A stretch of 64,000 bases of DNA from assembly GCA_032622095.1 (NCBI GenBank), contig CP136067.1:372001-436000 (forward strand), given 5' to 3'. The notes beneath the pieces are model-generated. The model was not told the origin of the DNA, did not search any database, and saw nothing but the letters and a program-made list of their open reading frames with translations. The stretch comes from Siphonodentalium dalli (taxonomy: Eukaryota > Mollusca > Scaphopoda > Gadilida > Siphonodentaliidae). Shown here in pieces: positions 1 to 64,000 of the stretch; within the stretch, counting starts at the first letter, position 1, and every line of letters starts with the position of its first letter. Position numbers and translations under genes: made by a program.

Positions 1-550
1 CCAACAACAAGAGCAATATATCATCACAACTCAAGAGAAATTACAAATCGATCGTAAGTCTCAACAACAATTAATACATACCTAACCCTAACCAAGAACA
101 AGAGCAATATATCATCACAACTCAAGAGAAATTACAAATCGATCGTAAGTCTCAACAACAATTAATACATACCTAACCCTAACCAACAACAAGAGCAATA
201 TATCATCACAACTCAAGAGAAATTACAACTCGATCGTAAGTCTCAACAATTAATACATACCTAACCAACAACAAGAGCAATATATCATCACAACTCAAGA
301 GAAATTACAAATCGATCGTAAGTCTCAACAACAATTAATACATACCTAACCCTAACCAACAACAAGAGCAATATATCATCATAACTCAAGAGAAATTACA
401 ACTCGATCGTAAGGCTCATCAACAATTAATACATACCTAACCCTAACCAACAACAAGAGCAATATATCATCATAACTCAAGAGAAATTACAAATCGATCG
501 TAAGTCTCAACAACAATTAATACATACCTAACCCTAACCAACAACAAGAG
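1..550. repeat. About 90-bp satellite, six copies
   Basis: Six units of agagcaatatatcatcac..., gaaattacaaatcgatcg and acatacctaaccctaacc. Some units are shortened by deletion. Each unit junction carries cctaaccctaacc, two copies of the telomere-like CCCTAA motif. The array is truncated at the window start. Confidence 0.95.
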
Positions 551-554
551 GACC

Positions 555-915
555 CTATTTCATGATTATTTTTCATGTCCTCACATTCAATTAGCATAAA
601 ATAGAATTATCCCCCTTTATGTCCTCACACTCCATTAGCATGAAATAGAGTTATTTCCCTTCATAAGAAAGACATTAAACTGTCCTCACACTCCATTAGC
701 ATGAAATAGAGTTATTCCCCTTCATAAGAAATACATTAAACTGTCCTCACATTCCATTAGCATGAAATAGAGTTATTCCCCTTCATAAGAAAATACATTA
801 AACTGTCCTCACACTCCATTAGCATGAAATAGAGTTATTCCCCTTCATAAGAAACACATTAAACTGTCCTTACATTTCATTAGCATGAAATAGGATAAAC
901 ATAAGAAATACATTA
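555..915. repeat. About 62-bp minisatellite, five to six copies
   Basis: Unit contains tgtcctcacactccattagc, atgaaatagagttattcccc and ttcataagaaatacattaaa. The first and last units are degenerate. Confidence 0.93.
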
Positions 916-1079
916 AAGTGGTGTGAAACACTCCGGTAGGGTCACGTTATTTTTACGAATATTAACCAAAATTTACAGCACACACATCGTCATTCTTATA
1001 TATTAATTAAGTGCAATGGCTCTAGATGGCGACATCGTTTTCGTTAGTTTATCGCCGATTGTTGCGTCCCATATTGAGG

Positions 1080-1400
1080 TGTCAATATTTACAATTGACT
1101 TAAGAGACATCTTCTCATAGATTCTATTTTTTTAGTTTTGTTTCTCTATATATATCCCTAAATTGGCAGACAACACATTGCGTAATCGAGGTTCGCAATG
1201 GGTGTACATCACAATATTCACCATTCAATGGGAACTTCAATCTGAGTCTATGTCTTCCATAGCAGATGAGGTCATGCAGAATGAGGTCCCCAGAGGGTGA
1301 ATTTGGTGATACTGGCCCACTATGCTGATAGCGTCACTAAATTCACCCTCTGGCGACCTCATTCTGCAAAAGACAGGTACACTAAACTTAGGCTTGGCCA
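1080..1400 (-). mobile_element. Fold-back MITE-like repeat (family C), reverse orientation
   Basis: Contains the inner palindrome agaggtgaatt-type arms: cagaatgaggtccccagagg (1281 on) and its inverse ccctctggcgacctcattct, around a short loop, plus the family body (gtgtacatcacaatattcac). Short ORFs reading '[10 protein letters not shown]' come from these arms and are not genes. Confidence 0.8.
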
Positions 1401-1472
1401 GCTGGCTTGGCTATAGCTATCTCACTTCTCTATCAAAAGTGTACATGTACATTGTCTATTGTTATCATTTTT

Positions 1473-2425
1473 AGCTCATCTTACTTCGTAAGTTTGAGCT
1501 ATTGCCATGGGTTGGTGTCTGTGTGTGCGTGTGTGCGTCAACAATTTCCTTTGGCTCGGGCTACAGGTTGTACCTTTGGTCTGATCTTTATGAAATTTGT
1601 CATGAATGTTAATAATGACATGTAGATGGGAACGAGTCATTTTGGTGTCATTCGGCCAAAAAACATGGCCGCCAGCAGCCTTCTTGGATTTTACTCTTTG
1701 CATGACTAAATCCTTTGGCGCGGGCTACAGGTCGTAGCTTTGGTCGGATCTTTATGAAATAATCAAATTTGTCATGAATGTTGACATTGACATGTAGATG
1801 GGAACGAGTCATTTTGGGGTCATTCGGCTAAATAACATGGCCGCCAGCAGCCATCTTGGATTTTACTCTTTGCCTGACTAAATCCTTTGGCACAGGCTAC
1901 AGGTCGTACCTTTGGTCAGATCTTTATGAGATTTGTCATGGCTGTTGACATTGACATGTAGATGGGAACGAGTCATTTTGTCAAAATTAAATCCATTGGC
2001 GCGGTCTACAGGTCGTACTGTTCGTCTGATCATCATGAAATTTGTCATGGATATTAATATTGACATGTACATGTAGATGGGAACGAGTCCTTTTGGGGTC
2101 AATCGCCCAAAAAACATGGCCGCCAGCAGCCATCTTGGAATTTACTCTTTGCATGACTAAATTCTTTGGTGCGGGATACAGGTCGTACCTTTGGTCTGAT
2201 CTTTATGAAATTTGTCATGAATGTTGACATTGAAATGTAGATGGGAACGAGTCATTTTGGGGTCATTCAGCCAAAAAACATGGCCACCAGCAGCCATCTT
2301 GGATTTTACTCTTGGCCTTTCAACTTTCCGCATTCCTAATCACTCCATTGACTGTAACACATGAAATTATTCCCTTTCGAAGTTGAGCTACAGTGTCATT
2401 GGCACTTTCATTAAATTGATGAGCT
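1473..2425 (+). repeat. Tandem dispersed repeat family E (about 165-bp units)
   Basis: About five units of ggctacaggtcgtacctttg, gacatgtagatgggaacgag, catggccgccagcagccatc and ttggattttactctttgc. It starts with tttttagctcatcttacttc and ends with gttgagctacagtgtcatt. The same architecture recurs at 16485-17945, 35635-36712 and, diverged, at 19455-19830, 48840-49610 and (minus strand) 22936-23260. Class of element unknown. Confidence 0.85.
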
Positions 2426-2475
2426 ACATTATTTTGTTTTCTGTAGAATATTTGACACTTACTGTTCTTCCACAG

Positions 2476-2609
2476 AGGCGCTGAAAGTTTTAGAGGGTCG
2501 GGAGCCTAAACCTGAAGTCAAGGAAGCACTTGAAAAGTTCAAGGTCAAAAGGCAAGAAGTGGATACTTCATTGATTAAAACGGGGCAAGATCTGCTCACC
2601 GGAAGATTG
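2476..2609 (+). CDS. STAT5: STAT5-like exon 1 of window (coiled coil)
   Basis: First exon visible here. The acceptor follows ttcttccacag and the donor is gtgagt. It enters with two bases of a split codon and ends in phase 0. It encodes about 44 residues, mostly charged and helical ([20 protein letters not shown], then [15 protein letters not shown]), fitting the first half of the STAT coiled coil. The exon end is partly repeated downstream at 2625-2656. Confidence 0.85.
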
Positions 2610-5600
2610 GTGAGTTTACTTTGTTGATTAAAACGGGGCAAGAACTGCTCACCGGTTCTGTGGTTTTAGGGCTGCAGGTCACAGTTCTTGAGTAGCATTT
2701 CCATATATGGAAGTCATGAATATTCAAAAGCTCCATATATGGAAATGCTACTCCTGAACTTTGACCTGTAGCACTAAAACCACGAAACCGGGGCTGGATG
2801 AATCTATGAAAATGCAGAACTGGTGAATCCAATATGGTTGCGAGTTAGTGATACGAGTTCAATGGGTTGGTTAATGGGTTGAACATCTGTTCACGTTTGA
2901 CCTTTTGTAACATTTGTTGGAATTTGCGTTAAATTTTTGTTTCTGGTTGCTAGCTGCACTGAATAGATTGAAATTATGGTATACAAGTTTACAACCACAA
3001 ATTATAGGTCAAGTTAATTATTGGCTTTCATCTTCCATAGGTTGGTGTCAAGCCTGAGTTTAGTGTGCCTGTCATTTGCAGAATGAGGTTCCTAGAGGGT
3101 GAATTTAATGATGCTTTAGCGTAGGGTCCTGCAAATTGGAGATTTTGATCGAATATCAAATCGAATTCAGAAAATCGAATCGAATATCGATTCGAATCAT
3201 ATCTGTATGTTGTATTCTCAATTGGGCATGTTTTGTCAACAATTTGGACGATTTATGAAACATTCCATGAACTACATGCACGAAGTTCCATCATAACTTA
3301 TGTGGCTATGAACCGTCATTTGCAATACTATTAACTTCAATTGATAATTGATTAAAACCTCCATGAGGCTGTCACGATCAATATATAACCACTAAACGGA
3401 TTATTGGAACTAAAATCACGCAAAATTTGTACAGATTTCATGTGCATGCAAAATTGCAAATCAACATTCGGAATCAACCATTGTTATAAATTGAAGATGC
3501 AACAGCAGTAGTGCTGGATGTAGTGCTGGATGTAGTGCTGGATGCTTCTTGGACAGATGATTCCATAGATGGGTCGTTGTCCCAGATACTTGCGATTTAT
3601 ACACCATGTTGCATTCATCACATGTGTAAGCCTGCAGCTTTTTCATGTTTAAAATAAACATGAATAACGGATGACGTTTTGTTAAGTGTCAAAGAACGCT
3701 CCGAAATTGAAAGTAAACTTCAAAAGAAAACACTGCCAAAACGCAGTTTTCGATGCAGGGAACACGTGTTGTTTAAATTCTGAGCTATATTACATAACGC
3801 GGAATCTGAGACGGATAGACCGCGGATAACGCTAGCGGTTGATCAGTCTCATAGCTATTATTATAATTTACGCGCGTCGTCGGTCCAACGGCGATCTCCG
3901 AGCTTTTGGCTACCATGTGTTCAAAGATAGAAATCAGACGTATTTAGTCATCCTATAGTGGCTAATTGCTGTCTATACTTATATTTAATATATATAATCA
4001 TGATGTACAATGAGAATTATAAGGTACATATATACATCATTTTCTGTAATTAAATGGCACAAAACAGCTAAGATCGACGTGTGTACCTGCCCGTAAACAG
4101 CCTACTTTTTCATCAGTGTATATTCAAAATTTCGAGTTGGCAATTTCGAATCGAATCTGACTTTCGAATCGAATATCGAATATTCGCAGGACCCTACTTT
4201 AGCGGGCTAGCATCACCAAATTCACCCTCTGGGGACATCATTCTGCATGGCCTCATCTGCTATGAGAGACATAGACTCAGATTGAGGTTCCCAAATGGTG
4301 AATATTGTGATGTGCACACATTGGGAACCACGTGTATGCAATGTGTCGTCTGCCAATTTGGGCATATAGAGAAACTAAACTAAAAAAGAAATAGAATCTA
4401 TGTGAAGAAGTGTCTATAGAAATTTGATAATAAAGATATTTTCCAGAGAAGATGAGGTCCCCAGAGGGTGAATTTTGTGATGCTAGCCCACTATGTCAAA
4501 TTAATGTAACAGAAGAACCATTTTGCTACCTCCGATGTAGTTCTAATATGGGTATAAACGTTTAACACATTTGAAAATTTACACACACAGTAGAAATTTA
4601 TACCCGCAGTAGGGTGTAAAGATGAAATTTACAAAATAGGCATCAATACACACAATAGAAATTATGGTTTTAAACTATTTCTGTTGGTACCTTATCTCCT
4701 AGCAACTGTAAGCTCCCCGTTGAATATATGTTGGCACCTCCATTGATGGTTGATCATTGTTTCATCAGGAGCTGACTAAAATGCATGAACAGACATTTGA
4801 GATGCTGAATCAACTTCAGAAAAAGGTTCTCGATGATGAGTTGAAGAACTGGAGACGACAACAACAGCTATCAGGAAACGGAGCTCTGTTTGATATGGAC
4901 AGCTTAGAAAAACTACAGGAATGGTGAGCACTAACCAGGCCTCAAAATTCACAGAATGAGGTCCCCAGGGGGTGAATTTGGTGATGCTATCCTCCATAGT
5001 GGGCTAGCATTACCAAATTCACCCTCTTGGGACCTAATTCTGCATTGCCTCAACTGCAATGGGAAACATAGACTGAGATTGTAGTTCCCAAATGGTGAAT
5101 AGTTTGATGTAAACCTTGTTATAGTGATTGGGAACCTCGTTTATGCAATTGTCGTTAACTGAGTTAATTTGACCTTTTTAGGTATGTGCCCTCTCGCAGT
5201 TAACATGGCTGACCTGTAACGTGACCTTTGACCTTTGTAGGTGTGAAGCCCTTGCTGAGTTAACATGGCTGAATCGTCAACAGGTGAAGAAAGAAGAGAT
5301 TCTCGCTCACCAGCTTCCGATCGCTCTGCCGCCCGGACAACAAGACTCAACTCAAGTGCTCAATGCATCCATCACTCAACTCCTGTCTAATTTAGTCACC
5401 AGGTAATAACGACTGCATAAGCCTCGAGATTCGTGAATCGGTCTGATGATTTGATTAGATTCTATCATAGGATTCAACCGTTTCTTTATGAATGCCTTTT
5501 AGCATTCCTGATAATAATTAGATTCGATCATAGGATTCAATTGTTTCTTTATGAATGCCTTATTAGCATTCCTGATAATAATTAGATTCGATCATAGGAT

Positions 5601-8600
5601 TCAATCGTTTCTTTACGAATTGCCTTCTCAGCATACCTGATAATAATTATACCCCCCGCAACGAAGTTAGGGGGGGTATACTGGAGTCAACTAGTCCGTC
5701 GTCCGTCCGTCGTCCGTCCGTGGACACAACTTTGTCCAGATTTTTTCTCAGTCGTTTTTTGATCAATTTCCGTGAAACTTGGCACAGACATCAACCACCA
5801 TGGGAACCTGTGCACCTGCGATTATGACGTCTGTCGGACTTCTTTTGGTGGAGTTATCTCCCCCTTTTTTGACTTAGAAAATGTTCACAACATGTATACT
5901 TTTGTCCGAGCTTTTATTCCTACATTTTTCAGTCAATTTTTTTAAAACGTGGCACAGATATTTAGTACCATGGGAACTTGTGCACCTGCGATTATGACGT
6001 CTGTCCGACATTTTTTGGTGGAGTTATCCCCCTTTTTCGACTTAGAAACTTTTTTTGCAACATGCATAATTTTGTCCGAGGTTTTATTCCTACATTTTTC
6101 TGTCAATGTTTTTTAATCTTGGCACTGATATTTAGTACCATGGGAACCTGTGCACCTGCGATTATGACGTCTGTCCGTCATTTTTTGTGTGGAGTTATTC
6201 CCCTTTTTCGACTTAGAATTTTTTTCGCAACATCCATAATTTTGTCCAAACTTTTATTCCTACATTTTTTTGTCAATAGGTTTAAGATTAGGGTTATGGT
6301 TGTACACCTGCAATGGGAACTGTTATTTTATTATTTTAACTAAATGTTTACTGACATGTGAAACATCTTAGTATTTTAAAAACAGGGGGGTATCCGTAGT
6401 CCCATTGGGACAGTCACGCCTCTAGTTAGATTTGATCATAGGATTCAATCGTTTCTTTACGAATTGCCTTCTCAGCATTCCTGATAATAATTAGATTTGA
6501 TCATAGGATTCAATCGTTTCTTTAGGAATTGCCTTTTCAGCATTCCTGATAATAATTAGATTTGATCATAGGATTCAATCGTTTCTTTATGAATTGCCTT
6601 CTCAGCATTCCTGATAATAATTAGATTTGATCATAGGATTCAATCGTTTCTTTATGATTTGCCTTCTCAGCATTCCTGATAATAATTAGATTTGATCATA
6701 GGATTCAATCGTTTTTTTTATGAATTGCCTTCTCAGCATTCCTGATAATAATTAGATTCGATCATAGGATTCAATCGTTTCTTTATGAATTGCCTTCTCA
6801 GCATTCCTGATAATAATTAGATTTGATCATAGGATTCAATCGTTTCTTTACGAATTGCCTTCTCAGCATTCATGATAATAATTGGAGTCAATATTTAATT
6901 TAGGTGAACCTCTCCACAAACCAATTGTAATGAAACATATTCATTAAGTGTCACAATTGTTGTTTAATTTGTGAATTTGATAACATTACATTTCCAAATT
7001 GATGACTCACATTGGATCTTTTTGCTTTTATTGCACAAATTTACTTTGCGAAATCAGGTTATGTCGGGGCATTGCATGGAATATTATTTCCGGTTGTAAT
7101 GTAACTACGGACGCGCGCCCCGTTGTGTTGTGATATCGGCAGGATTCTGAACGCATAATTAAAAACTATGTTTATATATATAATCTACAAATTTACATGT
7201 AGTACAATAAATTGATGAGATATTATTTTATATATCCATCTGTTCAAGATTTAAAATACGCCGCGATAAAGAAATCAATATAAAAAGTCAATATCTCCCG
7301 GTTTCACATCAAGTCAGCCCAATGCGAGTGCTTCTAAATAAAGGCTCGTTCACAGTTCACATGCAAATATCTCAAATTCATCTTGGGAAGCTTATCTGTG
7401 TGTATGCATATATAACTACCGACTATAAAGTAATATGGTGCTTTTATCAACGCAATATCGATAAAACCAAAAATATTCCAAGCGGCGCATTAGAGCACCT
7501 GATGGTGAAAATGCGGACGTCTTACGGCTAAGTTAGCCCACTGCCATTTTGAACAATTCGCTCTAGTTTTCTGTTATCTATTTAGCATCAATGGAAAACT
7601 CCACCCCTAAACTTGAGCCAATGAAATCAGTTCACACATAATGAATGGTTCCTTCATACCTGGTGACGTTGGCTATATGACGTGGTGTAACTACAGGTGC
7701 TGTTGGGGAAAGGGTTAACCTATATGCTGCACAATGTCACCTTATTTGATGAGTCTTGAATCTATTTCAGTACATTCATAGTTGAGACGCAGCCCCCACA
7801 GGTGCTAAAAAAAGAATCTAAATTTACTGCTACAATCAGGCTACTAGTTGGAGGCAAACTCAACGTTCATATGAACCCGCCAGAGGTCACGGCATCGATT
7901 ATAAGGTATGAACTATGAACCCGCCAGAGGTCACGGTATCTATTATCAGGTATGAGCTATGAACATGCAGGAGGTCACGGTTCCCATATCATCAAGTTAC
8001 AACATTTCTTTAGAATACGATTTAGTTATCAGAATCAATTAATTACTACAGAATAATACCAACCACTGTTAACTATTGTATAAAATTTCCTAAAACGTGT
8101 TATTTATAAACATGTTGTTCAACAAAATATGGCCTTATTATCACTTGATTATCATGAAATTTGGCCATATTACCACTTGATTTTAGAGTTATTTTTGTAG
8201 TGACAAACACAATATATAATTACATCATTTAAGCGAAGATCTGTTTTTATTACAGTGAACAGCATGCACGGTCTCTTCTGAACAACCAGTTTGAGAGCGC
8301 CATGGAAGCAGGAGGAATTCTAAATAATACAGGGACAATGGAGTATCACCAGGCAACCGGCCAGCTGTCTGTAGCATTCAGAAATATGGTACGTCTATAT
8401 ATAGTCATACAGGCAACCGGCCAGCTGTCGGTAGCATTCAGAAATATGGTACATCTATATATAGTCATACAGGCAACCGGCCAGCTGTCTGTAGCATTCA
8501 GAAATATGGTACGTCTATATATAGTCATACAGGCAACTGGCTAGCTGTCTGTAGCATTCAGAAATATAGTACGTATATATATAGTCATACAGGCAACCGG

Positions 8601-11600
8601 CCAGCTGTCTGTAGCATTCAGAAATATAGTACGTATATATATAGTCATACAGGCAACCGGCCAGCTGTCTGTAGCATTCAGAAATATGGTACGTCTATAT
8701 ATAGTCATACAGGCAACCGGCTAGCTGTCTGTAGCATTCAGAAATATGTCTATATATAGCAGTGGCGGATCCAGAAAATTTGAAAAGGGGGGGGGGGGGC
8801 GCTATGTATTGTTGTATATATGATGCGTAGCATATTCTGAGCCACTACGCGACAAGATGGGGGTTTAACCCCCCTCTCGTAGGTTGGGATCCGTATTTTG
8901 CGTATACCACATTCAAAACGACACATTTTCCTGTGTTCTGGGCCCAGTTTATATTGCTTTATATTAGGCCTATATGGAACGATTGACAATAACATTCAGT
9001 ACAATTACGGTATACTATGGAGGGTTAGTGATGGAAGATCAAAGCTTCTTTGAACAGTGAACTTATTTTCTGAAAGTCTGCAAATGATAGTGAATTATCT
9101 GGGTGACATGATGATTTTGGCGCGCCGGACATGCCCATAGAATAAGCCCCCGGAATCACCGAGTCGCCTATGGTTTGGGCTGGTGCATGGGAGAATATTT
9201 TGTAATTCAGAATGAATAATCGCAAAATCATGGCTTCTAGACAGTACTAGTATAGAGGTGTTTCGGCTGGCAAACCAATGCATCTATCCAACCACTTAAT
9301 TCTTCCATTGACCATGCTGATTTTTTCAGTTTTACTTCTAATAGCCATCAGCTTCATGATACACCAGCAAAATAAGTCATCAATACAGGCCAAACAAGTG
9401 GTCCGATCACACTCCAATCCTGTACTCGTTTTATTAGTATAAACACAGTCACCAAAAAATATCTGACACCGAACTGATTAACTAGTATACCAATCCCCTA
9501 TTCATCTACATTCTGGTTGCTACATTCTGGTTGCATCCATAATGTTAATTAAAATATCTGTTGTGTAAATGTTTAGGTCATGAATAAATGTTCAGTCAAT
9601 CAACTGACTGATGACGATAACGACACATGGAGACCGATGTTTTGAAGGACTCGTGACTTTTTTTTTATTAAGCAATGGCTGATGCATATTTGTCGTGACC
9701 TAAAGATGGCTTGTTATCACACATTTGTTCCAATTAGGGTGGCACAACATGTGATGGAAGATATAACCTATTTTAAATGCCATGCATATATACCATTGGA
9801 AACGAACCAACAATGTATTTCTATAATAATTCGAAAATACACTATGTATACGTTACTTGTATACCATAGTTGTATGGCTTGTGTGCATTTAGATAATCTC
9901 TTTACGATGATACTGCCGCCAGTGCGTTTTATAATCCATGCGTTGATCGGACTACATTGTTTAACCTAGAGTGCACTGTGGACGACTCATGTTTATCATT
10001 CATGTTCTTTACATATAGATGGAATTGTCTAAATGTTGACTCCATTTTTAGAATTGCTATATTTATTTTTGATAGAAATATTCAGTGTTGAAACTTCGGG
10101 TGCCCAAAACTTGGCCCCTGGCGAGATATTTTCCGACACTCCGATACAAAATGTCGCAGAAATTGTTTGCTCTGCATGGCGAAAAATAGCACGGGGGCCC
10201 TCATTCAATTGATAGTTTGATAGTTTGGAAGCTCACTTTATCTTTTCATTTCAACTATATTTACGTTCCGTATTTTTATATGAATCAGATATGTAGTTCT
10301 GCGTGCTGATAAATATTATTGTGACGATATTAAAATGATCACATTCTAATATTACCTAACCACATGATCATAATCACTTATTTCCTCTTCCAGCAACTCA
10401 AGAAGATAAAGAGGGCTGACAGAAAGGGCCAAGAGGTATCTATGTTATAGGTGCTGTTCTAACCTTATTCATGATGGGGGGGGGGGGCTTCGCTAGTGCA
10501 GCATCAAAGATCCTGTGCCAGTGCATTCTCTTATATGCGCGAGACTCCTATTCAGAGCTTGCATATATAAAAGAATATACTGGCTTACAAGGTCGAGATA
10601 AATATTGTATGGGTCAATTTATTCTCTTATATATGCGAGGCCATGGGAGACTTGCATATATTACAGAATGCATTGGCACAGGGTTTTCACAAAATTTCTA
10701 GAAGCTCCAGTCATGGAAGTGTTCTATATGTTTTTTATGTATCATGATACTTGCATGTGTCATATGCATAATAACATTCCCTCCTACACTGAAAAATCTA
10801 CAGATACAGAAGTATGATAACCCTTTGATGACTGGAGCTTCTTGAAATTTTGCAAACACCCTGTGCCAATACATTCTCTTATATATGTGAGTCGCTCATG
10901 GGGTGCCTCTTATATATAAGAGAATACATTGGCCTAACAATATTTATTTTGACCTTGTAAGCCAGAGCAACCTCTTATATATATGGGGCTCCCTATGGGA
11001 GACTTGCATATGTAAGAGAATGCACTGGCACAGGATCTTTAATGCTACACCAACACAGCTCCCGTCATGAAAAGGTTAATATGGCTACTGTTAATGTAGC
11101 ATAATTGCACTGGAAGTATCATTCTTCCCACAAGGACAGTCCCCTTCTCTAGTTTATATCATATGTACTGCACTGTGGGCTATCCTTCGTCCCACTAGGA
11201 CAGTCCCCTTCTCTAGTTTATATCATATGTACTGCACTGTGGGCTATCCTTCGTCCCACTAGGACAGTCCCCTTCTCTAGTTTATATCATATGTACTGCA
11301 CTGTGGGCTATCCTTCATCCCACTAGGACAGTCCCCTTCTCTAGTCTATATCATATGTACTGCACTGTGGGCTATCCTTCGTCCCACTAGGACAGTCGTG
11401 TCTATAGTCCATAGTTAAATTCATCTTTATGTGAGTTAACTGGAATGTGTGTGTTGGTGTGATAAAAGAGGGATAACTCTATATGTAGAATTGTTGGTGT
11501 TTTCCAACAACAAATAATGACCATCAGATTGATTAACTAAATTAACACACAATATGTCTTTAACCCTTTCTATAATAAATGGATTCTCCCACTCAGTTAT

Positions 11601-14600
11601 AAAAGTATACACTGTGATCTATTATTCATTTGGAGGGGTGATTTCAATAGCAGCAGACAATAAACAGATGAAAAGATAAAACAAGAGCAGAATGATGTAT
11701 ATTCATTGATGGGAAATACTCTGATAATAAGTTCAAGAAATGACCTATGGTTGTTTGTATGACTGCCATGATTCATCGCGACCTATGACCTATTTGACCA
11801 AGCCTCAGTTTAGGGTGTCTGTCATTTGTCGAATGAGGTCCCCAGAGGGTGAATTTAGTGATGCTAGCCCATCTCTGGGGACCTCATTCTGCTTGGCCTC
11901 ATCTGCTTTGGGAGATATAAACTCAGATTGAAGTTCCCAAATGGTGAATATTGTGATGTACACCCATTGGGAAACTTGATTATGCAATGTGTCATCTGAC
12001 AATTTGGGGATATAGAGAAACTAAACTAAAAAAGAAACAGAATCTATGTGAAGAAGTTTCTATAGAAATTTGATAATAAAGAAATTTTCCAGAAGTTTTC
12101 CTAAGCAGAATGAGGTCCCCAGATTGTGAAATGGTGATGCTACTCCACTAAGCAGGATAGCGTCACTTAATTAACCCTTTACCCAACAGAACGGCCCTGT
12201 GCCAATGCATTCTCTTATATATGCGAGTCGACCATAGGTCGCCTCGCATATATAAGAGAATGCATTGGCTTAACACATATTAAAAATGATAAAATTGTCC
12301 AAGAATGTAGAAAAATATTATAAATTTGTTTTTTAAATGTAAGAAAAAATTTAAAATTGTTAAAGAATGTAAGAAAAAATGGTAAAAAGTGTTAAAATAT
12401 TTTTTAGGCCAATGCATTCTCTTATATATGCGAGGCGACCTATGGTCGACTCGCATATATAAGAGAATGCATTGGCACAGGGCATAACTGTAACCATCAC
12501 AATGTGGTCAATGAACCGGTTCCAATGATATCCATATTTGTATGGTGTTATTGAGACAGACGGGAGATATTTTAGGCTGTTGAAGCTTTATTTGGGCGTT
12601 TTTGGCTGTTTTGTTGGGTAAAGGGTTAACTCTCTGGGGACCTCATTCTGCAAATGACAGGCACACTAAACTCAGGCACACTAAACTCAGGCTTGTATTC
12701 TTGCAGGCCGTGACAGAAGAGAAGTTCTGTATCTTATTCCAGTCAACATTCAGTGTCGGTGTCGAGAAAGAACTACTGTTCAAAGTCTGGGTAAGTTCAT
12801 ATGTGATAGTTGTTCTGTTTGATTATTATGGAGTTTGCTTTGAAAAATATATTTATACTATAGTAGGCCTACTGGAAAGATAATGGATCGAAATGGATTT
12901 GTGGGGCATTTGTGGTATTATTTGAAAGAAGAATCCTTCACTGAGTTTGCTGACCTATTCGATGCCATTGCTGGGCTAAATTGAAGAAGATTCTATAGAA
13001 ATTTGATAATAAACAAACTTTCCAGAGAAGATAAGGCCTAACTAGAATGAGGTCCCCACAGGGTGAATTTAGTGATGCTAGCCCGCTATGCGTGATAGCA
13101 TAACTAAATTCACCCTCTGGGGACCTCATTCTGCAATTAACAGGCACACTAAACTCAGACTTTCTCCCATTTTCATCCTTTCGGACACTTTTCTTATCTG
13201 TGCAGTGCTAATTTTTCTTCATCTTTCAGACTCTCTCCTTACCGGTGGTGGTAACAGTGCATGGTAACCAGGAGTGCAATGCCATGGCAACCATTCTGTG
13301 GGACAACGCATTTGCTGAGCCTGTAAGTATACATATCTGTTACAGTCAATGCCACAGGCCCCTCCGATGCTGAATAAAGGCTCCCATAGGGACCCTGTTT
13401 CAGCGAATGCTGGACGTTTCGGCACCTGGACGTTTCGTTTCGTCACTTGTGGTTGCCGTTCGGCACCTGGATGTTTCTACACCTACTTTTACAGCACTTT
13501 GGACGTTTCGGCACCTGCTAATTTTCGGACCAAACGAAATTATGAGTGAAGATTAAATTTTTTATTTTTTTTTATTCATTATTTCAATAAAATGTGCTAA
13601 AACATGTAACATGGTAACAGAAACAAACACTTGGTGGAACGAATGGTAATGATGGTGAACATATAAAGAGCATATAAAGTCATACAATGCTAAGGAACGA
13701 ATACTGAACGGAATAGCTTAGTTCAATTGTCGTCGACGAGTCAACTGAGGAAGGGAAAGCACCTTTCACAGAAAGTGATGTATATCTCCCTTCTGGAAGA
13801 TAAAAAACAACTTTAGTGTTGGGTCCCAAACAAACAATAGCAATGTGCACGGCATGGACCAGAAAAGAGCATTCCACTTTAGTCTATTCCTGATATGGTA
13901 TAAATAAAAGAGCGTTTATTTGAAAACAGTATTTGTCAGAGCGAATAAATGAGTTTTCTTCTCTGTTTTTGTATTCTTTGGAGAATTATTGTCAATCATC
14001 ATGAACACGGCTTGTGTGGCCAGTGGAAAGCACAACCTTGAATCGGGTACCCCGGAAAAAGTTGTCGAATGGCCTGCCACATTCCAGCCTCGAAGTCTAA
14101 GAGGGTAATCGTTTGTCTACGGCTCGGAGCACTGAATAGTAGTCATCTCGTCTGCTTGTCTCGGTGCAGTGGACGACGATCTGATATAATTCAGGGGCGT
14201 TGGCCCCTAGAAAAGCTTGATTCATCTTTAAAAACAACACAGTCATATCAGAGTGCGAATTAATCAGAAACTGTTGTAAAAACAACAAAGTTTGATTAGA
14301 GCGCGAATTAATCATATAACTGTTGTTACGATAAGCTAGCAGGCACAACCGGATTACAATCATATCCCTCTGATTACAAAGGTAATTAACATACGAGTGT
14401 TTGTGAATGTTTGAAGGTTTTTACAGTTATTCTGTTTTTTTTATAGTTGAAATAAAGTGGTAAACATTGTATATATTACCTCTTCGTGACATGTGGCAGG
14501 GTCATCTGGTCATAGTGTTTGTGGCATGATGTTGATGTTTCTAACAACGTTGGATGGTTTGGGTCCTTGGGACGACTGGCAGGAGTGGCGTCATTATCTG

Positions 14601-17600
14601 CATGTTTTCTGAAGGCATCTTGTACAATGCTCCCTGTTGACCTGCCGAATGTCGACTTAAATGCTTCTTGTTTCACTTCAGTCTGGATCAGAAGTTGCCC
14701 GGACGTGTTTGGTAGATGTGGTCTTTTAAAACAGGTTTGAATGTGTTGCCATTCTGGACAACTGTTGCTGGACAGGATTCGTTCTGTGTAAACACGATTT
14801 AGTATGTATTACCGAATCATAACAAACGTCGAATATAAACACAACATCAAAGACAATATTTTATATGAAAAGAAAAGAACAAGAAACAAGTGCCGAAATG
14901 TCCAAGCCCCTGGGCCGAAACAACCAAGTGCCGAAAATCGAGGTGCCGAAACTTCCAGAAAACCAGGTGCCGAAACGTCCAGGTGCCGAAACGTCCTGCA
15001 CCCGTTTCATTAAGTCACTGATAAAAAAATGACAATGATTTCACTAACGACAGTCATTATATTTTATTTATATGATAGAATGACGTTGTACGCTGGCAAT
15101 TTGACACAAAATTAATTAAAACAGTTTGACATCTACAATAAGTGTTATTAGCAATTGGGATCCGTTTTTATGTTTACCCATACCATAGTATGGTAAACAT
15201 AGTGTCGTTGTCCGGATTGACCACTCGTCGTTAGTTAGTCCGTCCATCTGTTTGTCTGTCTGTCTGTAGACACTTTATGCATGATGTGAACCAAATTTTG
15301 TATATGAATTTCTCAGCACAAAAGACAGATTGAGTTCGAATATGGGTTTGATCCGACTATTTTTAAATGAGTTATTGCCCTTTTTCTTCATTATAAATGT
15401 TATTGGTTTAATAGATATGTCAGTTTGCAACATAAACAATTCCTGTGACAGCTCTGCTATATAATTGATATTACCGTACTGACCCGCGTTTAGGCCCAGG
15501 GGGCCTTTGTTTTATTTGAGCTCAAAAATCCAAGTGGGCTTAAACTCGGATATGGCCCTTTGCAAACCAAAAATCAGGGTAAAACTGATAAAATAGATGA
15601 AACTTGAAATATCCCCGGCTTCCAGATTAAGTAAAGGTAAATAGGCCTATAAGTTACTTTAAGAAAGTGATTTTTCAATTAAATGTGAATATTAAAATAT
15701 TATAATAACACTTGTCTTGTTGTTTTATTGCCCAACATTCCCATAATTCACGCCATAAATTACACTTTATCAATGTTCAAGACTTAATCCGATTAGGAAA
15801 CTAATAAACCCGACGCTTTATTCGTGATCCGTTGTCCACATAGAGGTTGTTACAATAGCGACTAATTGCATGTTTAACAAAAGCCAGTGAGTGTAATTAT
15901 TTAACACTAACAGTTCTGACAAAAGACAGTTGTATTTCTGCCAAAAAGCACGTGTTTTAATAAATAGAGTTATCACTCCTAAACTGTTTATACTGTAAAA
16001 CGTGAACAAAATGCAGATTAAAAATGTTAATGTCAATAATCTTTATTTTGGTTTCGAGTACATAACGTTGACGTAGTTTGGAAGACATTGTTGTTCAATG
16101 ACAAGTTCCCCTTCTGCTTCATTATTATACCCAGGAAGCCAGTTCTCTGTGTTTGGTTACATGAAGAAACATACCGACGTTGTCACTGAACGCGAAAAAT
16201 ATGTTTTTACAGTACTGTAGTTGGACAGACACCTGTGCGCTTTTCACGCACATAGCCGCGCATGGCTTTTGAACTTGAAGCTACATATATACGCTGTTAG
16301 CGACTCGGTTCTTTTGTATTTTATGTCTGTTAATGATTTGTTTCCCCGGGAAGTATAATTTAATAAACAAATAAGATTTTAAGATTCACTTTATTTTATT
16401 TTATTGAATATTCTCACTTGCCTACAAAGTATAATTTTCCGTTTTGAATATAAATATTATATTTCTCGAGTTCGTCAATCTTTTTTAGCTCAACTTACTT
16501 TGTAAGCAGCCATTTTGGATTTTACTCTTTGTATGACTAAATCCTTTAGCACGGGCAACATGTCGTACCTTTAGTCTGATCTGATCATCATGAAATTTGT
16601 CATGGCTGTTGAAATTGGAATGTAGATGGGAACGAGTCATTTTGGGGTCATTCGGACAAACAACATGGCTGCCAGTGGCCATCTTGGATTTCAAAATTCA
16701 ATCCATTAGCACGGGCTACAGGTCGTACCTTTAGTCTGATCATCATGAAATTTGTCAAGAATGTTAATAATGACATGTAGATGAGAACGAGTCATTTTGG
16801 GGTCATTCGGCCGAAAAACATGGCTGCCAGCAGCCATCTTGGATTTTACTCTTTGTATGACTAAATCCTTTAGCACGGACTACAGGTCGTACCTTTAGTA
16901 TGATCATCATAAAATTTGTCAAGAATGTTAATAATGACATGTAGATGGGAACGAGTCATTTTTGGGTCATTCAGCCAAATAATATGACCGCCAGCAGCCA
17001 TCTTGGATTTTACTCTTTGTATGACTAAATCCTTTTGCACGGGCTACAGGTCGTACCTTTAGTCTGATCATCATAAAATTTGTCATGACTTTTGAAATTG
17101 GAATGTAAATGGGAACGAGTCATTTTGGGGTCATTCGGACAAAAAACATGGCCGCCAGTGGCCATCTTGGATTTCAAAATTTAATCCATTAGCATGGGCC
17201 ACAGGTCGTACTGTTCGTCTGATCATCATGAAATTTGTCATGGATGTTAATATTGACATGTAGATGGGAACGAGTAATTTTGGGGTCATTTGGCCAAAAA
17301 ACATGGCTGCCGACAGCCATCTTGGATTTTACTCTTTGTATGACTAAATTCTTTAGCATGGGCTACAGGTCGTACCTTTAGTCTGATCGTCATAAAAATT
17401 TTCATGGATGTTAACGATGACATGTAGATAAGAACAAGTAATTTTGGGGTTGTTCGGCCAAAAAACATGGCCGCCGGCAGCCATCTTAGATTTTACTCTT
17501 TGCATGACTAAATTCTTTGGCACGGCCTACAGGTCGTACCTTTTGTCGGATCATCATAAAATTTTTCATGGATGTTAACAATGACATGTAGATGGGAACG

Positions 17601-20600
17601 AGTCATTTTGGGGTCATTCCGCAAAAAAACATGGCCGCCAGCAGCCATTTTGGATTTTACTCTTTGTATGACTAAATTAATTAGCATGGGCTACAGGTCG
17701 TACCTTTAGTCTGATCGTCATAAAATTTGTCATGGATGTTAACGATGTCATGTAGATGGGAACGACTCATTTTGGGGTCATTCGGCCGAAAACATGGCTG
17801 CCAGCAGCCATCTTGGATTTTACTTTTCTCTTCATGTCTATAAACTAGTATTAGACATTCAACTTTCCACATTCCTAATCGCTCCATTGACTGTAATACA
17901 TTAAATTATTCCCTTTCCATGTTGAGCTACAGTGTCATTGACACTTTCATTTCTGTCTACAAGCTGATATCAAATACTTACTTACCACCGCTGAAATTGA
18001 AAAAAATTTGGGGTGGGCCTAAACTCGAATATACCCCTTTGCATGGAATTTGGCCAAAAGATATGGGTGGGCCTAAACACGGACATGGGCTTTGAGCCGG
18101 GTCAGTACGGTAATGTGTCAGCAGTGAGGTGGCTTATCTTGATGTATATTGTTGGTAGAATTTGATACATTAAATTATCATTGTAAACTTAAATTGGACT
18201 CTCTTAACCCAAGTATTCCATGTCCAGGTCACATTTCACATTTAACCCAAGGCTGTGGTGCAGCATTACAGATCCTGTACCAGTGCATTCTCTCATATAA
18301 ATGCGAGTGACCCATAAATTCCAATAATTTGCGTTATGTACATTTGTCTATAATAGTACATAACAGTATACTCTATAATTCAACACCAAAACTCTCATTT
18401 ATGATTCTGATCATAGTAATTTACTATCGCCAAGGGATGGGTTAGCATCTGCCGATCGTGATCGGCCTCTCGTTTTCCCTCTGAAGACACGTTGATCTTG
18501 AAATCATGGTATAATTTACTTTCAGAACAGACAAGCATTTTCCGTACCAGAAACGGTCTTATGGCCGGAACTGGCACAGACACTCAGCTGTAAATTCCAG
18601 TCATATGCCGGCCGAGGATTAACTGATGATAATCTCTGCTACCTAGCAACCAAGTTGTTTGGTAAGTCTGTTACCTAGCAACCAAATTGTTTGGTAAGTT
18701 CACCTGCATTAAACACCTATGTTACCTAGCAACCAAACTAGGCACATGCCATTTACTAACACCACCATGCACTTGTCTTAAACATATAATTCAAGCATAT
18801 ATTTGACCCAAATTTATGAAACCTTTGTTCAGTGAGAACATGTTACACCATTGGATCATGTATGGTGGGGATCATGTATGTTGGGTATCAGTGAGAACAT
18901 GTTACACCATGGGATCGTGTATGGTGTGGATCATGTATGGTGGGTATCAGTGAGAACATGTTACACCATGGGATCATGTATGGTGGGGAGTGGATCATGT
19001 ATGGTGTGGATCATGTATGGTGGGGATCATGTATGGTGGGGATCATGCATGGGATGGATCATGTATGGTGGGGATCATGTATGGTGGGGATCATGTATGG
19101 TGGGGATCATGTATGGGATGGATCATGTATGGTGGGGATCATGTACAGTGTGGATCATGTGTGGTGTGGATCATGTATGGTGTGGATCATGTATGGTGTG
19201 AATCATGTATGGTGGGTATCGGTTATGGTGGAAATGTTTCCTATACAAAAATCCATGTATGTCTAATGAATCTTGGTGATATATTCAACATTTCAAGCAT
19301 TCTCCTTCACATAATTTATTACATTTTAGGAGGAAGGGTGACAGATGATTTTTCGAAACAGCAAATAAAATGGTCTCAATTTAACAAGGTAAATAGTATT
19401 TATTTCCCAACTCATTGTGATTTAAGACCTCTTGATAATTTTGCAGAGTAGTTGAGTTTTTTTCCTTTAACTTAACGAAGTTTGTCCATCCATCAACAAT
19501 TTCCTTGAGGCACACCCTACAGGCCACATCCCTCATCCAATCATCACCAAACTTCATATGGATCTTCGTGGTGACTTCTGGATGGGAGTCATAAATTTTT
19601 TACAAAATTCTTTTAAAAACATGGCCGCCAATAGCCATCTTGGATTTCATATTAGAATCCATCTGCAAACCCTGCAGCCTGTATTTATTAGAGAAATGTT
19701 TTGAAAATTTACAGGATCACCTCCAGATGGGAGCTATCAAATTTTGATTTTCAACATGGCTGCCAGCAGCCATCTTGGATTTTACAGTTTGTATGACTAA
19801 ATCCTTTGGCACACCCTACAAGCTACATGGGTAATTTTATCACATTTTTTTCGCAACCTGGGCAACTTTCTCACAAGTGTGTGTTCTTTATCCAACATCT
19901 ATAGCGGCAGTATAGCACGGTATTTAATTATCTGTAGTTACCACATGGCTCTGTGTTCTGGAGGGGAAAGGGAACAAGCAAGTCACATACAGCACTGCTC
20001 AAATTAAGCGACCTGTTTTAACGAGGTGTACATGCGTTAATACCGCGGTGCAATACCGCGACATACCGCCGATTTGCGGTTGCACTACCACGCGCGTACC
20101 GCGGTACCACCGCGACGTTCACGGTACCACCGCACTACCAGCGGTAACGAATGTTGGTAGCGCGGTGGCACGCGGTAATGCACCGCACAAACGCGGTGAC
20201 ATTACCGCTACGCGGTAGCATTGTTTTAACGAGGTTAATGACGGGATTCGATGGCTGACCGTCAATCTTCCAAAATAGGACGGCCGTTCTCACGATCTCC
20301 GTCCATGTTTGTGTACCGTGAAGTGTATTATTAAAATATTGAAATAGATGAAAGCCGAGTATCGGGGAAATATGCCCATTATAACGGGCTTCCAGATTAA
20401 GTAAAGGTAAGTATAAGTTACTTTGAGAAAGTCAATTTTCAATTAATGTGAATATTAAAATATTACAATAACATTTCTAGTCTCGTTTTATTGCCTAAAA
20501 TTCCCATAAATGACACTATTTGTAATCAGTGTTGGTTATCGGGAAGGGAACAAATGATTTCGGCCATTTTAGACAGCTCGATAAATCCCGTATCTACAGT

Positions 20601-23600
20601 TTATATCAATGTTCAGATGTACGTGATCCCTAAATTGAATGATAATGACCACTATTTAAATAGTCCCCAGAATAAATATCGTTATTAACTTTATTGACAT
20701 TCATTAACTGCAAATCACAAACACCATTTGTTCGTATAACGGGAATTATTGTCTTAGCAATAAAAGACACAACGTGGAACTCCCGTATATATCCAGGAAA
20801 AAAAACACATTCTGGCAAAAGCACGTGTCACTGATTACGTCATACTGCAGCTGGCAGACTTTGTTAATATAGGTCACGGGGCACTTAAATTAAGATGTCG
20901 TCATGTCTTTTTATAACTGGCCTCAATGGGTGAAATAAATATTTGTGTTTTGTTGATGGTGCTATTATATAGTAAAACTACACACGTTACGCACGCGCGA
21001 ATGGCTGTTTTGTGTTTTGGACACTTGTATTTCCATTACTTCAATGCGTCCGTTTGGCTTACATAATGCTCGCAGAAGGTAGTTCAGATATTTATCGATC
21101 TATTTTGGTATTGCGAATAATATTATGTGCGAACCGCCACGTGGCTTTAAACAGACAAGTCTCATTCGATCTTTAAAATGTTGTGCACGTAATAATTATT
21201 TATAAATATTTGTCGCACAAAAGTGAGACAAACGCTCTTTATTGCTACCGTATCGGGAATAAACTAACAAGGACTAAAACACACCGAATTCGATCACTTG
21301 AAATAATTATGTTACAATGTTAACCTCTGTATATAACCAAAGAAACATATTTATCTTTCCAACACCATGCATGTTTTTTTCCGAATAACTATTAGATAGG
21401 AATACCGGTATGTGATATAATTTATACTGCGACCCACCGAGAACTACAAGTGCACGCCCTCGCCAAAAGTTGCAATTTCACATCAAACGATGCCGCCCGA
21501 CACGCACTCGTGAGCACAATGAATGTTCACGTAACAAAATCAAAGACTGATTTGACAACGTTGTGTCTTTCAATGTTTGGTGTTTTGCGTGTGTCTTTTG
21601 TCGCGCACATTGGTGATGATAACAACTGTACTTTGCTGCATGACATGTGCCACGCTTTCTTAGTTATACATTTTATTCCCACCGACAAGAAATCTTCAGG
21701 CGCAAATGTTTGTAAATTGCTTTACTATTTCACGAATGCGTACAATCATACGTCTTGGCGATAATATACTATTTACGCGCCGATTATGTTTGGCATATGA
21801 ACACAACTATAGATTTGAACGAATATGAATATTTCTGCAACGATCGCCGCCCTGGCCTCCAAGACTAAACTCGGACTCAGTGTTACTAATGCACCGTCCC
21901 CGCTGGTTTCGACCAAATTCAGACAAATGGAGGATTTACTTTTCCCATTTTTATAATAAATTTAGATTTCGGAAACACACAAAAAAAAACAAAAAATTCC
22001 GCATGAGTGGAAACCGATATAGGAATCGGGTGCGTAAATCATTTGACGATATGTAAGATAGATGCTAACAACAAAACTATTACTCCACAGTGTTTTGCGT
22101 AATCCAGTCGCCGTAAGCAATTATAGCCGAGTTCAAAAACCGCTGACGTGATTAAACGTGATGTACGTGTACATTTGTAATATGTTACATGTAAAACAGA
22201 CATGTTCATATGTAATCCGATTGCATTATTATTCATTTATATTCATTACGTATACATAATTACGTGCAGCTTACAGGTATTCATTCAATACAAAAGTTAT
22301 TCATAATCATTTACCTACCGTGTGACGCCTTGTTTCAGTCGTGTTCTCTCCGCGGTGGAGGGCCGTTAGCGGTAATTTGAACGCGGTTACGAAAAAAAAA
22401 CCGCGGTGTACGGCGGTAACGAACACCAATAACGCGGTGACCTGCGGTAACCAACGGTAAAAATACCGTACCAGTACCGCGGGTCAACCGCCCTCCGTCG
22501 CGGTACAGAATGATAACCGCGGTATTTTGGTGGTAAGACCGCGGTAAGTACCGGCCCATAACCTCGTTAAACAGGTCGCTTACTGAGAGCATAGCTGTAT
22601 ATCGAATATCAATAAAATCAGTTGATATTTGTTAAGTGCATCATGCTATCGTCATCTGCAGACACCCGTTACCCGCTCGCAATCTGACCTCGCCTAACTA
22701 TATGTCGAGTCATCTGCAGACACCCGTTACCCGCTCGCGATCTGACCCTGCCTAACTATACGAGTCATCTGCAGACACCTGTTACCTGCTCGCGATCTGA
22801 CGTCGCCTAACTATATGTCGAGTCTTTTTTAAATGAGACTGCCAATATTCTATATTTGTTTGTTATTTGATTCGATTTGTTTTCAAACAATGATTATAGA
22901 TTTTGAATAATCCAAATCAGCCACTGTGACGTATAATGAAAGTGTCAATGACACTGTTGTTCAACTTGAAGAGGGGATAATTTCATGTGTTACAGTTAAT
23001 GGGGCAATTTGGAATGCAGAAAGTTGCAATGTCTAAGTAATACTAGATATCAACATGGAGAGAGATATATATACCGGAATTTTAAATCCAAGATGGACGT
23101 TGGAGGCCATGTTTTTCAACAATAATTGGACAAATTTAATGGCTCCCATCTAGTGGTCACCCCGAAGGATTTAGTCATACAAAGAATAAAATTCAAGATT
23201 GTCGCTAGCGGAAATTTTTTGTCAATGGCACTGTAGCTCAACTTGGAAATGTGATCATACCATATATTAACGAACCAAAGCCAGACGCTTTGGGTCATAT
23301 ATAGACTATATCTGATTTTGTGACGTCACCAATTAATACGATGCTGTTGTTTTGAATTTCGCGAGCGCGTATGTCGCACAGTAGATCTTGGGCTTAAAGC
23401 ATTAATGTCGTAATCGGCTGTCAAGAGGCCAACCCAAATCAGTCAACGTGCAACATTCTCCTATTTATTTGTTTTTATTTATAAGGCAAAGTAGGTCCAT
23501 AATGAATTTCTAACGGGTCTACTCCGGCTCTCTACTGGATCAAATCATCGGACACTAGGAAGTTTTAATATTTTTAAAAATAAACTTAAATCACCACAAC

Positions 23601-26600
23601 TCAACACGATCTACGTGTATCTCAAATCTTTATTTTCCAACTGATGCACAGCAGTTGATCAATACTGCATGGTTCTGTAGAGACTATACCGTGCGAAAGG
23701 AAATAAGATAATATTTAATATGGATTTTATTGTTATCATAAGTCTGCATACTTACATGCATCTGATAATCTATATATATCCTATTTTCTTGATTAGAATG
23801 AAAACACATACTTATGAACAAAGCAGAAGATACATTCAGTTCCACTCGAATTCGGTCAATGGTGAAAGTTACGCGATGATGTTGTTTGTCGACTATCATT
23901 GAAATCGACATGATGACATGTTATGGATGAAATCAACATCCTGAGTATCTGAAGTGGAGAGCCCCCCCGCATGCCAAGTAATATAATGGTTAGTTTCAGT
24001 TCCATGCACTCTCGACAACATATATAACTATTTATAATTACCCCACCAAACATAAGCCTTATGCATGTGAATCTTATTTGGTGGGAATCTATAGAGTTCT
24101 CTCCCTTTCTTCTTTTCAGGATTCTCTGCCAGGTCGGAACTTCACTTTCTGGGACTGGTTTTTCGCTATCATGAAGTTAGTTAATGACAAACTCCGCCCA
24201 CACTGGAATGAAGGGTAATTTTTAATCTATGAATAGTATGCAAGGGTGAACGTCCAGGGAATGGTAGTATGTATTGTATCATATGCAATTGGTGATATAG
24301 AGAAACTTAACCAAAAAAAAGAGAAAAGAGTCTTTCTAAAGAAATTGTTAATTTGATAATAAAGATACTTTCCAGAGAAGATAATGCCTAAGCAGAATGA
24401 GGTTCCCAGAAGGTTAATTTAGTGATGATAACCAGCTGTGCACCTCATTCTGTAAATGTCCACCACAATATTATCTAGTCTCGTACCTGGCTCAGACACT
24501 GCTTACTGTTCCGTTCAACTCCATGATGTAACACTTCTGGTGTCAGAGTCCAGTACGTGCCATCATCTTTTGGGGCGGGGTGGAATTTCGCCCTGTACTA
24601 TTTTCGGATACGATGTCATGAGCTAACGATGAAGTAGCTATACTGCTTTCCTAAGGTCCAGTACACCTGGGCGCTAGTTACCTGGAGGATTTCTGGTGAT
24701 GCTATATATATCAACGATGTTATCCCAGAAAAGCTACTAGTGGGTACATGCCGGACATTGCGCCTTAGCATAGAGCACTAGGAATGTGTTCACATATTCT
24801 CTGGTCTGTACCACGTAACCCAGAGATTTGATCACCAGGAAAATGATATCTCACTTCACAGCATGTAAGGATATGTAAGCATGTGAGAATATCTCACTTC
24901 ACAGCATGTAAGGATATGTAAGCATGTGAGGATATCTCACTTCACAGCATGTAAGGATATGTAAGCATGTGAGGATATCTCACTTCACAGCATGTAAGCA
25001 TGTGAGGATATCTCACTTCACAGCATGTAAGGATATGTAAGCATGTAAGGATATCTCACTTCACAGCATGTAAGGATATGTAAGCATGTGAGGATATCTC
25101 ACTTCACAGCATGTAAGGATATGTAAGCATGTGAGGATATCTCACTTCACAGCATGTAAGCATGTGAGGATATCTCACTTCACAGCATGTAAGGATATGT
25201 AAGCATGTGAGGATATCTCACTTCACAGCATGTAAGGATATGTAAGCATGTGAGGATATCTCACTTCACAGCATGTAAGACCGATAGAAAAAATTTGTGC
25301 AGTTTTTTTTAATCCTTCCATGACTAGAACTTCCTGAAATTTTGGGAAAACCCTGTGTCAATGCATTCTCTTATAAAACCCTGTGTCAATGCATTCTCTT
25401 ATAAAACCCTGTGTCAATGCATTCTCTTATAAAACCCTGTGTCAATGCATTCTCTTATAAAACCCTGTGTCAATGCATTCTCTTATAAAACCCTGTGTCA
25501 TGCATTCTCTTATAAAACCCTGTGTCAATGCATTCTCTTATAAAACCCTGTGTCAATGCATTCTCTTATAAAACCCTGTGTCAATGCATTCTCTTATAAA
25601 ACCCTGTGTCAATGCATTCTCTTATAAAACCCTGTGTCATGCATTCTCTTATAAAACCCTGTGTCATTGCATTCTCTTATAAAACCCTGTGTCAATGCAT
25701 TCTCTTATAAAACCCTGTGTCAGTGCATTCTCTTATAAAACCCTGTGTCAATGCATTCTCTTATAAAACCCTGTGTCAATGCATTCTCTTATAAAACCCT
25801 GTGTCAATGCATTCTCTTATAAAACCCTGTGCCAATGCATTCTCTTATAAAACCCTGTGTCAATGCATTCTCTTATAAAACCCTGTGTCAATGCATTCTC
25901 TTATAAAACCCTGTGTCAATGCATTCTCTTATAAAACCCTGTGTCAATGCATTCTCTTATAAAACCCTGTGTCAATGCATTCTCTTATAAAACCCTGTGT
26001 CAATGCATTCTCTTATAAAACCCTGTGTCATGCATTCTCTTATAAAACCATGTGTCATGCATTCTCTTATAAAACCCTGTGTCATGCATTCTCTTATAAA
26101 ACCCTGTGTCATGCATTCTCTTATAAAACCCTGTGTCAATGCATTCTCTTATAAAACCCTGTGTCATGCATTCTCTTATAAAACCCTGTGTCATGCATTC
26201 TCTTATAAAACCCTGTGTCAATGCATTCTCTTATAAAACCCTGTGTCAATGCATTCTCTTATAAAACCCTGTGTCATGCATTCTCTTATATATGCGAGTC
26301 TCCCGTAGAATGCACTGACACCATTGCAGCTCCCATCATGTTACAATAGATATTTAATTTCGATGGATATTCAAGGCAAGTCTGAGTTTAGTGTTCCTGT
26401 CATTTGCAGAATGAGGTCCCCATATAGTGGGCTAGTATCAGCAAATTCCCCCTCTGGGGACCTCAATCTGCATGGCATCATCTGGTATGGGAGACATAGA
26501 CTCAGATTGAAGTTCTCAAATGGTGAATATTGTGATGTGCACCCATTGGGAACCTCGATTATGCAATGTGTCGTCTGCCATTTTGGGGATATAGAGAAAC

Positions 26601-29600
26601 TAAACTAAAAAAGGAATAGAATCTATGGGAAGAAATTCTATAGAAATTTGATAATAAAGAAACTTTCCAGAGAAGATGAGGCCTAAACAGAATGAGGTCC
26701 CCAGAGGGTGAATTTAGTGATGCTAGCCCGCTATGCGGCATAGCGTCACTATATTCACCCTCTGGGGACCTCATTCTGCAAATGACAGGCACACTAAACT
26801 CGGCTTGATTCAGGGGAGAAACCGACTTTTTCACAGACTGTTTACATGTCAAATCTCCGAATATACAACTCAGCAGAATATATCTATCTCCTAATTGTTA
26901 TTCAGTAAAATATTAAAAAGTGAAAGAAACGATATGAATTGTTTACGTTTGCTACCACAAGAATGATCTGGCATCAAACATTCAGTAACCAGGGATTGCT
27001 TCAAATTACATTTTGCCAATCATCTATTTTACAAACCAAACCGATCTGATAAATTTAATTATTTATTTTTAGTGTGCGGGAGTGTTTCACATCACATCAA
27101 TAGAGCTCATGATTATCATTAAATTGTGCATATTATGAACTGAACATATGGTTACAGGGATTTTTTTTAGGTGTCCTCAATTGGAAAAAGGCACCTTTAT
27201 TTCCAATTTTCAACCACCAAATTCCCAATTTCAGGCAGGTATATAATACCATCTGGTTTATTAAATAATTATCAAAGTTTGACAGTTATTATAGTAAATA
27301 CGTCACTCGCTTGAGAGGAATTCCCAAAATGAAAATAGCAGGGTGAGCCAGATTGTTGTTTATCTCCCCGCATTCATTTGAAAGTGGCCGCATCCGACTA
27401 GAAAGCCGAGTATCCATTACTTTCGTGCACGTGATTGTTAGGATTATCTCATTATCAGGGTGGACGCACCATGTTCTTCCAGAATACACATTTCCCCTCC
27501 CCGCATGCCTTTAAAAGTGGACCCATCGGTTTCCGATTAAGCCGTGTATCCATGACGTTTGCGCACGTTTTCATCAGGATTATCTCATTATTAGGGGGGG
27601 ATTTACCACGTGCTTACCGGAATACACATTTTTTACTGCGGCAGTGTGGGGCTCCATTTAGGCACCAGATATTTTCGTTTTAATGATTTCAATCAAACAC
27701 TCAATACTGCCATAATCCAACAATTTTATTAGAGGTTTATATATATTTGGATCATTGAAAGTGTAATAAAATGTTACTTTATAGTTGGGAAGCTTAGTCT
27801 ATATTATTAAAAATGGACGTAGAATAAAACATCGGGGCCTCATTACGCACTGTCTTTAGGGAATTTCTGTAAAAATTGTTGTTGCTTCCCCGCGAGAATT
27901 TAAACATGGCGGACACTTTTTGTCCAAAAAACAAAAATATATTCTTGCGGAGAAGAAAAAGCTTTCCGAGTTATGTATAAAATATAAACATTTCACGTCA
28001 TCACTGTTAATTTTATAAACATTTGCTGGAAATTCCCCCTGCACTATTATTTGGTTCTGCACGTTTATTTGGAGCCCGAGAGTAGTACCGTACTGGTAGC
28101 TCAATATGGGAATGATAACACGGACAGATTGATTTGGTATTAATTATTTTATTTTATTTATTGAATTACAACTAGATACCTATCCATCCTTGGGTGTTTC
28201 ATTACCGCTTTTCCGTCGAAGTTTGGTGGATGGCTTCAATCCTTCCGTTGTTATCTGTGAATTTTCAACTTACCTGAGGCTGAGAAATGGACCTCAATGG
28301 GCTGGGATTTTACTCCATCTTTGAGTTACCTGTGTTTACGTAGCGTTATACACCGAAAATGACGGTATTAGTACTATTTACTTGTGTGTAACAGTGATTA
28401 ATTGAATTTTTCTAAAACATTGGAAAATTCCCAATTTTGGTCTGTAAAGACACATTTTTCCCAATTCGAACAGACCAGGACCCATTCCCAAAATAGGCAG
28501 AAAAATCCCTGGGTTACTATGGTTACTATAAGAGAATGATATGATTTAGTTCATATGGTTACTATGGTTACTATAAGAGAATGATATGATTTAGTTAATA
28601 CGGTTACTATGGTTACTATATGAGAGTGATAAGAACTAAATCTATCACTCCCTTATAGTAACCATGGAACTAAATCATATCACTCCCTTATAGTAACCAT
28701 AGTAACCATGGAACTAAATCATATCACTCTCTTATATTAACCACAGTAGAATAACTTTATTTGCCAATCATAGGTGCCTTCACAGGCAGTGAATTAGGGT
28801 GATACACAATACACAGTATACCAAATAAAAACAATTATGATTTCGATGATTGAGAGTTAAGTTTACTACTTGTACAATTGGAAACAATAATAAAATGGGA
28901 CAGAGACATCACACTGAATTTCAGTTTAACCATATGAACTAAATCATATCACTATCTTATAGTAACCATGGAACTAAATCATATCACTGTCTCATAGTAA
29001 CCGTATTAACTAAATCATATCACTCTTTTATAATAACCATATTAACCATGTTAAATGAACCTTATCACTCCCTTATAGTAACCATAGTAACCATGGAACT
29101 AAATCATATCACTGTCTCATAGTAACCGTATTAACTAAATCATATCACTCTTTTATAATAACCATATTAACCATGTTAAATGAACCTTATCACTCCCTTA
29201 TAGTAACCATAGTAACCATGGAACTAAATCATATCACTGTCTCATAGTAACCGTATTAACTAAATCATATCACTCTTTTATAATAACCATATTAACCATG
29301 TTAAATGAACCTTATCACTCTCTTACAGTAACCATAGTAACCATATGAACTGAACCGTATCACTCTCTTATAGTAACCATATGAACTAAACCATATCACT
29401 CTCTTTAGATCAATTCTGGGTTTCATCAGCAAACAGCTGTCACAAGAAATGCTGATGGCTAAACCAAACGGGACGTTCCTACTGCGATTCAGTGATTCAG
29501 AAATCGGTGGGATCACGATTGCTTGGTCAGCGGACGATTCAAGTCGGATAGGTATGGTTCAGTGAAATATATTGCGATTTCATGGTCAGCATACGATACA

Positions 29601-32600
29601 AGACAGATAGGTATGGTTTCAGTGAAATATATCGCGATTTCATGGTCAGCATATGATACAAGACGGATATGTATGGTTCAGTGAAATATATCGCGATTTC
29701 ATGGTCAGCATATGATACAAGATGGATATGGATGGTTCAGTGAAATATATCGCGATTTCATAGTCGTTTACTCCAGTAGAATTGGTATGAAAACCTTCAT
29801 AGGGCTCCTCCAAGAATCTGACATGTTGGTTATTGCTGTATACCGAGAGAAGTTTCCTGACAAAGAAGGCTGTGCACATTTTATCCGGCTTATTTTTTTT
29901 CACTAAGTTAGGTACATTGCAATTCTCCTGCTTGTCGAACTCTTCAGTCCTATCCGGGATAGATATTAGGTATACAACCGGCTGGCGTTCACATTACCAT
30001 GTTTCATGTCGGGATAGATATTAGATATACAACCGGCTGGTGTTCACATTTTGACATTACCATGTTTCATGACGGGATAGATATTAGATATACAACCGGC
30101 TGGTGTTCACATTTTAACATTACCATGTTTCATGACGGGATAGATATTAGGTATACAACCGGCTGGCGTTCACATTTTTACATTACCATGTTTCATGACG
30201 GGATAGATATTAGATATACAACTGGCTGGCATTCACATGTTTCATGCATTCTGACTTTTTCTAAAATGTATTTTTTGTACAAATTGTACCATTAGATTAC
30301 TTGGTGGAGTAGCATAACGCAAAATCATTCACTTTTGGATTAAAGCATGAAACTTTGAGGGTTGGTCCACATCAACCAGTTAGCTGGTGACCCCTTCACC
30401 TTCAAATTGACCTTGACATTTTGAAAATTAACGATTTAGGGGTATATATTTTGTATCAAATCTAATGGCTAAATTAAAGGATATATTGCCACTGTAGAAT
30501 GTCGAAGCGATACGATGTCTGCCTTTGTATCCAAATTCAATTTGCCTACAATAATCAAAAATGGCCACGATAATGGATGCCAAAAGTAAAAATTTTGACA
30601 TGTTTTCACTAATATCATTAAGATCAGTTTTTGCTTTTTGGAACTAGTTGAGAATTGTGACTTTATTTTGTATTGGTCTGTTAACTGACCATTGGAGCAA
30701 TAAAAAATGCCATTCATGGGGGTCCCCGCCCCTTGGATACCTTAAAATTTTTAAAGAACGCGGTATAAAATTTCACCAAAAATCAACATTGGGTTCTTGT
30801 CAAGAAATGGGAAGATATGTGCGATCTAAATGAGGAATTCCATTTCTTTCCACTCAATGGAACCAAAATTGTCACTTTGACTATAAATGGCGGCCAAAAT
30901 GGTCTTTTAATTGTAAATATTGCCTCAGCGTGCCATGCAACGGCATACAAGTTGTGGTTGATGAGAAAAATGACTATTCTATCCTATAGACATTGAATAC
31001 TAACATTTCTGATGATTTTGGTTAATTTTTACTATTTTAAACACTGAAGTCACCAGAATTATTGGATTTTCTGTCACAAAATTCACTTTTCAGGTTAAGA
31101 CCATTTTTTCAAGTAAAATGGAAATTTCTTTGTTATCGATGGTATTTTTAGACAAAATTACTCAAATGGTTCGCAAAATGGGGATCAAATTTGGTAAAAA
31201 AGTTGATTGTTCATATATCCGAACATTATTCTATTGACTATATGACCACGAATGTGGTTATGAGTATACAGCAAGTGGCTGAATTCTCATGAGTGAGGTG
31301 TTTATGCAAGCCTGGATGTATGAGTGGGTGGGTATTGGTATATATGTATATATATAACTGCTGTATGGCCAATGGTGAGGTACTTGGAGTGACTCTATTG
31401 TTAAGGGTGTGGCACTGGTGTGGTGTATATGTATAATTTGAGTGGCTAAATGGCCATGGGTGTGTCAAATATATACAGGGAGTGTGACCAATGGTGAGGT
31501 GAATATGTATACAAGAAGTGACTGTCTGGTCATGAATGTGGTGAATATACGGTCATGGGTGAGGTGTAGAAGTATACCTGGTGTGCCTGTTGACTCGTGG
31601 CTGTTTAGTGAAGTGTGTGTTGTGTAAGGGTACAGTGAAAACTGCAATTTACGACCACTGCCGTGACCGACCAACTGTCTTTTCCGACCAAATTCCTTTT
31701 GTACGGACACTTTTCGCTATATAAACGACCTGCCGTGAGCGACCTCCTGTCTTACGCGACCACCGGTCGGTATATCGCGGCAAAAACGTAAATATTTACT
31801 TGTTATGAACGACCAATTCCATCGAAAAAATATATAATTTGTGCACGAAAAAGTAAAACTTTAAATGCACAAACTTATGTACTTTTATTCCCCGTTCTGA
31901 ACCCCCGAGTCTGTCAGTGTTTGATGCGCGTGAGGGTATTAGTTTCACATGTCAATTAAGGTTACCGGATATTTAAAGAGGTGAGAATTGCTCGCTGGTG
32001 ATTAAGAATGTATGAATAGAAGACACTTGAGGGTCATTTGGTAGATAAAAGGGTTTATGTAAGCAGTTAATTATGGAGTCACTTTGGCCTCGAGAATGGA
32101 TTCATGTTTACACTTCGCAGACGCACGTCTGGAATTGTATTGTTTTACTTATAATCTACGGAAAGCTTAAAATCACCTCGGCTTGTATTACGTGGGCTTC
32201 TTCTACCTATATAGGTTCATAGACCGCAATGTCACAGTTATATTTCCAAATCTTTCTCGTGCACTTCAATTACTTTGAACAGTGCGATGATTCCGAGGAT
32301 CCGAATTGGGAAGAAAACATTCTATTCGGCCGAAATGACGTGACTGCAGGTAAAGACAGTGATGATGAGGAGTGTTCGTCAAGTGTGGATGATACACCAG
32401 CGAGTAGTGTTCTGAGTCATGGTGACTTTCGTCAAATGTTAGAGCAGATGAAATCGTACACTCTGTACCATGGCTGGGGAGACGTTTTTAACTGCGTTAT
32501 GTCCACTGAGACAGCCGTAGAAGAAAGACAATTGTCAGTGAAACCTGCAGCTCAACCAAAGTTAGACAAGTTCTTTCTTGTCAAGCAATAACATTGTGGC

Positions 32601-35600
32601 AAAATTATTAATGTGTGTGAATAGCTGACCAGTTTAATTGTGTTTATAATCAAAGGGGAAATACTCTATTTTTTAATGAATCTAATTCCCCCCCTGTTGT
32701 GTTCCCCAATCAGTTGCTAAGAAACAACCTTGACCTTTGTCAAAATGTACCGGTGTTCTGATCACCAGCGGAAAAACCAGTTTTCTCTTGGAATATTTTA
32801 TTGATTTCTCCCACTATACTTACCCAAATCATAGCTTGGATCGTTTGTTAGGGATTCATATTTATTAAACAAAAGATACAACAAAATGTTACATTAAATT
32901 AACTTGTTTCAATGCTCAATTAGTGATTTTAGTTCCAAAGTTTCTTCCTTCTGACGAAGTTCTGTCACGTGCCCGACGAGTTATCTGGTCAGCTGTTCTA
33001 TCGTATTATTTTATTTAACATGCATATACCTGTACAATACTCTGTTTTTGTTATTATTGTTGATATTAAGTATATCTTATTCAAGATTAAACATAAGTAT
33101 AACACATATAATCTCCATTATTTTCAACCAGTGGGTATCACTCATGATATAAAAAAAAATCTACAAGTGCAGACATCAGATTCAGATACAACCATAGACA
33201 CATCCTACACTGATACATAAATAGGTCAAACCCGTCGTCGCCGACCACTTGTCATGAACGACCATTTATCCTTGGCAAAATGGGTGGTCTCTCATAACAG
33301 GTTTCACTGTATACCCAATTATGGCTGTATAGTGAAGTGTGTGTTGTGTAAGGGTATACCCAATTATGGCTGTATAGTGAAGTGTGTGTTGTGTAAGGGT
33401 ATACTCAATTATGACTGTATGGTAATGGTTGAGGTGTATGTGTACAAAGCGAGTGGCTACATGGTCATTTCTGTGGTGTTTATGTATAGAGTGGCTACAT
33501 GGTCATTTCTGTGGTGTTTATGTATAGAGTGGCTACATGGTCATTTCTGTGGTGTTTATGTATAGAGTGGCTACATGGTCATTTCTGTGGTGTTTATGTA
33601 TAGAGTGGCTACATGGTCATTTCTGTGGTGTTTATGTATAGAGTGGCTACATGGTCATTTCTGTGGTGTTTATGTATAGAGTGGCTACATGGTCATTTCT
33701 GTGGTGTTTATGTATAGAGTGGCTACATGGTCATTTCTGTGGTGTTTATGTATAGAGTGGCTACATGGTCATTTCTGTGGTGTTTATGTATAGAGTGGCT
33801 ACATGGTCATTTCTGTGGTATTTATGTATAGAGTGGCTACATGGTCATTTCTGTGGTGTTTATGTATAGAGTGGCTACATGGTCATTTCTGTGGTGTTTA
33901 TGTATAGAGTGGCTACATGGTCATTTCTGTGGTGTTTATGTATAGAGTGGCTACATAGTCATTTCTGTGGTGTTATGTATAGAGTGGCTACATGGTCATT
34001 TCTGTGATGTTTATGTATAGAGTGGCTACATGGTCATTTCTGTGATGTTTATGTATAGAGTGGCTACATGGTCATTTATGTGGTGTTTATGTATAGAGTG
34101 GCTACATGGTCATTTCTGTGGTGTTTATGTATAGAGTGGCTACATGGTCATTTCTGTGGTGTTTATGTATAGAGTGGCTACATGTTCATTTCTGTGGTGT
34201 TTATGTATATAGTGGCTACATGGTCATTTCTGTGGTGTTTATGTAGAGTGGCTACATGGTCATTTCTGTGGTGTTTATGTATAGAGTGGCTACATGGTCA
34301 TTTCTGTGGTGTTTATGTATAGAGTGGCTACATGGTCATTTCTGTGGTGTTTATGTATAGAGTGGCTACATGGTCATTTCTAACAATATTTACCTTGATC
34401 TTGTAAGCCAGTGCATTATCTTATATATGGGAGGCTCCCTATGGGAGACTCACATATATAAGAGGATGCACTGGCACAGGGGCTTTAATGCTGCACCTGC
34501 GCAGCTCCCGTCATGAAAGGGTTATATAATACTCCTGTATGGAGCCTCACACAGACGGCAGTCATCAGTGCATTGTTCTCTCTGTCTGGGGTTAATTCTT
34601 TAAATTGTCAATTCCAGGAGAAAGGCAAGTTTGGAATTTACAGCCGTTTGTCATCAAAGATTTTGCGATAAGAAGTCTTGCTGATAGAATTAAGGATCTA
34701 AGCAACTTAATGTGGCTTTATCCAGACATCCAAAAGGACAAAGCATTCGCATCCTACTATACGAGGGCCGCGGGTGAGTAATCCAAAAGGACAAAACTTT
34801 CACATCCTACTATACGAGGGCCGCGGGTGAGTAATCCAAAAGGACAAAGCATTCACATTCTACTATACGAGGGCCGCGGGTGAGTAATCCAAAAGGACAA
34901 AACTTTCACATCCTACTATACGAGGGTCGCGGGTGAGTAATCCAAAAGGACAAAGCATTCACATCCTACTATACGAGGGCCGCGGGTGAGTAATCCAAAA
35001 GGACAAAGCATTCACATTCTACTATACGAGGGTCGCGGGTGAGTAATCCAAAAGGACAAAGCATTCACATCCTACTATACGAGGGCCGCGGGTGAGTAAT
35101 CCAAAAGGACAAAACTTTCACATCCTACTATACGAGGGCCGCGGGTGAGTAATCTGAAAGTGAATGGGAACAAATGCGTAACTGTGAAAGTTTTGCTATT
35201 TTGTTTGGAGAGTTTTTGGTGAGCAAGTAATATGAGAAATCTTTTCTGATAAGGCCAAAAAACAAATGGGTTTTAATTCTCAGCATCATCGCATTAAACA
35301 AATTACCCTTGTTGGACCATTTTAATACGATTTGGATTTCACCGCGTAACACGAAAAAAAGGAAACCATGGAAATTAGTTATGTTTCAAATATTGAGTAG
35401 GAGCTAAATACTATGGTGTATGTAGGGTATTCAACAAAAGGCAACGGTAACTATGGTCTGCCATAGCAGTTGAGGGCCTTAGCAGAATGAGGTCCCCAGA
35501 GTGTGAATTTAGTGATGCTAGCCCGCTGTGCGGGATGGTGTCACTAAATTCACCCTCTGGGGACCTCAATCTGCAAATTACAGACACGCTATTTGCAGTC

Positions 35601-38600
35601 TTGTATGGGAGACGTCTCTTTTTTCCCAAAGTTTGTGTTTAAAAACAAGGACGCCAGCAGCCATCTTGTCTTTCTGGAATGTGGGTTTTTTTGGTTGTCT
35701 GTGCATATATCTCAACCAATGGTCATATGGTCTAAATGAAATTTGGTATGGAGGTTCACCATCATCAAAAAAACATGGCCGCCAGCAGCCATCTTGGATT
35801 TCAAAATTCAATCCATTAGCTCGGGCTACAGGTCGTACTGTTCGTCTGATCATCATGAAATTTGTCATGGATGTTAATATTGACATGTAGATGGGAACAA
35901 GTCATTTTGGGGTCAATCGGCCAAAAAAACATGGCCACCAGCAGCCATCTTGGATTTTACTCTTTGCATGACTAAATCCTTTGGCACGGGCTACAGGTCG
36001 TAGCTTTGGTCGGATCTTCATGACATTTGTCATGGATGTTAACAATGACATGTAGATGGGAACGAGCCATTTTGGGGTCATTGCGGCAAAAAACATGGCC
36101 GCCAGCAGCCATCTTGGATTATACTCTTTGCATGACTAAATCCTTTGGCACGGGCTACAGGTCGTACCTTTGGCTGTATTATTATGAGATTTGTCATGGC
36201 TGTTGACATTGACATGTAGATGAGAACAATTAATTTTAGGGTCATTCGGCAAAAAAACATGGCCGCCAGCGACCATCTTGAATTTCAAAATTCAATCCAT
36301 TAGCACGGGCTACAGGTCGTACTCTTCGTCTGATCATATTGAAATGGATGTTAATATTGACATGTAGATGGGAACGAGTAATTTTGGGGTCGTTTGGCCA
36401 AAAAACATGTCTGCCAGCAGCCATCTTGGATTTTACTCTTTGCATGACTAAATCCTTTGGCACGGGCTACAGGTCGTAGCTTTGGTCGGATCATTCAATT
36501 TGTCATGGATGTTAACAATGACATGTAAATGCGAATGAGTCTTTTTGGGGTCATTTGGCAATAAAACATGGCTGCCAGTGGCCATCTTGGATTTACTCTT
36601 TGCATAACTAGGCCTTTCAACTTTCCACATTCCTAATCACTCCATTGACTGTAACACATGAAATTATTCCGTTTCCAAGTTGAGCTACAGTGTCATTGAC
36701 ACTTTCATTTTGAGTGGGTATGATTGAAGGGATGGGTTAAACATCTGCCGATCGTGTTCGGCCTCTTGTTTTCTTCGTACAGCAATAAAACCAAATGGCT
36801 GGGTATGCCTGTTATTGGTTGGGAGCATGAATACATCGTTAGATTTAGAATTGTTGAAAAAACTATCTTCATGAATCAGTTCCCACATCAGTAGTAGTAG
36901 CTGGAAATTATCGACATCTGATTTATTTGTTTTGTTTTGATGCAGGTGATGTTGAGGCACCTTCACAGGATGGCTACATCAAGTCACATCTAATCAACGT
37001 CATCAACACGGGGTAAGTTCCAATCAGTAACCACTGATTTATATTGGACATAATATAACTTTAATTTACTGTTTATTGTGCAATTGTAGCTTTTTTCGAA
37101 TTTAAATTAAGATGAACAGTGTTATTTAGTTTTTTTATACCCCCACTTTCAAAGAAAATGGGGTGTATACTGGATTAACTGCGTCCGTCACGCTTTCTCC
37201 CTCCGTTTGTCCGTCCGTCGAGCCGTTTGTCCGTCCATCCGACCTCATAACTCGAACAACTATGAACCGATTTCAAAAACTTTTTGTATGCAATCTCCTT
37301 GGGACTGCCTCTCCGCATGATGCTAATTGCGGTTCGGTCCGACTTTTTTTTTTTTAAGTTACACCTCATTTTCGTCTTATTTTGACTTAGAAAATTCTGT
37401 CCGACTTAATAACTTTAACAAATATGAACCGATTTCAATAATTTTTGGTTTACATGCTTCTCACAATACCCTCTCTACATGATGCGGCTAGGGATTGGCT
37501 CAGACTGTTTTTCGTAATATTACACTTCATTTTCGACTTATTTTGACTTAGAAAATTCTGTCCGACTTAATAACTTTAACAAATATGAACCAATTTGAAT
37601 AATTTTTTCTGTACAAGCTTCTTGTGACACCATATCGATATTATTAGTCCGAATTTTTCTTTAAAGTTAAAAATCTTTTTTGTTGGGTTTACAGATAATG
37701 CGGATTGAATTTGCCACGGTGGGGGTATGCTAGCACTCGAGTGCACACCTCTTGTTCAACATACCTCAGTATCAACAACCCCCAGACACCATAAATACAG
37801 TCAGTAATGTTTTTTTGTTTGTTTTTTCGACTGCATACCTTCAAATGCACAAGTACTGAGTATCGACGACCCCCAGACACCATAAATATAGTAAGTAATG
37901 TTTTTTTTTCGACAGCATACCATCGAATGCACAAGTACTGAGTATTGACAACCCGCAGACACCCCAGCTATCATACCCACAATCTCCATCTGACTCTGAT
38001 GTTTATGAATCCATGTCGACGTACAGCGAATCGAGCAATCAAGGGTGAGTAGATTTAACCTTTTCTTTACTAAATCCCTTATGGAGCCCCTGACAGAGAT
38101 AACAATGCACTGATGACTGTCATCTGTGTGGGGCTCCATACGGGAGTGTTATATAACTGTTTGATGATGAGAGCTTTATGGAGCCCCAGACAGAGAGAAC
38201 AATGCACTGGTGACTATCGTCTGTGTAGGGCTCCATACGGGAGTGTTATATATCTCCATCATAGTTATCTTGCCCACTGAACTATATGGTGTATTTCCCA
38301 ATTTAACTAGGAAGGGTTAACAAACCCCTGAGTTGAACATGGTACGAAAATTCTATGGTACATTTTATCATGGTTCATGACCTCCTATAATATCCGACCA
38401 CGTAATCTCCGATCCACCAAAACCAATTGCCGGGCCAATTCATTTTCTTTTTTCTAGTTAACCCTTTACCCAACAAACCGGCCAAAACCGGCCAAATAAA
38501 GCTTCAACAGCCTAAAATATCTTCGGTCTGTCTCAATAGAACCATACAAATATGGATATCATTGGAACCGGCTCCTTGACCACATTGTGATGGTTACAGT

Positions 38601-41600
38601 TATGCCCTGTGCCAATGCATTCTCTTATATATGCGAGTCGACCATAGGTCGCCTCGCATATATAAGAGAATGCATTGGCCTAAAAAAAATCTTTTTTTAA
38701 CACTTTTTACCATTTTTTCTTACATTCTTTAACAATTTTATAATTTTTAATGTGTTAAGCCAATGCATTCTCTTATATATGCGAGGCGACCTATGGTCGA
38801 CTCGCATATATAAGAGAATGCATTGGCACAGGGCCCTTCTGTTGGGTAAAGGGTTAACTAGCTGGAAGGAACATCTCCTAAAATCGAAGCTAATTATTAT
38901 TATACAAAAAACATTATTTCCATTGATTATTATTGATTGTGTGCAATTGACACAAAGACTACGTGAGCGGACTCACATTTTAATATCAGTTCGGATGGGA
39001 GAACTTGTTTCGTTTTAAAGACATTTTGTTTTCCACATTTTTAAACAGCCGATAAAACATGGCATCTAAGATTTGACGCCGAAAGGCAGAATAATAGATG
39101 CACATTTGGATATGACTAAAGACGCTCATCGTTTCTTTATAGCAAGAATCTACAATAACGATATCACGAAATTAGGTGACTTACTTTCGGTCGTTTGACG
39201 GCTTTATAGCTACTATAACTATGACAGTCATAGTCTGGTGTACAACTGACGGAAGCAGTATTTAAATCTTGTGAAATAGGATTGTAAATCCCGAGTGTAA
39301 ATTGCACTTGTTAAAATAAAAAAAAAATAAAAAAAATAATTTCAACTTAATAATATTGTGTTAGAAATTGATTTCGTGCAAACCAAGCCTGTCCAATGTT
39401 ATTCGACAGTCACAATCAATTAGCTTATTGCCGTTAGTTGCCACAGCCAAGCTGCTTATCAACATAACACAAAACAACAGGTGTATTTTTGATTGTTAGC
39501 AATTGACTGGTGTTGACAGTGCAATCACACTAAATACCTTCTCAGGACAAGGACGGTTGCACAATGTAAGACCAGGTACAGAAGATCTCCTTCCCTGTAG
39601 CTCCCCTAGAGATGCTTCTCCTCGTTCCACCTTTGAGGGTTCCACTGACACTTGTCAATAGTGCTCCCCTCATTGGCTTTGCGACTCAGGGCAATAGACA
39701 CACCAAACAGGGAGCGGGAGGGGCAACCCATCCGGCCACAATTGGTGGGCTCCCTGGACTATCGTACGGGATGCCAATTTGTACCCTCGGGTCGACCGTT
39801 GGCGGGTTGGCGTGCCCAGGCACTCGCACTACGCCATCCATCGCTACAAGTCGACATCTCGGTGTCAGCATGGCTGGGGGGTCGCCCTGTCCATACATTG
39901 TTAATCCCTACATGCCTTCTGCCCCAGCTGGGCTTGGAATGGGACCGCAGTTCCCAAGCATGTTTCCTCCTTATTATCCGCCGCCACCTCTGTGGGCTTG
40001 GCAGACAGGTTACTGGCCGCCTTCTGGCCAACAGCAGCCAGTAACTTCGGGTTTGAATCCAAATGCAAAAGAATTTGTTCCCCGATGCCAGTTCGGACGG
40101 ATGGAGATCGGGATCAGGACGAGCTGTAGCTCCAGCCCGAGGTGAAAAGGCTTTGGACATTCCTTTGGAGTCACCCATACCGTTGGCGGGTTGGCATGCC
40201 CAGGTACGGCCGTGGCTTCTCATCTAACATTTGAACCACGCCGTCCATTACTACAAGTCACCATCTCAGGGTCAGCACGGCTGGCAATTCGCCCTGTCCC
40301 TATTATAATCCTATATGTCTTTGGTCCCTGCTGGACTTGGGCTGGGGTCGAAATTCTCAATCATGCTTCCTCCTTGTTGGCCAACTCCATGTACGTGGGC
40401 CTGGAATTCCAGTTACTGGCCGCCTTCTGATCAATAGCAGCCAGTACCTTCGGGTTTGAATCCGGATGGACAAGAATTTGTTCCCCGATGCCGTTCTAGT
40501 AGGAGACATGCTTCGGATAACTCATAACAACCCATCGCCAGTTCGGACGGATGGAGATCGGGATCGGGACGAGCTGTAGCTCCAGCCCGAGGTGACTTTG
40601 GACTTTGGACATTCCTTTGGGGTCACCCATACATGCGCTCATGAGGGAGCTCAGATAGTTGTTCGGGGTTCTCTGATACAGCCAAGCGTCGCCGTAGCCG
40701 AGTGGTTATGCCATCGGACTGCAAACTTGGCGACATGGGATCGACCAAGCTGAGAGGTATTCAAAAGTTTTATTGTTCTCGGATTGTGCAGAGTTCAACT
40801 CCTTGCTTTATAAGTTGTTGCTTCTTTCAATGTGCCATCCAGCTCCTGCGAGGTCATGGTCATTGCTGGAATAGAGTGTCGCATGTGTCGATAGTCTTCA
40901 GGAATATACTTTGGATGATGGGTCAGTCATATCACTAAGGGCGGTAATGATACACTGGGTCACTATATGAATCGCGACCATTAATATTCTTGACTTTAAT
41001 ACCACCTATGGTTGACAAATACCCATATATAGGTATAAAAAATATCTTGTAAATATTGTACATGTGGGTTATATATTTTATGAGGGTGCATCCGCATATT
41101 TTTATCTGCAGGTTGCATTCAATTCTAACTAAAATTCAGTTTCGTAGTTATTAATAAATATATGAGTCCATTATACATACTAGACATATGCTCATCTTCA
41201 GAACACAAATGATTTCCTCTCATCACGATTCACATTACTCAATACAATGCACATTCTCATAATCAGGAAGTTAACCCTTTACCCAACAAACCGGCCACAA
41301 CCGGCCAAATAAAGCTTCAACAGCCTAAAATATCTTCGGTCTGTCTCAATAGAACCATACACATATGGATATCATTGGAACCGGCTCCTTGACCACATTG
41401 TGATAGTTACAGTTATGCCCTGTGCCAATGCATTCTCTTATATATGCGAGTCGACCATAGGTCGCCTCGCATATATAAGAGAATGCATTGGCCTAAAAAA
41501 AATCTTTTTTTAACACTTTTTACCATTTTTTCTTACATTCTTTAACAATTTTATAATTTTTAATGTGTTAAGCCAATGCATTCTCTTATATATGCGAGGC

Positions 41601-44600
41601 GACCTATGGTCGACTCGCATATATAAGAGAATGCATTGGCACAGGGCCCTTCTGTTGGGTAACCGTGATCAACCTGCTGGGATGACTATTGGATTTAATT
41701 ACATGATTTTGTGACACGGTCTCGGCAGTTGAAGTGAGGTCTATATCAGCCATCCCGCTCGGGCTTAATGGTCGACACAATGTGTCAGACTTCTGTGATA
41801 TCGGCCTTTGGTTCTAATATGTAAGGGGGGCCTCGGTGGCTCAATCGGTTAGGGGTACCACTCCAAGCCGTTTCGCCCTCCAGCGCTGGCGATAAGGGTT
41901 CAAATCCACATATTTCCATCGTGGACTTTGTAACTCGAAATCGTTATCTGGTGGAGTTGCCAGTTACTCGCCGATGGCCGGTGGTTTGCCGCACATGGTT
42001 GACGAGTTTATCAGCCATTGAAATCACTGTTAGATTAGTCGCATGTGTGCGGATTTCCTCCACCACTAAAACTGGCAATGTCGTGATATGGCCTTAGTGG
42101 CTAAAGCGACAATAACCCCCAATCAATCAATCAATCAATCTAATATGTAATTCTTCTTATTGGCACTGTTGTCGGTACACAGTGGTTTTGTTTTTCCTGA
42201 TAGTGCTTGGTTTGCATAGTGGATTCATTCAATATACAAAGTAAGGTCCATTGCTGACCCCTGAGATCGCCACTGCAGGATAATGTTGCGTCTATGAGGC
42301 AACATGTTAATAACGTTGTGCACACTTCATACAGACTGAAGAAGATCCTTGCCAGATACTTCCTCTCGTGCGCGATATTCACTAGCATTGGGTGTAGGAT
42401 GCCAGATCATATGATCCACCCACTAGATTCGCACTTCGGGCGATGGTTATCTCAAGAACAAGGTGCAATCGGAGGGGCACCCCTTCCGTCCCAGAAGGGG
42501 TACCTTTAACCATCGACCTGTCAGGGGTCAGCCAGAAGAACAAGAATAGTTGGGGCCGCACTGCGCCTGGGTCTCTGTATTTCACTAATCCAACCTGCCA
42601 TCTGTTTCTGCCACAATCACGGTGCATGTTTCCTGTGAATTCTCAGTTGGGTTTAACTTTGGAGCTGGCCGGTATTTCAACATATTGAATATCATCAGGT
42701 TGGAATTGGAAAGCCTTATTGAAACCGTGACACATATCAATGCCAGGCTCCAAATGCATTTACTTTCGCAAGAATTATTACGAGAATAGTTTGGGGGGCG
42801 GGGTTACACATTGTCCAGCAAGTACTCAGCTGATACATTGCTAGCTCTTAGCTCCGAAGGGGAGGTCATCTCCGTCTCCATGTCTTTCTGAAATTATCTA
42901 CTTTATTGGCAGGGCCTTCAATCCAAGTCACCACTATTTGTTTAGTTTGGGCCCTCTGCTAGCTGGCCAACATGTATTAGTCTTATGGTTTAATTACATA
43001 CATTGGCTTATGGTGATATTGTACATATTGTAGGTTATCAGGTCAATCCAGTTCTTTGATTGAGGTGCATAGGAGTGTTTATCTTTCCTCGTGGCCTCCA
43101 CCTGCCAGAATATTCCATATTGTACCATATAGTTCAGTGGGCAAGATAACTTTGATGGAGATAAAATATTTTTCAAAATATATCTCCTAGAAGTATCTTG
43201 CCTACTGAACTCTGAGCGCCCTTCCAGGGTTTCGCACCCGCCCCGCTCACGAGGAATGTCCTAATGGGGGAAAAGAGAATGAATTGGCCCGGCAATTGGT
43301 TTTGGTGGATCGGAGATCACGTGGTCGGATATTAGTTGATTGTTTATTAGCAAAGCCAACAGTTAAGTTGGAACATGCAATAACATATATACATACTGTT
43401 ATTCCCTAAGTAAATGGCCCATCTAATTGAAGTGGCACCCCAGTTTAACTGCGTTCCGTTTTAACCTAACCGCGGTTATAAGATGCGTTTAAAACGCAAG
43501 AGAACCGAATAAATTGTGCGGTTAAAACGGATACGTCGCGGTTAAACCGGTATATGTTGCTCTTAATGGAACAGATACCATATGGCGTGTCATGTTTTAG
43601 TTGCCATGCTCGTTAGACAAGTTAGCACAAATAACATGCCAGTGTCCCTTTCAATATAAATATTTTTTGTTGTGGATCTTCTATTTATTTTGGATAAATA
43701 GAACAGACATTCATATACCAATATTTTATGTTTTGGGTAAACGGAAGATTGTGATGTATGGTGTGAAAAAATAAAAGTGTTTTTGTGTGTTTTATTTATT
43801 TTTTATAATGTTTTATTATAATGTTGTATACTTTATAGTAGCCTTTTGGTGAAAATAACAGTTGGGCTAACCCCGACGGGTAATCGGAATCCTTACGGTC
43901 CATTTTCGACTTTAACCATTGATAAAATAAATATTTATATAATAAATATAATTATTCGACAATTTAGCTGACGAGTGCCGGTCACTTTCAATGTAAGGAA
44001 AATGCTTTAAAAATAAACAACCGCAAAACGGAAAAAACGCATTCAAACAGATCAAATGGCCACTGAATTTCAAATGGATTCGGGTGGATAATTATATAAT
44101 AATATAAAGTGGGGGTTAGAGTCCCACACATGCATCATAAATGTAAAGTGAGAGAAACAATACATAGTCACAAAATGCATTTAAACGGAACAACCGCACT
44201 CTTCAAACATCGGGCATTATTTGGATATCGGAAACCGATATTTAAGTTTTCCAATCTTGCATTCATTGCTATATAATCATAATTAACTACAAACGTGACA
44301 CGCCAGCTAGATTCGCGAATTGCGTATGTACTATTACTAGTATTAAATTCAGCACTCTACTTTGCTTCAAACATAAGCATGTATATTTTCACAAGCCAAA
44401 CAATGGACGTATATTAGAACTAGAACATATACGTCAAAATTATACAGTTTTCAACAAGTCGGGATTAAAACATAAAATATATCGTGTTGAGTACCGATGG
44501 TGATAACAAAAACATACAATCAACTCCTGGTCGATTATGAAGTTACCACTTTGCCGTGATCGATAAAACACAAAACGATAACATACACTGGTAGATGCAT

Positions 44601-47600
44601 GGGTAGTACCCCTCTCTTTCCCTTTAAATATTCAAATACCGGAAGGTTAACGTTTACGTGCAGTGTAACTGCAGTTAAGGGTTATTAACTGCGGTAACCT
44701 AACCGCATGTAACTGCGATGCCACCGTAGTTACGACAAATAACTGCGGTGCGGTTACGGTTTAACCGCAGTTGTAAACGGATTATAACTGCAGTTAATGG
44801 GTCATTTACTTAGGGCATAACAGTACTATACACAAGGCACACATAACATATAAGTCATATCAATAAAAATACATACACACACAATTATATTGTAATCCAT
44901 GATGCCATTTACATTAAAGTAGTATCCTTTTTAAAGATAGTTTTATAAATATGCTTACTTTTTTAAGAAGGCTCAAATATTCAATTGAGAGCAAACTATG
45001 AAATTTATTCCTGTTAGGGTTCTCCCAGTAATATTTGGGAATGTGGATTTCGCGTAAATCTTGTAACTTTTGGCATAGGATTATAAAGTGATATTCGTCG
45101 CGAGGACTGTTCTCACATAAAACACACATTAAATTGTCTGCGGAATTTGTGGTTTCTTTTGTCCATCTATTTTTTTCTACTTGTAATTTATGATTAGATG
45201 TTCTGATTTTCAATAGGTAATTAGACAAATGAGATGACAAATAAACTAAATAGCTACTCATTTACAGGAGGTCATGAACCATGATAAAATGTACCATAGA
45301 ATTTTCGTACCATTTTCAACTCAGGGGTTTGTTAACCCTTCCTAGTTAAATTGGGAAATATACCATATACACAATGTAGTTCAGTGGGCAAGATACTTCT
45401 AGGAGATATATATTTTACTTATTTTCACCTGTAACTTGTGCACCCAGCCAAAGATAAGAATGCATCACAAGTTCAATAATGAACGAATGAATTTTTATGT
45501 GTACCCATACCTTGTATGGTATACATAATGCCGACGTCCGGATCAACCATCTGTCATTCGTCGTACCGTCTGTCTGTCATTCCGTCCTTCTGTCCATAGA
45601 CACTTGCTATCCGATTTGATAGCTCAAGTATTTTTTATCGGATCATGTTCAAAATTCTAAGTGCATGTTTATGATGATACACCCCTCACCTGTATAGTTT
45701 TTTATATTGATCGGTTGACGGTTTAGAAATGATTAACACTTTCCATCCATACATGGTTATGTTCTATCCGATGCCATAACTTAACAATGTTTTGTCCGAT
45801 TGTGTTTATAATTTATATGTAGGTTTATGATGACACACCACTCAACTGTCTAGTTTTTGGTATCGATTGGTTGAACGGTTTAGAAAATAATTAACCCTGA
45901 AAACAAATGCTATCTGATGCATCTAAGTCAAACAGTTTTCTTCTGATCTGCTTCATATTTATTAGGTTGTTCTTAGCACGTTCTTCGTCTGGGTGGATTT
46001 TGGTATTGTTTAGTTAACCCTTTCCACTCTTGTTTTAAATAGAATTCATCCAAGCTGCGATGACTTAAACATTTTTCATCTGATTGGCACCAAATTTGGT
46101 ACATGTGGTCCTCATCAAAATACAGATCAAGTTCAAATTTGGGTTTGATCCGATATATTTTAACAGAGTTATGGCCCTTAATAATTCAAGTAACTGATAA
46201 TATAATTAATACAGACACTGTATCTTATCTTAGAAAAAAAAATAATCCACCCATTCCGTAGTTCCATCATATGATGTCATTCAAAATGATTAACCCTCTC
46301 CACACATTATATGGTTTTGATGCTTTTCATTTGATCATTCTCTGATTGGTGATCCACTATTCACTTGCATTAAAATTAACCCATTCCATAGCCACATGAT
46401 ATCCGATGTGCAGATATTAAATGATACCTTTCACTTTGAGTCAGGTTCAGTAAGGATTTCTAAAAACCACCAATTGAATATTCATCATTAGAGGAAATGT
46501 CTTATTTAGAAATTCCCTCTATTGCATTTGGGCTGCAGGATAATAATAACATTGCTTGTATTCTTGAGACTGACTTATTGTATGGTCTTATAAATCTAAT
46601 TACATGCATTTATAGACTATTTTGGGTGATGATAACTCAAATATTTGTCATTGATTATGTTTATATTTCATGTCATAGTTTACGATAAGACACCCCTAAC
46701 CTGCATAGAGAGGGTCATTTGGTTTATTTGCTTTAAAATATTAACATCCTCCACCAATCCTGTTGACACAATGTGATAACTAAATATTTTTCACCCAATT
46801 ACTCTTATAATCACGTCCAGGTTAATCATGACACATTCTTCACCTGTATATATTTTAGTATCGATTGAATGGTTTTGAAAATATTAACCCTAACTTTAAT
46901 TATATTTCTGCTGTTTACAGATTTGTATCTTTCCAATGATCAGCTTAGAAGAAAATTAACCCATCCGTTCCATAGACATACAGTATGCTATCCAATTTCT
47001 CTAATATTTCCAATCTGACCATTCTCATATCTCACCTCTAGTTATCTCATAATTATGCATTGAAATATGTTATATCCAATCATTATCAAATATATTTGTA
47101 TTGTGCTTCTGCCTGACTATGGACTGAGCTTAATAAGCTTTATCACTCTATAAGACATATCTGTTTTGGAGTGACTTAATAGGTTGAAATCGAATGCCAT
47201 ATCCATGTTCATATGGAAGGTGCCCAATAAGTCTTATGCCACTTGTGAACTTAACCCTTTACCCAACAAAACGGCCAAAAACGCCCAAATAAACAGCCTA
47301 AAATATCTTCGGTCTGTCTCAATAACACCATACAAATATGAATATCATTGGAACCTGTTCATTGACCACATTGTGATGGTTACAGGTATGCCCTCTGCCA
47401 ATGCATTCTCTTATATATGCGAGTCGACGTCGCCTCGCATATATAAGAGAATGCATTGGCCTAAAAAAAATCTTTTTTTAACACTTTTCTTACATTCTTT
47501 AACAATTTTATAATTTTTTCTTACATTTTTTAACAATTTTTATAATATTTTTCTACATTCTTTGACAATTTTATCATTTTTAATATGTGTTAAGCCAATG

Positions 47601-49748
47601 CATTCTCTTATATATGCTAGGCGACCTATGGTCGACTCGCATATATAAGAGAATGCATTGGCACAGGGCCATTCTATTGGGTAAAGGGTTAATAGTAAGG
47701 TGTGAACTGTTGAAAAGGTTGGTGCAAGGATTTATGAAAATAGATAATCGCTATGACCAAGATATGGGTTAAACATCTGCCGATCATGATCGGCCTCTCG
47801 TTATTTGAAAAAAAACAATAGAACTAAATTTATGAAAAAAATAAAACACAATTTTTTTCTCATGATATTTGGCTGGCAACAGGAGAAACTCATCACTGCC
47901 ACTGATTGCATTCTGTATGGTCTGTACCTGTATACTGATTGCATTCTGTATGGTCTGTACCTGTATACTGATTGCATTCTGTATGGTATTGGCTACTGCA
48001 AATATTACACACGATGGAAGATAATTCAGTTGAAAAAGTCATGACAGGTTGTGCATTCATTTTTGTTTGTACTAGTGCAAAATAACAACCAGGACTTTTC
48101 AATAATTGTGAAACAAATGCGGATAAAAATGTCATCATTCATTTGATATTTCATCAAAATTTAAAGTCTTGCGTTACTTTTTCTGGTGAATTTAGAGACT
48201 GCACATGTACCACATGGGAGAGCCGATAAAACCTCAAATAACTACTAGTATCAAACATGACCAAGACGCCCTCTTGTCAAACTGTATTTCGTTCCGGTTT
48301 CCGTTCCTAACTTTGGAAATCTCCAGAATTTTTAGAATCTGTTATCGAAATTTAATGAAATTTATCCCATGGGATAACTACTTATCAATGATACTTTAGT
48401 ATAGAAAGGGTTAAAACTTATTATCTGAACATTTCATTGGGATAACAACTTATCAATGATGCTTTAGTACAGAAAGGGATAAATGTTTCTAATTTGCAGA
48501 TCAAATATCAATGCCGCCGATTCACATCCATTATACTTCAAAGCCAATTTATAAACTTCAACAATTTTTTCAGTATAATTCATTTCATCAAGGGTGAGTT
48601 TGGCAAATTAAGATCAGACTAATAGATTTGCTTCAAGGCTGTGGTACACCTCTAAATCAATTCTTGATTTAGTTATTCTCATATTACATATACACGTTTC
48701 GCAAGCCAAGCTTTTTGACAAAATCCCACCTCTTGTTTAGCACATACTGAGAACGCAAACATTATTGAGAATGCACTTCCCCAACTGCACACTTCGGTGG
48801 GGGATACCGTCGTCTGCGACTACTTGTTGGAGAAATGTTTTGAAAATTTACAGGCATCTTTAGGATCACCTCTATCAAATTTTAGAGATTTTCAATGAAA
48901 AACAGCCATCTTGCATTTTACTCTTTGCATGACTAAATCTTTTGGCACACCCTACAGGCCACATCCCTCCAATCATCACCAAACTTCATATGGATCTTCG
49001 GAGTGACCTCTAGATGGGAGCCATCGATATTTTCTGAAATTTGTTTTAAAATATGGCCACCAGCAGCCATCTTGGTTTTCAAATTTGAATCCATCGGTTC
49101 AGCCCGCAGCCTGTTTTGAAAATTTGCAGGGCTGTTTAGGATCACCTCTAGATGGAAGCCATCGAATTAAAAAAAAATTCGATGAAAAACATGGCCACTG
49201 GCAGTCATCTTGGATTTTACTCTTTGCATGACTAAATCCTTTGGCACACCCTGCAACCCACATACCTTATCCGATCATCACCAAACTTTATATGGATCTT
49301 CATGGTGACATCTTTTCTTTTTTTCGAAATTCTTAGAAAAAAACACGGAGTGACCTCTAGATGGGAGCCATCGATTTTTCCTGAAATTTGTTATAAAACA
49401 TGGCTGCTGGCCAGCAGCCATCTTGGATTTCAAATATTAATCCATCCGCACACCCTGCAGCCCACATGTATTGGTGAAATGTTTTAAATCTACACAATAC
49501 AAGACCTTTACTGCACGGTTTCTGTTTTCCTTCTTCTTATCATTCTATTCATTGCTCAGCAAAACATATACTCCTTCCCAAGTTGAGCTACAGTGTCATT
49601 GACCATTTCATTCTTTTGAAGATCAACTATCGACGCCGCTGCAGCTGCAGCTCTCGGTCTGGAGAGCACTCATCTCGAATTTATGACAGATTACAACACG
49701 GATGACATTGACAGCATCCTACAGAATGCCATCGAGAAAATGACGTGA
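2476..49748 (+). CDS. STAT5: STAT5-like signal transducer and activator of transcription, 16 exons, 5' end outside window
   Basis: Latent cytoplasmic transcription factor. In the known family it is phosphorylated on a C-terminal tyrosine by JAK kinases, dimerises through SH2-phosphotyrosine contacts and enters the nucleus. The spliced exons are 2476-2609, 4769-4923, 5241-5402, 7771-7905, 8256-8388, 10394-10435, 12707-12790, 13230-13322, 18526-18661, 19330-19388, 24120-24214, 29409-29551, 34618-34773, 36946-37012, 37916-38044 and 49622-49748. They total 1850 nt, about 615 residues plus TGA. All junctions are GT-AG and in phase. Diagnostic stretches are [54 protein letters not shown] and DGYIK. 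STAT5 (about 790 residues) is a closer match than STAT1-4 because of [18 protein letters not shown] and KRIKRADR-type motifs. Roughly 180 N-terminal residues and the promoter are missing to the left. Domain assignment is by remembered family similarity, not by a search. Confidence 0.95.
2610..2656 (+). repeat. Echo of the exon 2476-2609 3' end
   Basis: The 32 bp at 2625-2656 repeat exon bases 2571-2602 (ttgattaaaacggggcaag onward) with one substitution, offset by 54 bp. The donor itself is not preserved in the echo. Confidence 0.85.
3122..4196 (-). mobile_element. Non-autonomous hAT transposon with 8-bp target duplication
   Basis: Terminal inverted repeats tagggtcctgc / gcaggaccctа-type ends: 3122-3132 and 4186-4196 are exact inverses. 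They are flanked by a perfect 8-bp duplication CTTTAGCG at 3114-3121 and 4197-4204. Subterminal regions are rich in tcgaatcgaatatcg-type words. On the minus strand, 3461-3661 encodes [12 protein letters not shown], then [11 protein letters not shown], which fits the C-x2-C...H-x4-H pattern of a BED zinc finger of hAT transposases. The catalytic domain is absent, so it is a deleted derivative. Confidence 0.9.
3461..3661 (-). pseudogene. BED zinc-finger fragment of a hAT transposase
   Basis: 66-residue reading frame inside the hAT element. The visible finger is CDEC followed about 17 residues later by [10 protein letters not shown]. Downstream it runs into a degenerate HPALHPAL repeat produced by a 13-bp tandem repeat (tgtagtgctggat). 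No catalytic hAT dimerisation domain follows, so it is a remnant rather than a working transposase. Confidence 0.7.
4769..4923 (+). CDS. STAT5: STAT5-like exon 2 of window (coiled coil)
   Basis: Acceptor tttcatcag, donor gtgagc, phase 0 in and phase 2 out. It encodes a helical segment with [15 protein letters not shown], which corresponds to the WKRRQQLAGNG motif of vertebrate STAT5. The last two bases (TG) join the G of the next exon to make the Trp of the EWCEALAEL motif. A fold-back repeat begins only about 25 bp after the donor. Confidence 0.93.
4940..5160 (+). mobile_element. Family C fold-back repeat fragment
   Basis: Paired arms cagaatgaggtccccagggg and accctcttgggacctaattc, followed by the family body (gttcccaaatggtgaatag). 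It is inserted between the exon 2 donor and the exon 3 acceptor echo. Confidence 0.75.
5168..5216 (+). repeat. Echo of the acceptor and 5' edge of exon 5241-5402
   Basis: The string tttgacctttttag followed by GTATGTGCCCTC and GTTAACATGGCTGA mirrors the true acceptor tttgacctttgtag with GTGTGAAGCCCTT and GTTAACATGGCTGA about 71 bp downstream. It retains a plausible AG acceptor. Confidence 0.8.
5241..5402 (+). CDS. STAT5: STAT5-like exon 3 of window (end of coiled coil)
   Basis: Acceptor acctttgtag, donor gtaata. It encodes [19 protein letters not shown] and continues to [13 protein letters not shown], matching the last coiled-coil helices of STAT5. It ends with AG, which is completed to Ser by the first base of the next exon. 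A degenerate copy of the acceptor and first exon bases lies immediately upstream at about 5168-5216. Confidence 0.94.
5410..6890 (+). repeat. About 71-bp minisatellite interrupted by an inserted element
   Basis: Unit contains gatcataggattcaatcgtt, tctttatgaattgccttctc and agcattcctgataataatta. Three units lie at 5440-5650 and seven at about 6420-6890, with an unrelated 0.77-kb insertion between them. Confidence 0.9.
5648..6425 (+). mobile_element. Dispersed repeat of the TATACCCCC type (family D)
   Basis: Begins with a small hairpin (taccccccgc aacgaagtta ggggggta), then cgtccgtccgtc and three roughly 170-bp internal repeats (ccatgggaacctgtgcacct). It ends with ggggggtatccgtagtccca. A related copy is at 37136-37755. 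The class is unknown. Its insertion splits the surrounding minisatellite. Confidence 0.7.
6891..7770. other. Intron, nothing recognised
   Basis: AT-rich intronic sequence between the minisatellite and the exon at 7771. A 69-residue ORF at 7322-7531 has no recognisable features. The polypyrimidine tract and acceptor of exon 4 end the region. Confidence 0.6.
7771..7905 (+). CDS. STAT5: STAT5-like exon 4 of window (start of DNA-binding domain)
   Basis: Acceptor atctatttcag, donor gtatga. It encodes [18 protein letters not shown] and [16 protein letters not shown], nearly identical to the opening of the vertebrate STAT5 DNA-binding beta-barrel. The last bases AG are completed to Ser by exon 5 ([13 protein letters not shown]). 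The exon end plus donor is repeated twice just downstream (7914-7949 and about 7957-7995). Confidence 0.97.
7906..7996 (+). repeat. Two echoes of the exon 7771-7905 3' end and donor
   Basis: A 44-bp unit (tatgaacccgccagaggtca... with gtatga donor) recurs at 7914-7949 with a donor gtatgag, and in a more diverged form at about 7957-7995. The extension would read into TGA directly (TAT GAA CTA TGA). Confidence 0.88.
8256..8388 (+). CDS. STAT5: STAT5-like exon 5 of window (DNA-binding domain)
   Basis: Acceptor tttattacag, donor gtacgt. It encodes [20 protein letters not shown], then [15 protein letters not shown] and FRNM, collinear with STAT5 ([17 protein letters not shown]). It ends in phase 0. 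The last 39 coding bases plus 21 intron bases form the first of seven 60-bp tandem units, each with its own donor-like GT. Confidence 0.96.
8350..8757 (+). repeat. Seven 60-bp tandem units spanning exon end and donor
   Basis: Units start at 8350, 8410, 8470, 8530, 8590, 8650 and 8710. Each has 39 bp of coding-like sequence (CAGGCAACCGGCCAGCTG...), a GTACGT-like donor and 21 bp of intron. The period is a multiple of three, and the frame stays open through the first three units until a TAG in unit 4 (ggctagctg). The last unit lost its donor. Confidence 0.95.
8760..10393. other. Intron with one hAT-type terminus, otherwise unassigned
   Basis: cagtggcggatccagaaaat at 8760 looks like the 5' terminus of a common hAT subfamily, followed by a G-run and sequence to about 9000. 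No matching inverted end was found, so it is a solo or truncated end. The remainder to the micro-exon at 10394 shows no gene. ORFs of 60-95 codons here have no motifs. Confidence 0.55.
10394..10435 (+). CDS. STAT5: STAT5-like exon 6 of window (14-residue micro-exon, DNA-binding domain)
   Basis: A 42-bp micro-exon between cctcttccag and gtatct, phase 0 on both sides. It encodes [14 protein letters not shown], matching the basic segment LKRIKRADRRGAE of STAT5. It is too short for ORF finding and is recognised only by sequence, splice sites and phase. Confidence 0.93.
10459..11079. mobile_element. Two adjacent piggyBac-like MITEs of family B
   Basis: First copy runs from taaccttattcatgatgggg to about 10725 (aagctccagtcatggaagtg). 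The second runs from ataaccctttgatgactgga (10817) to cccgtcatgaaaaggttaa (11079). Both contain inverted arms of gccaatgcattctcttatat. TTAA-like ends and CCCTTT starts suggest piggyBac-type mobilisation. Confidence 0.75.
11095..11400. repeat. About 62-bp minisatellite, five copies
   Basis: Unit contains catatgtactgcactgtggg, ctatccttcgtcccactagg and acagtccccttctctagttt. Units are nearly identical, implying recent expansion. Confidence 0.95.
11401..11799. other. Intron, nothing recognised
   Basis: AT-rich sequence without repeats or coding motifs that I can identify, between a minisatellite and a fold-back repeat. Confidence 0.5.
11800..12696 (+). mobile_element. Family C fold-back repeat split by a piggyBac-like MITE
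   Basis: Runs from aagcctcagtttagggtgtc through the family body to cgtcacttaa at 12170. It resumes after the nested MITE at ctctctggggacctcattct and ends with the doubled cacactaaactcaggc terminus at about 12694, only 12 bp before the exon 7 acceptor. Confidence 0.88.
12171..12629. mobile_element. piggyBac-like MITE, family A
   Basis: Flanking TTAA on both sides (12171-12174 and 12626-12629), inverted ends TTAACCCTTTACCCAACA and its inverse. Inside are two near-perfect hairpins of about 68 bp, with arms gccaatgcattctcttatat and gcgag/ctcgc. TTAA duplication with CCCTTT termini is the piggyBac hallmark; no transposase is present. Confidence 0.88.
12707..12790 (+). CDS. STAT5: STAT5-like exon 7 of window (DNA-binding domain)
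   Basis: 28 codons, phase 0 on both sides, acceptor tattcttgcag and donor gtaagt. It encodes [18 protein letters not shown] and FKVW, matching the SVTEEKFTVLFESQFSVG segment of STAT5. The acceptor lies only about 12 bp after the end of a fold-back repeat (aaactcaggctt). Confidence 0.95.
13040..13162. mobile_element. Family C solo palindrome
   Basis: Arms agaatgaggtccccacaggg and accctctggggacctcattc around gctagcccgctatgcgtgat, ending aggcacactaaactcagac about 65 bp before the exon 8 acceptor. Confidence 0.8.
13230..13322 (+). CDS. STAT5: STAT5-like exon 8 of window (end of DNA-binding domain)
   Basis: 31 codons, phase 0 on both sides, acceptor tcatctttcag and donor gtaagt. It encodes [14 protein letters not shown] and [12 protein letters not shown], the most conserved part of the STAT5 DNA-binding domain, which carries the VTVHG and WDNAFAE motifs. 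Confidence 0.97.
13410..15001. mobile_element. Unclassified DNA transposon with iterated terminal 15-mers
   Basis: Left end has three or more copies of GGACGTTTCGGCACC (13412-13518). The right end has the inverse GGTGCCGAAACGTCC several times (14890-14996). The outermost 26 bp at each end are inverted repeats. ORFs inside (for example 14097-14363 on minus, 14519-14740 on plus) show no transposase motif I recognise. Confidence 0.7.
15166..15473 (+). mobile_element. Fragment of dispersed repeat family D2
   Basis: Starts with the hairpin acccataccatagtatggta, then cgtccatctgtttgtctgtc and ttgatccgactatttttaa. The same start recurs at 45495, 55673 and 62617. Confidence 0.75.
15474..18110. mobile_element. 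TA-flanked DNA transposon, probably pogo/Tigger-like
   Basis: Inverted ends CCGTACTGACCCG (15474) and CGGGTCAGTACGG (ending 18110), flanked by TA on both sides. Subterminal sequences are also inverse (gtttaggccca and tgggcctaaac). It shares an internal segment (cttccagattaagtaaaggt... ttactttaagaaagt) with the element at 19990-22597, and is interrupted by a family E array at 16485-17945. No transposase ORF remains. Confidence 0.8.
16485..17945 (+). repeat. Family E array nested in the TA-flanked transposon
   Basis: About eight tandem 165-bp units from ttttttagctcaacttactt to gagctacagtgtcattgaca, with the gccagcagccatcttggatt core. The minus-strand ORFs here are artefacts of this repeat. Confidence 0.88.
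18243..18312. mobile_element. Family B MITE remnant
   Basis: ggtgcagcattacagatcct and ccagtgcattctctcatata match the right portion of family B; the other half is missing. Confidence 0.6.
18526..18661 (+). CDS. STAT5: STAT5-like exon 9 of window (linker domain)
   Basis: Acceptor tttactttcag, donor gtaagt, phase 0 in and phase 1 out. It encodes [20 protein letters not shown], then [17 protein letters not shown], matching the linker of STAT5 (FAVPDKVLWPQL, NRGLTKENLVFLAQKLF). The 3' end plus donor is duplicated at 18668-18692 and again, more degraded, near 18720-18740. Confidence 0.95.
18662..18745 (+). repeat. Two echoes of the exon 18526-18661 3' end
   Basis: TTACCTAGCAACCAA is repeated at 18671 and 18721. 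The first echo keeps the whole TTGTTTG|gtaagt junction and the second is truncated. Reading past the first donor meets TAG in the echo. Confidence 0.88.
18840..19215 (+). repeat. 16-17-bp minisatellite (GGATCATGTATGGTGTG)
   Basis: Dozens of head-to-tail ggatcatgtatggtgggg units, preceded by longer units with tcagtgagaacatgttacac. Overlapping ORFs of up to 153 codons in three frames are products of this array and should not be annotated. Confidence 0.95.
19330..19388 (+). CDS. STAT5: STAT5-like exon 10 of window (linker, 59 bp)
   Basis: Small exon with acceptor tacattttag and donor gtaaat. It completes Gly with the previous exon and ends in phase 0. It encodes [19 protein letters not shown]. 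The WSQFN motif is a STAT5 linker signature. Confidence 0.92.
19455..19830 (+). repeat. Diverged family E copies
   Basis: Contains ggcacaccctacaggccaca, aacatggccgccaatagcca and tttggcacaccctacaagct. It starts 70 bp after the exon 10 donor. Confidence 0.75.
19990..22597. mobile_element. TA-flanked DNA transposon with GC-rich subterminal repeats
   Basis: Inverted ends begin CAGC..TGCTC and continue TAAGCGACCTGTTTTAACGA at left; the right end is the inverse (acctcgttaaacaggtcgct, then gagcatagctg). TA lies at 19988-19989 and 22598-22599. Both subterminal 200-bp zones are packed with accgcggt/gcggta words, a sharp GC island in AT-rich DNA. The internal core resembles 15610-15760. The 104-residue ORF at 21450 shows no recognisable domain. 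Ends and TA duplication suggest pogo/Tigger affinity. Confidence 0.8.
22645..22825. repeat. About 60-bp minisatellite, three copies
   Basis: catctgcagacacccgttac, ccgctcgcgatctgacctcg and cctaactatatgtcgagt recur three times with small indels. Confidence 0.92.
22936..23260 (-). repeat. Family E, minus-strand copy
   Basis: gtgtcaatgacactgttgtt, aaatccaagatggacgttgg and ggatttagtcatacaaagaa are the inverse of family E sequence, including its terminal segment. Confidence 0.7.
23261..24119. other. Intron before exon 11, nothing recognised
   Basis: No coding motif or repeat family is evident. It ends in the polypyrimidine tract ctctccctttcttcttttcag. Confidence 0.5.
24120..24214 (+). CDS. STAT5: STAT5-like exon 11 of window (linker to SH2)
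   Basis: Acceptor cttcttttcag, donor gtaatt, phase 0 in and phase 2 out. It encodes [20 protein letters not shown] and RPHWNEG, matching NLPGWNYTFWQWFDGVMEV and KPHWNDG in STAT5. Gly is completed by the A of the next exon. Confidence 0.96.
24280..24465 (+). mobile_element. Family C fragment
   Basis: gatatagagaaacttaacca, cagagaagataatgcctaag and agaatgaggttcccagaagg followed by a short inverse arm. Confidence 0.65.
24846..25280. repeat. 43-bp minisatellite, about ten copies
   Basis: Unit gatatctcacttcacagcat plus gtaaggatatgtaagcatgt. Two units are shortened by an internal deletion. Confidence 0.95.
25298..26340. repeat. 28-bp minisatellite of about 34 copies inside a family B MITE
   Basis: Array of aaaaccctgtgtcaatgcat + tctcttat. 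The left flank has the family B start (tccatgactagaacttcctg, aaattttgggaaaaccctgtg) and the right flank has its end (atatatgcgagtctcccg, gcagctcccatcatgtta). Several units lack one A (gtgtcatgcatt). Overlapping ORFs here are artefacts. Confidence 0.95.
26373..26805 (+). mobile_element. Family C, near full-length copy
   Basis: Runs from gtctgagtttagtgttcctg to caggcacactaaactcggct. It has two internal palindromes (about 26408-26470 and 26692-26785) joined by the family body (agttctcaaatggtgaatat, ctaaactaaaaaaggaatag). Confidence 0.88.
27155..28511. mobile_element. Unclassified DNA transposon with CAGGGATTTTT ends
   Basis: Inverted ends CAGGGATTTTT (27155) and AAAAATCCCTG (ending 28511), flanked by GGTTA on both sides (27150-27154, 28512-28516). 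The subterminal regions include caattttggtctg/ccaattttcaaccacc words. The start resembles hAT termini, but the visible duplication is 5 bp, so assignment is open. No transposase recognised; the 82-residue minus ORF at 27856 has no motif. Confidence 0.6.
28513..29400. repeat. Complex tandem and inverted minisatellite with inserted LINE tail
   Basis: At 28513-28635 the units read ggttactatggttactataa, gagaatgatatgatttagtt; from about 28636 on they read in the inverse sense (ctcccttatagtaaccatag). A 117-bp higher-order unit repeats three times at about 28970-29330. At 28743-28930 an unrelated piece starting agaataactttatttgcc looks like the 3' tail of a minus-strand LINE (inverse ends aaataaagttattct). 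The array runs up to the SH2 exon acceptor. Confidence 0.85.
29409..29551 (+). CDS. STAT5: STAT5-like exon 12 of window (SH2 core)
   Basis: Acceptor tctctttag, donor gtatgg. It encodes [19 protein letters not shown], then [19 protein letters not shown]. The Arg of FLLRFSDS is the conserved phosphotyrosine-binding residue of SH2 domains, so the domain looks functional. It ends in phase 1. About four degraded 60-bp copies of the exon end follow, to 29763; the first retains a gtatgg donor. Confidence 0.97.
29552..29763 (+). repeat. Tandem echoes of the SH2 exon 3' end
   Basis: About 60-bp units carrying a diverged version of the exon end (TGGTCAGCatacgatacaag, agacagatag) followed by gtatggtttcagtg. 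Four copies are visible with progressive decay. The donor is intact in the first echo and altered to atgtatgg or atggatgg in later ones. Read-through stops at TGA (GTT CAG TGA). Confidence 0.88.
29945..30245. repeat. About 60-bp minisatellite, five copies
   Basis: Unit gggatagatattagatatac, aaccggctggtgttcacatt and accatgtttcatga. The ORFs at 29833 and 29999 are artefacts of it. Confidence 0.93.
30246..31239. other. Intron, nothing recognised
   Basis: No motif-bearing ORF or identified repeat. Words such as aatggcggccaaaatggtc hint at an old, diverged dispersed repeat. Confidence 0.45.
31633..33309 (+). mobile_element. pogo/Tigger-like transposon remnant with TA duplication
   Basis: Ends CAGTGAAAACTGC (31633) and the inverse ...AACAGGTTTCACTG (ending 33309), flanked by TA at 31631-31632 and 33310-33311. 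Subterminal words cgaccact/agtggtcg and acgacc recur, as is usual for Tigger-type elements. At 1677 bp it keeps only a transposase C-terminus (32229-32591), so it is an internally deleted copy. Confidence 0.87.
32229..32591 (+). pseudogene. C-terminal fragment of a pogo/Tigger-type transposase
   Basis: 120 residues: an acidic stretch ([27 protein letters not shown]) followed by a basic-polar tail ending [14 protein letters not shown]. Acidic segment plus a terminal Q-x-K/S-x-x-x-F-F motif is typical of the C-termini of Tigger/jerky-like transposases. The DNA-binding and DDE catalytic domains are missing. The Met may not be a real start. Placement inside TIRs with TA duplication supports the call. 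Confidence 0.65.
34381..34590. mobile_element. Family B MITE fragment plus short hairpin repeat
   Basis: gtaagccagtgcattatctt with its inverse arm, ending gcagctcccgtcatgaaagg. It is followed by tactcctgtatggagcctca and cagtcatcagtgcattgttc, the inverse of sequence at 38075-38250. Exon 13 starts 28 bp later. Confidence 0.75.
34618..34773 (+). CDS. STAT5: STAT5-like exon 13 of window (C-terminal SH2)
   Basis: Acceptor tcaattccag. It completes Gly with the previous exon and encodes [27 protein letters not shown] and [10 protein letters not shown], matching [20 protein letters not shown] and KDEVFSKYYTP of STAT5. It ends in phase 1 at the first gtgagt donor. That donor lies in the first of eight tandem 53-bp units, so the true 3' end could be ambiguous at DNA level. 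Reading past the first donor hits TAA at once (GGT GAG TAA). Confidence 0.95.
34728..35151 (+). repeat. Eight 53-bp units, each with exon end and gtgagt donor
   Basis: Units begin at 34728, 34781, 34834, 34887, 34940, 34993, 35046 and 35099. Each is atccaaaaggacaaag/actt... ccgcggGTGAGTA. The first is real exon. Units differ by few substitutions and no indels, so amplification is recent. The 53-bp period shifts frame and each junction reads into TAA. Confidence 0.95.
35475..35597. mobile_element. Family C solo palindrome
   Basis: Arms agaatgaggtccccagagtg and caccctctggggacctcaat with loop gctagcccgctgtgcgggat. Confidence 0.8.
35635..36712 (+). repeat. Family E tandem array
   Basis: Six or more units of gccgccagcagccatcttgg / gacatgtagatgggaacaag, ending in gttgagctacagtgtcattg. 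It lies 230 bp upstream of exon 14. Confidence 0.88.
36946..37012 (+). CDS. STAT5: STAT5-like exon 14 of window (phosphotyrosine segment)
   Basis: 67-bp exon between tttgatgcag and gtaagt, encoding [19 protein letters not shown]. The Tyr in DGYIK aligns with the JAK-phosphorylated tyrosine of STAT5 (DGYVK). Phases match both neighbours. Confidence 0.95.
37136..37755 (+). mobile_element. Family D dispersed repeat
   Basis: Starts with hairpin atacccccactttc...gaaaatggggtgtat, then cgtccgtcacgc and two internal repeats (acttagaaaattctgtccga). It ends cacggtgggggtatgctagc, actcgagtgcacacctcttg. Compare 5648-6425 and 57830-57850. Confidence 0.75.
37756..37915 (+). repeat. Two echoes of the exon 37916-38044 5' edge
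   Basis: CATACC..CAGTATCAACAACC (37756 on) and CATACCTTCAAATGCACAAG (37835 on) match the start of the exon, each followed by ccataaata and a T-run that leads into the next unit. The AG acceptor is changed to tcgactg before the nearer copy. Period is about 78 bp. Confidence 0.85.
37916..38044 (+). CDS. STAT5: STAT5-like exon 15 of window (Ser/Pro-rich C-terminal region)
   Basis: Acceptor tttttcgacag, donor gtgagt. The first base completes Gly. It encodes [20 protein letters not shown], then [20 protein letters not shown]. It is rich in Ser, Pro, Tyr and Asp, as expected for a transactivation region. Two degenerate copies of its 5' edge lie upstream (about 37756-37787 and 37835-37882). Confidence 0.88.
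38060..38255. repeat. Two direct copies of a 95-bp hairpin repeat
   Basis: ttatggagcccctgacagag, acaatgcactgatgactgtc and ggggctccatacgggagtgt occur twice. Each copy is itself an imperfect hairpin (tggagcccc / ggggctcca). Confidence 0.85.
38256..38457 (+). repeat. Dispersed repeat, intact copy of the segment inverted at 43117-45400
   Basis: Contains agttatcttgcccactgaac, aggaagggttaacaaacccc, tatggtacattttatcatgg and gaccacgtaatctccgatcc in one continuous run. The inverse of all four occurs at 43117-45400, where a LINE interrupts it after catgacctcct. Confidence 0.85.
38458..38857. mobile_element. piggyBac-like MITE, family A
   Basis: TTAA at 38458 and 38854, ends TTAACCCTTTACCCAACA and inverse, two hairpins built on gccaatgcattctcttatat, and a loop rich in ttttttaacactttttacc. 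Confidence 0.92.
38858..39540. other. Intron, nothing recognised
   Basis: AT-rich sequence between a MITE and the PAM2-motif region, with a short A-rich run near 39318. Confidence 0.45.
39571..40145 (+). pseudogene. Pro-rich reading frame with a PAM2 (PABP-binding) motif
   Basis: Open from just after a stop near 39570, with the first Met at 39612. The sequence is Gly/Pro/Ser-rich ([19 protein letters not shown]) and then [14 protein letters not shown]. The last segment fits the PAM2 consensus L-N-x-x-A-x-E-F-x-P, which binds the MLLE domain of poly(A)-binding protein. The parental gene is not identified. Possible sources are a retrocopy of a PABP-interacting protein or a retroelement ORF. 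GC content is visibly higher than in the surroundings. A degenerate second copy follows at about 40171-40631. Confidence 0.55.
40171..40640 (+). pseudogene. Degenerate tandem copy of the PAM2-motif sequence
   Basis: Repeats the order ccgttggcgggttggcatgc, cgtccattactacaagtcac, tactggccgccttctgatca and gggtttgaatccggatggac. The motif here reads [13 protein letters not shown], losing the key Ala. Frame breaks and stops show decay. The stretch gttcggacggatggagatcg also occurs in both copies. Confidence 0.7.
40688..40760 (+). repeat. tRNA-like SINE head fragment
   Basis: cgccgtagccgagtggttat is a good tRNA A-box region, and gactgcaaacttgg resembles an anticodon arm with a GCA (Cys-like) anticodon. 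The B box is degraded (gggatcgacc) and no acceptor stem closes, so this is not a functional tRNA gene. Confidence 0.6.
40761..41270. other. Intron, nothing recognised
   Basis: No gene or repeat family identified. It ends at the TTAA of the next MITE. Confidence 0.4.
41271..41662. mobile_element. piggyBac-like MITE, family A, right end truncated
   Basis: TTAA and TTAACCCTTTACCCAACA at left. At right the sequence stops at tctgttgggtaa and lacks the final agggttaa. Its interior is almost identical to 38458-38857, so the two copies are recent relatives. Confidence 0.9.
41826..42142 (+). mobile_element. tRNA-derived SINE with (AATC)n tail
   Basis: Head: ggcctcggtggctcaatcgg (A box TGGCTCAATCGG) and aagggttcaaatccac (B box GGTTCAAATCC), spaced as in a tRNA with a long variable arm. 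The body runs through ggtttgccgcacatggttga and gcggatttcctccaccacta to a tail of caatcaatcaatcaatc. Pol III promoter boxes appear intact. Confidence 0.88.
42143..43116. other. Intron, nothing recognised with confidence
   Basis: Moderately GC-rich stretches (42440-42700) give short ORFs on both strands, none with a domain I recognise. Possibly a decayed retroelement. Confidence 0.4.
43396..44823. mobile_element. TA-flanked DNA transposon nested in the LINE
   Basis: Inverted ends CTGTTATTCCCTAAGTAAAT and its inverse (ending 44823), with TA at 43394-43395 and 44824-44825. Subterminal zones are rich in gcggttaa/taaccgc words. 1428 bp, no transposase frame. Ends resemble the 56-bp mini-element at 55430-55485. 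Confidence 0.8.
44914..45261 (-). pseudogene. C-terminal fragment of a LINE reverse-transcriptase polyprotein
   Basis: 115 residues including [38 protein letters not shown] and [16 protein letters not shown]. The pattern R-x-x-x-H-x-L-x-x-E-x-x-R-W, then C-x-x-C and E-x-H-F-x-x-x-C, is the usual C-terminus of CR1/RTE-like LINE polyproteins in invertebrates. The first Met is probably internal: the catalytic reverse-transcriptase part is absent because of 5' truncation. Confidence 0.8.
45490..47180 (+). mobile_element. Family D2 long copy
   Basis: Starts with acccataccttgtatggtat hairpin and cgtccggatcaaccatctgt, followed by diverged internal repeats. It ends near tctgcctgactatggactga. The second half (46380-47130) is collinear with 63400-64000. 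Confidence 0.75.
47251..47692. mobile_element. piggyBac-like MITE, family A
   Basis: TTAA at 47251 and 47689, ends TTAACCCTTTACCCAACA and inverse. Two hairpins; the first has a shortened loop (gtcgacgtcgcc). The loop region between hairpins is expanded by extra ttacattctttaacaattt units. Confidence 0.9.
47693..48839. other. Intron with a 33-bp triple repeat and a 40-bp hairpin repeat
   Basis: 47765-47802 holds the dispersed hairpin motif gccgatcatgatcggc. 47895-47990 holds three copies of ctgattgcattctgtatggt + ctgtacctgtata. 48715-48835 resembles the right end of family D. No gene recognised. Confidence 0.6.
48840..49612 (+). repeat. Diverged family E array ending at the last STAT5-like exon
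   Basis: Units with gcacaccctacaggccacat, atggccaccagcagccatct and cctctagatgggagccatcg. The family's terminal segment (aagttgagctacagtgtcat tgac) ends about 10 bp before the acceptor of the terminal coding exon at 49622. Confidence 0.8.
49622..49748 (+). CDS. STAT5: STAT5-like terminal coding exon (acidic transactivation tail)
   Basis: The acceptor follows catttcattcttttgaag. The first A completes GG from exon 15 across an 11.6-kb intron. It encodes an alanine run and then [18 protein letters not shown] before Thr and TGA. The acidic amphipathic tail resembles in character, not in sequence, the acidic helix of vertebrate STAT5 transactivation domains. Phase match and the stop support the assignment. 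The same coding block recurs twice immediately downstream (49749-49853 and 49854-49973). Confidence 0.85.
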
Positions 49749-49973
49749 CATAGCCCTCAGTCTGGAGAATGCTCAGCTCGACTTTATGACTGTAACAGAT
49801 TACAACACGGATGACATAGACAGCATCCTACAGAACGCCATTGAGAAAATGACGCGTCACTGCCGTCAGCCCTCGGTCTAGAGAACGATCAGCTCAACTT
49901 TATGACTATGACAGATTACAACACTGATCTCATCGACAGCATTCTACAGAACACCATTGAGAAAATGACGTAA
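49749..49973 (+). pseudogene. Two tandem extra copies of the STAT5-like terminal coding block
   Basis: Copy 2 (49749-49853) and copy 3 (49854-49973) each repeat the CTCGGTCTGGAGA to GAGAAAATGACG segment of the last exon. Copy 2 has a TAA produced by an indel (gactgtaacag) and ends in ACGCGT without the TGA. Copy 3 has a TAG (ggtctagag) and ends in ATGACGTAA. If transcribed they lie in the 3' UTR of the normal transcript. No acceptor AG with a good pyrimidine tract precedes either copy, so independent splicing looks unlikely. Confidence 0.85.
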
Positions 49974-50160
49974 AACGTAATATAGAAATTTTCAATGCAA
50001 AGTAAGGGTGTTATCTCGGTTAGCAAACAACAATGATTTGACCAAATAAGGGTCATTTTAATATTTACCATATAATTAAGTCATCGCTAATAACACAAGT
50101 ATGTCATTGAATCGAAAAAATTCTCAAATTTATATATATAATAGCTGTAATTATCTAATT

Positions 50161-51062
50161 ATTAACCCTTTCATGACAGGAGCTTCCTGAATTTTTGCGA
50201 AAACCGTGTGCCAATGCATTCTCTTATATATAAAACCCTGTGCCAATGCATTCTCTTATATATAAAACCCTGTGCCAATTCTCTTATATATGCAAGTCGA
50301 CCAAAGGTTATATGTTAAAGAATGTAAGAAAAAATGATAAAAATGATAAAATTGTTGAAGAATATATAAGACAAAACTAGCCGATGAGCCCGACGTTGTC
50401 CGGGCTATTCAAAAACCAAATTTCAAGTCGATAGATCTACCCAGCCCGACGTTGTCCGGGCTATTCAAAAACCAAATTTCAAGTCGATAGCTCTACCCGT
50501 TTCCGAGATCTGGTCTGCGCATGCGCGAAGCTGGCGTTGCACGGACTCGGCAATCCGATAAAATTTGTATCCGGGGCAAGATACATTCACATACCAAATT
50601 TCAAGTCGATAGCTCCACCAGTTTCCGAGATCTCGTCTGCGCATGCGCGAAGCGGCCGCCGCACGGGCTCGCCAATACGACAATGACGACTGCCTGGTCA
50701 AACTACACACACGTACTAAGTTTCGTCCCGATCGGTCGAGAATCGTAGATTTGTATAAATGACAGACATACAGACAGAGGTCTTCAAAATATATATATGC
50801 AAGTCGACCAAAGGTTATATGTTAAAGCATGTAAGAAAAAATGATAAAAATGATAAAATTGTTGAAGAATATATAAGACAAAATGATAAAATTTGTTATA
50901 GAATGTAAGATAAAATTATAAAAAATGATAAAAATTGTTAAAGAATAATTGATAAAAATTTATATAAAAAATCATTAGGCCAATGCATTCTCTTATATAT
51001 GTGTGGCGACCAATGGTCGACTCCCATATATAAGAGAATGTATTGGCACAGGGTCTTTATTA
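50161..51062. mobile_element. Family B MITE interrupted by a LINE-like tail
   Basis: Starts ttaaccctttcatgacagga (TTAA at 50162) and has three copies of ccctgtgccaatgcattctc. It is interrupted at about 50377 by a 0.42-kb piece, resumes and ends at ggcacagggtctttatt. A roughly 90-bp stretch is duplicated on both sides of the interruption. Confidence 0.8.
50377..50793 (+). mobile_element. LINE 3' tail-like insertion with long direct duplication
   Basis: Tandem units of aaatttcaagtcgatagctc and gtttccgagatctggtctgc end in tcggtcgagaatcgtagatt and gacagacatacagacagag. An acagacag tail after such sequence is common for RTE/CR1-like LINE ends. Flanks 50287-50376 and 50794-50884 are near-identical (gcaagtcgaccaaaggttat). 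Confidence 0.6.
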
Positions 51063-52040
51063 AATGCATGACTCAGTCAGTGTTCGATGTCTACTTTTGG
51101 GTTGCACAATGTCATATCACATACCTATAGTGTAAAGTTATCCATTTTTATTGAGCCACCGACTACATAGATGTAGTAATTAATACCAGACAATTGTGAC
51201 AACATTTGTCAACATTCAGTGGTTAATATAAAATTGACTAGCGTGATTCATCGTTGGTTTACTTTATAATGCGATTCAGCATTTGTTTACTTTTTAACAC
51301 GATTCAGCATTGGTATATTTTTGCAGCATTATTCAGCATTGGTATACTTTTGTGGCACGATTCAGTACAGTCTTTGTAAACATACACTCAGATTCATACT
51401 GTTACTGAGTCTATTGCACTCCCATCAACTTTTCATTTCTGTACAGTTGCGGGCTTCCCCCAAATTACGTCACACCACGCTAAATATAAATGAAAAATTA
51501 GTCGTGATTGATAGGTGTACACATGGTCACGTGTCAGTGCCGCCATGGCCGCTTCAACCCCTGTGAAGCCGATTCTCAGAATCGGAATTAATAGTTGCAG
51601 GGTTTGTGACTTTTCATTCGACAGATCTGCTTGAAATTATAAAAAATGTCAATTTATGTGGATTTCTTGGACTTAAAACAAATTATTTCTCTCTTCCAGT
51701 ATAACATGACGTCATGGATACTATTTTTAACAACCTTTATCCACACCAAGAGCACGTGACATATTAATAGTTTTTTATTGGCACACACATTTCTTAGAGT
51801 AAGTTTTGATTGGCGGTAAATACAAGAATCCCGGGTTTGGGAAATGAAAATTGAACGAAAGGTCGTCAGACCCACTATTTTTTATATGTGGGTATGTAGT
51901 TTACTCCAGACTGTATTCAGTATTGGTATACTTTTGCTGCACGATTCAGCATTGGTATACTTTTGCTGCACGGTGATCGGAAATTTTAACACAAATGCGT
52001 TAGACTTCAACATGATGCAATTAAATTTAATGTGTCAGGG
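51063..52040. other. Intergenic stretch, only short direct repeats seen
   Basis: cattggtatacttttgcagc-type words recur at about 51270-51370 and 51915-51975. No gene is recognised. If the zinc-finger fragment downstream is an exon, its other exons are not apparent here. Confidence 0.5.
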
Positions 52041-52042
52041 AT

Positions 52043-52306
52043 CCAACATACATACATATGAGAATCCACACTGGTGTGCGTTCGTATAATTGCGATATAT
52101 GCACAAAATCATTTATCAGTCCGGGTAGATTGGCTGATCATAAGAGAATCCACACAGAAGATCGTCCGTATCAATGTGATACGTGTGGAAAATCATTCAT
52201 TACTTCTAACAATTTATTGATACATATGAGAATTCACACCGGAGAACGACAAACAACCATCACCGCATTAAAATGGACGCTTATTTTGAGAATATCTGTA
52301 ATATGA
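52043..52306 (+). pseudogene. C2H2 zinc-finger fragment (two complete fingers)
   Basis: Reads YIHMRIHTG (end of a finger), then CDICTKSFISPGRLADHKRI-H and CDTCGKSFITSNNLLIHMRI-H TGER. Both fingers fit C-x2-C-x12-H-x3-H with linkers HTEDRPY and HTGERQ. It runs into non-finger sequence and TGA at 52306. A preceding cag at about 52030 could be an acceptor. It may be one exon of a separate zinc-finger gene or an isolated duplicate; two fingers and no visible neighbours favour a fragment. The usual family members have many more fingers. Confidence 0.75.
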
Positions 52307-52340
52307 ATATGACAGTTTCTTGTTTTAGATAAACAAGATA

Positions 52341-52740
52341 TTAACCCTTTACCCAACAGAAGGGCCCTGTGCCAATGCATTCTCTTATATATGCGAGTCG
52401 ACCATAGGTCACCTCGCATATATAAGAGAATGCATTGGCTTAACACATTAAAAATTATAAAATTGTTAAAGAATGTAAGAAAAAATGGTAAAAAGTGTTA
52501 AAAAAAGATTTTTTTTAGGCCAATGCATTCTCTTATATATGCGAGGCGACCTATGGTCGACTCGCATATATAAGAGAATGCATTGGCACAGGGTATAACT
52601 GTAACTATCACAATGTGGTCAAGGAGCCGGTTCCAATGATATCCATATTTGTATGGTTCTATTGAGACAGACCGAAGATATTTTAGGCTGTTGAAGCTTT
52701 ATTTGGCCGGTTTTGGCCGGTTTGTTGGGTAAAGGGTTAA
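52341..52740. mobile_element. piggyBac-like MITE, family A
   Basis: TTAA at 52341 and 52737. Same ends and double hairpin as 38458-38857, in the opposite orientation. Located 35 bp after the zinc-finger stop. Confidence 0.92.
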
Positions 52741-52842
52741 AGAGATAATCTGTTTATAAAATAAACTTGTTTATCTAGTATTGTTTTTATTTGGTGTCTT
52801 GTTTATTGTTACCTTGATTTGTAAGTACTTGATTGTATCCAA

Positions 52843-53225
52843 GCCTTGAAATGCCTGTCATTTGCAGAATGATGTCCCCAGAAGGTGAATTTAGTGACGC
52901 TATCCTGCATAGCGGGCTAGCATCACTAAATTCACCCTCTGCTGAAACCTCATCTTCTCTGGAAAGTTTATTCATTATCAAATTTCTATAGAAACTTCTT
53001 CACATAGATTCTATTTCTTTTTTAGTTTAGTTTCTCTTTATCCCCAAATTGGCAGACACATTGCATAATCGAGGTTCCCAATGGGTGTACATCACAATAT
53101 TCACCATTTGGGAACTTCAATCTGAGTCTGTCACTCCCATAGCAGATGAGTCCATGCAGAATGAGGTCACTAAATTCACCCTCTGGGGACCTCATTCTGC
53201 AAATGGCAGACACTATTCTCAAACT
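52843..53225 (-). mobile_element. Family C full copy, minus orientation
   Basis: Palindromes at 52865-52940 and 53155-53215 flank the body (ttctatttcttttttagttt, ccaatgggtgtacatcacaa). Confidence 0.83.
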
Positions 53226-54505
53226 TGATTGTACCTATGTTTATGTATCTTGTTTTTGTTGTAAATTCTTGTTTTATACTGTTTTGAGTGATGCTTGAAT
53301 CAAGGTTTATCTAATAATGTTGATTTGTAAACTCTTGGATGTAAAAAGTATTCATAGTAAACTCTACACAGACCAAAATTCAACAAAAATGTTTTAATTA
53401 TATTAATTAATAAAGCATATGAAGGTAAAATAATTTAAGATTTTAACCAAATTTGGTGGGATTTGGCATTGTTAACCTTTCCATGACTGGAGCTTCCTGT
53501 AGGGATCCCCATCCAAGTGACAGCTTGTATTACTGAGTGTCGTCTGCTCACGTCCGTAAGGGTCTCCATAAGGGTAGTTTAACCCTTTCATGACTGGAGC
53601 TTCCTGAAATTCCATCACAATATTCACCATTTGGGAACTTCAATCTGAGTCTGTCACTCCCATAGCAGATGAGTCCATGCAGAATGGGGTCACTAAATTC
53701 ACCCTCTGGGGACCTCATTCTGCAAATGGCAGACACTATTCACAGACTTGTTTGTACCTATGTTTATGTATCTTGTTTTTGTTGTAAATTCTTGTTTTAT
53801 ACTGTTTTGAGTGATGCTTGAATCAAGGTTTTTCTAATAATGTTGATTTGTAAACTCTTGGATATAAAAAGTATTCATAGTAAACTCTACACAGACCAAA
53901 AATCAACAGAAATGTTTTAATTATATTAATTAACCCTTTTCCCAACAGAACGGCCCTGTGCCAATGCATTCTCTTATATATGCGAGTCGACCATAGGTCG
54001 CCTCGCATATATAAGAGAATGCATTGGCTTAACACATTAAAAATTATAAAATTGTTAAAGAATGTAAGAAAAAATGGTAAAAAGTGTTAAAAAAAGATTT
54101 TTTTTAGGCCAATGCATTCTCTTATATATGCGAGGCGACCTATGGTCGACTCGAATATATAAGAGAATGCATTGGCACAGGGCATAACTGTAACTATCAC
54201 AATGTGGTCAAGGAGCCGGTTCCAATGATATCCATATTTGTATGGTTCTATTGAGACAGACCGAAGATATTTTAGGCTGTTGAAGCTTTATTTGGCCGGT
54301 TTTGGCCGGTTTGTTGGGTAAAGGGTTAATAAAGCATATCAAGGTAAAATAATTTAAGATTTTAACCAAATTTGGTGGGATTTGCCATTGTTAACCTTTC
54401 CATGACTGGAGCTTCCTGTAGGGATCCCCATACAAGTGACAGCTTGTATTACTGAGTGTCGTCTGCTCACGTCCGTAAGGGTCTCCATAAGGGTAGTTTA
54501 ACCCT
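53164..54505. repeat. Local tandem duplication, second copy carrying a MITE
   Basis: 53164-53590 is repeated at 53688-53929 plus 54326-54505 (gacacta-ttc, gttttgagtgatgcttgaat, agcatatgaaggtaaaataa, gggatccccatccaagtgac). The second copy contains the family A MITE at 53930-54329, absent from the first copy. Confidence 0.92.
53930..54329. mobile_element. piggyBac-like MITE, family A, with paralogous empty site
   Basis: TTAA at 53930 and 54326. The paralogous uninterrupted sequence tattaattaataaagcatat at 53401-53420 has a single TTAA at the same place, which shows insertion at TTAA with duplication of exactly four bases. Confidence 0.95.
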
Positions 54506-54694
54506 TTCATGACTGGAGCTTCCTGAAATTTTGCAAAAACCCTGTGGCCTAACAATATTTACATTGTTATTGTAAGCCAATACATTCTCTTATATATGCA
54601 AGGCTCCCTATGGGATACTCACATATATAAGAGATTGCACTGGCACAGGGTATTTAATGCTGCACCAGCGCAGCTCCCGTCATCAAAGGGTTAA
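54498..54694. mobile_element. Family B MITE
   Basis: TTAA at both ends (54498, 54691), ends TTAACCCTTTCATGACTGGA and cgtcatcaaagggttaa. One hairpin (gccaatacattctcttatat). Confidence 0.85.
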
Positions 54695-55093
54695 ATTATT
54701 ACATTTGTTGACTTTGGAAAATTAGCCAGATTAAGCCACCCATAAGTGTAACTTGTAACATGTGTTTCCATTGACAATGAAAGTCACATGATGCATGTGA
54801 CCATATTGCCTGCAAAACATTGTTAAACCATTTAGAAGTTTTGTGTCCATGTGAGAATGGGCTCCTATTTTCAATGAAGCCAATAATGCTTATTTGTAGT
54901 GGCATTGTGACTCCTTGTTCTAACTACCGACTATCATATGAACCGATTTCAATAATTTTGGTACTTGTGCAGATCCTATGTAGCCATCACAGGTCAGATT
55001 AAGATTGAAGACCAGATTAAGATTTAAGACCAGATTAAGATTGAAGACCAGATTAAGACATCTTTCGAATTAAGCCACATCAGCGGTGCACTT

Positions 55094-55289
55094 ATAACCT
55101 TTTCATGATGGGAGCTGCGCTGGTGCAGCATTAAAGACCCTGTGCCATGCACTGGCTTACAAGGTCAAGGTAAATATTGTTAGACCAATGTATTCTCTTA
55201 TATATGTAAGGCTCCCTATGGTAGACTCACATATATAAGAGAATGCACAGGGTTTTCGCAAAATTTCAAGAAGCTCATGTAAGGGTTAA
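55094..55289. mobile_element. Family B MITE, opposite orientation
   Basis: ataaccttttcatgatggga, gctgcgctggtgcagcatta at left; aatttcaagaagctcatgta agggttaa at right. Confidence 0.82.
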
Positions 55290-55386
55290 TATGGTTTGGA
55301 GTAATCCAGTTATTTCAAACTAACCAATGTAAAGCCATAATGGCTAGTTTGGATTCAGTCTCTGTTACACCTGTTACACCTGTTAC

Positions 55387-55404
55387 ACCCCCCCCCCCCC
55401 CCCC
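55387..55404. repeat. C homopolymer run
   Basis: About 17 C in a row after three gttacacct units. G runs of similar kind occur at 59696-59715, 60207-60220 and 60388-60398. Confidence 0.95.
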
Positions 55405-55429
55405 TCGACAATCCACCCCAATCCACCTA

Positions 55430-55485
55430 CAGTAAAGCCCATAATTCTGCTGTGGTTAAGGAGTCGATTACTTAGGGCATTACTG
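55430..55485. mobile_element. 56-bp mini-element with TA flanks
   Basis: CAGTAAAGCCCATAATTCTG at left, tcgattacttagggcattactg at right, TA at both flanks. Ends are imperfect inverses (CAGTAAAGCCC / GGGCATTACTG). It consists of little more than two termini. Confidence 0.65.
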
Positions 55486-55672
55486 TATGCTTGTTGATGC
55501 TTTGAATCATGAATAAAAGATTTTATGGTAAATGCTTCATTGAATCTGATGTCTTATTAACTTGATTGCACTTATGTTTTCATGCTGCTAAACAAGAGTT
55601 AAGTCCCTTGCTGTGCTATGTCTGAACGCTGCCGGCATGTGTATTTTCTTAATTAAATCTAACATTTTTATG

Positions 55673-57850
55673 TTTACCCATACCGTCGTTAGTCTGTCCA
55701 TCTGTCCATCCATCCGTCTGTCTGTCTGTATGTAGACACTTTACGCATGGTGCGATAACTCAAACATTTTCTATCTGATCGGAATCAAATTTTGTATATG
55801 AATTTCTCAGCACAAAAGACAGATCGAGTTCGAATATGTGTTTGATCCGACTATTTTTAACTGAGTTATTGCCCTTTTTCGAAAAAATATTCACTTAAAA
55901 AAATAAATTTGATTTAATCCTTGCTCAATTTAACAAACAAACAAAAACAAACAAAATATATAAATAAATAACAAAACAGAATAATAAAAAAATTTAAATA
56001 ATTAAAAAAAAAAAAAATTAAGTTAACAAAATTTAAAAAACTAACACCATTATAACTCCGCCAAGGGTACCCCAAGCACACCAAAATTGGTTTAAATCGG
56101 TCCAAAATATTGTTATGTACTGGTCAATTTGTTTGGAGCGACATTCACCAATTCCATCCCATGCCTTTGGACTACTTAGCTATTAATATGGCTATATTAT
56201 TTTCTGATGTCTCTTATGCCAATGTGCAGATAAAGAAAGCTATGGTATCTAATTTAAAAAAAGTTTCAACAATACCCATCACATGCTGTTAACAGTAGAT
56301 TAGAACATCACTCTACAGATGGTCTGAGGTCATTATAAATGTTATTGGTTTCATAGAGATGCCAGTCTTTAACATAAACAATGCCTGTGATTTGTTGGGG
56401 ACTGAACAGAGCATGGAGCTTGCTATGTTTTTGTATCTTTGTTTTTTGTTAATTCTTCAGTGCACCTATGTTTTTGCATCTTGTTTTATGTTTTTTTGTT
56501 TATATAAATTCTTGTTTTATACTGTTCTAATGTGTGATTCTTGAATGAAGGTATTTCTATGTAAATTGTTTAAAAACTCTTATTTTATTCTGTTAAATTG
56601 GATGATACCTAATTGAATAATTCATAATATTTACATAGCTCATGTTTTTTTTAATACTAAATCCTGTTAGTTGGATGGTTGGATAGTTGGCATATTAGTT
56701 TTAAATGTGTAACCGTGGACTGATCAATCGATAATTGAGAGGTAGATTATTGGGCTAACTTACTGTGCTGCGCACTGTGGTATAATCTCTATACTGCAGG
56801 GAGATTTGTGGGCTAACTTAATGTGCTGTGTGGTATAATCTCGATACTGCAGGGAGATTTTTGGGCTAACTTACTGTGCTGTGTGGTATAATCTCTATAC
56901 TGCAGGGAGATTTTTGGGCTAACTTACTGAGCCGTGTGGTATAATCTCTCTACTGCAGGGAGATTTTTGGGCTAACTTACTGTGCTGTGTGGTATAATCT
57001 CTGTACTGCAGTATGAGTTTTGGGCTAACTTACTGAGCCGTGTGGTATAATCTCTGTACTGCAGGGAGATTTTTGGGCTAACTTACTGTGCTGTGTGGTA
57101 TAATCTCTGTACTGCAGTATGATTTTTGGGCTAACTTACTGAGCCGTGTGGTATAATCTCTGTACTGCAGTATGATTTTTGGGCTAACTTACTGTGCTGT
57201 GTGGTATAATCTCTGTACTGCAGTATGATTTTTGGGCTAACTTACTGTGCTGTGTGGTATAATCTCTGTACTGCAGTATGATTTTTGGGCTAACTTACTG
57301 AGCCGTGTGGTATAATCTCTATACTGCAGGGAGATTTTTGGGCTAACTTACTGTGCTGTGTGGTATAATCTGATTCTCTATAATGCAGACAGATTTTTGG
57401 GCTAACTTACTGTGCTGTGTGGTATAATCTCTATACTGCAGTAGGATTTTTGGGCTAACTTACTGTGCTGTGTGGTATAATCTCTATACTGCGGGGAGAT
57501 TTTTGGGCTAACTTACTGTGCTGTGTGGTATAATCTCTATACTGCAGTATGATTTTTGGGCTAACTTACTGATTTTTGATTTTGTGGAAATAATTAAGTT
57601 CGAATTTGTGTTCCCTCCTCCAATTGTTACCAGAGTTGTGGCCCTTTTTGTAGGGAATTTGCACTAAATTTTCATTGATTGCAGCAACTTAATAAGTCTG
57701 AATAGAACAGAATGAAATTTGTATGTGAGTTTACTAGGCCAAAATACAGGTCAAGTTTTAATTTGGGTTCCGACCGCCAATATTCATGGCCCTTTGTTGG
57801 AATTACTACGGGCGTATTTTGCCACACTCGAGTGATGCTCTTGTTATATT
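55673..57850 (+). mobile_element. Family D2 copy with an internal minisatellite
   Basis: Starts tttacccataccgtcgttag, cgtctgtctgtctgtatgta; ends tgccacactcgagtgatgct, cttgtt. The middle is occupied by the 56730-57570 array. Confidence 0.7.
56730..57570. repeat. About 56-bp minisatellite, 14 or more copies
   Basis: Unit ttttgggctaacttactgtg, ctgtgtggtataatctctat, actgcagggaga, with a tgctgtg / agccgtg alternation and a gggagat / tatgat alternation along the array. Confidence 0.95.
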
Positions 57851-57851
57851 A

Positions 57852-58094
57852 TTAGCCTTTCCATGACCGGAGCTTTTTGCGAAAACCCTGTGCCAATGCA
57901 TTATCTTATATGCGAGAGTCTCCAATCAGGGAGCCCATATATATAAGAGAATACGTTGGCTTGGGCTAACAATATTTACCTTGAACGTAAGCCATTGCCT
58001 TCTCTTATATATCCGAGGCTTCTTATGGGGGAGAATGTACTGGCACAGAATATTTAATGCTGCACCAGCGCAGCTACCATCATGAAAGGGTTAA
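57852..58094. mobile_element. Family B MITE
   Basis: ttagcctttccatgaccgga at left, agctaccatcatgaaaggg ttaa at right. Arms gccaatgcattatcttatat. Confidence 0.8.
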
Positions 58095-58109
58095 GCAATG
58101 TCAAAATGA

Positions 58110-58470
58110 TTTCAAACTAACCAATGAGAAGCTGTAATAGTTAGTGTGGATTAAAACTAACCAATGAGAAGCTGTAATAGTTAGTGTGGATTAAAACTAA
58201 CCAATGAGAAGCTGTAATAGTTAGTGTGGATTAAAACTAACCAATGAGAAGCTGTAATAGTTAGTGTGGATTAAAACTAACCAATGAGAAGCTGTAATAG
58301 TTAGTGTGGATTAAAACTAACCAATGAGAAGCTGTAATAGTTAGTGTGGATTAAAACTAACCAATGATAAGCTGTAATAGTTAGTGTGGATTAAAACTAA
58401 CCAATGAGAAGCTGTAATAGTTAGTGTGGATTAAAACTAACCAATGAGAAGCTGTAATAGTTAGTTTGGA
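58110..58470. repeat. 40-bp minisatellite, nine copies
   Basis: Unit attaaaactaaccaatgaga + agctgtaatagttagtgtgg, almost without substitutions. Confidence 0.96.
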
Positions 58471-58484
58471 TTGAGTTTTATCAG

Positions 58485-58612
58485 GCCTGAGAATATGGTG
58501 CCGGACATTTGCAGAATGAGGTCCCCAGAGGGTGAATTTAGTGACGCTACCCTGCAAAGTGGGCTAGCATCACCAAATTCACCCTCTGGGGACCTCATTC
58601 TGCTTAGGCCTC
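58485..58612. mobile_element. Family C solo palindrome
   Basis: Arms agaatgaggtccccagaggg and caccctctggggacctcatt with loop gacgctaccctgcaaagtgg. Confidence 0.85.
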
Positions 58613-60711
58613 ACTAACCTGAGATTTAAAGATGGTCTATCTCTTTGTAAACATGTGTTATATAGTTATCGGGGTATAATATATTAGATATGAATCGAAG
58701 ACTCATGTCCGGAAATGCTTCTATCGATTAATATTGATTATATTTTGAGTATTTTCTGGTCTAAATAGGTGTGATTTAACTAATGAACAATAGTGGTTAC
58801 TGTTAACAGAGACCAGAAATTTTATTGTGTAATTGTAATTTTGTCACAAATAAACTTTAAGTAAACTCAGTCATTGCTGAGCTATGGGAACAGCCTAATG
58901 ATCTATCACTATATGGTATCACCTGAATGGTCTGTTCTTAAAATAGAACAATAAAGTGTCCCATTTATATAATCATCTCATTTCATTATAAAATATTTGA
59001 AATCAAAGTTAATTGATAGACTCATTTTGAGGCAGGGGTCTTCAATTCATGTTTATTATTTTATACCCATGCAACTATTTAAAGAGATAATCCATCTTTA
59101 TGTTCCCAGATGGTGAATATTGTGATGTCCACCCATTAGGCACATAAATTATGCAATGTATCATCTGCCAATTTGTGGATATAGAGAAACTAATATAAAA
59201 AAGAACTGTTGTGAAGATTTTCTAAATAAACTTCAACACTTGTTAATATGATAATAAATATACTTCCCACAGAGATACTTTATATATATAGAGTGACTCC
59301 TAAGCTGTACTGATCATGAAATGATTCATTTTATTGTAAATGTTTATCGTGATTGCATCTGATGCCTGATTGTATCATGTTTTTTGTAAATTATGTTACA
59401 GATGCCTGAATGATTTTACTGCTGATTATAAAGAATTTATAAATCTCTAAATTCTTGTTTCTATTAATTATTATTATTGGCAACCATTGACCCCCCCTCT
59501 CTCTGAATGCAGCCGAGCTGGAACGACTTATCCCCTCCTTATAGCGGGGTTGGAGGAGAGGGGATGTCTCACCCCCTAACTTTGGTCAAAATTTTCAATA
59601 GTTGGAAATTTCATACCTGCCAAAACATTAGTTGGAAATTTCACACCAACAATAGGTTGAAAATGTTCTTGTAGTTTGATTTTCAAACAATTTATTGGGG
59701 GGGGGGGGGGGGGGGTAATTGTTTTTGGACCAATATTTTCCTATTTTTTGTCAAAATTTTGGACTGAAATGGTTATCATTTGGAAATTTTCAATCTTAGG
59801 GGTGGGGGTCAGGTTCAAAAACTGCTAGTTAATTTAAAAAAATAATATTGTTATTCATTTGGTAAACATTGGAATTGTCATCAGTTTGAAATTTCCAACA
59901 CTAGGAAAGCTTCAGTTGAGGCCAGTCCAGATGCTAGGATATGCGATTTTTTGGTATATTTTTCAAATTTTCTCACACCGGGCCGAACAACCACGGTCAG
60001 CCGGGTGTGTCCTAGTCTTTTGCCCACAGGCGTGTGCATTTGTCTGGATTTTGATCACTATATGTTAGGATTTATGCAATTTTTCCGGTTAAAATATCAA
60101 TGTTCTCATACCGGGAATATATAACCATGGTTTATGAATATATAGGATATTTAATAGGGGTGAAAATGAAATTATGCAAACTTGTGTTTTGGTCCGATTC
60201 TGAAATGGGGGGGGGGGGGGTGGGGGGTGAAGTTGGAATTTCCCAAGGTGGACACCGGGTTTATAGAAATGACTGGAGGGTATCATCAGGCCCGAAGCCA
60301 GACGACTCATTTTGAACTGATACGAGGGGCGAAGTTGTAAATGTTCCGACAACATCCGCGCGTGGTCGGATACCTCTGTGCCGAGTGGGGGGGGGGGGTG
60401 GTGGTATGGAAGCGAGGTATCGCCCCTTCCAAAGTTGAAAATTTTTGAAATTGTACATTCTGGTGCAGTTTGGCATTAAAACATATTATGTTACACATTC
60501 TGGGAAAAAAGAATGAAACATGCATTAATACTCTCCGGTTTAACACCGATGCATGGATGTATAGCATCTAAATAATATCCAATTATGGTTGCTCATGCAA
60601 GTAAACAAAGATATGATAATTCACGACATTTTGTCAGCAAACTAACAACTTAAGTTAATTTTAGCTCACCTTTGATCTTTATCATTTTGTCCAGTTGCAA
60701 GGCACGTGTCA
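58613..60711. other. Intergenic, low complexity, nothing recognised
   Basis: A family C body fragment lies at 59098-59290. From 59490 to 60480 the sequence is rich in G runs and ttggaaattt words. ORFs here cross homopolymers and have no motifs. Confidence 0.5.
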
Positions 60712-62320
60712 CATAATTATAGAGAACAGTTTGTATCACACACAATACGTTAAATCCGATTATAACCCTCGCAGAGAATGAAGGAAATGTTACGTTAATC
60801 CAATGTATTCCCATAATTATAGAGAACAGTTTGTATCACACACAATACGTTAAATCCGATTATAACCCTCGCTGAGAATGAAGGAAATGTTACGTTAATC
60901 CAATGGATTCCGATAATTATAGAGAACAGTTTGTATCACACACAATACGTTAAATCCGATTATAACCCTCGCTGAGAATGAAGGAAATGTTACGTTAATC
61001 CAATGGATTCCGATAATTATAGAGAACAGTTTGTATCACACACAATACGGTAAATCCGATTATAACCCTCGCAGAGAATGAAGGAAATGTTACGTTAATC
61101 CAATGTATTCCCATAATTATAGAGAACAGTTTGTATCACACACAATACGGTAAATCCGATTATAACCCTCGCAGAGAATGAAGGAAATGTTACGTTAATC
61201 CAATGTATTCCCATAATTATAGAGAACAGTTTGTATCACACACAATACGGTAAATCCGATTATAACCCTCGCAGAGAATGAAGGAAATGTTACGTTAATC
61301 CAATGTATTCCCATAATTATAGAGAACAGTTTGTATCACACACAATACGGTAAATCCGATTATAACCCTCGCAGAGAATGAAGGAAATGTTACGTTAATC
61401 CAATGTATTCCCATAATTATAGAGAACAGTTTGTATCACACACAATACGGTAAATCCGATTATAACCCTCGCTGAGAATGAAGGAAATGTTACGTTAATC
61501 CAATGTATTCCCATAATTATAGAGAACAGTTTGTATCACACACAATACGGTAAATCCGATTATAACCCTCGCTGAGAATGAAGGAAATGTTACGTTAATC
61601 CAATGTATTCCCATAATTATAGAGAACAGTTTGTATCACACACAATACGGTAAATCCGATTATAACCCTCGCAGAGAATGAAGGAAATGTTACGTTAATC
61701 CAATGTATTCCCATAATTATAGAGAACAGTTTGTATCACACACAATACGGTAAATCCGATTATAACCCTCGCAGAGAATGAAGGAAATGTTACGTTAATC
61801 CAATGTATTCCCATAATTATAGAGAACAGTTTGTATCACACACAATACGGTAAATCCGATTATAACCCTCGCTGAGAATGAAGGAAATGTTACGTTAATC
61901 CAATGTATTCCCATAATTATAGAGAACAGTTTGTATCACACACAATACGGTAAATCCGATTATAACCCTCGCTGAGAATGAAGGAAATGTTACGTTAATC
62001 CAATGTATTCCCATAATTATAGAGAACAGTTTGTATCACACACAATACGGTAAATCCGATTATAACCCTCGCTGAGAATGAAGGAAATGTTACGTTAATC
62101 CAATGTATTCCCATAATTATAGAGAACAGTTTGTATCACACACAATACGGTAAATCCGATTATAACCCTCGCAGAGAATGAAGGAAATGTTACGTTAATC
62201 CAATGTATTCCCATAATTATAGAGAACAGTTTGTATCACACACAATACGGTAAATCCGATTATAACCCTCGCAGAGAATGAAGGAAATGTTATGTTAATC
62301 CAATGTATTCCCATAAGGGA
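60712..62320. repeat. 100-bp satellite, 16 copies, no indels
   Basis: agagaacagtttgtatcaca starts at 60721, 60821, 60921 and so on every 100 bp to 62221. Variants are limited to a few positions: acgtt/acggt, cgcagag/cgctgag, tgtattcccat/tggattccgat. The first three units share acgtt and two share tggattccgat. Confidence 0.98.
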
Positions 62321-62615
62321 AGTTATCTGGCAGTATGGTGAATATTGTCTGATCACTTATGGGTAAGAATGGATAGAATGATTTGAATGGACAGAGAATT
62401 ATATAGGGAGTCAATGCATATCACTCCAAGAATCATAAACCTGTTGATGTGGAAACAAACCACCGGTGAAAACTTCTATGACATAACAATACTGGCACTT
62501 TGTAGCTAATTAATGGACACCATGCTGCTAAGTTGTCAAACAATAAAGATCTATCTTGTGGTTTATCAGATAAAGCAAAAGTTCACAGAGCCAACATGTC
62601 ATAAAGTTAACTGTT
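62321..62615. other. Intergenic, nothing recognised
   Basis: Short unique AT-rich stretch between the satellite and a family D2 copy. Confidence 0.5.
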
Positions 62616-64000
62616 TTTATGTTTACCCATACCATAGTATGGTAAACATAGTGTCGTTGTCAGGATTGACCACTCGTCGTTAGTCCGTCCGTCTGTCTGT
62701 CTGTCTGTCTGTCTGGCTGTCTGTCTGTAGACGCTTTACGCATGGTGCGATAACTCGAACATTTTATATCTGATCGGAACCAAATTTTGTATTTGAATTT
62801 CTCAGCACCAACTACAGATCGAGTTTTTTTTACGGAGTTATGGCCCTTTTTCGACTTAGAATTCATGCATGCTACCATAACTCAAAAAAAATTTATCTGA
62901 TCAGAATCAAATTTGGTATGCAAGTTTCTTGGACCAAAATACAGATCGAGTTTGAATATGGGATTGATCCGATATTTTTTAAAGGAGTTATGGCCCTTTG
63001 ATATAGAATTTCTGCATATTTTGATAAATCAACCATTTTTCAACTGATAAGAACCAAATTTGGTATGCGAGTTTATCAACTCAAAATACAGATAGAGTTT
63101 GAATATGGGTCAGATCCTGTTTTTTATACCAGAATTATGGCCCCTTTTAACTAAGAATTGAACAGATTTGAGATTTGCTTACACTATATAACTGTAGCAG
63201 CTTACAACTGTGGTATTAGTAAGAGAGACTAGAGATAATCTCTATTATTGATACCTGGTAATGAAATCTGATACTCACTGCTGCACTTTAATAGCTATAT
63301 GTTGTTTATTGCATTTCCATAGTGTGTGGACAGTGACTTCTCAGGATTTATCAACTCAACATAGCTCTCTGGTCTTGCATGGATTTTGGGATTAATATTA
63401 ACCCATTCCATAAACACATGATATCTGATAGGCAGATATTAAATTATATCTTTCACTTTGAGCCAGGTTCAGTAAGGATTTCTAAAAACATTAGAGGAAA
63501 TGTCTTATTTTGAAATTCCCTCTATTGCGTTTGGGTGCAGGATAATAATTATGTTGCTTGTATTCTTGAGACTGACTTATTGTGTGGGCTTCTAAATCCA
63601 TATACATGCATTTATAGACTATTTTGATCAGTTCATTAGTGTGATTAAGATCAACCCCTTGCTATCTCATTTAATAACTCAAATATTTGTCATTGATTAT
63701 ATTATATTTCAAGTCATAGTTTACGATAACACACCCCTAACCTGTACAGAGAGGTTCATTTGGTTTAATTGCTTTAAAATATTAAAAAAATTAACCCACC
63801 CATTCCATAGACATACAGTATGCTATCCAATGTAATAAATCTAATATCTTCAATCTCATATCCCTGGTGACCTCTAGTTATCTCATAATTATGCATTAAA
63901 GTATGTTATATCCAATCATTATCAATCATATTTTACGAAATTTTTAAAATAGTTTATCTTTAACTGTTACGTATGGTTCTTCTGCCTGACTATGGACTGA
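62616..64000 (+). mobile_element. Family D2 copy, runs off the window
   Basis: Starts with tttacccataccatagtatg, gtaaacatagtgtcgttgtc, (gtct)n, followed by diverged roughly 110-170-bp internal repeats (gaaccaaatttggtatgcga). From 63400 it is collinear with 46380-47130. Confidence 0.8.

Follow-up and report, generated by a model that had tools for sequence, protein, structure and literature searches.

The tandem arrays that straddle exon edges of a STAT gene in the window analysed here (the whole stretch of 64,000 nucleotides, C7:372001-436000) are probably minisatellites founded in place by edge-spanning duplications that were tolerated, that is, what has been called 'mirages' in amphioxus. 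Two arrays that we tested arose in place, arrays are shared by two copies of the gene, and arrays of the same kind are found at several percent of the exon edges sampled elsewhere in the genome. A high local duplication rate, together with tolerance of duplications that span an edge, accounts for most of the pattern.

The STAT gene of the window

The window belongs to a genome of 2.23 Gb that comprises nine contigs. The gene lies on the + strand and is a STAT of the STAT5/6 type. The translation of its joined exons has STAT5A as best match (E = 6e-148), and STAT5/6 rank above STAT1/2/3 with this same translation as query, from which E11 was left out. The homology spans the coiled coil, DNA-binding, linker and SH2 regions, with the linker exon E11 placed by eye. 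Sixteen exons were placed in the window by homology and splice signals (Table 1), which bears out an earlier reading of the DNA, made from the sequence alone, that had described sixteen exons of one gene. Further STAT exons are located upstream of the window: one encoding the N-terminal domain at C7:358681, and two more in C7:362001-372000 (E = 3e-4 and 0.05, with a STAT5 sequence as probe).

Table 1. Exons and edge-spanning arrays (echoes) of the STAT gene, in positions of the window
Feature	Position	Strand	Unit and copies	Basis or remark
Right-hand part of an upstream array	1..550	+	~91 bp, ~11 copies	first unit in upstream STAT exon E0
Exon E1, coiled coil	2476..2609	+		homology, splice signals
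Echo of E1 donor	2564..2655	+	lag 53, 1.7 copies	detector only
Exon E2	4769..4923	+		homology, splice signals; echo not found by detector
Echo of E3 acceptor	5171..5271	+	~60 bp unit, single diverged copy	by eye
Exon E3	5241..5402	+		homology, splice signals
Exon E4	7771..7905	+		homology, splice signals
Echo of E4 donor	7870..7981	+	44 bp, 2.5 copies	TRF, detector
Exon E5	8256..8388	+		homology, splice signals; 133/133 bases same in C5 copy
Echo of E5 donor	8350..8748	+	60 bp, 6.7 copies	TRF, detector
Exon E6	10394..10435	+		homology, splice signals; echo not found by detector
Exon E7	12707..12790	+		homology, splice signals; echo not found by detector
Exon E8	13230..13322	+		homology, splice signals; echo not found by detector
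Exon E9	18526..18661	+		homology, splice signals
Echo of E9 donor	18635..18699	+	32 bp, 2 copies	TRF, detector
Exon E10	19330..19388	+		homology, splice signals; echo not found by detector
Exon E11, linker	24121..24215	+		placed by eye; echo not found by detector
Intronic array abutting E12 acceptor	28927..29407	+		gives the acceptor its pyrimidine tract
Exon E12, SH2	29409..29551	+		homology, splice signals
Echo of E12 donor	29512..29765	+	59 bp, 4.3 copies	TRF, detector
Exon E13	34618..34773	+		homology, splice signals
Echo of E13 donor	34728..35154	+	53 bp, 8.1 copies	TRF, detector
Exon E14	36946..37012	+		homology, splice signals; echo not found by detector
Echo of E15 acceptor	37768..37963	+	lag 82	detector span 37822-37963, extra partial copy by eye
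Exon E15	37916..38044	+		homology, splice signals
Terminal coding exon E16 with stop	49622..49748	+		homology, splice signals
Triplication of E16 sequence	49682..49970	+	two added copies of last ~100 bases	past stop

Arrays across exon edges

Arrays were sought with a lag-alignment detector (ungapped self-alignment at lags of 20-250), and TRF was run alongside. With the detector, arrays are seen to span the donors of E1, E4, E5, E9, E12 and E13 and the acceptor of E15, so that 6 of the 15 donors and 1 of the 16 acceptors in the window are inside an edge-spanning array; TRF lists the donor arrays of E4, E5, E9, E12 and E13, and those of E1 and E15 are absent from its list. The donor arrays start 27-46 bases inside the exon, in keeping with the earlier claim that the repeats begin within coding sequence. 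The first unit of each contains the donor together with 5-23 bases of intron, and copy numbers range from 1.7 to 8.1. The echo of the E3 acceptor (5241) was missed by the detector in the window because its divergence is too high. All nine echoes reported from the sequence alone do exist, and this weak one is confirmed as an array of 3.4 copies in the second gene copy described below.

The first units of the E5 echo are open and in frame, and a partial third copy of the E9 unit is seen by eye at about 18721-18740. The last coding exon had been described as triplicated, and the final ~100 bases of E16 do indeed recur twice downstream of it; copies 2 and 3, which lie 3' of the stop codon, appear coding-constrained. 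The intronic array abutting the E12 acceptor was considered as a further echo and not counted, its unit being without exon bases. The STAT introns also contain dispersed palindromic elements, some of them with minisatellites inside.

The array that opens the window has no adjacent exon inside it, and its founding exon is seen only on reading upstream. This exon, E0, is a STAT exon of 82 bp whose first intron base is C7:371605. The array starts 54 bp before the E0 donor, ends at position 550 of the window and is about 1 kb long, and its unit encodes QQQEQYIITTQEKLQ. No array was detected at the donor of the other upstream exon in C7:362001-372000, the edges of which were placed non-rigorously; by eye, the first intronic bases of this exon recur about 45 bases further on. 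For the window and the upstream part together, an exon-containing array is present at 7 of the 17 donors examined in the STAT gene.

Origin in place of two arrays and a second copy of the gene

A DNA search of the 2.2 Gb genome with the E13 unit gave no match beyond this gene, and one with the E5 unit gave none beyond this gene and its copy on contig C5, in both cases with a search that skips common words. Since the two units are confined to the STAT copies, these two arrays arose in place. A mobile or pre-amplified repeat inserting at exon edges, such as an introner-like element or a MITE, would be a source suggested by the palindromic elements that the introns do contain, some with internal minisatellites. 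However, every echo unit examined copies its own exon, and both of the two units searched match only STAT gene copies (a search result, which is not proof of absence), and we consider such an insertion extremely improbable.

The second gene copy is located on C5 at 248.24-248.29 Mb, where matches are listed to the N-terminal exon and to most of E1-E10; among the matches listed on C5 there are none to E11-E16. Alignment finds all of E1-E10 in this copy, which is a paralogue or a misplaced haplotype. Aligned stretches of the C5 and C7 copies are about 95-97% identical (88% over one stretch of 0.7 kb), and 4 of the 10 exons E1-E10 are identical between them. The echoes of E1, E4 and E9 have the same structure in C5 as in the window. 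The E5 array has about 4.9 copies in C5 versus 6.7 in the window, and the E3 acceptor possesses in C5 a clean 60-bp array (95% identity) where the window has one diverged copy. Length instability between the STAT copies is thus seen at E3 and E5, and E1, E4 and E9 are without difference.

The arrays common to C5 and C7 predate the split of the two copies. As the C5 copy bears the arrays of E1, E3, E4, E5 and E9, these are older than the split and unlikely to be assembly artefacts. One assembly alone is the basis of this analysis, and an assembler might in principle have invented or multiplied repeats at exon edges; yet the arrays of the C5 copy have their own substitutions and copy numbers, and the intronic copies hold many private substitutions, which makes such an artefact hardly credible.

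Frequency in other genes of the genome

We sampled 180 exon matches from the chaperonin, kinesin and SNF2 families, each together with 500 bp on both sides. The fetched loci comprise 42 of 53 chaperonin, 98 of 123 kinesin and 40 of 73 SNF2 matches. Those excluded are two long open matches and nine apparent near-duplicate copies for the chaperonins, and for the kinesins and SNF2 they include apparent near-duplicates (by coordinates and profile positions) and some long matches with many stops; 85 myosin matches lie outside the sample. Some of the sampled loci overlap or have dispersed repeats in common. Edges were called by splice-signal score within the open frame, after which the hits and every array touching a coding match were viewed.

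The sequence-only reading had presented the pattern as one within a single gene. Edge-spanning arrays are, however, not peculiar to the STAT gene, and occur at several percent of the sampled exons of the three other families: after viewing, they are found at 15 of the 159 placed donors and 4 of the 172 placed acceptors, and by automatic edge calling alone at 11/156 and 4/170, respectively. Four donors (L036, L080, L104 and L108) and the L010 acceptor, misplaced by the caller or given too low a score, were added by eye. The acceptor of L123 was discarded as an echo, since its edge had been miscalled and the array is intronic, ending just before the true AG. Arrays at the L058 donor and the L127 acceptor overlap the exon by no more than 4-6 bases and are not in the count, and the L027 donor was set by eye at 692 (734 and 681 earlier), the array covering all three positions. 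Because the revision went over array-bearing loci only, the denominators are a little too low, and p values are hence also given with 180.

By family, donor hits number 5/38 in chaperonin, 10/86 in kinesin and 0/35 in SNF2 loci, and acceptor hits 1/41, 1/91 and 2/40, respectively. The STAT gene, which was picked for the feature, exceeds the sample (6/15 versus 15/159 donors, p about 0.004). Only one array lies entirely within the coding matches of the 180 loci. As first called, 71 arrays in these loci were away from edges; five were later reassigned to edges and one edge call was dropped. In that first count the mean identity is 0.935 for edge arrays (15) versus 0.910 for the others (71), and the edge arrays are thus not older-looking.

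Units and splice sites

Echo copies were compared with the exon copy in 17 donor arrays. Mismatches amount to 21/531 in the donor motif, 106/1799 in the exon-derived part and 32/466 in the intron-derived part of the unit, and GT survives in 50 of the 59 echo copies, against about 52 predicted from the overall mismatch rate. These counts lend no support to the other idea of the sequence-only reading besides seeding, namely that selection maintains the echoes as reserve or alternative splice sites, and we regard it as very unlikely. Many echo copies do have a complete donor motif (7/7 in E13 and 14/14 in L098), and the E5 units are open and in frame. However, the donor motif has a mismatch rate near that of the rest of the unit, GT is lost in 9/59 copies, the copy number at E3 and E5 is unequal between the gene copies, and only 10 of 22 units are divisible by three, which is no frame bias (8/18 in an earlier set, p = 0.32).

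The intron share of the unit has a mean of 0.37 (KS p = 0.045; n = 17, six of them from STAT). In this set one unit (L124) is displaced by a small gap, the L027 edge is 11 bases off, and four later donors are absent. The intron share hints weakly at a hot spot of breakpoints immediately beyond the donor, a reading that was considered and set aside.

Excess at donors and choice of null

Whether enrichment is seen is a matter of which null is chosen. In the window 25.0% of intronic positions fall in arrays, and in the 180 loci 8.5%. Relative to this coverage, the 7 of 31 splice edges of the window that lie in an array are no excess (binomial p = 0.69), and donors in the sample show no excess over raw coverage (ratio 1.10, 0.61-1.72, or 1.29, 0.69-2.11, by threshold). 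We judge a founding-unit null, composed of the first units of intronic arrays, to be the fairer comparison, because an array grows by insertion and the exon holds only the first unit. Under this null, 6 of the 15 donors in the window lie in a first unit versus 5.0% of intronic positions (p = 5e-5), a value that is post hoc, the gene having been singled out for the feature; the unselected sample is the better test.

In the sample, donors in first units number 14/159 versus 2.8% (p = 0.0002) or 13/159 versus 1.9% (p = 0.00001), depending on the threshold, and the same donors with 180 as denominator give p = 0.0007 or 0.00004. The donor ratio to the founding-unit null is 3.12 (95% 1.55-5.44) or 4.40 (2.02-8.35) by threshold; before edges were revised by eye the ratios were 2.27 (0.91-4.22) and 3.45 (1.39-6.80). 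Acceptors have no excess over this null (4/172, ratio 0.64 or 0.88). Array starts per 80 bp number 15 or 14 in the donor-spanning exon end, whereas intronic bins average 5.6 or 4.2 (p = 0.003 or 0.0009 by threshold); at acceptors no surplus of array ends is seen (4 versus 6.2 or 4.2). Donors also exceed acceptors in edge-spanning arrays (15/159 versus 4/172, p = 0.008 or 0.013).

A near/far test matched the 36 bases at the exon end against the 150 intronic bases that follow, using the edges before revision by eye. With a score of at least 12, hits were seen at 11/154 donors, 12/154 intronic anchors and 4/154 far intron controls; for acceptors the counts were 9/168, 13/168 for intronic anchors and 2/168 for far controls. 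The local duplication rate at exon edges looks like that of introns.

The sequence-only reading had let its idea stand or fall with an enrichment over the background of minisatellites; this is absent under the coverage null and present at donors under the founding-unit null. In this sample, which is of moderate size, we take donors to exceed the founding expectation three- to fourfold and acceptors not to exceed it. If founding were uniform, donors and acceptors should be hit at the same rate, with first-unit hits at about 2-3% of donors; given the imbalance that is seen, tolerance or seeding must therefore differ between the two kinds of edge. The donor excess may be due to seeding or to survival.

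Preferential seeding at exon edges, the first idea of the sequence-only reading, is thus supported for donors against the founding-unit null and unsupported for acceptors and against raw coverage. A form limited to 5' splice sites, with tandem duplications seeded there, for example by nicks, R-loops or template switching that accompany transcription of the exon end, is one that we can propose tentatively. It is favoured by the 3.12-fold or 4.40-fold ratio of donor first units, by the surplus of array starts at donor ends, by the imbalance of donors and acceptors and by the mean intron share of 37%, and the upstream exon E0, outside the view of the earlier reading, likewise carries an array. 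However, the donor rate is no higher than array coverage, acceptors are without excess, the SNF2 exons have no hit among 35 donors, and five sample hits, at four donors and one acceptor, escaped the edge caller and were recovered by eye. Moreover, slower decay of the exon-side copy would keep edge arrays detectable longer, and a duplication that is tolerated better at donors than at acceptors gives the same imbalance. That 5' splice sites are preferred seeds, with exon ends continually copied into introns at ~3-4 times the intronic founding rate, is accordingly possible but somewhat doubtful.

A model of founding and tolerance

We favour founding in place with tolerance as the origin of the arrays. 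A stretch of 30-130 bp that chances to span an exon edge would be duplicated in tandem, perhaps by slippage or template switching, and the copies would then expand within the intron. The exon-side copy would be held by selection on the protein, while the intronic copies would drift and vary in number like those of other minisatellites. If the exon-proximal splice site is the one used, as we suppose, the coding exon would be unchanged and the duplication tolerated, and such tolerance may be the cause of survival. With a high genomic background of such arrays, many exons would be expected to gain one.

Relation to known systems and the host

The sequence-only reading knew of no named description of such a pattern; in this it was mistaken, for two papers on amphioxus describe 'mirages' (PMC3087553, PMC3902484). 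These are tandem repeats spanning exon-intron boundaries, named in Adh3 and described in globin genes (PMC3087553), and one is also noted in PGBD5 and cited for troponin C (PMC3902484). According to the globin report, both boundaries are affected in BflGb6 and BflGb9, haplotypes of one gene have 6 versus 3 units, RT-PCR suggests normal splicing, and the authors propose mirages as a source of new introns (PMC3087553). Somatic instability has been reported for the Adh3 mirages. The arrays found here resemble mirages in that their units consist of an exon end, the adjoining intron and the splice signals, at donors and acceptors alike, are tens of bp to ~160 bp long and vary in copy number among gene copies or haplotypes. 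They differ in that the host is probably a protostome, in that many arrays are found in one gene, and in that their frequency was sampled across three other families.

Strong matches to innexins, 12 in number and all with E of 1e-82 or lower, are found in the genome, and a search for the GFP family gave no match in it, a missing match not being proof of absence; we take the two together to point to a protostome rather than a lancelet. A search of the genome for mollusc haemocyanin domains found none, which shows little. The host is probably not a lancelet, and probably a protostome.

In human genes of segmental duplications, variable internal tandem repeats are described, some of them at exon-intron boundaries, and some reportedly create novel introns or lengthen exons, with transcript support (PMC2812944). 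The arrays here are similar in being boundary minisatellites of recently duplicated genes that vary between paralogues, and dissimilar in that the coding exon looks unchanged, judged from DNA alone. In models of the Rogers type, the duplication is said to produce a new intron. The Rogers model of intron gain by tandem duplication is cited in PMC3087553, and intron gain through tandem genomic duplication of AGGT-bearing segments is reported for a potato RdRp (PMC4974935). Both processes involve a local tandem duplication that copies splice signals; here, however, it occurs at existing exon edges, and a new intron is not seen. Ordinary intronic minisatellites are alike in unit length, identity and change of copy number, but in the arrays described here the first or last unit includes coding sequence along with the splice site of that very exon. 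A literature search, most subscription journals being outside its scope, found no other clear case of edge-spanning arrays. What is new here is the probable protostome host, the genome sample with a frequency, and the donor bias.

Implications

Each edge array carries its own root, as the exonic copy is kept near the ancestral state by selection; the founding unit and the direction of growth are therefore visible, unlike in ordinary minisatellites. Arrays at several percent of donors, as in the sample, would be enough to measure directly their effect on splicing, exon length and intron gain, and such a frequency would let one ask if mutation is concentrated at splice junctions. If the host is a protostome, mirages extend beyond the lancelets. 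Should seeding at 5' splice sites prove true, mirages would arise widely as a by-product of mutation at exon ends where animal genomes are unstable, and the duplicated donors would form a constant reserve from which exons could be extended and introns gained.

Tandem arrays beside and between exons of the STAT gene

Several arrays in this genome are intronic and halt at a splice site or a few bases past it, and those on the acceptor side provide the pyrimidine tract. All five were excluded from the count of echoes, the tandem arrays whose unit spans an exon edge together with its splice site.

Coordinates of arrays and gene copies (L plus number, fetched stretch of the same genome; C5, another contig of it)
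Feature	Position	Remark
Triplicated terminal STAT exon	49622-49970	copies 2 and 3 beyond stop
E5 with its 60 bp echo units	8256-8540	first units in frame, open
Intronic array	28927-29407	halts at or few bases past splice site
Intronic array	L006:2798-2955	halts at or few bases past splice site
Intronic arrays	L123, L127	stop at acceptor
Intronic array	L058	begins at donor
Arrays of related ~164-bp unit	1707-2313, 16505-17824, 35810-36610	
Second STAT copy, N-terminal exon through E10	G000:C5:248239415-248293966	partly within L003-L005

The ~164-bp unit also forms arrays in the C5 STAT copy, but at different positions, and hence a dispersed repeat can form arrays too. Another array, with 34 copies of a 28-bp unit (25347-26290), lies, as judged by eye, within a dispersed element that is palindromic; the sequence at the end of this element is found again in several of the window's introns.

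Across most aligned stretches the two STAT copies are about 95-97% identical, and no C5 counterpart of E11-E16, the SH2 half, occurs among the matches listed. The C5 copy may represent either a partial segmental duplicate or a misplaced haplotype. At 2566-2580, E1 reads TTCA in the window and TTTG on C5, the latter matching the bases of the intronic echo; either the window copy changed or the echo may have converted the exon.

Past the stop, the frame of the additional terminal-exon copies stays open, and pairwise comparisons give a raw dN/dS of 0.23-0.30 (p 0.01-0.02; small numbers). By eye, an AG lies ahead of copy 2, and a junction with E15 at this AG would be in frame. On these sequence features, both copies are possible candidates for alternative last exons. 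For E5, the reading frame of the first units implies that a later donor, if used, would add 20-residue repeats to the DNA-binding region.
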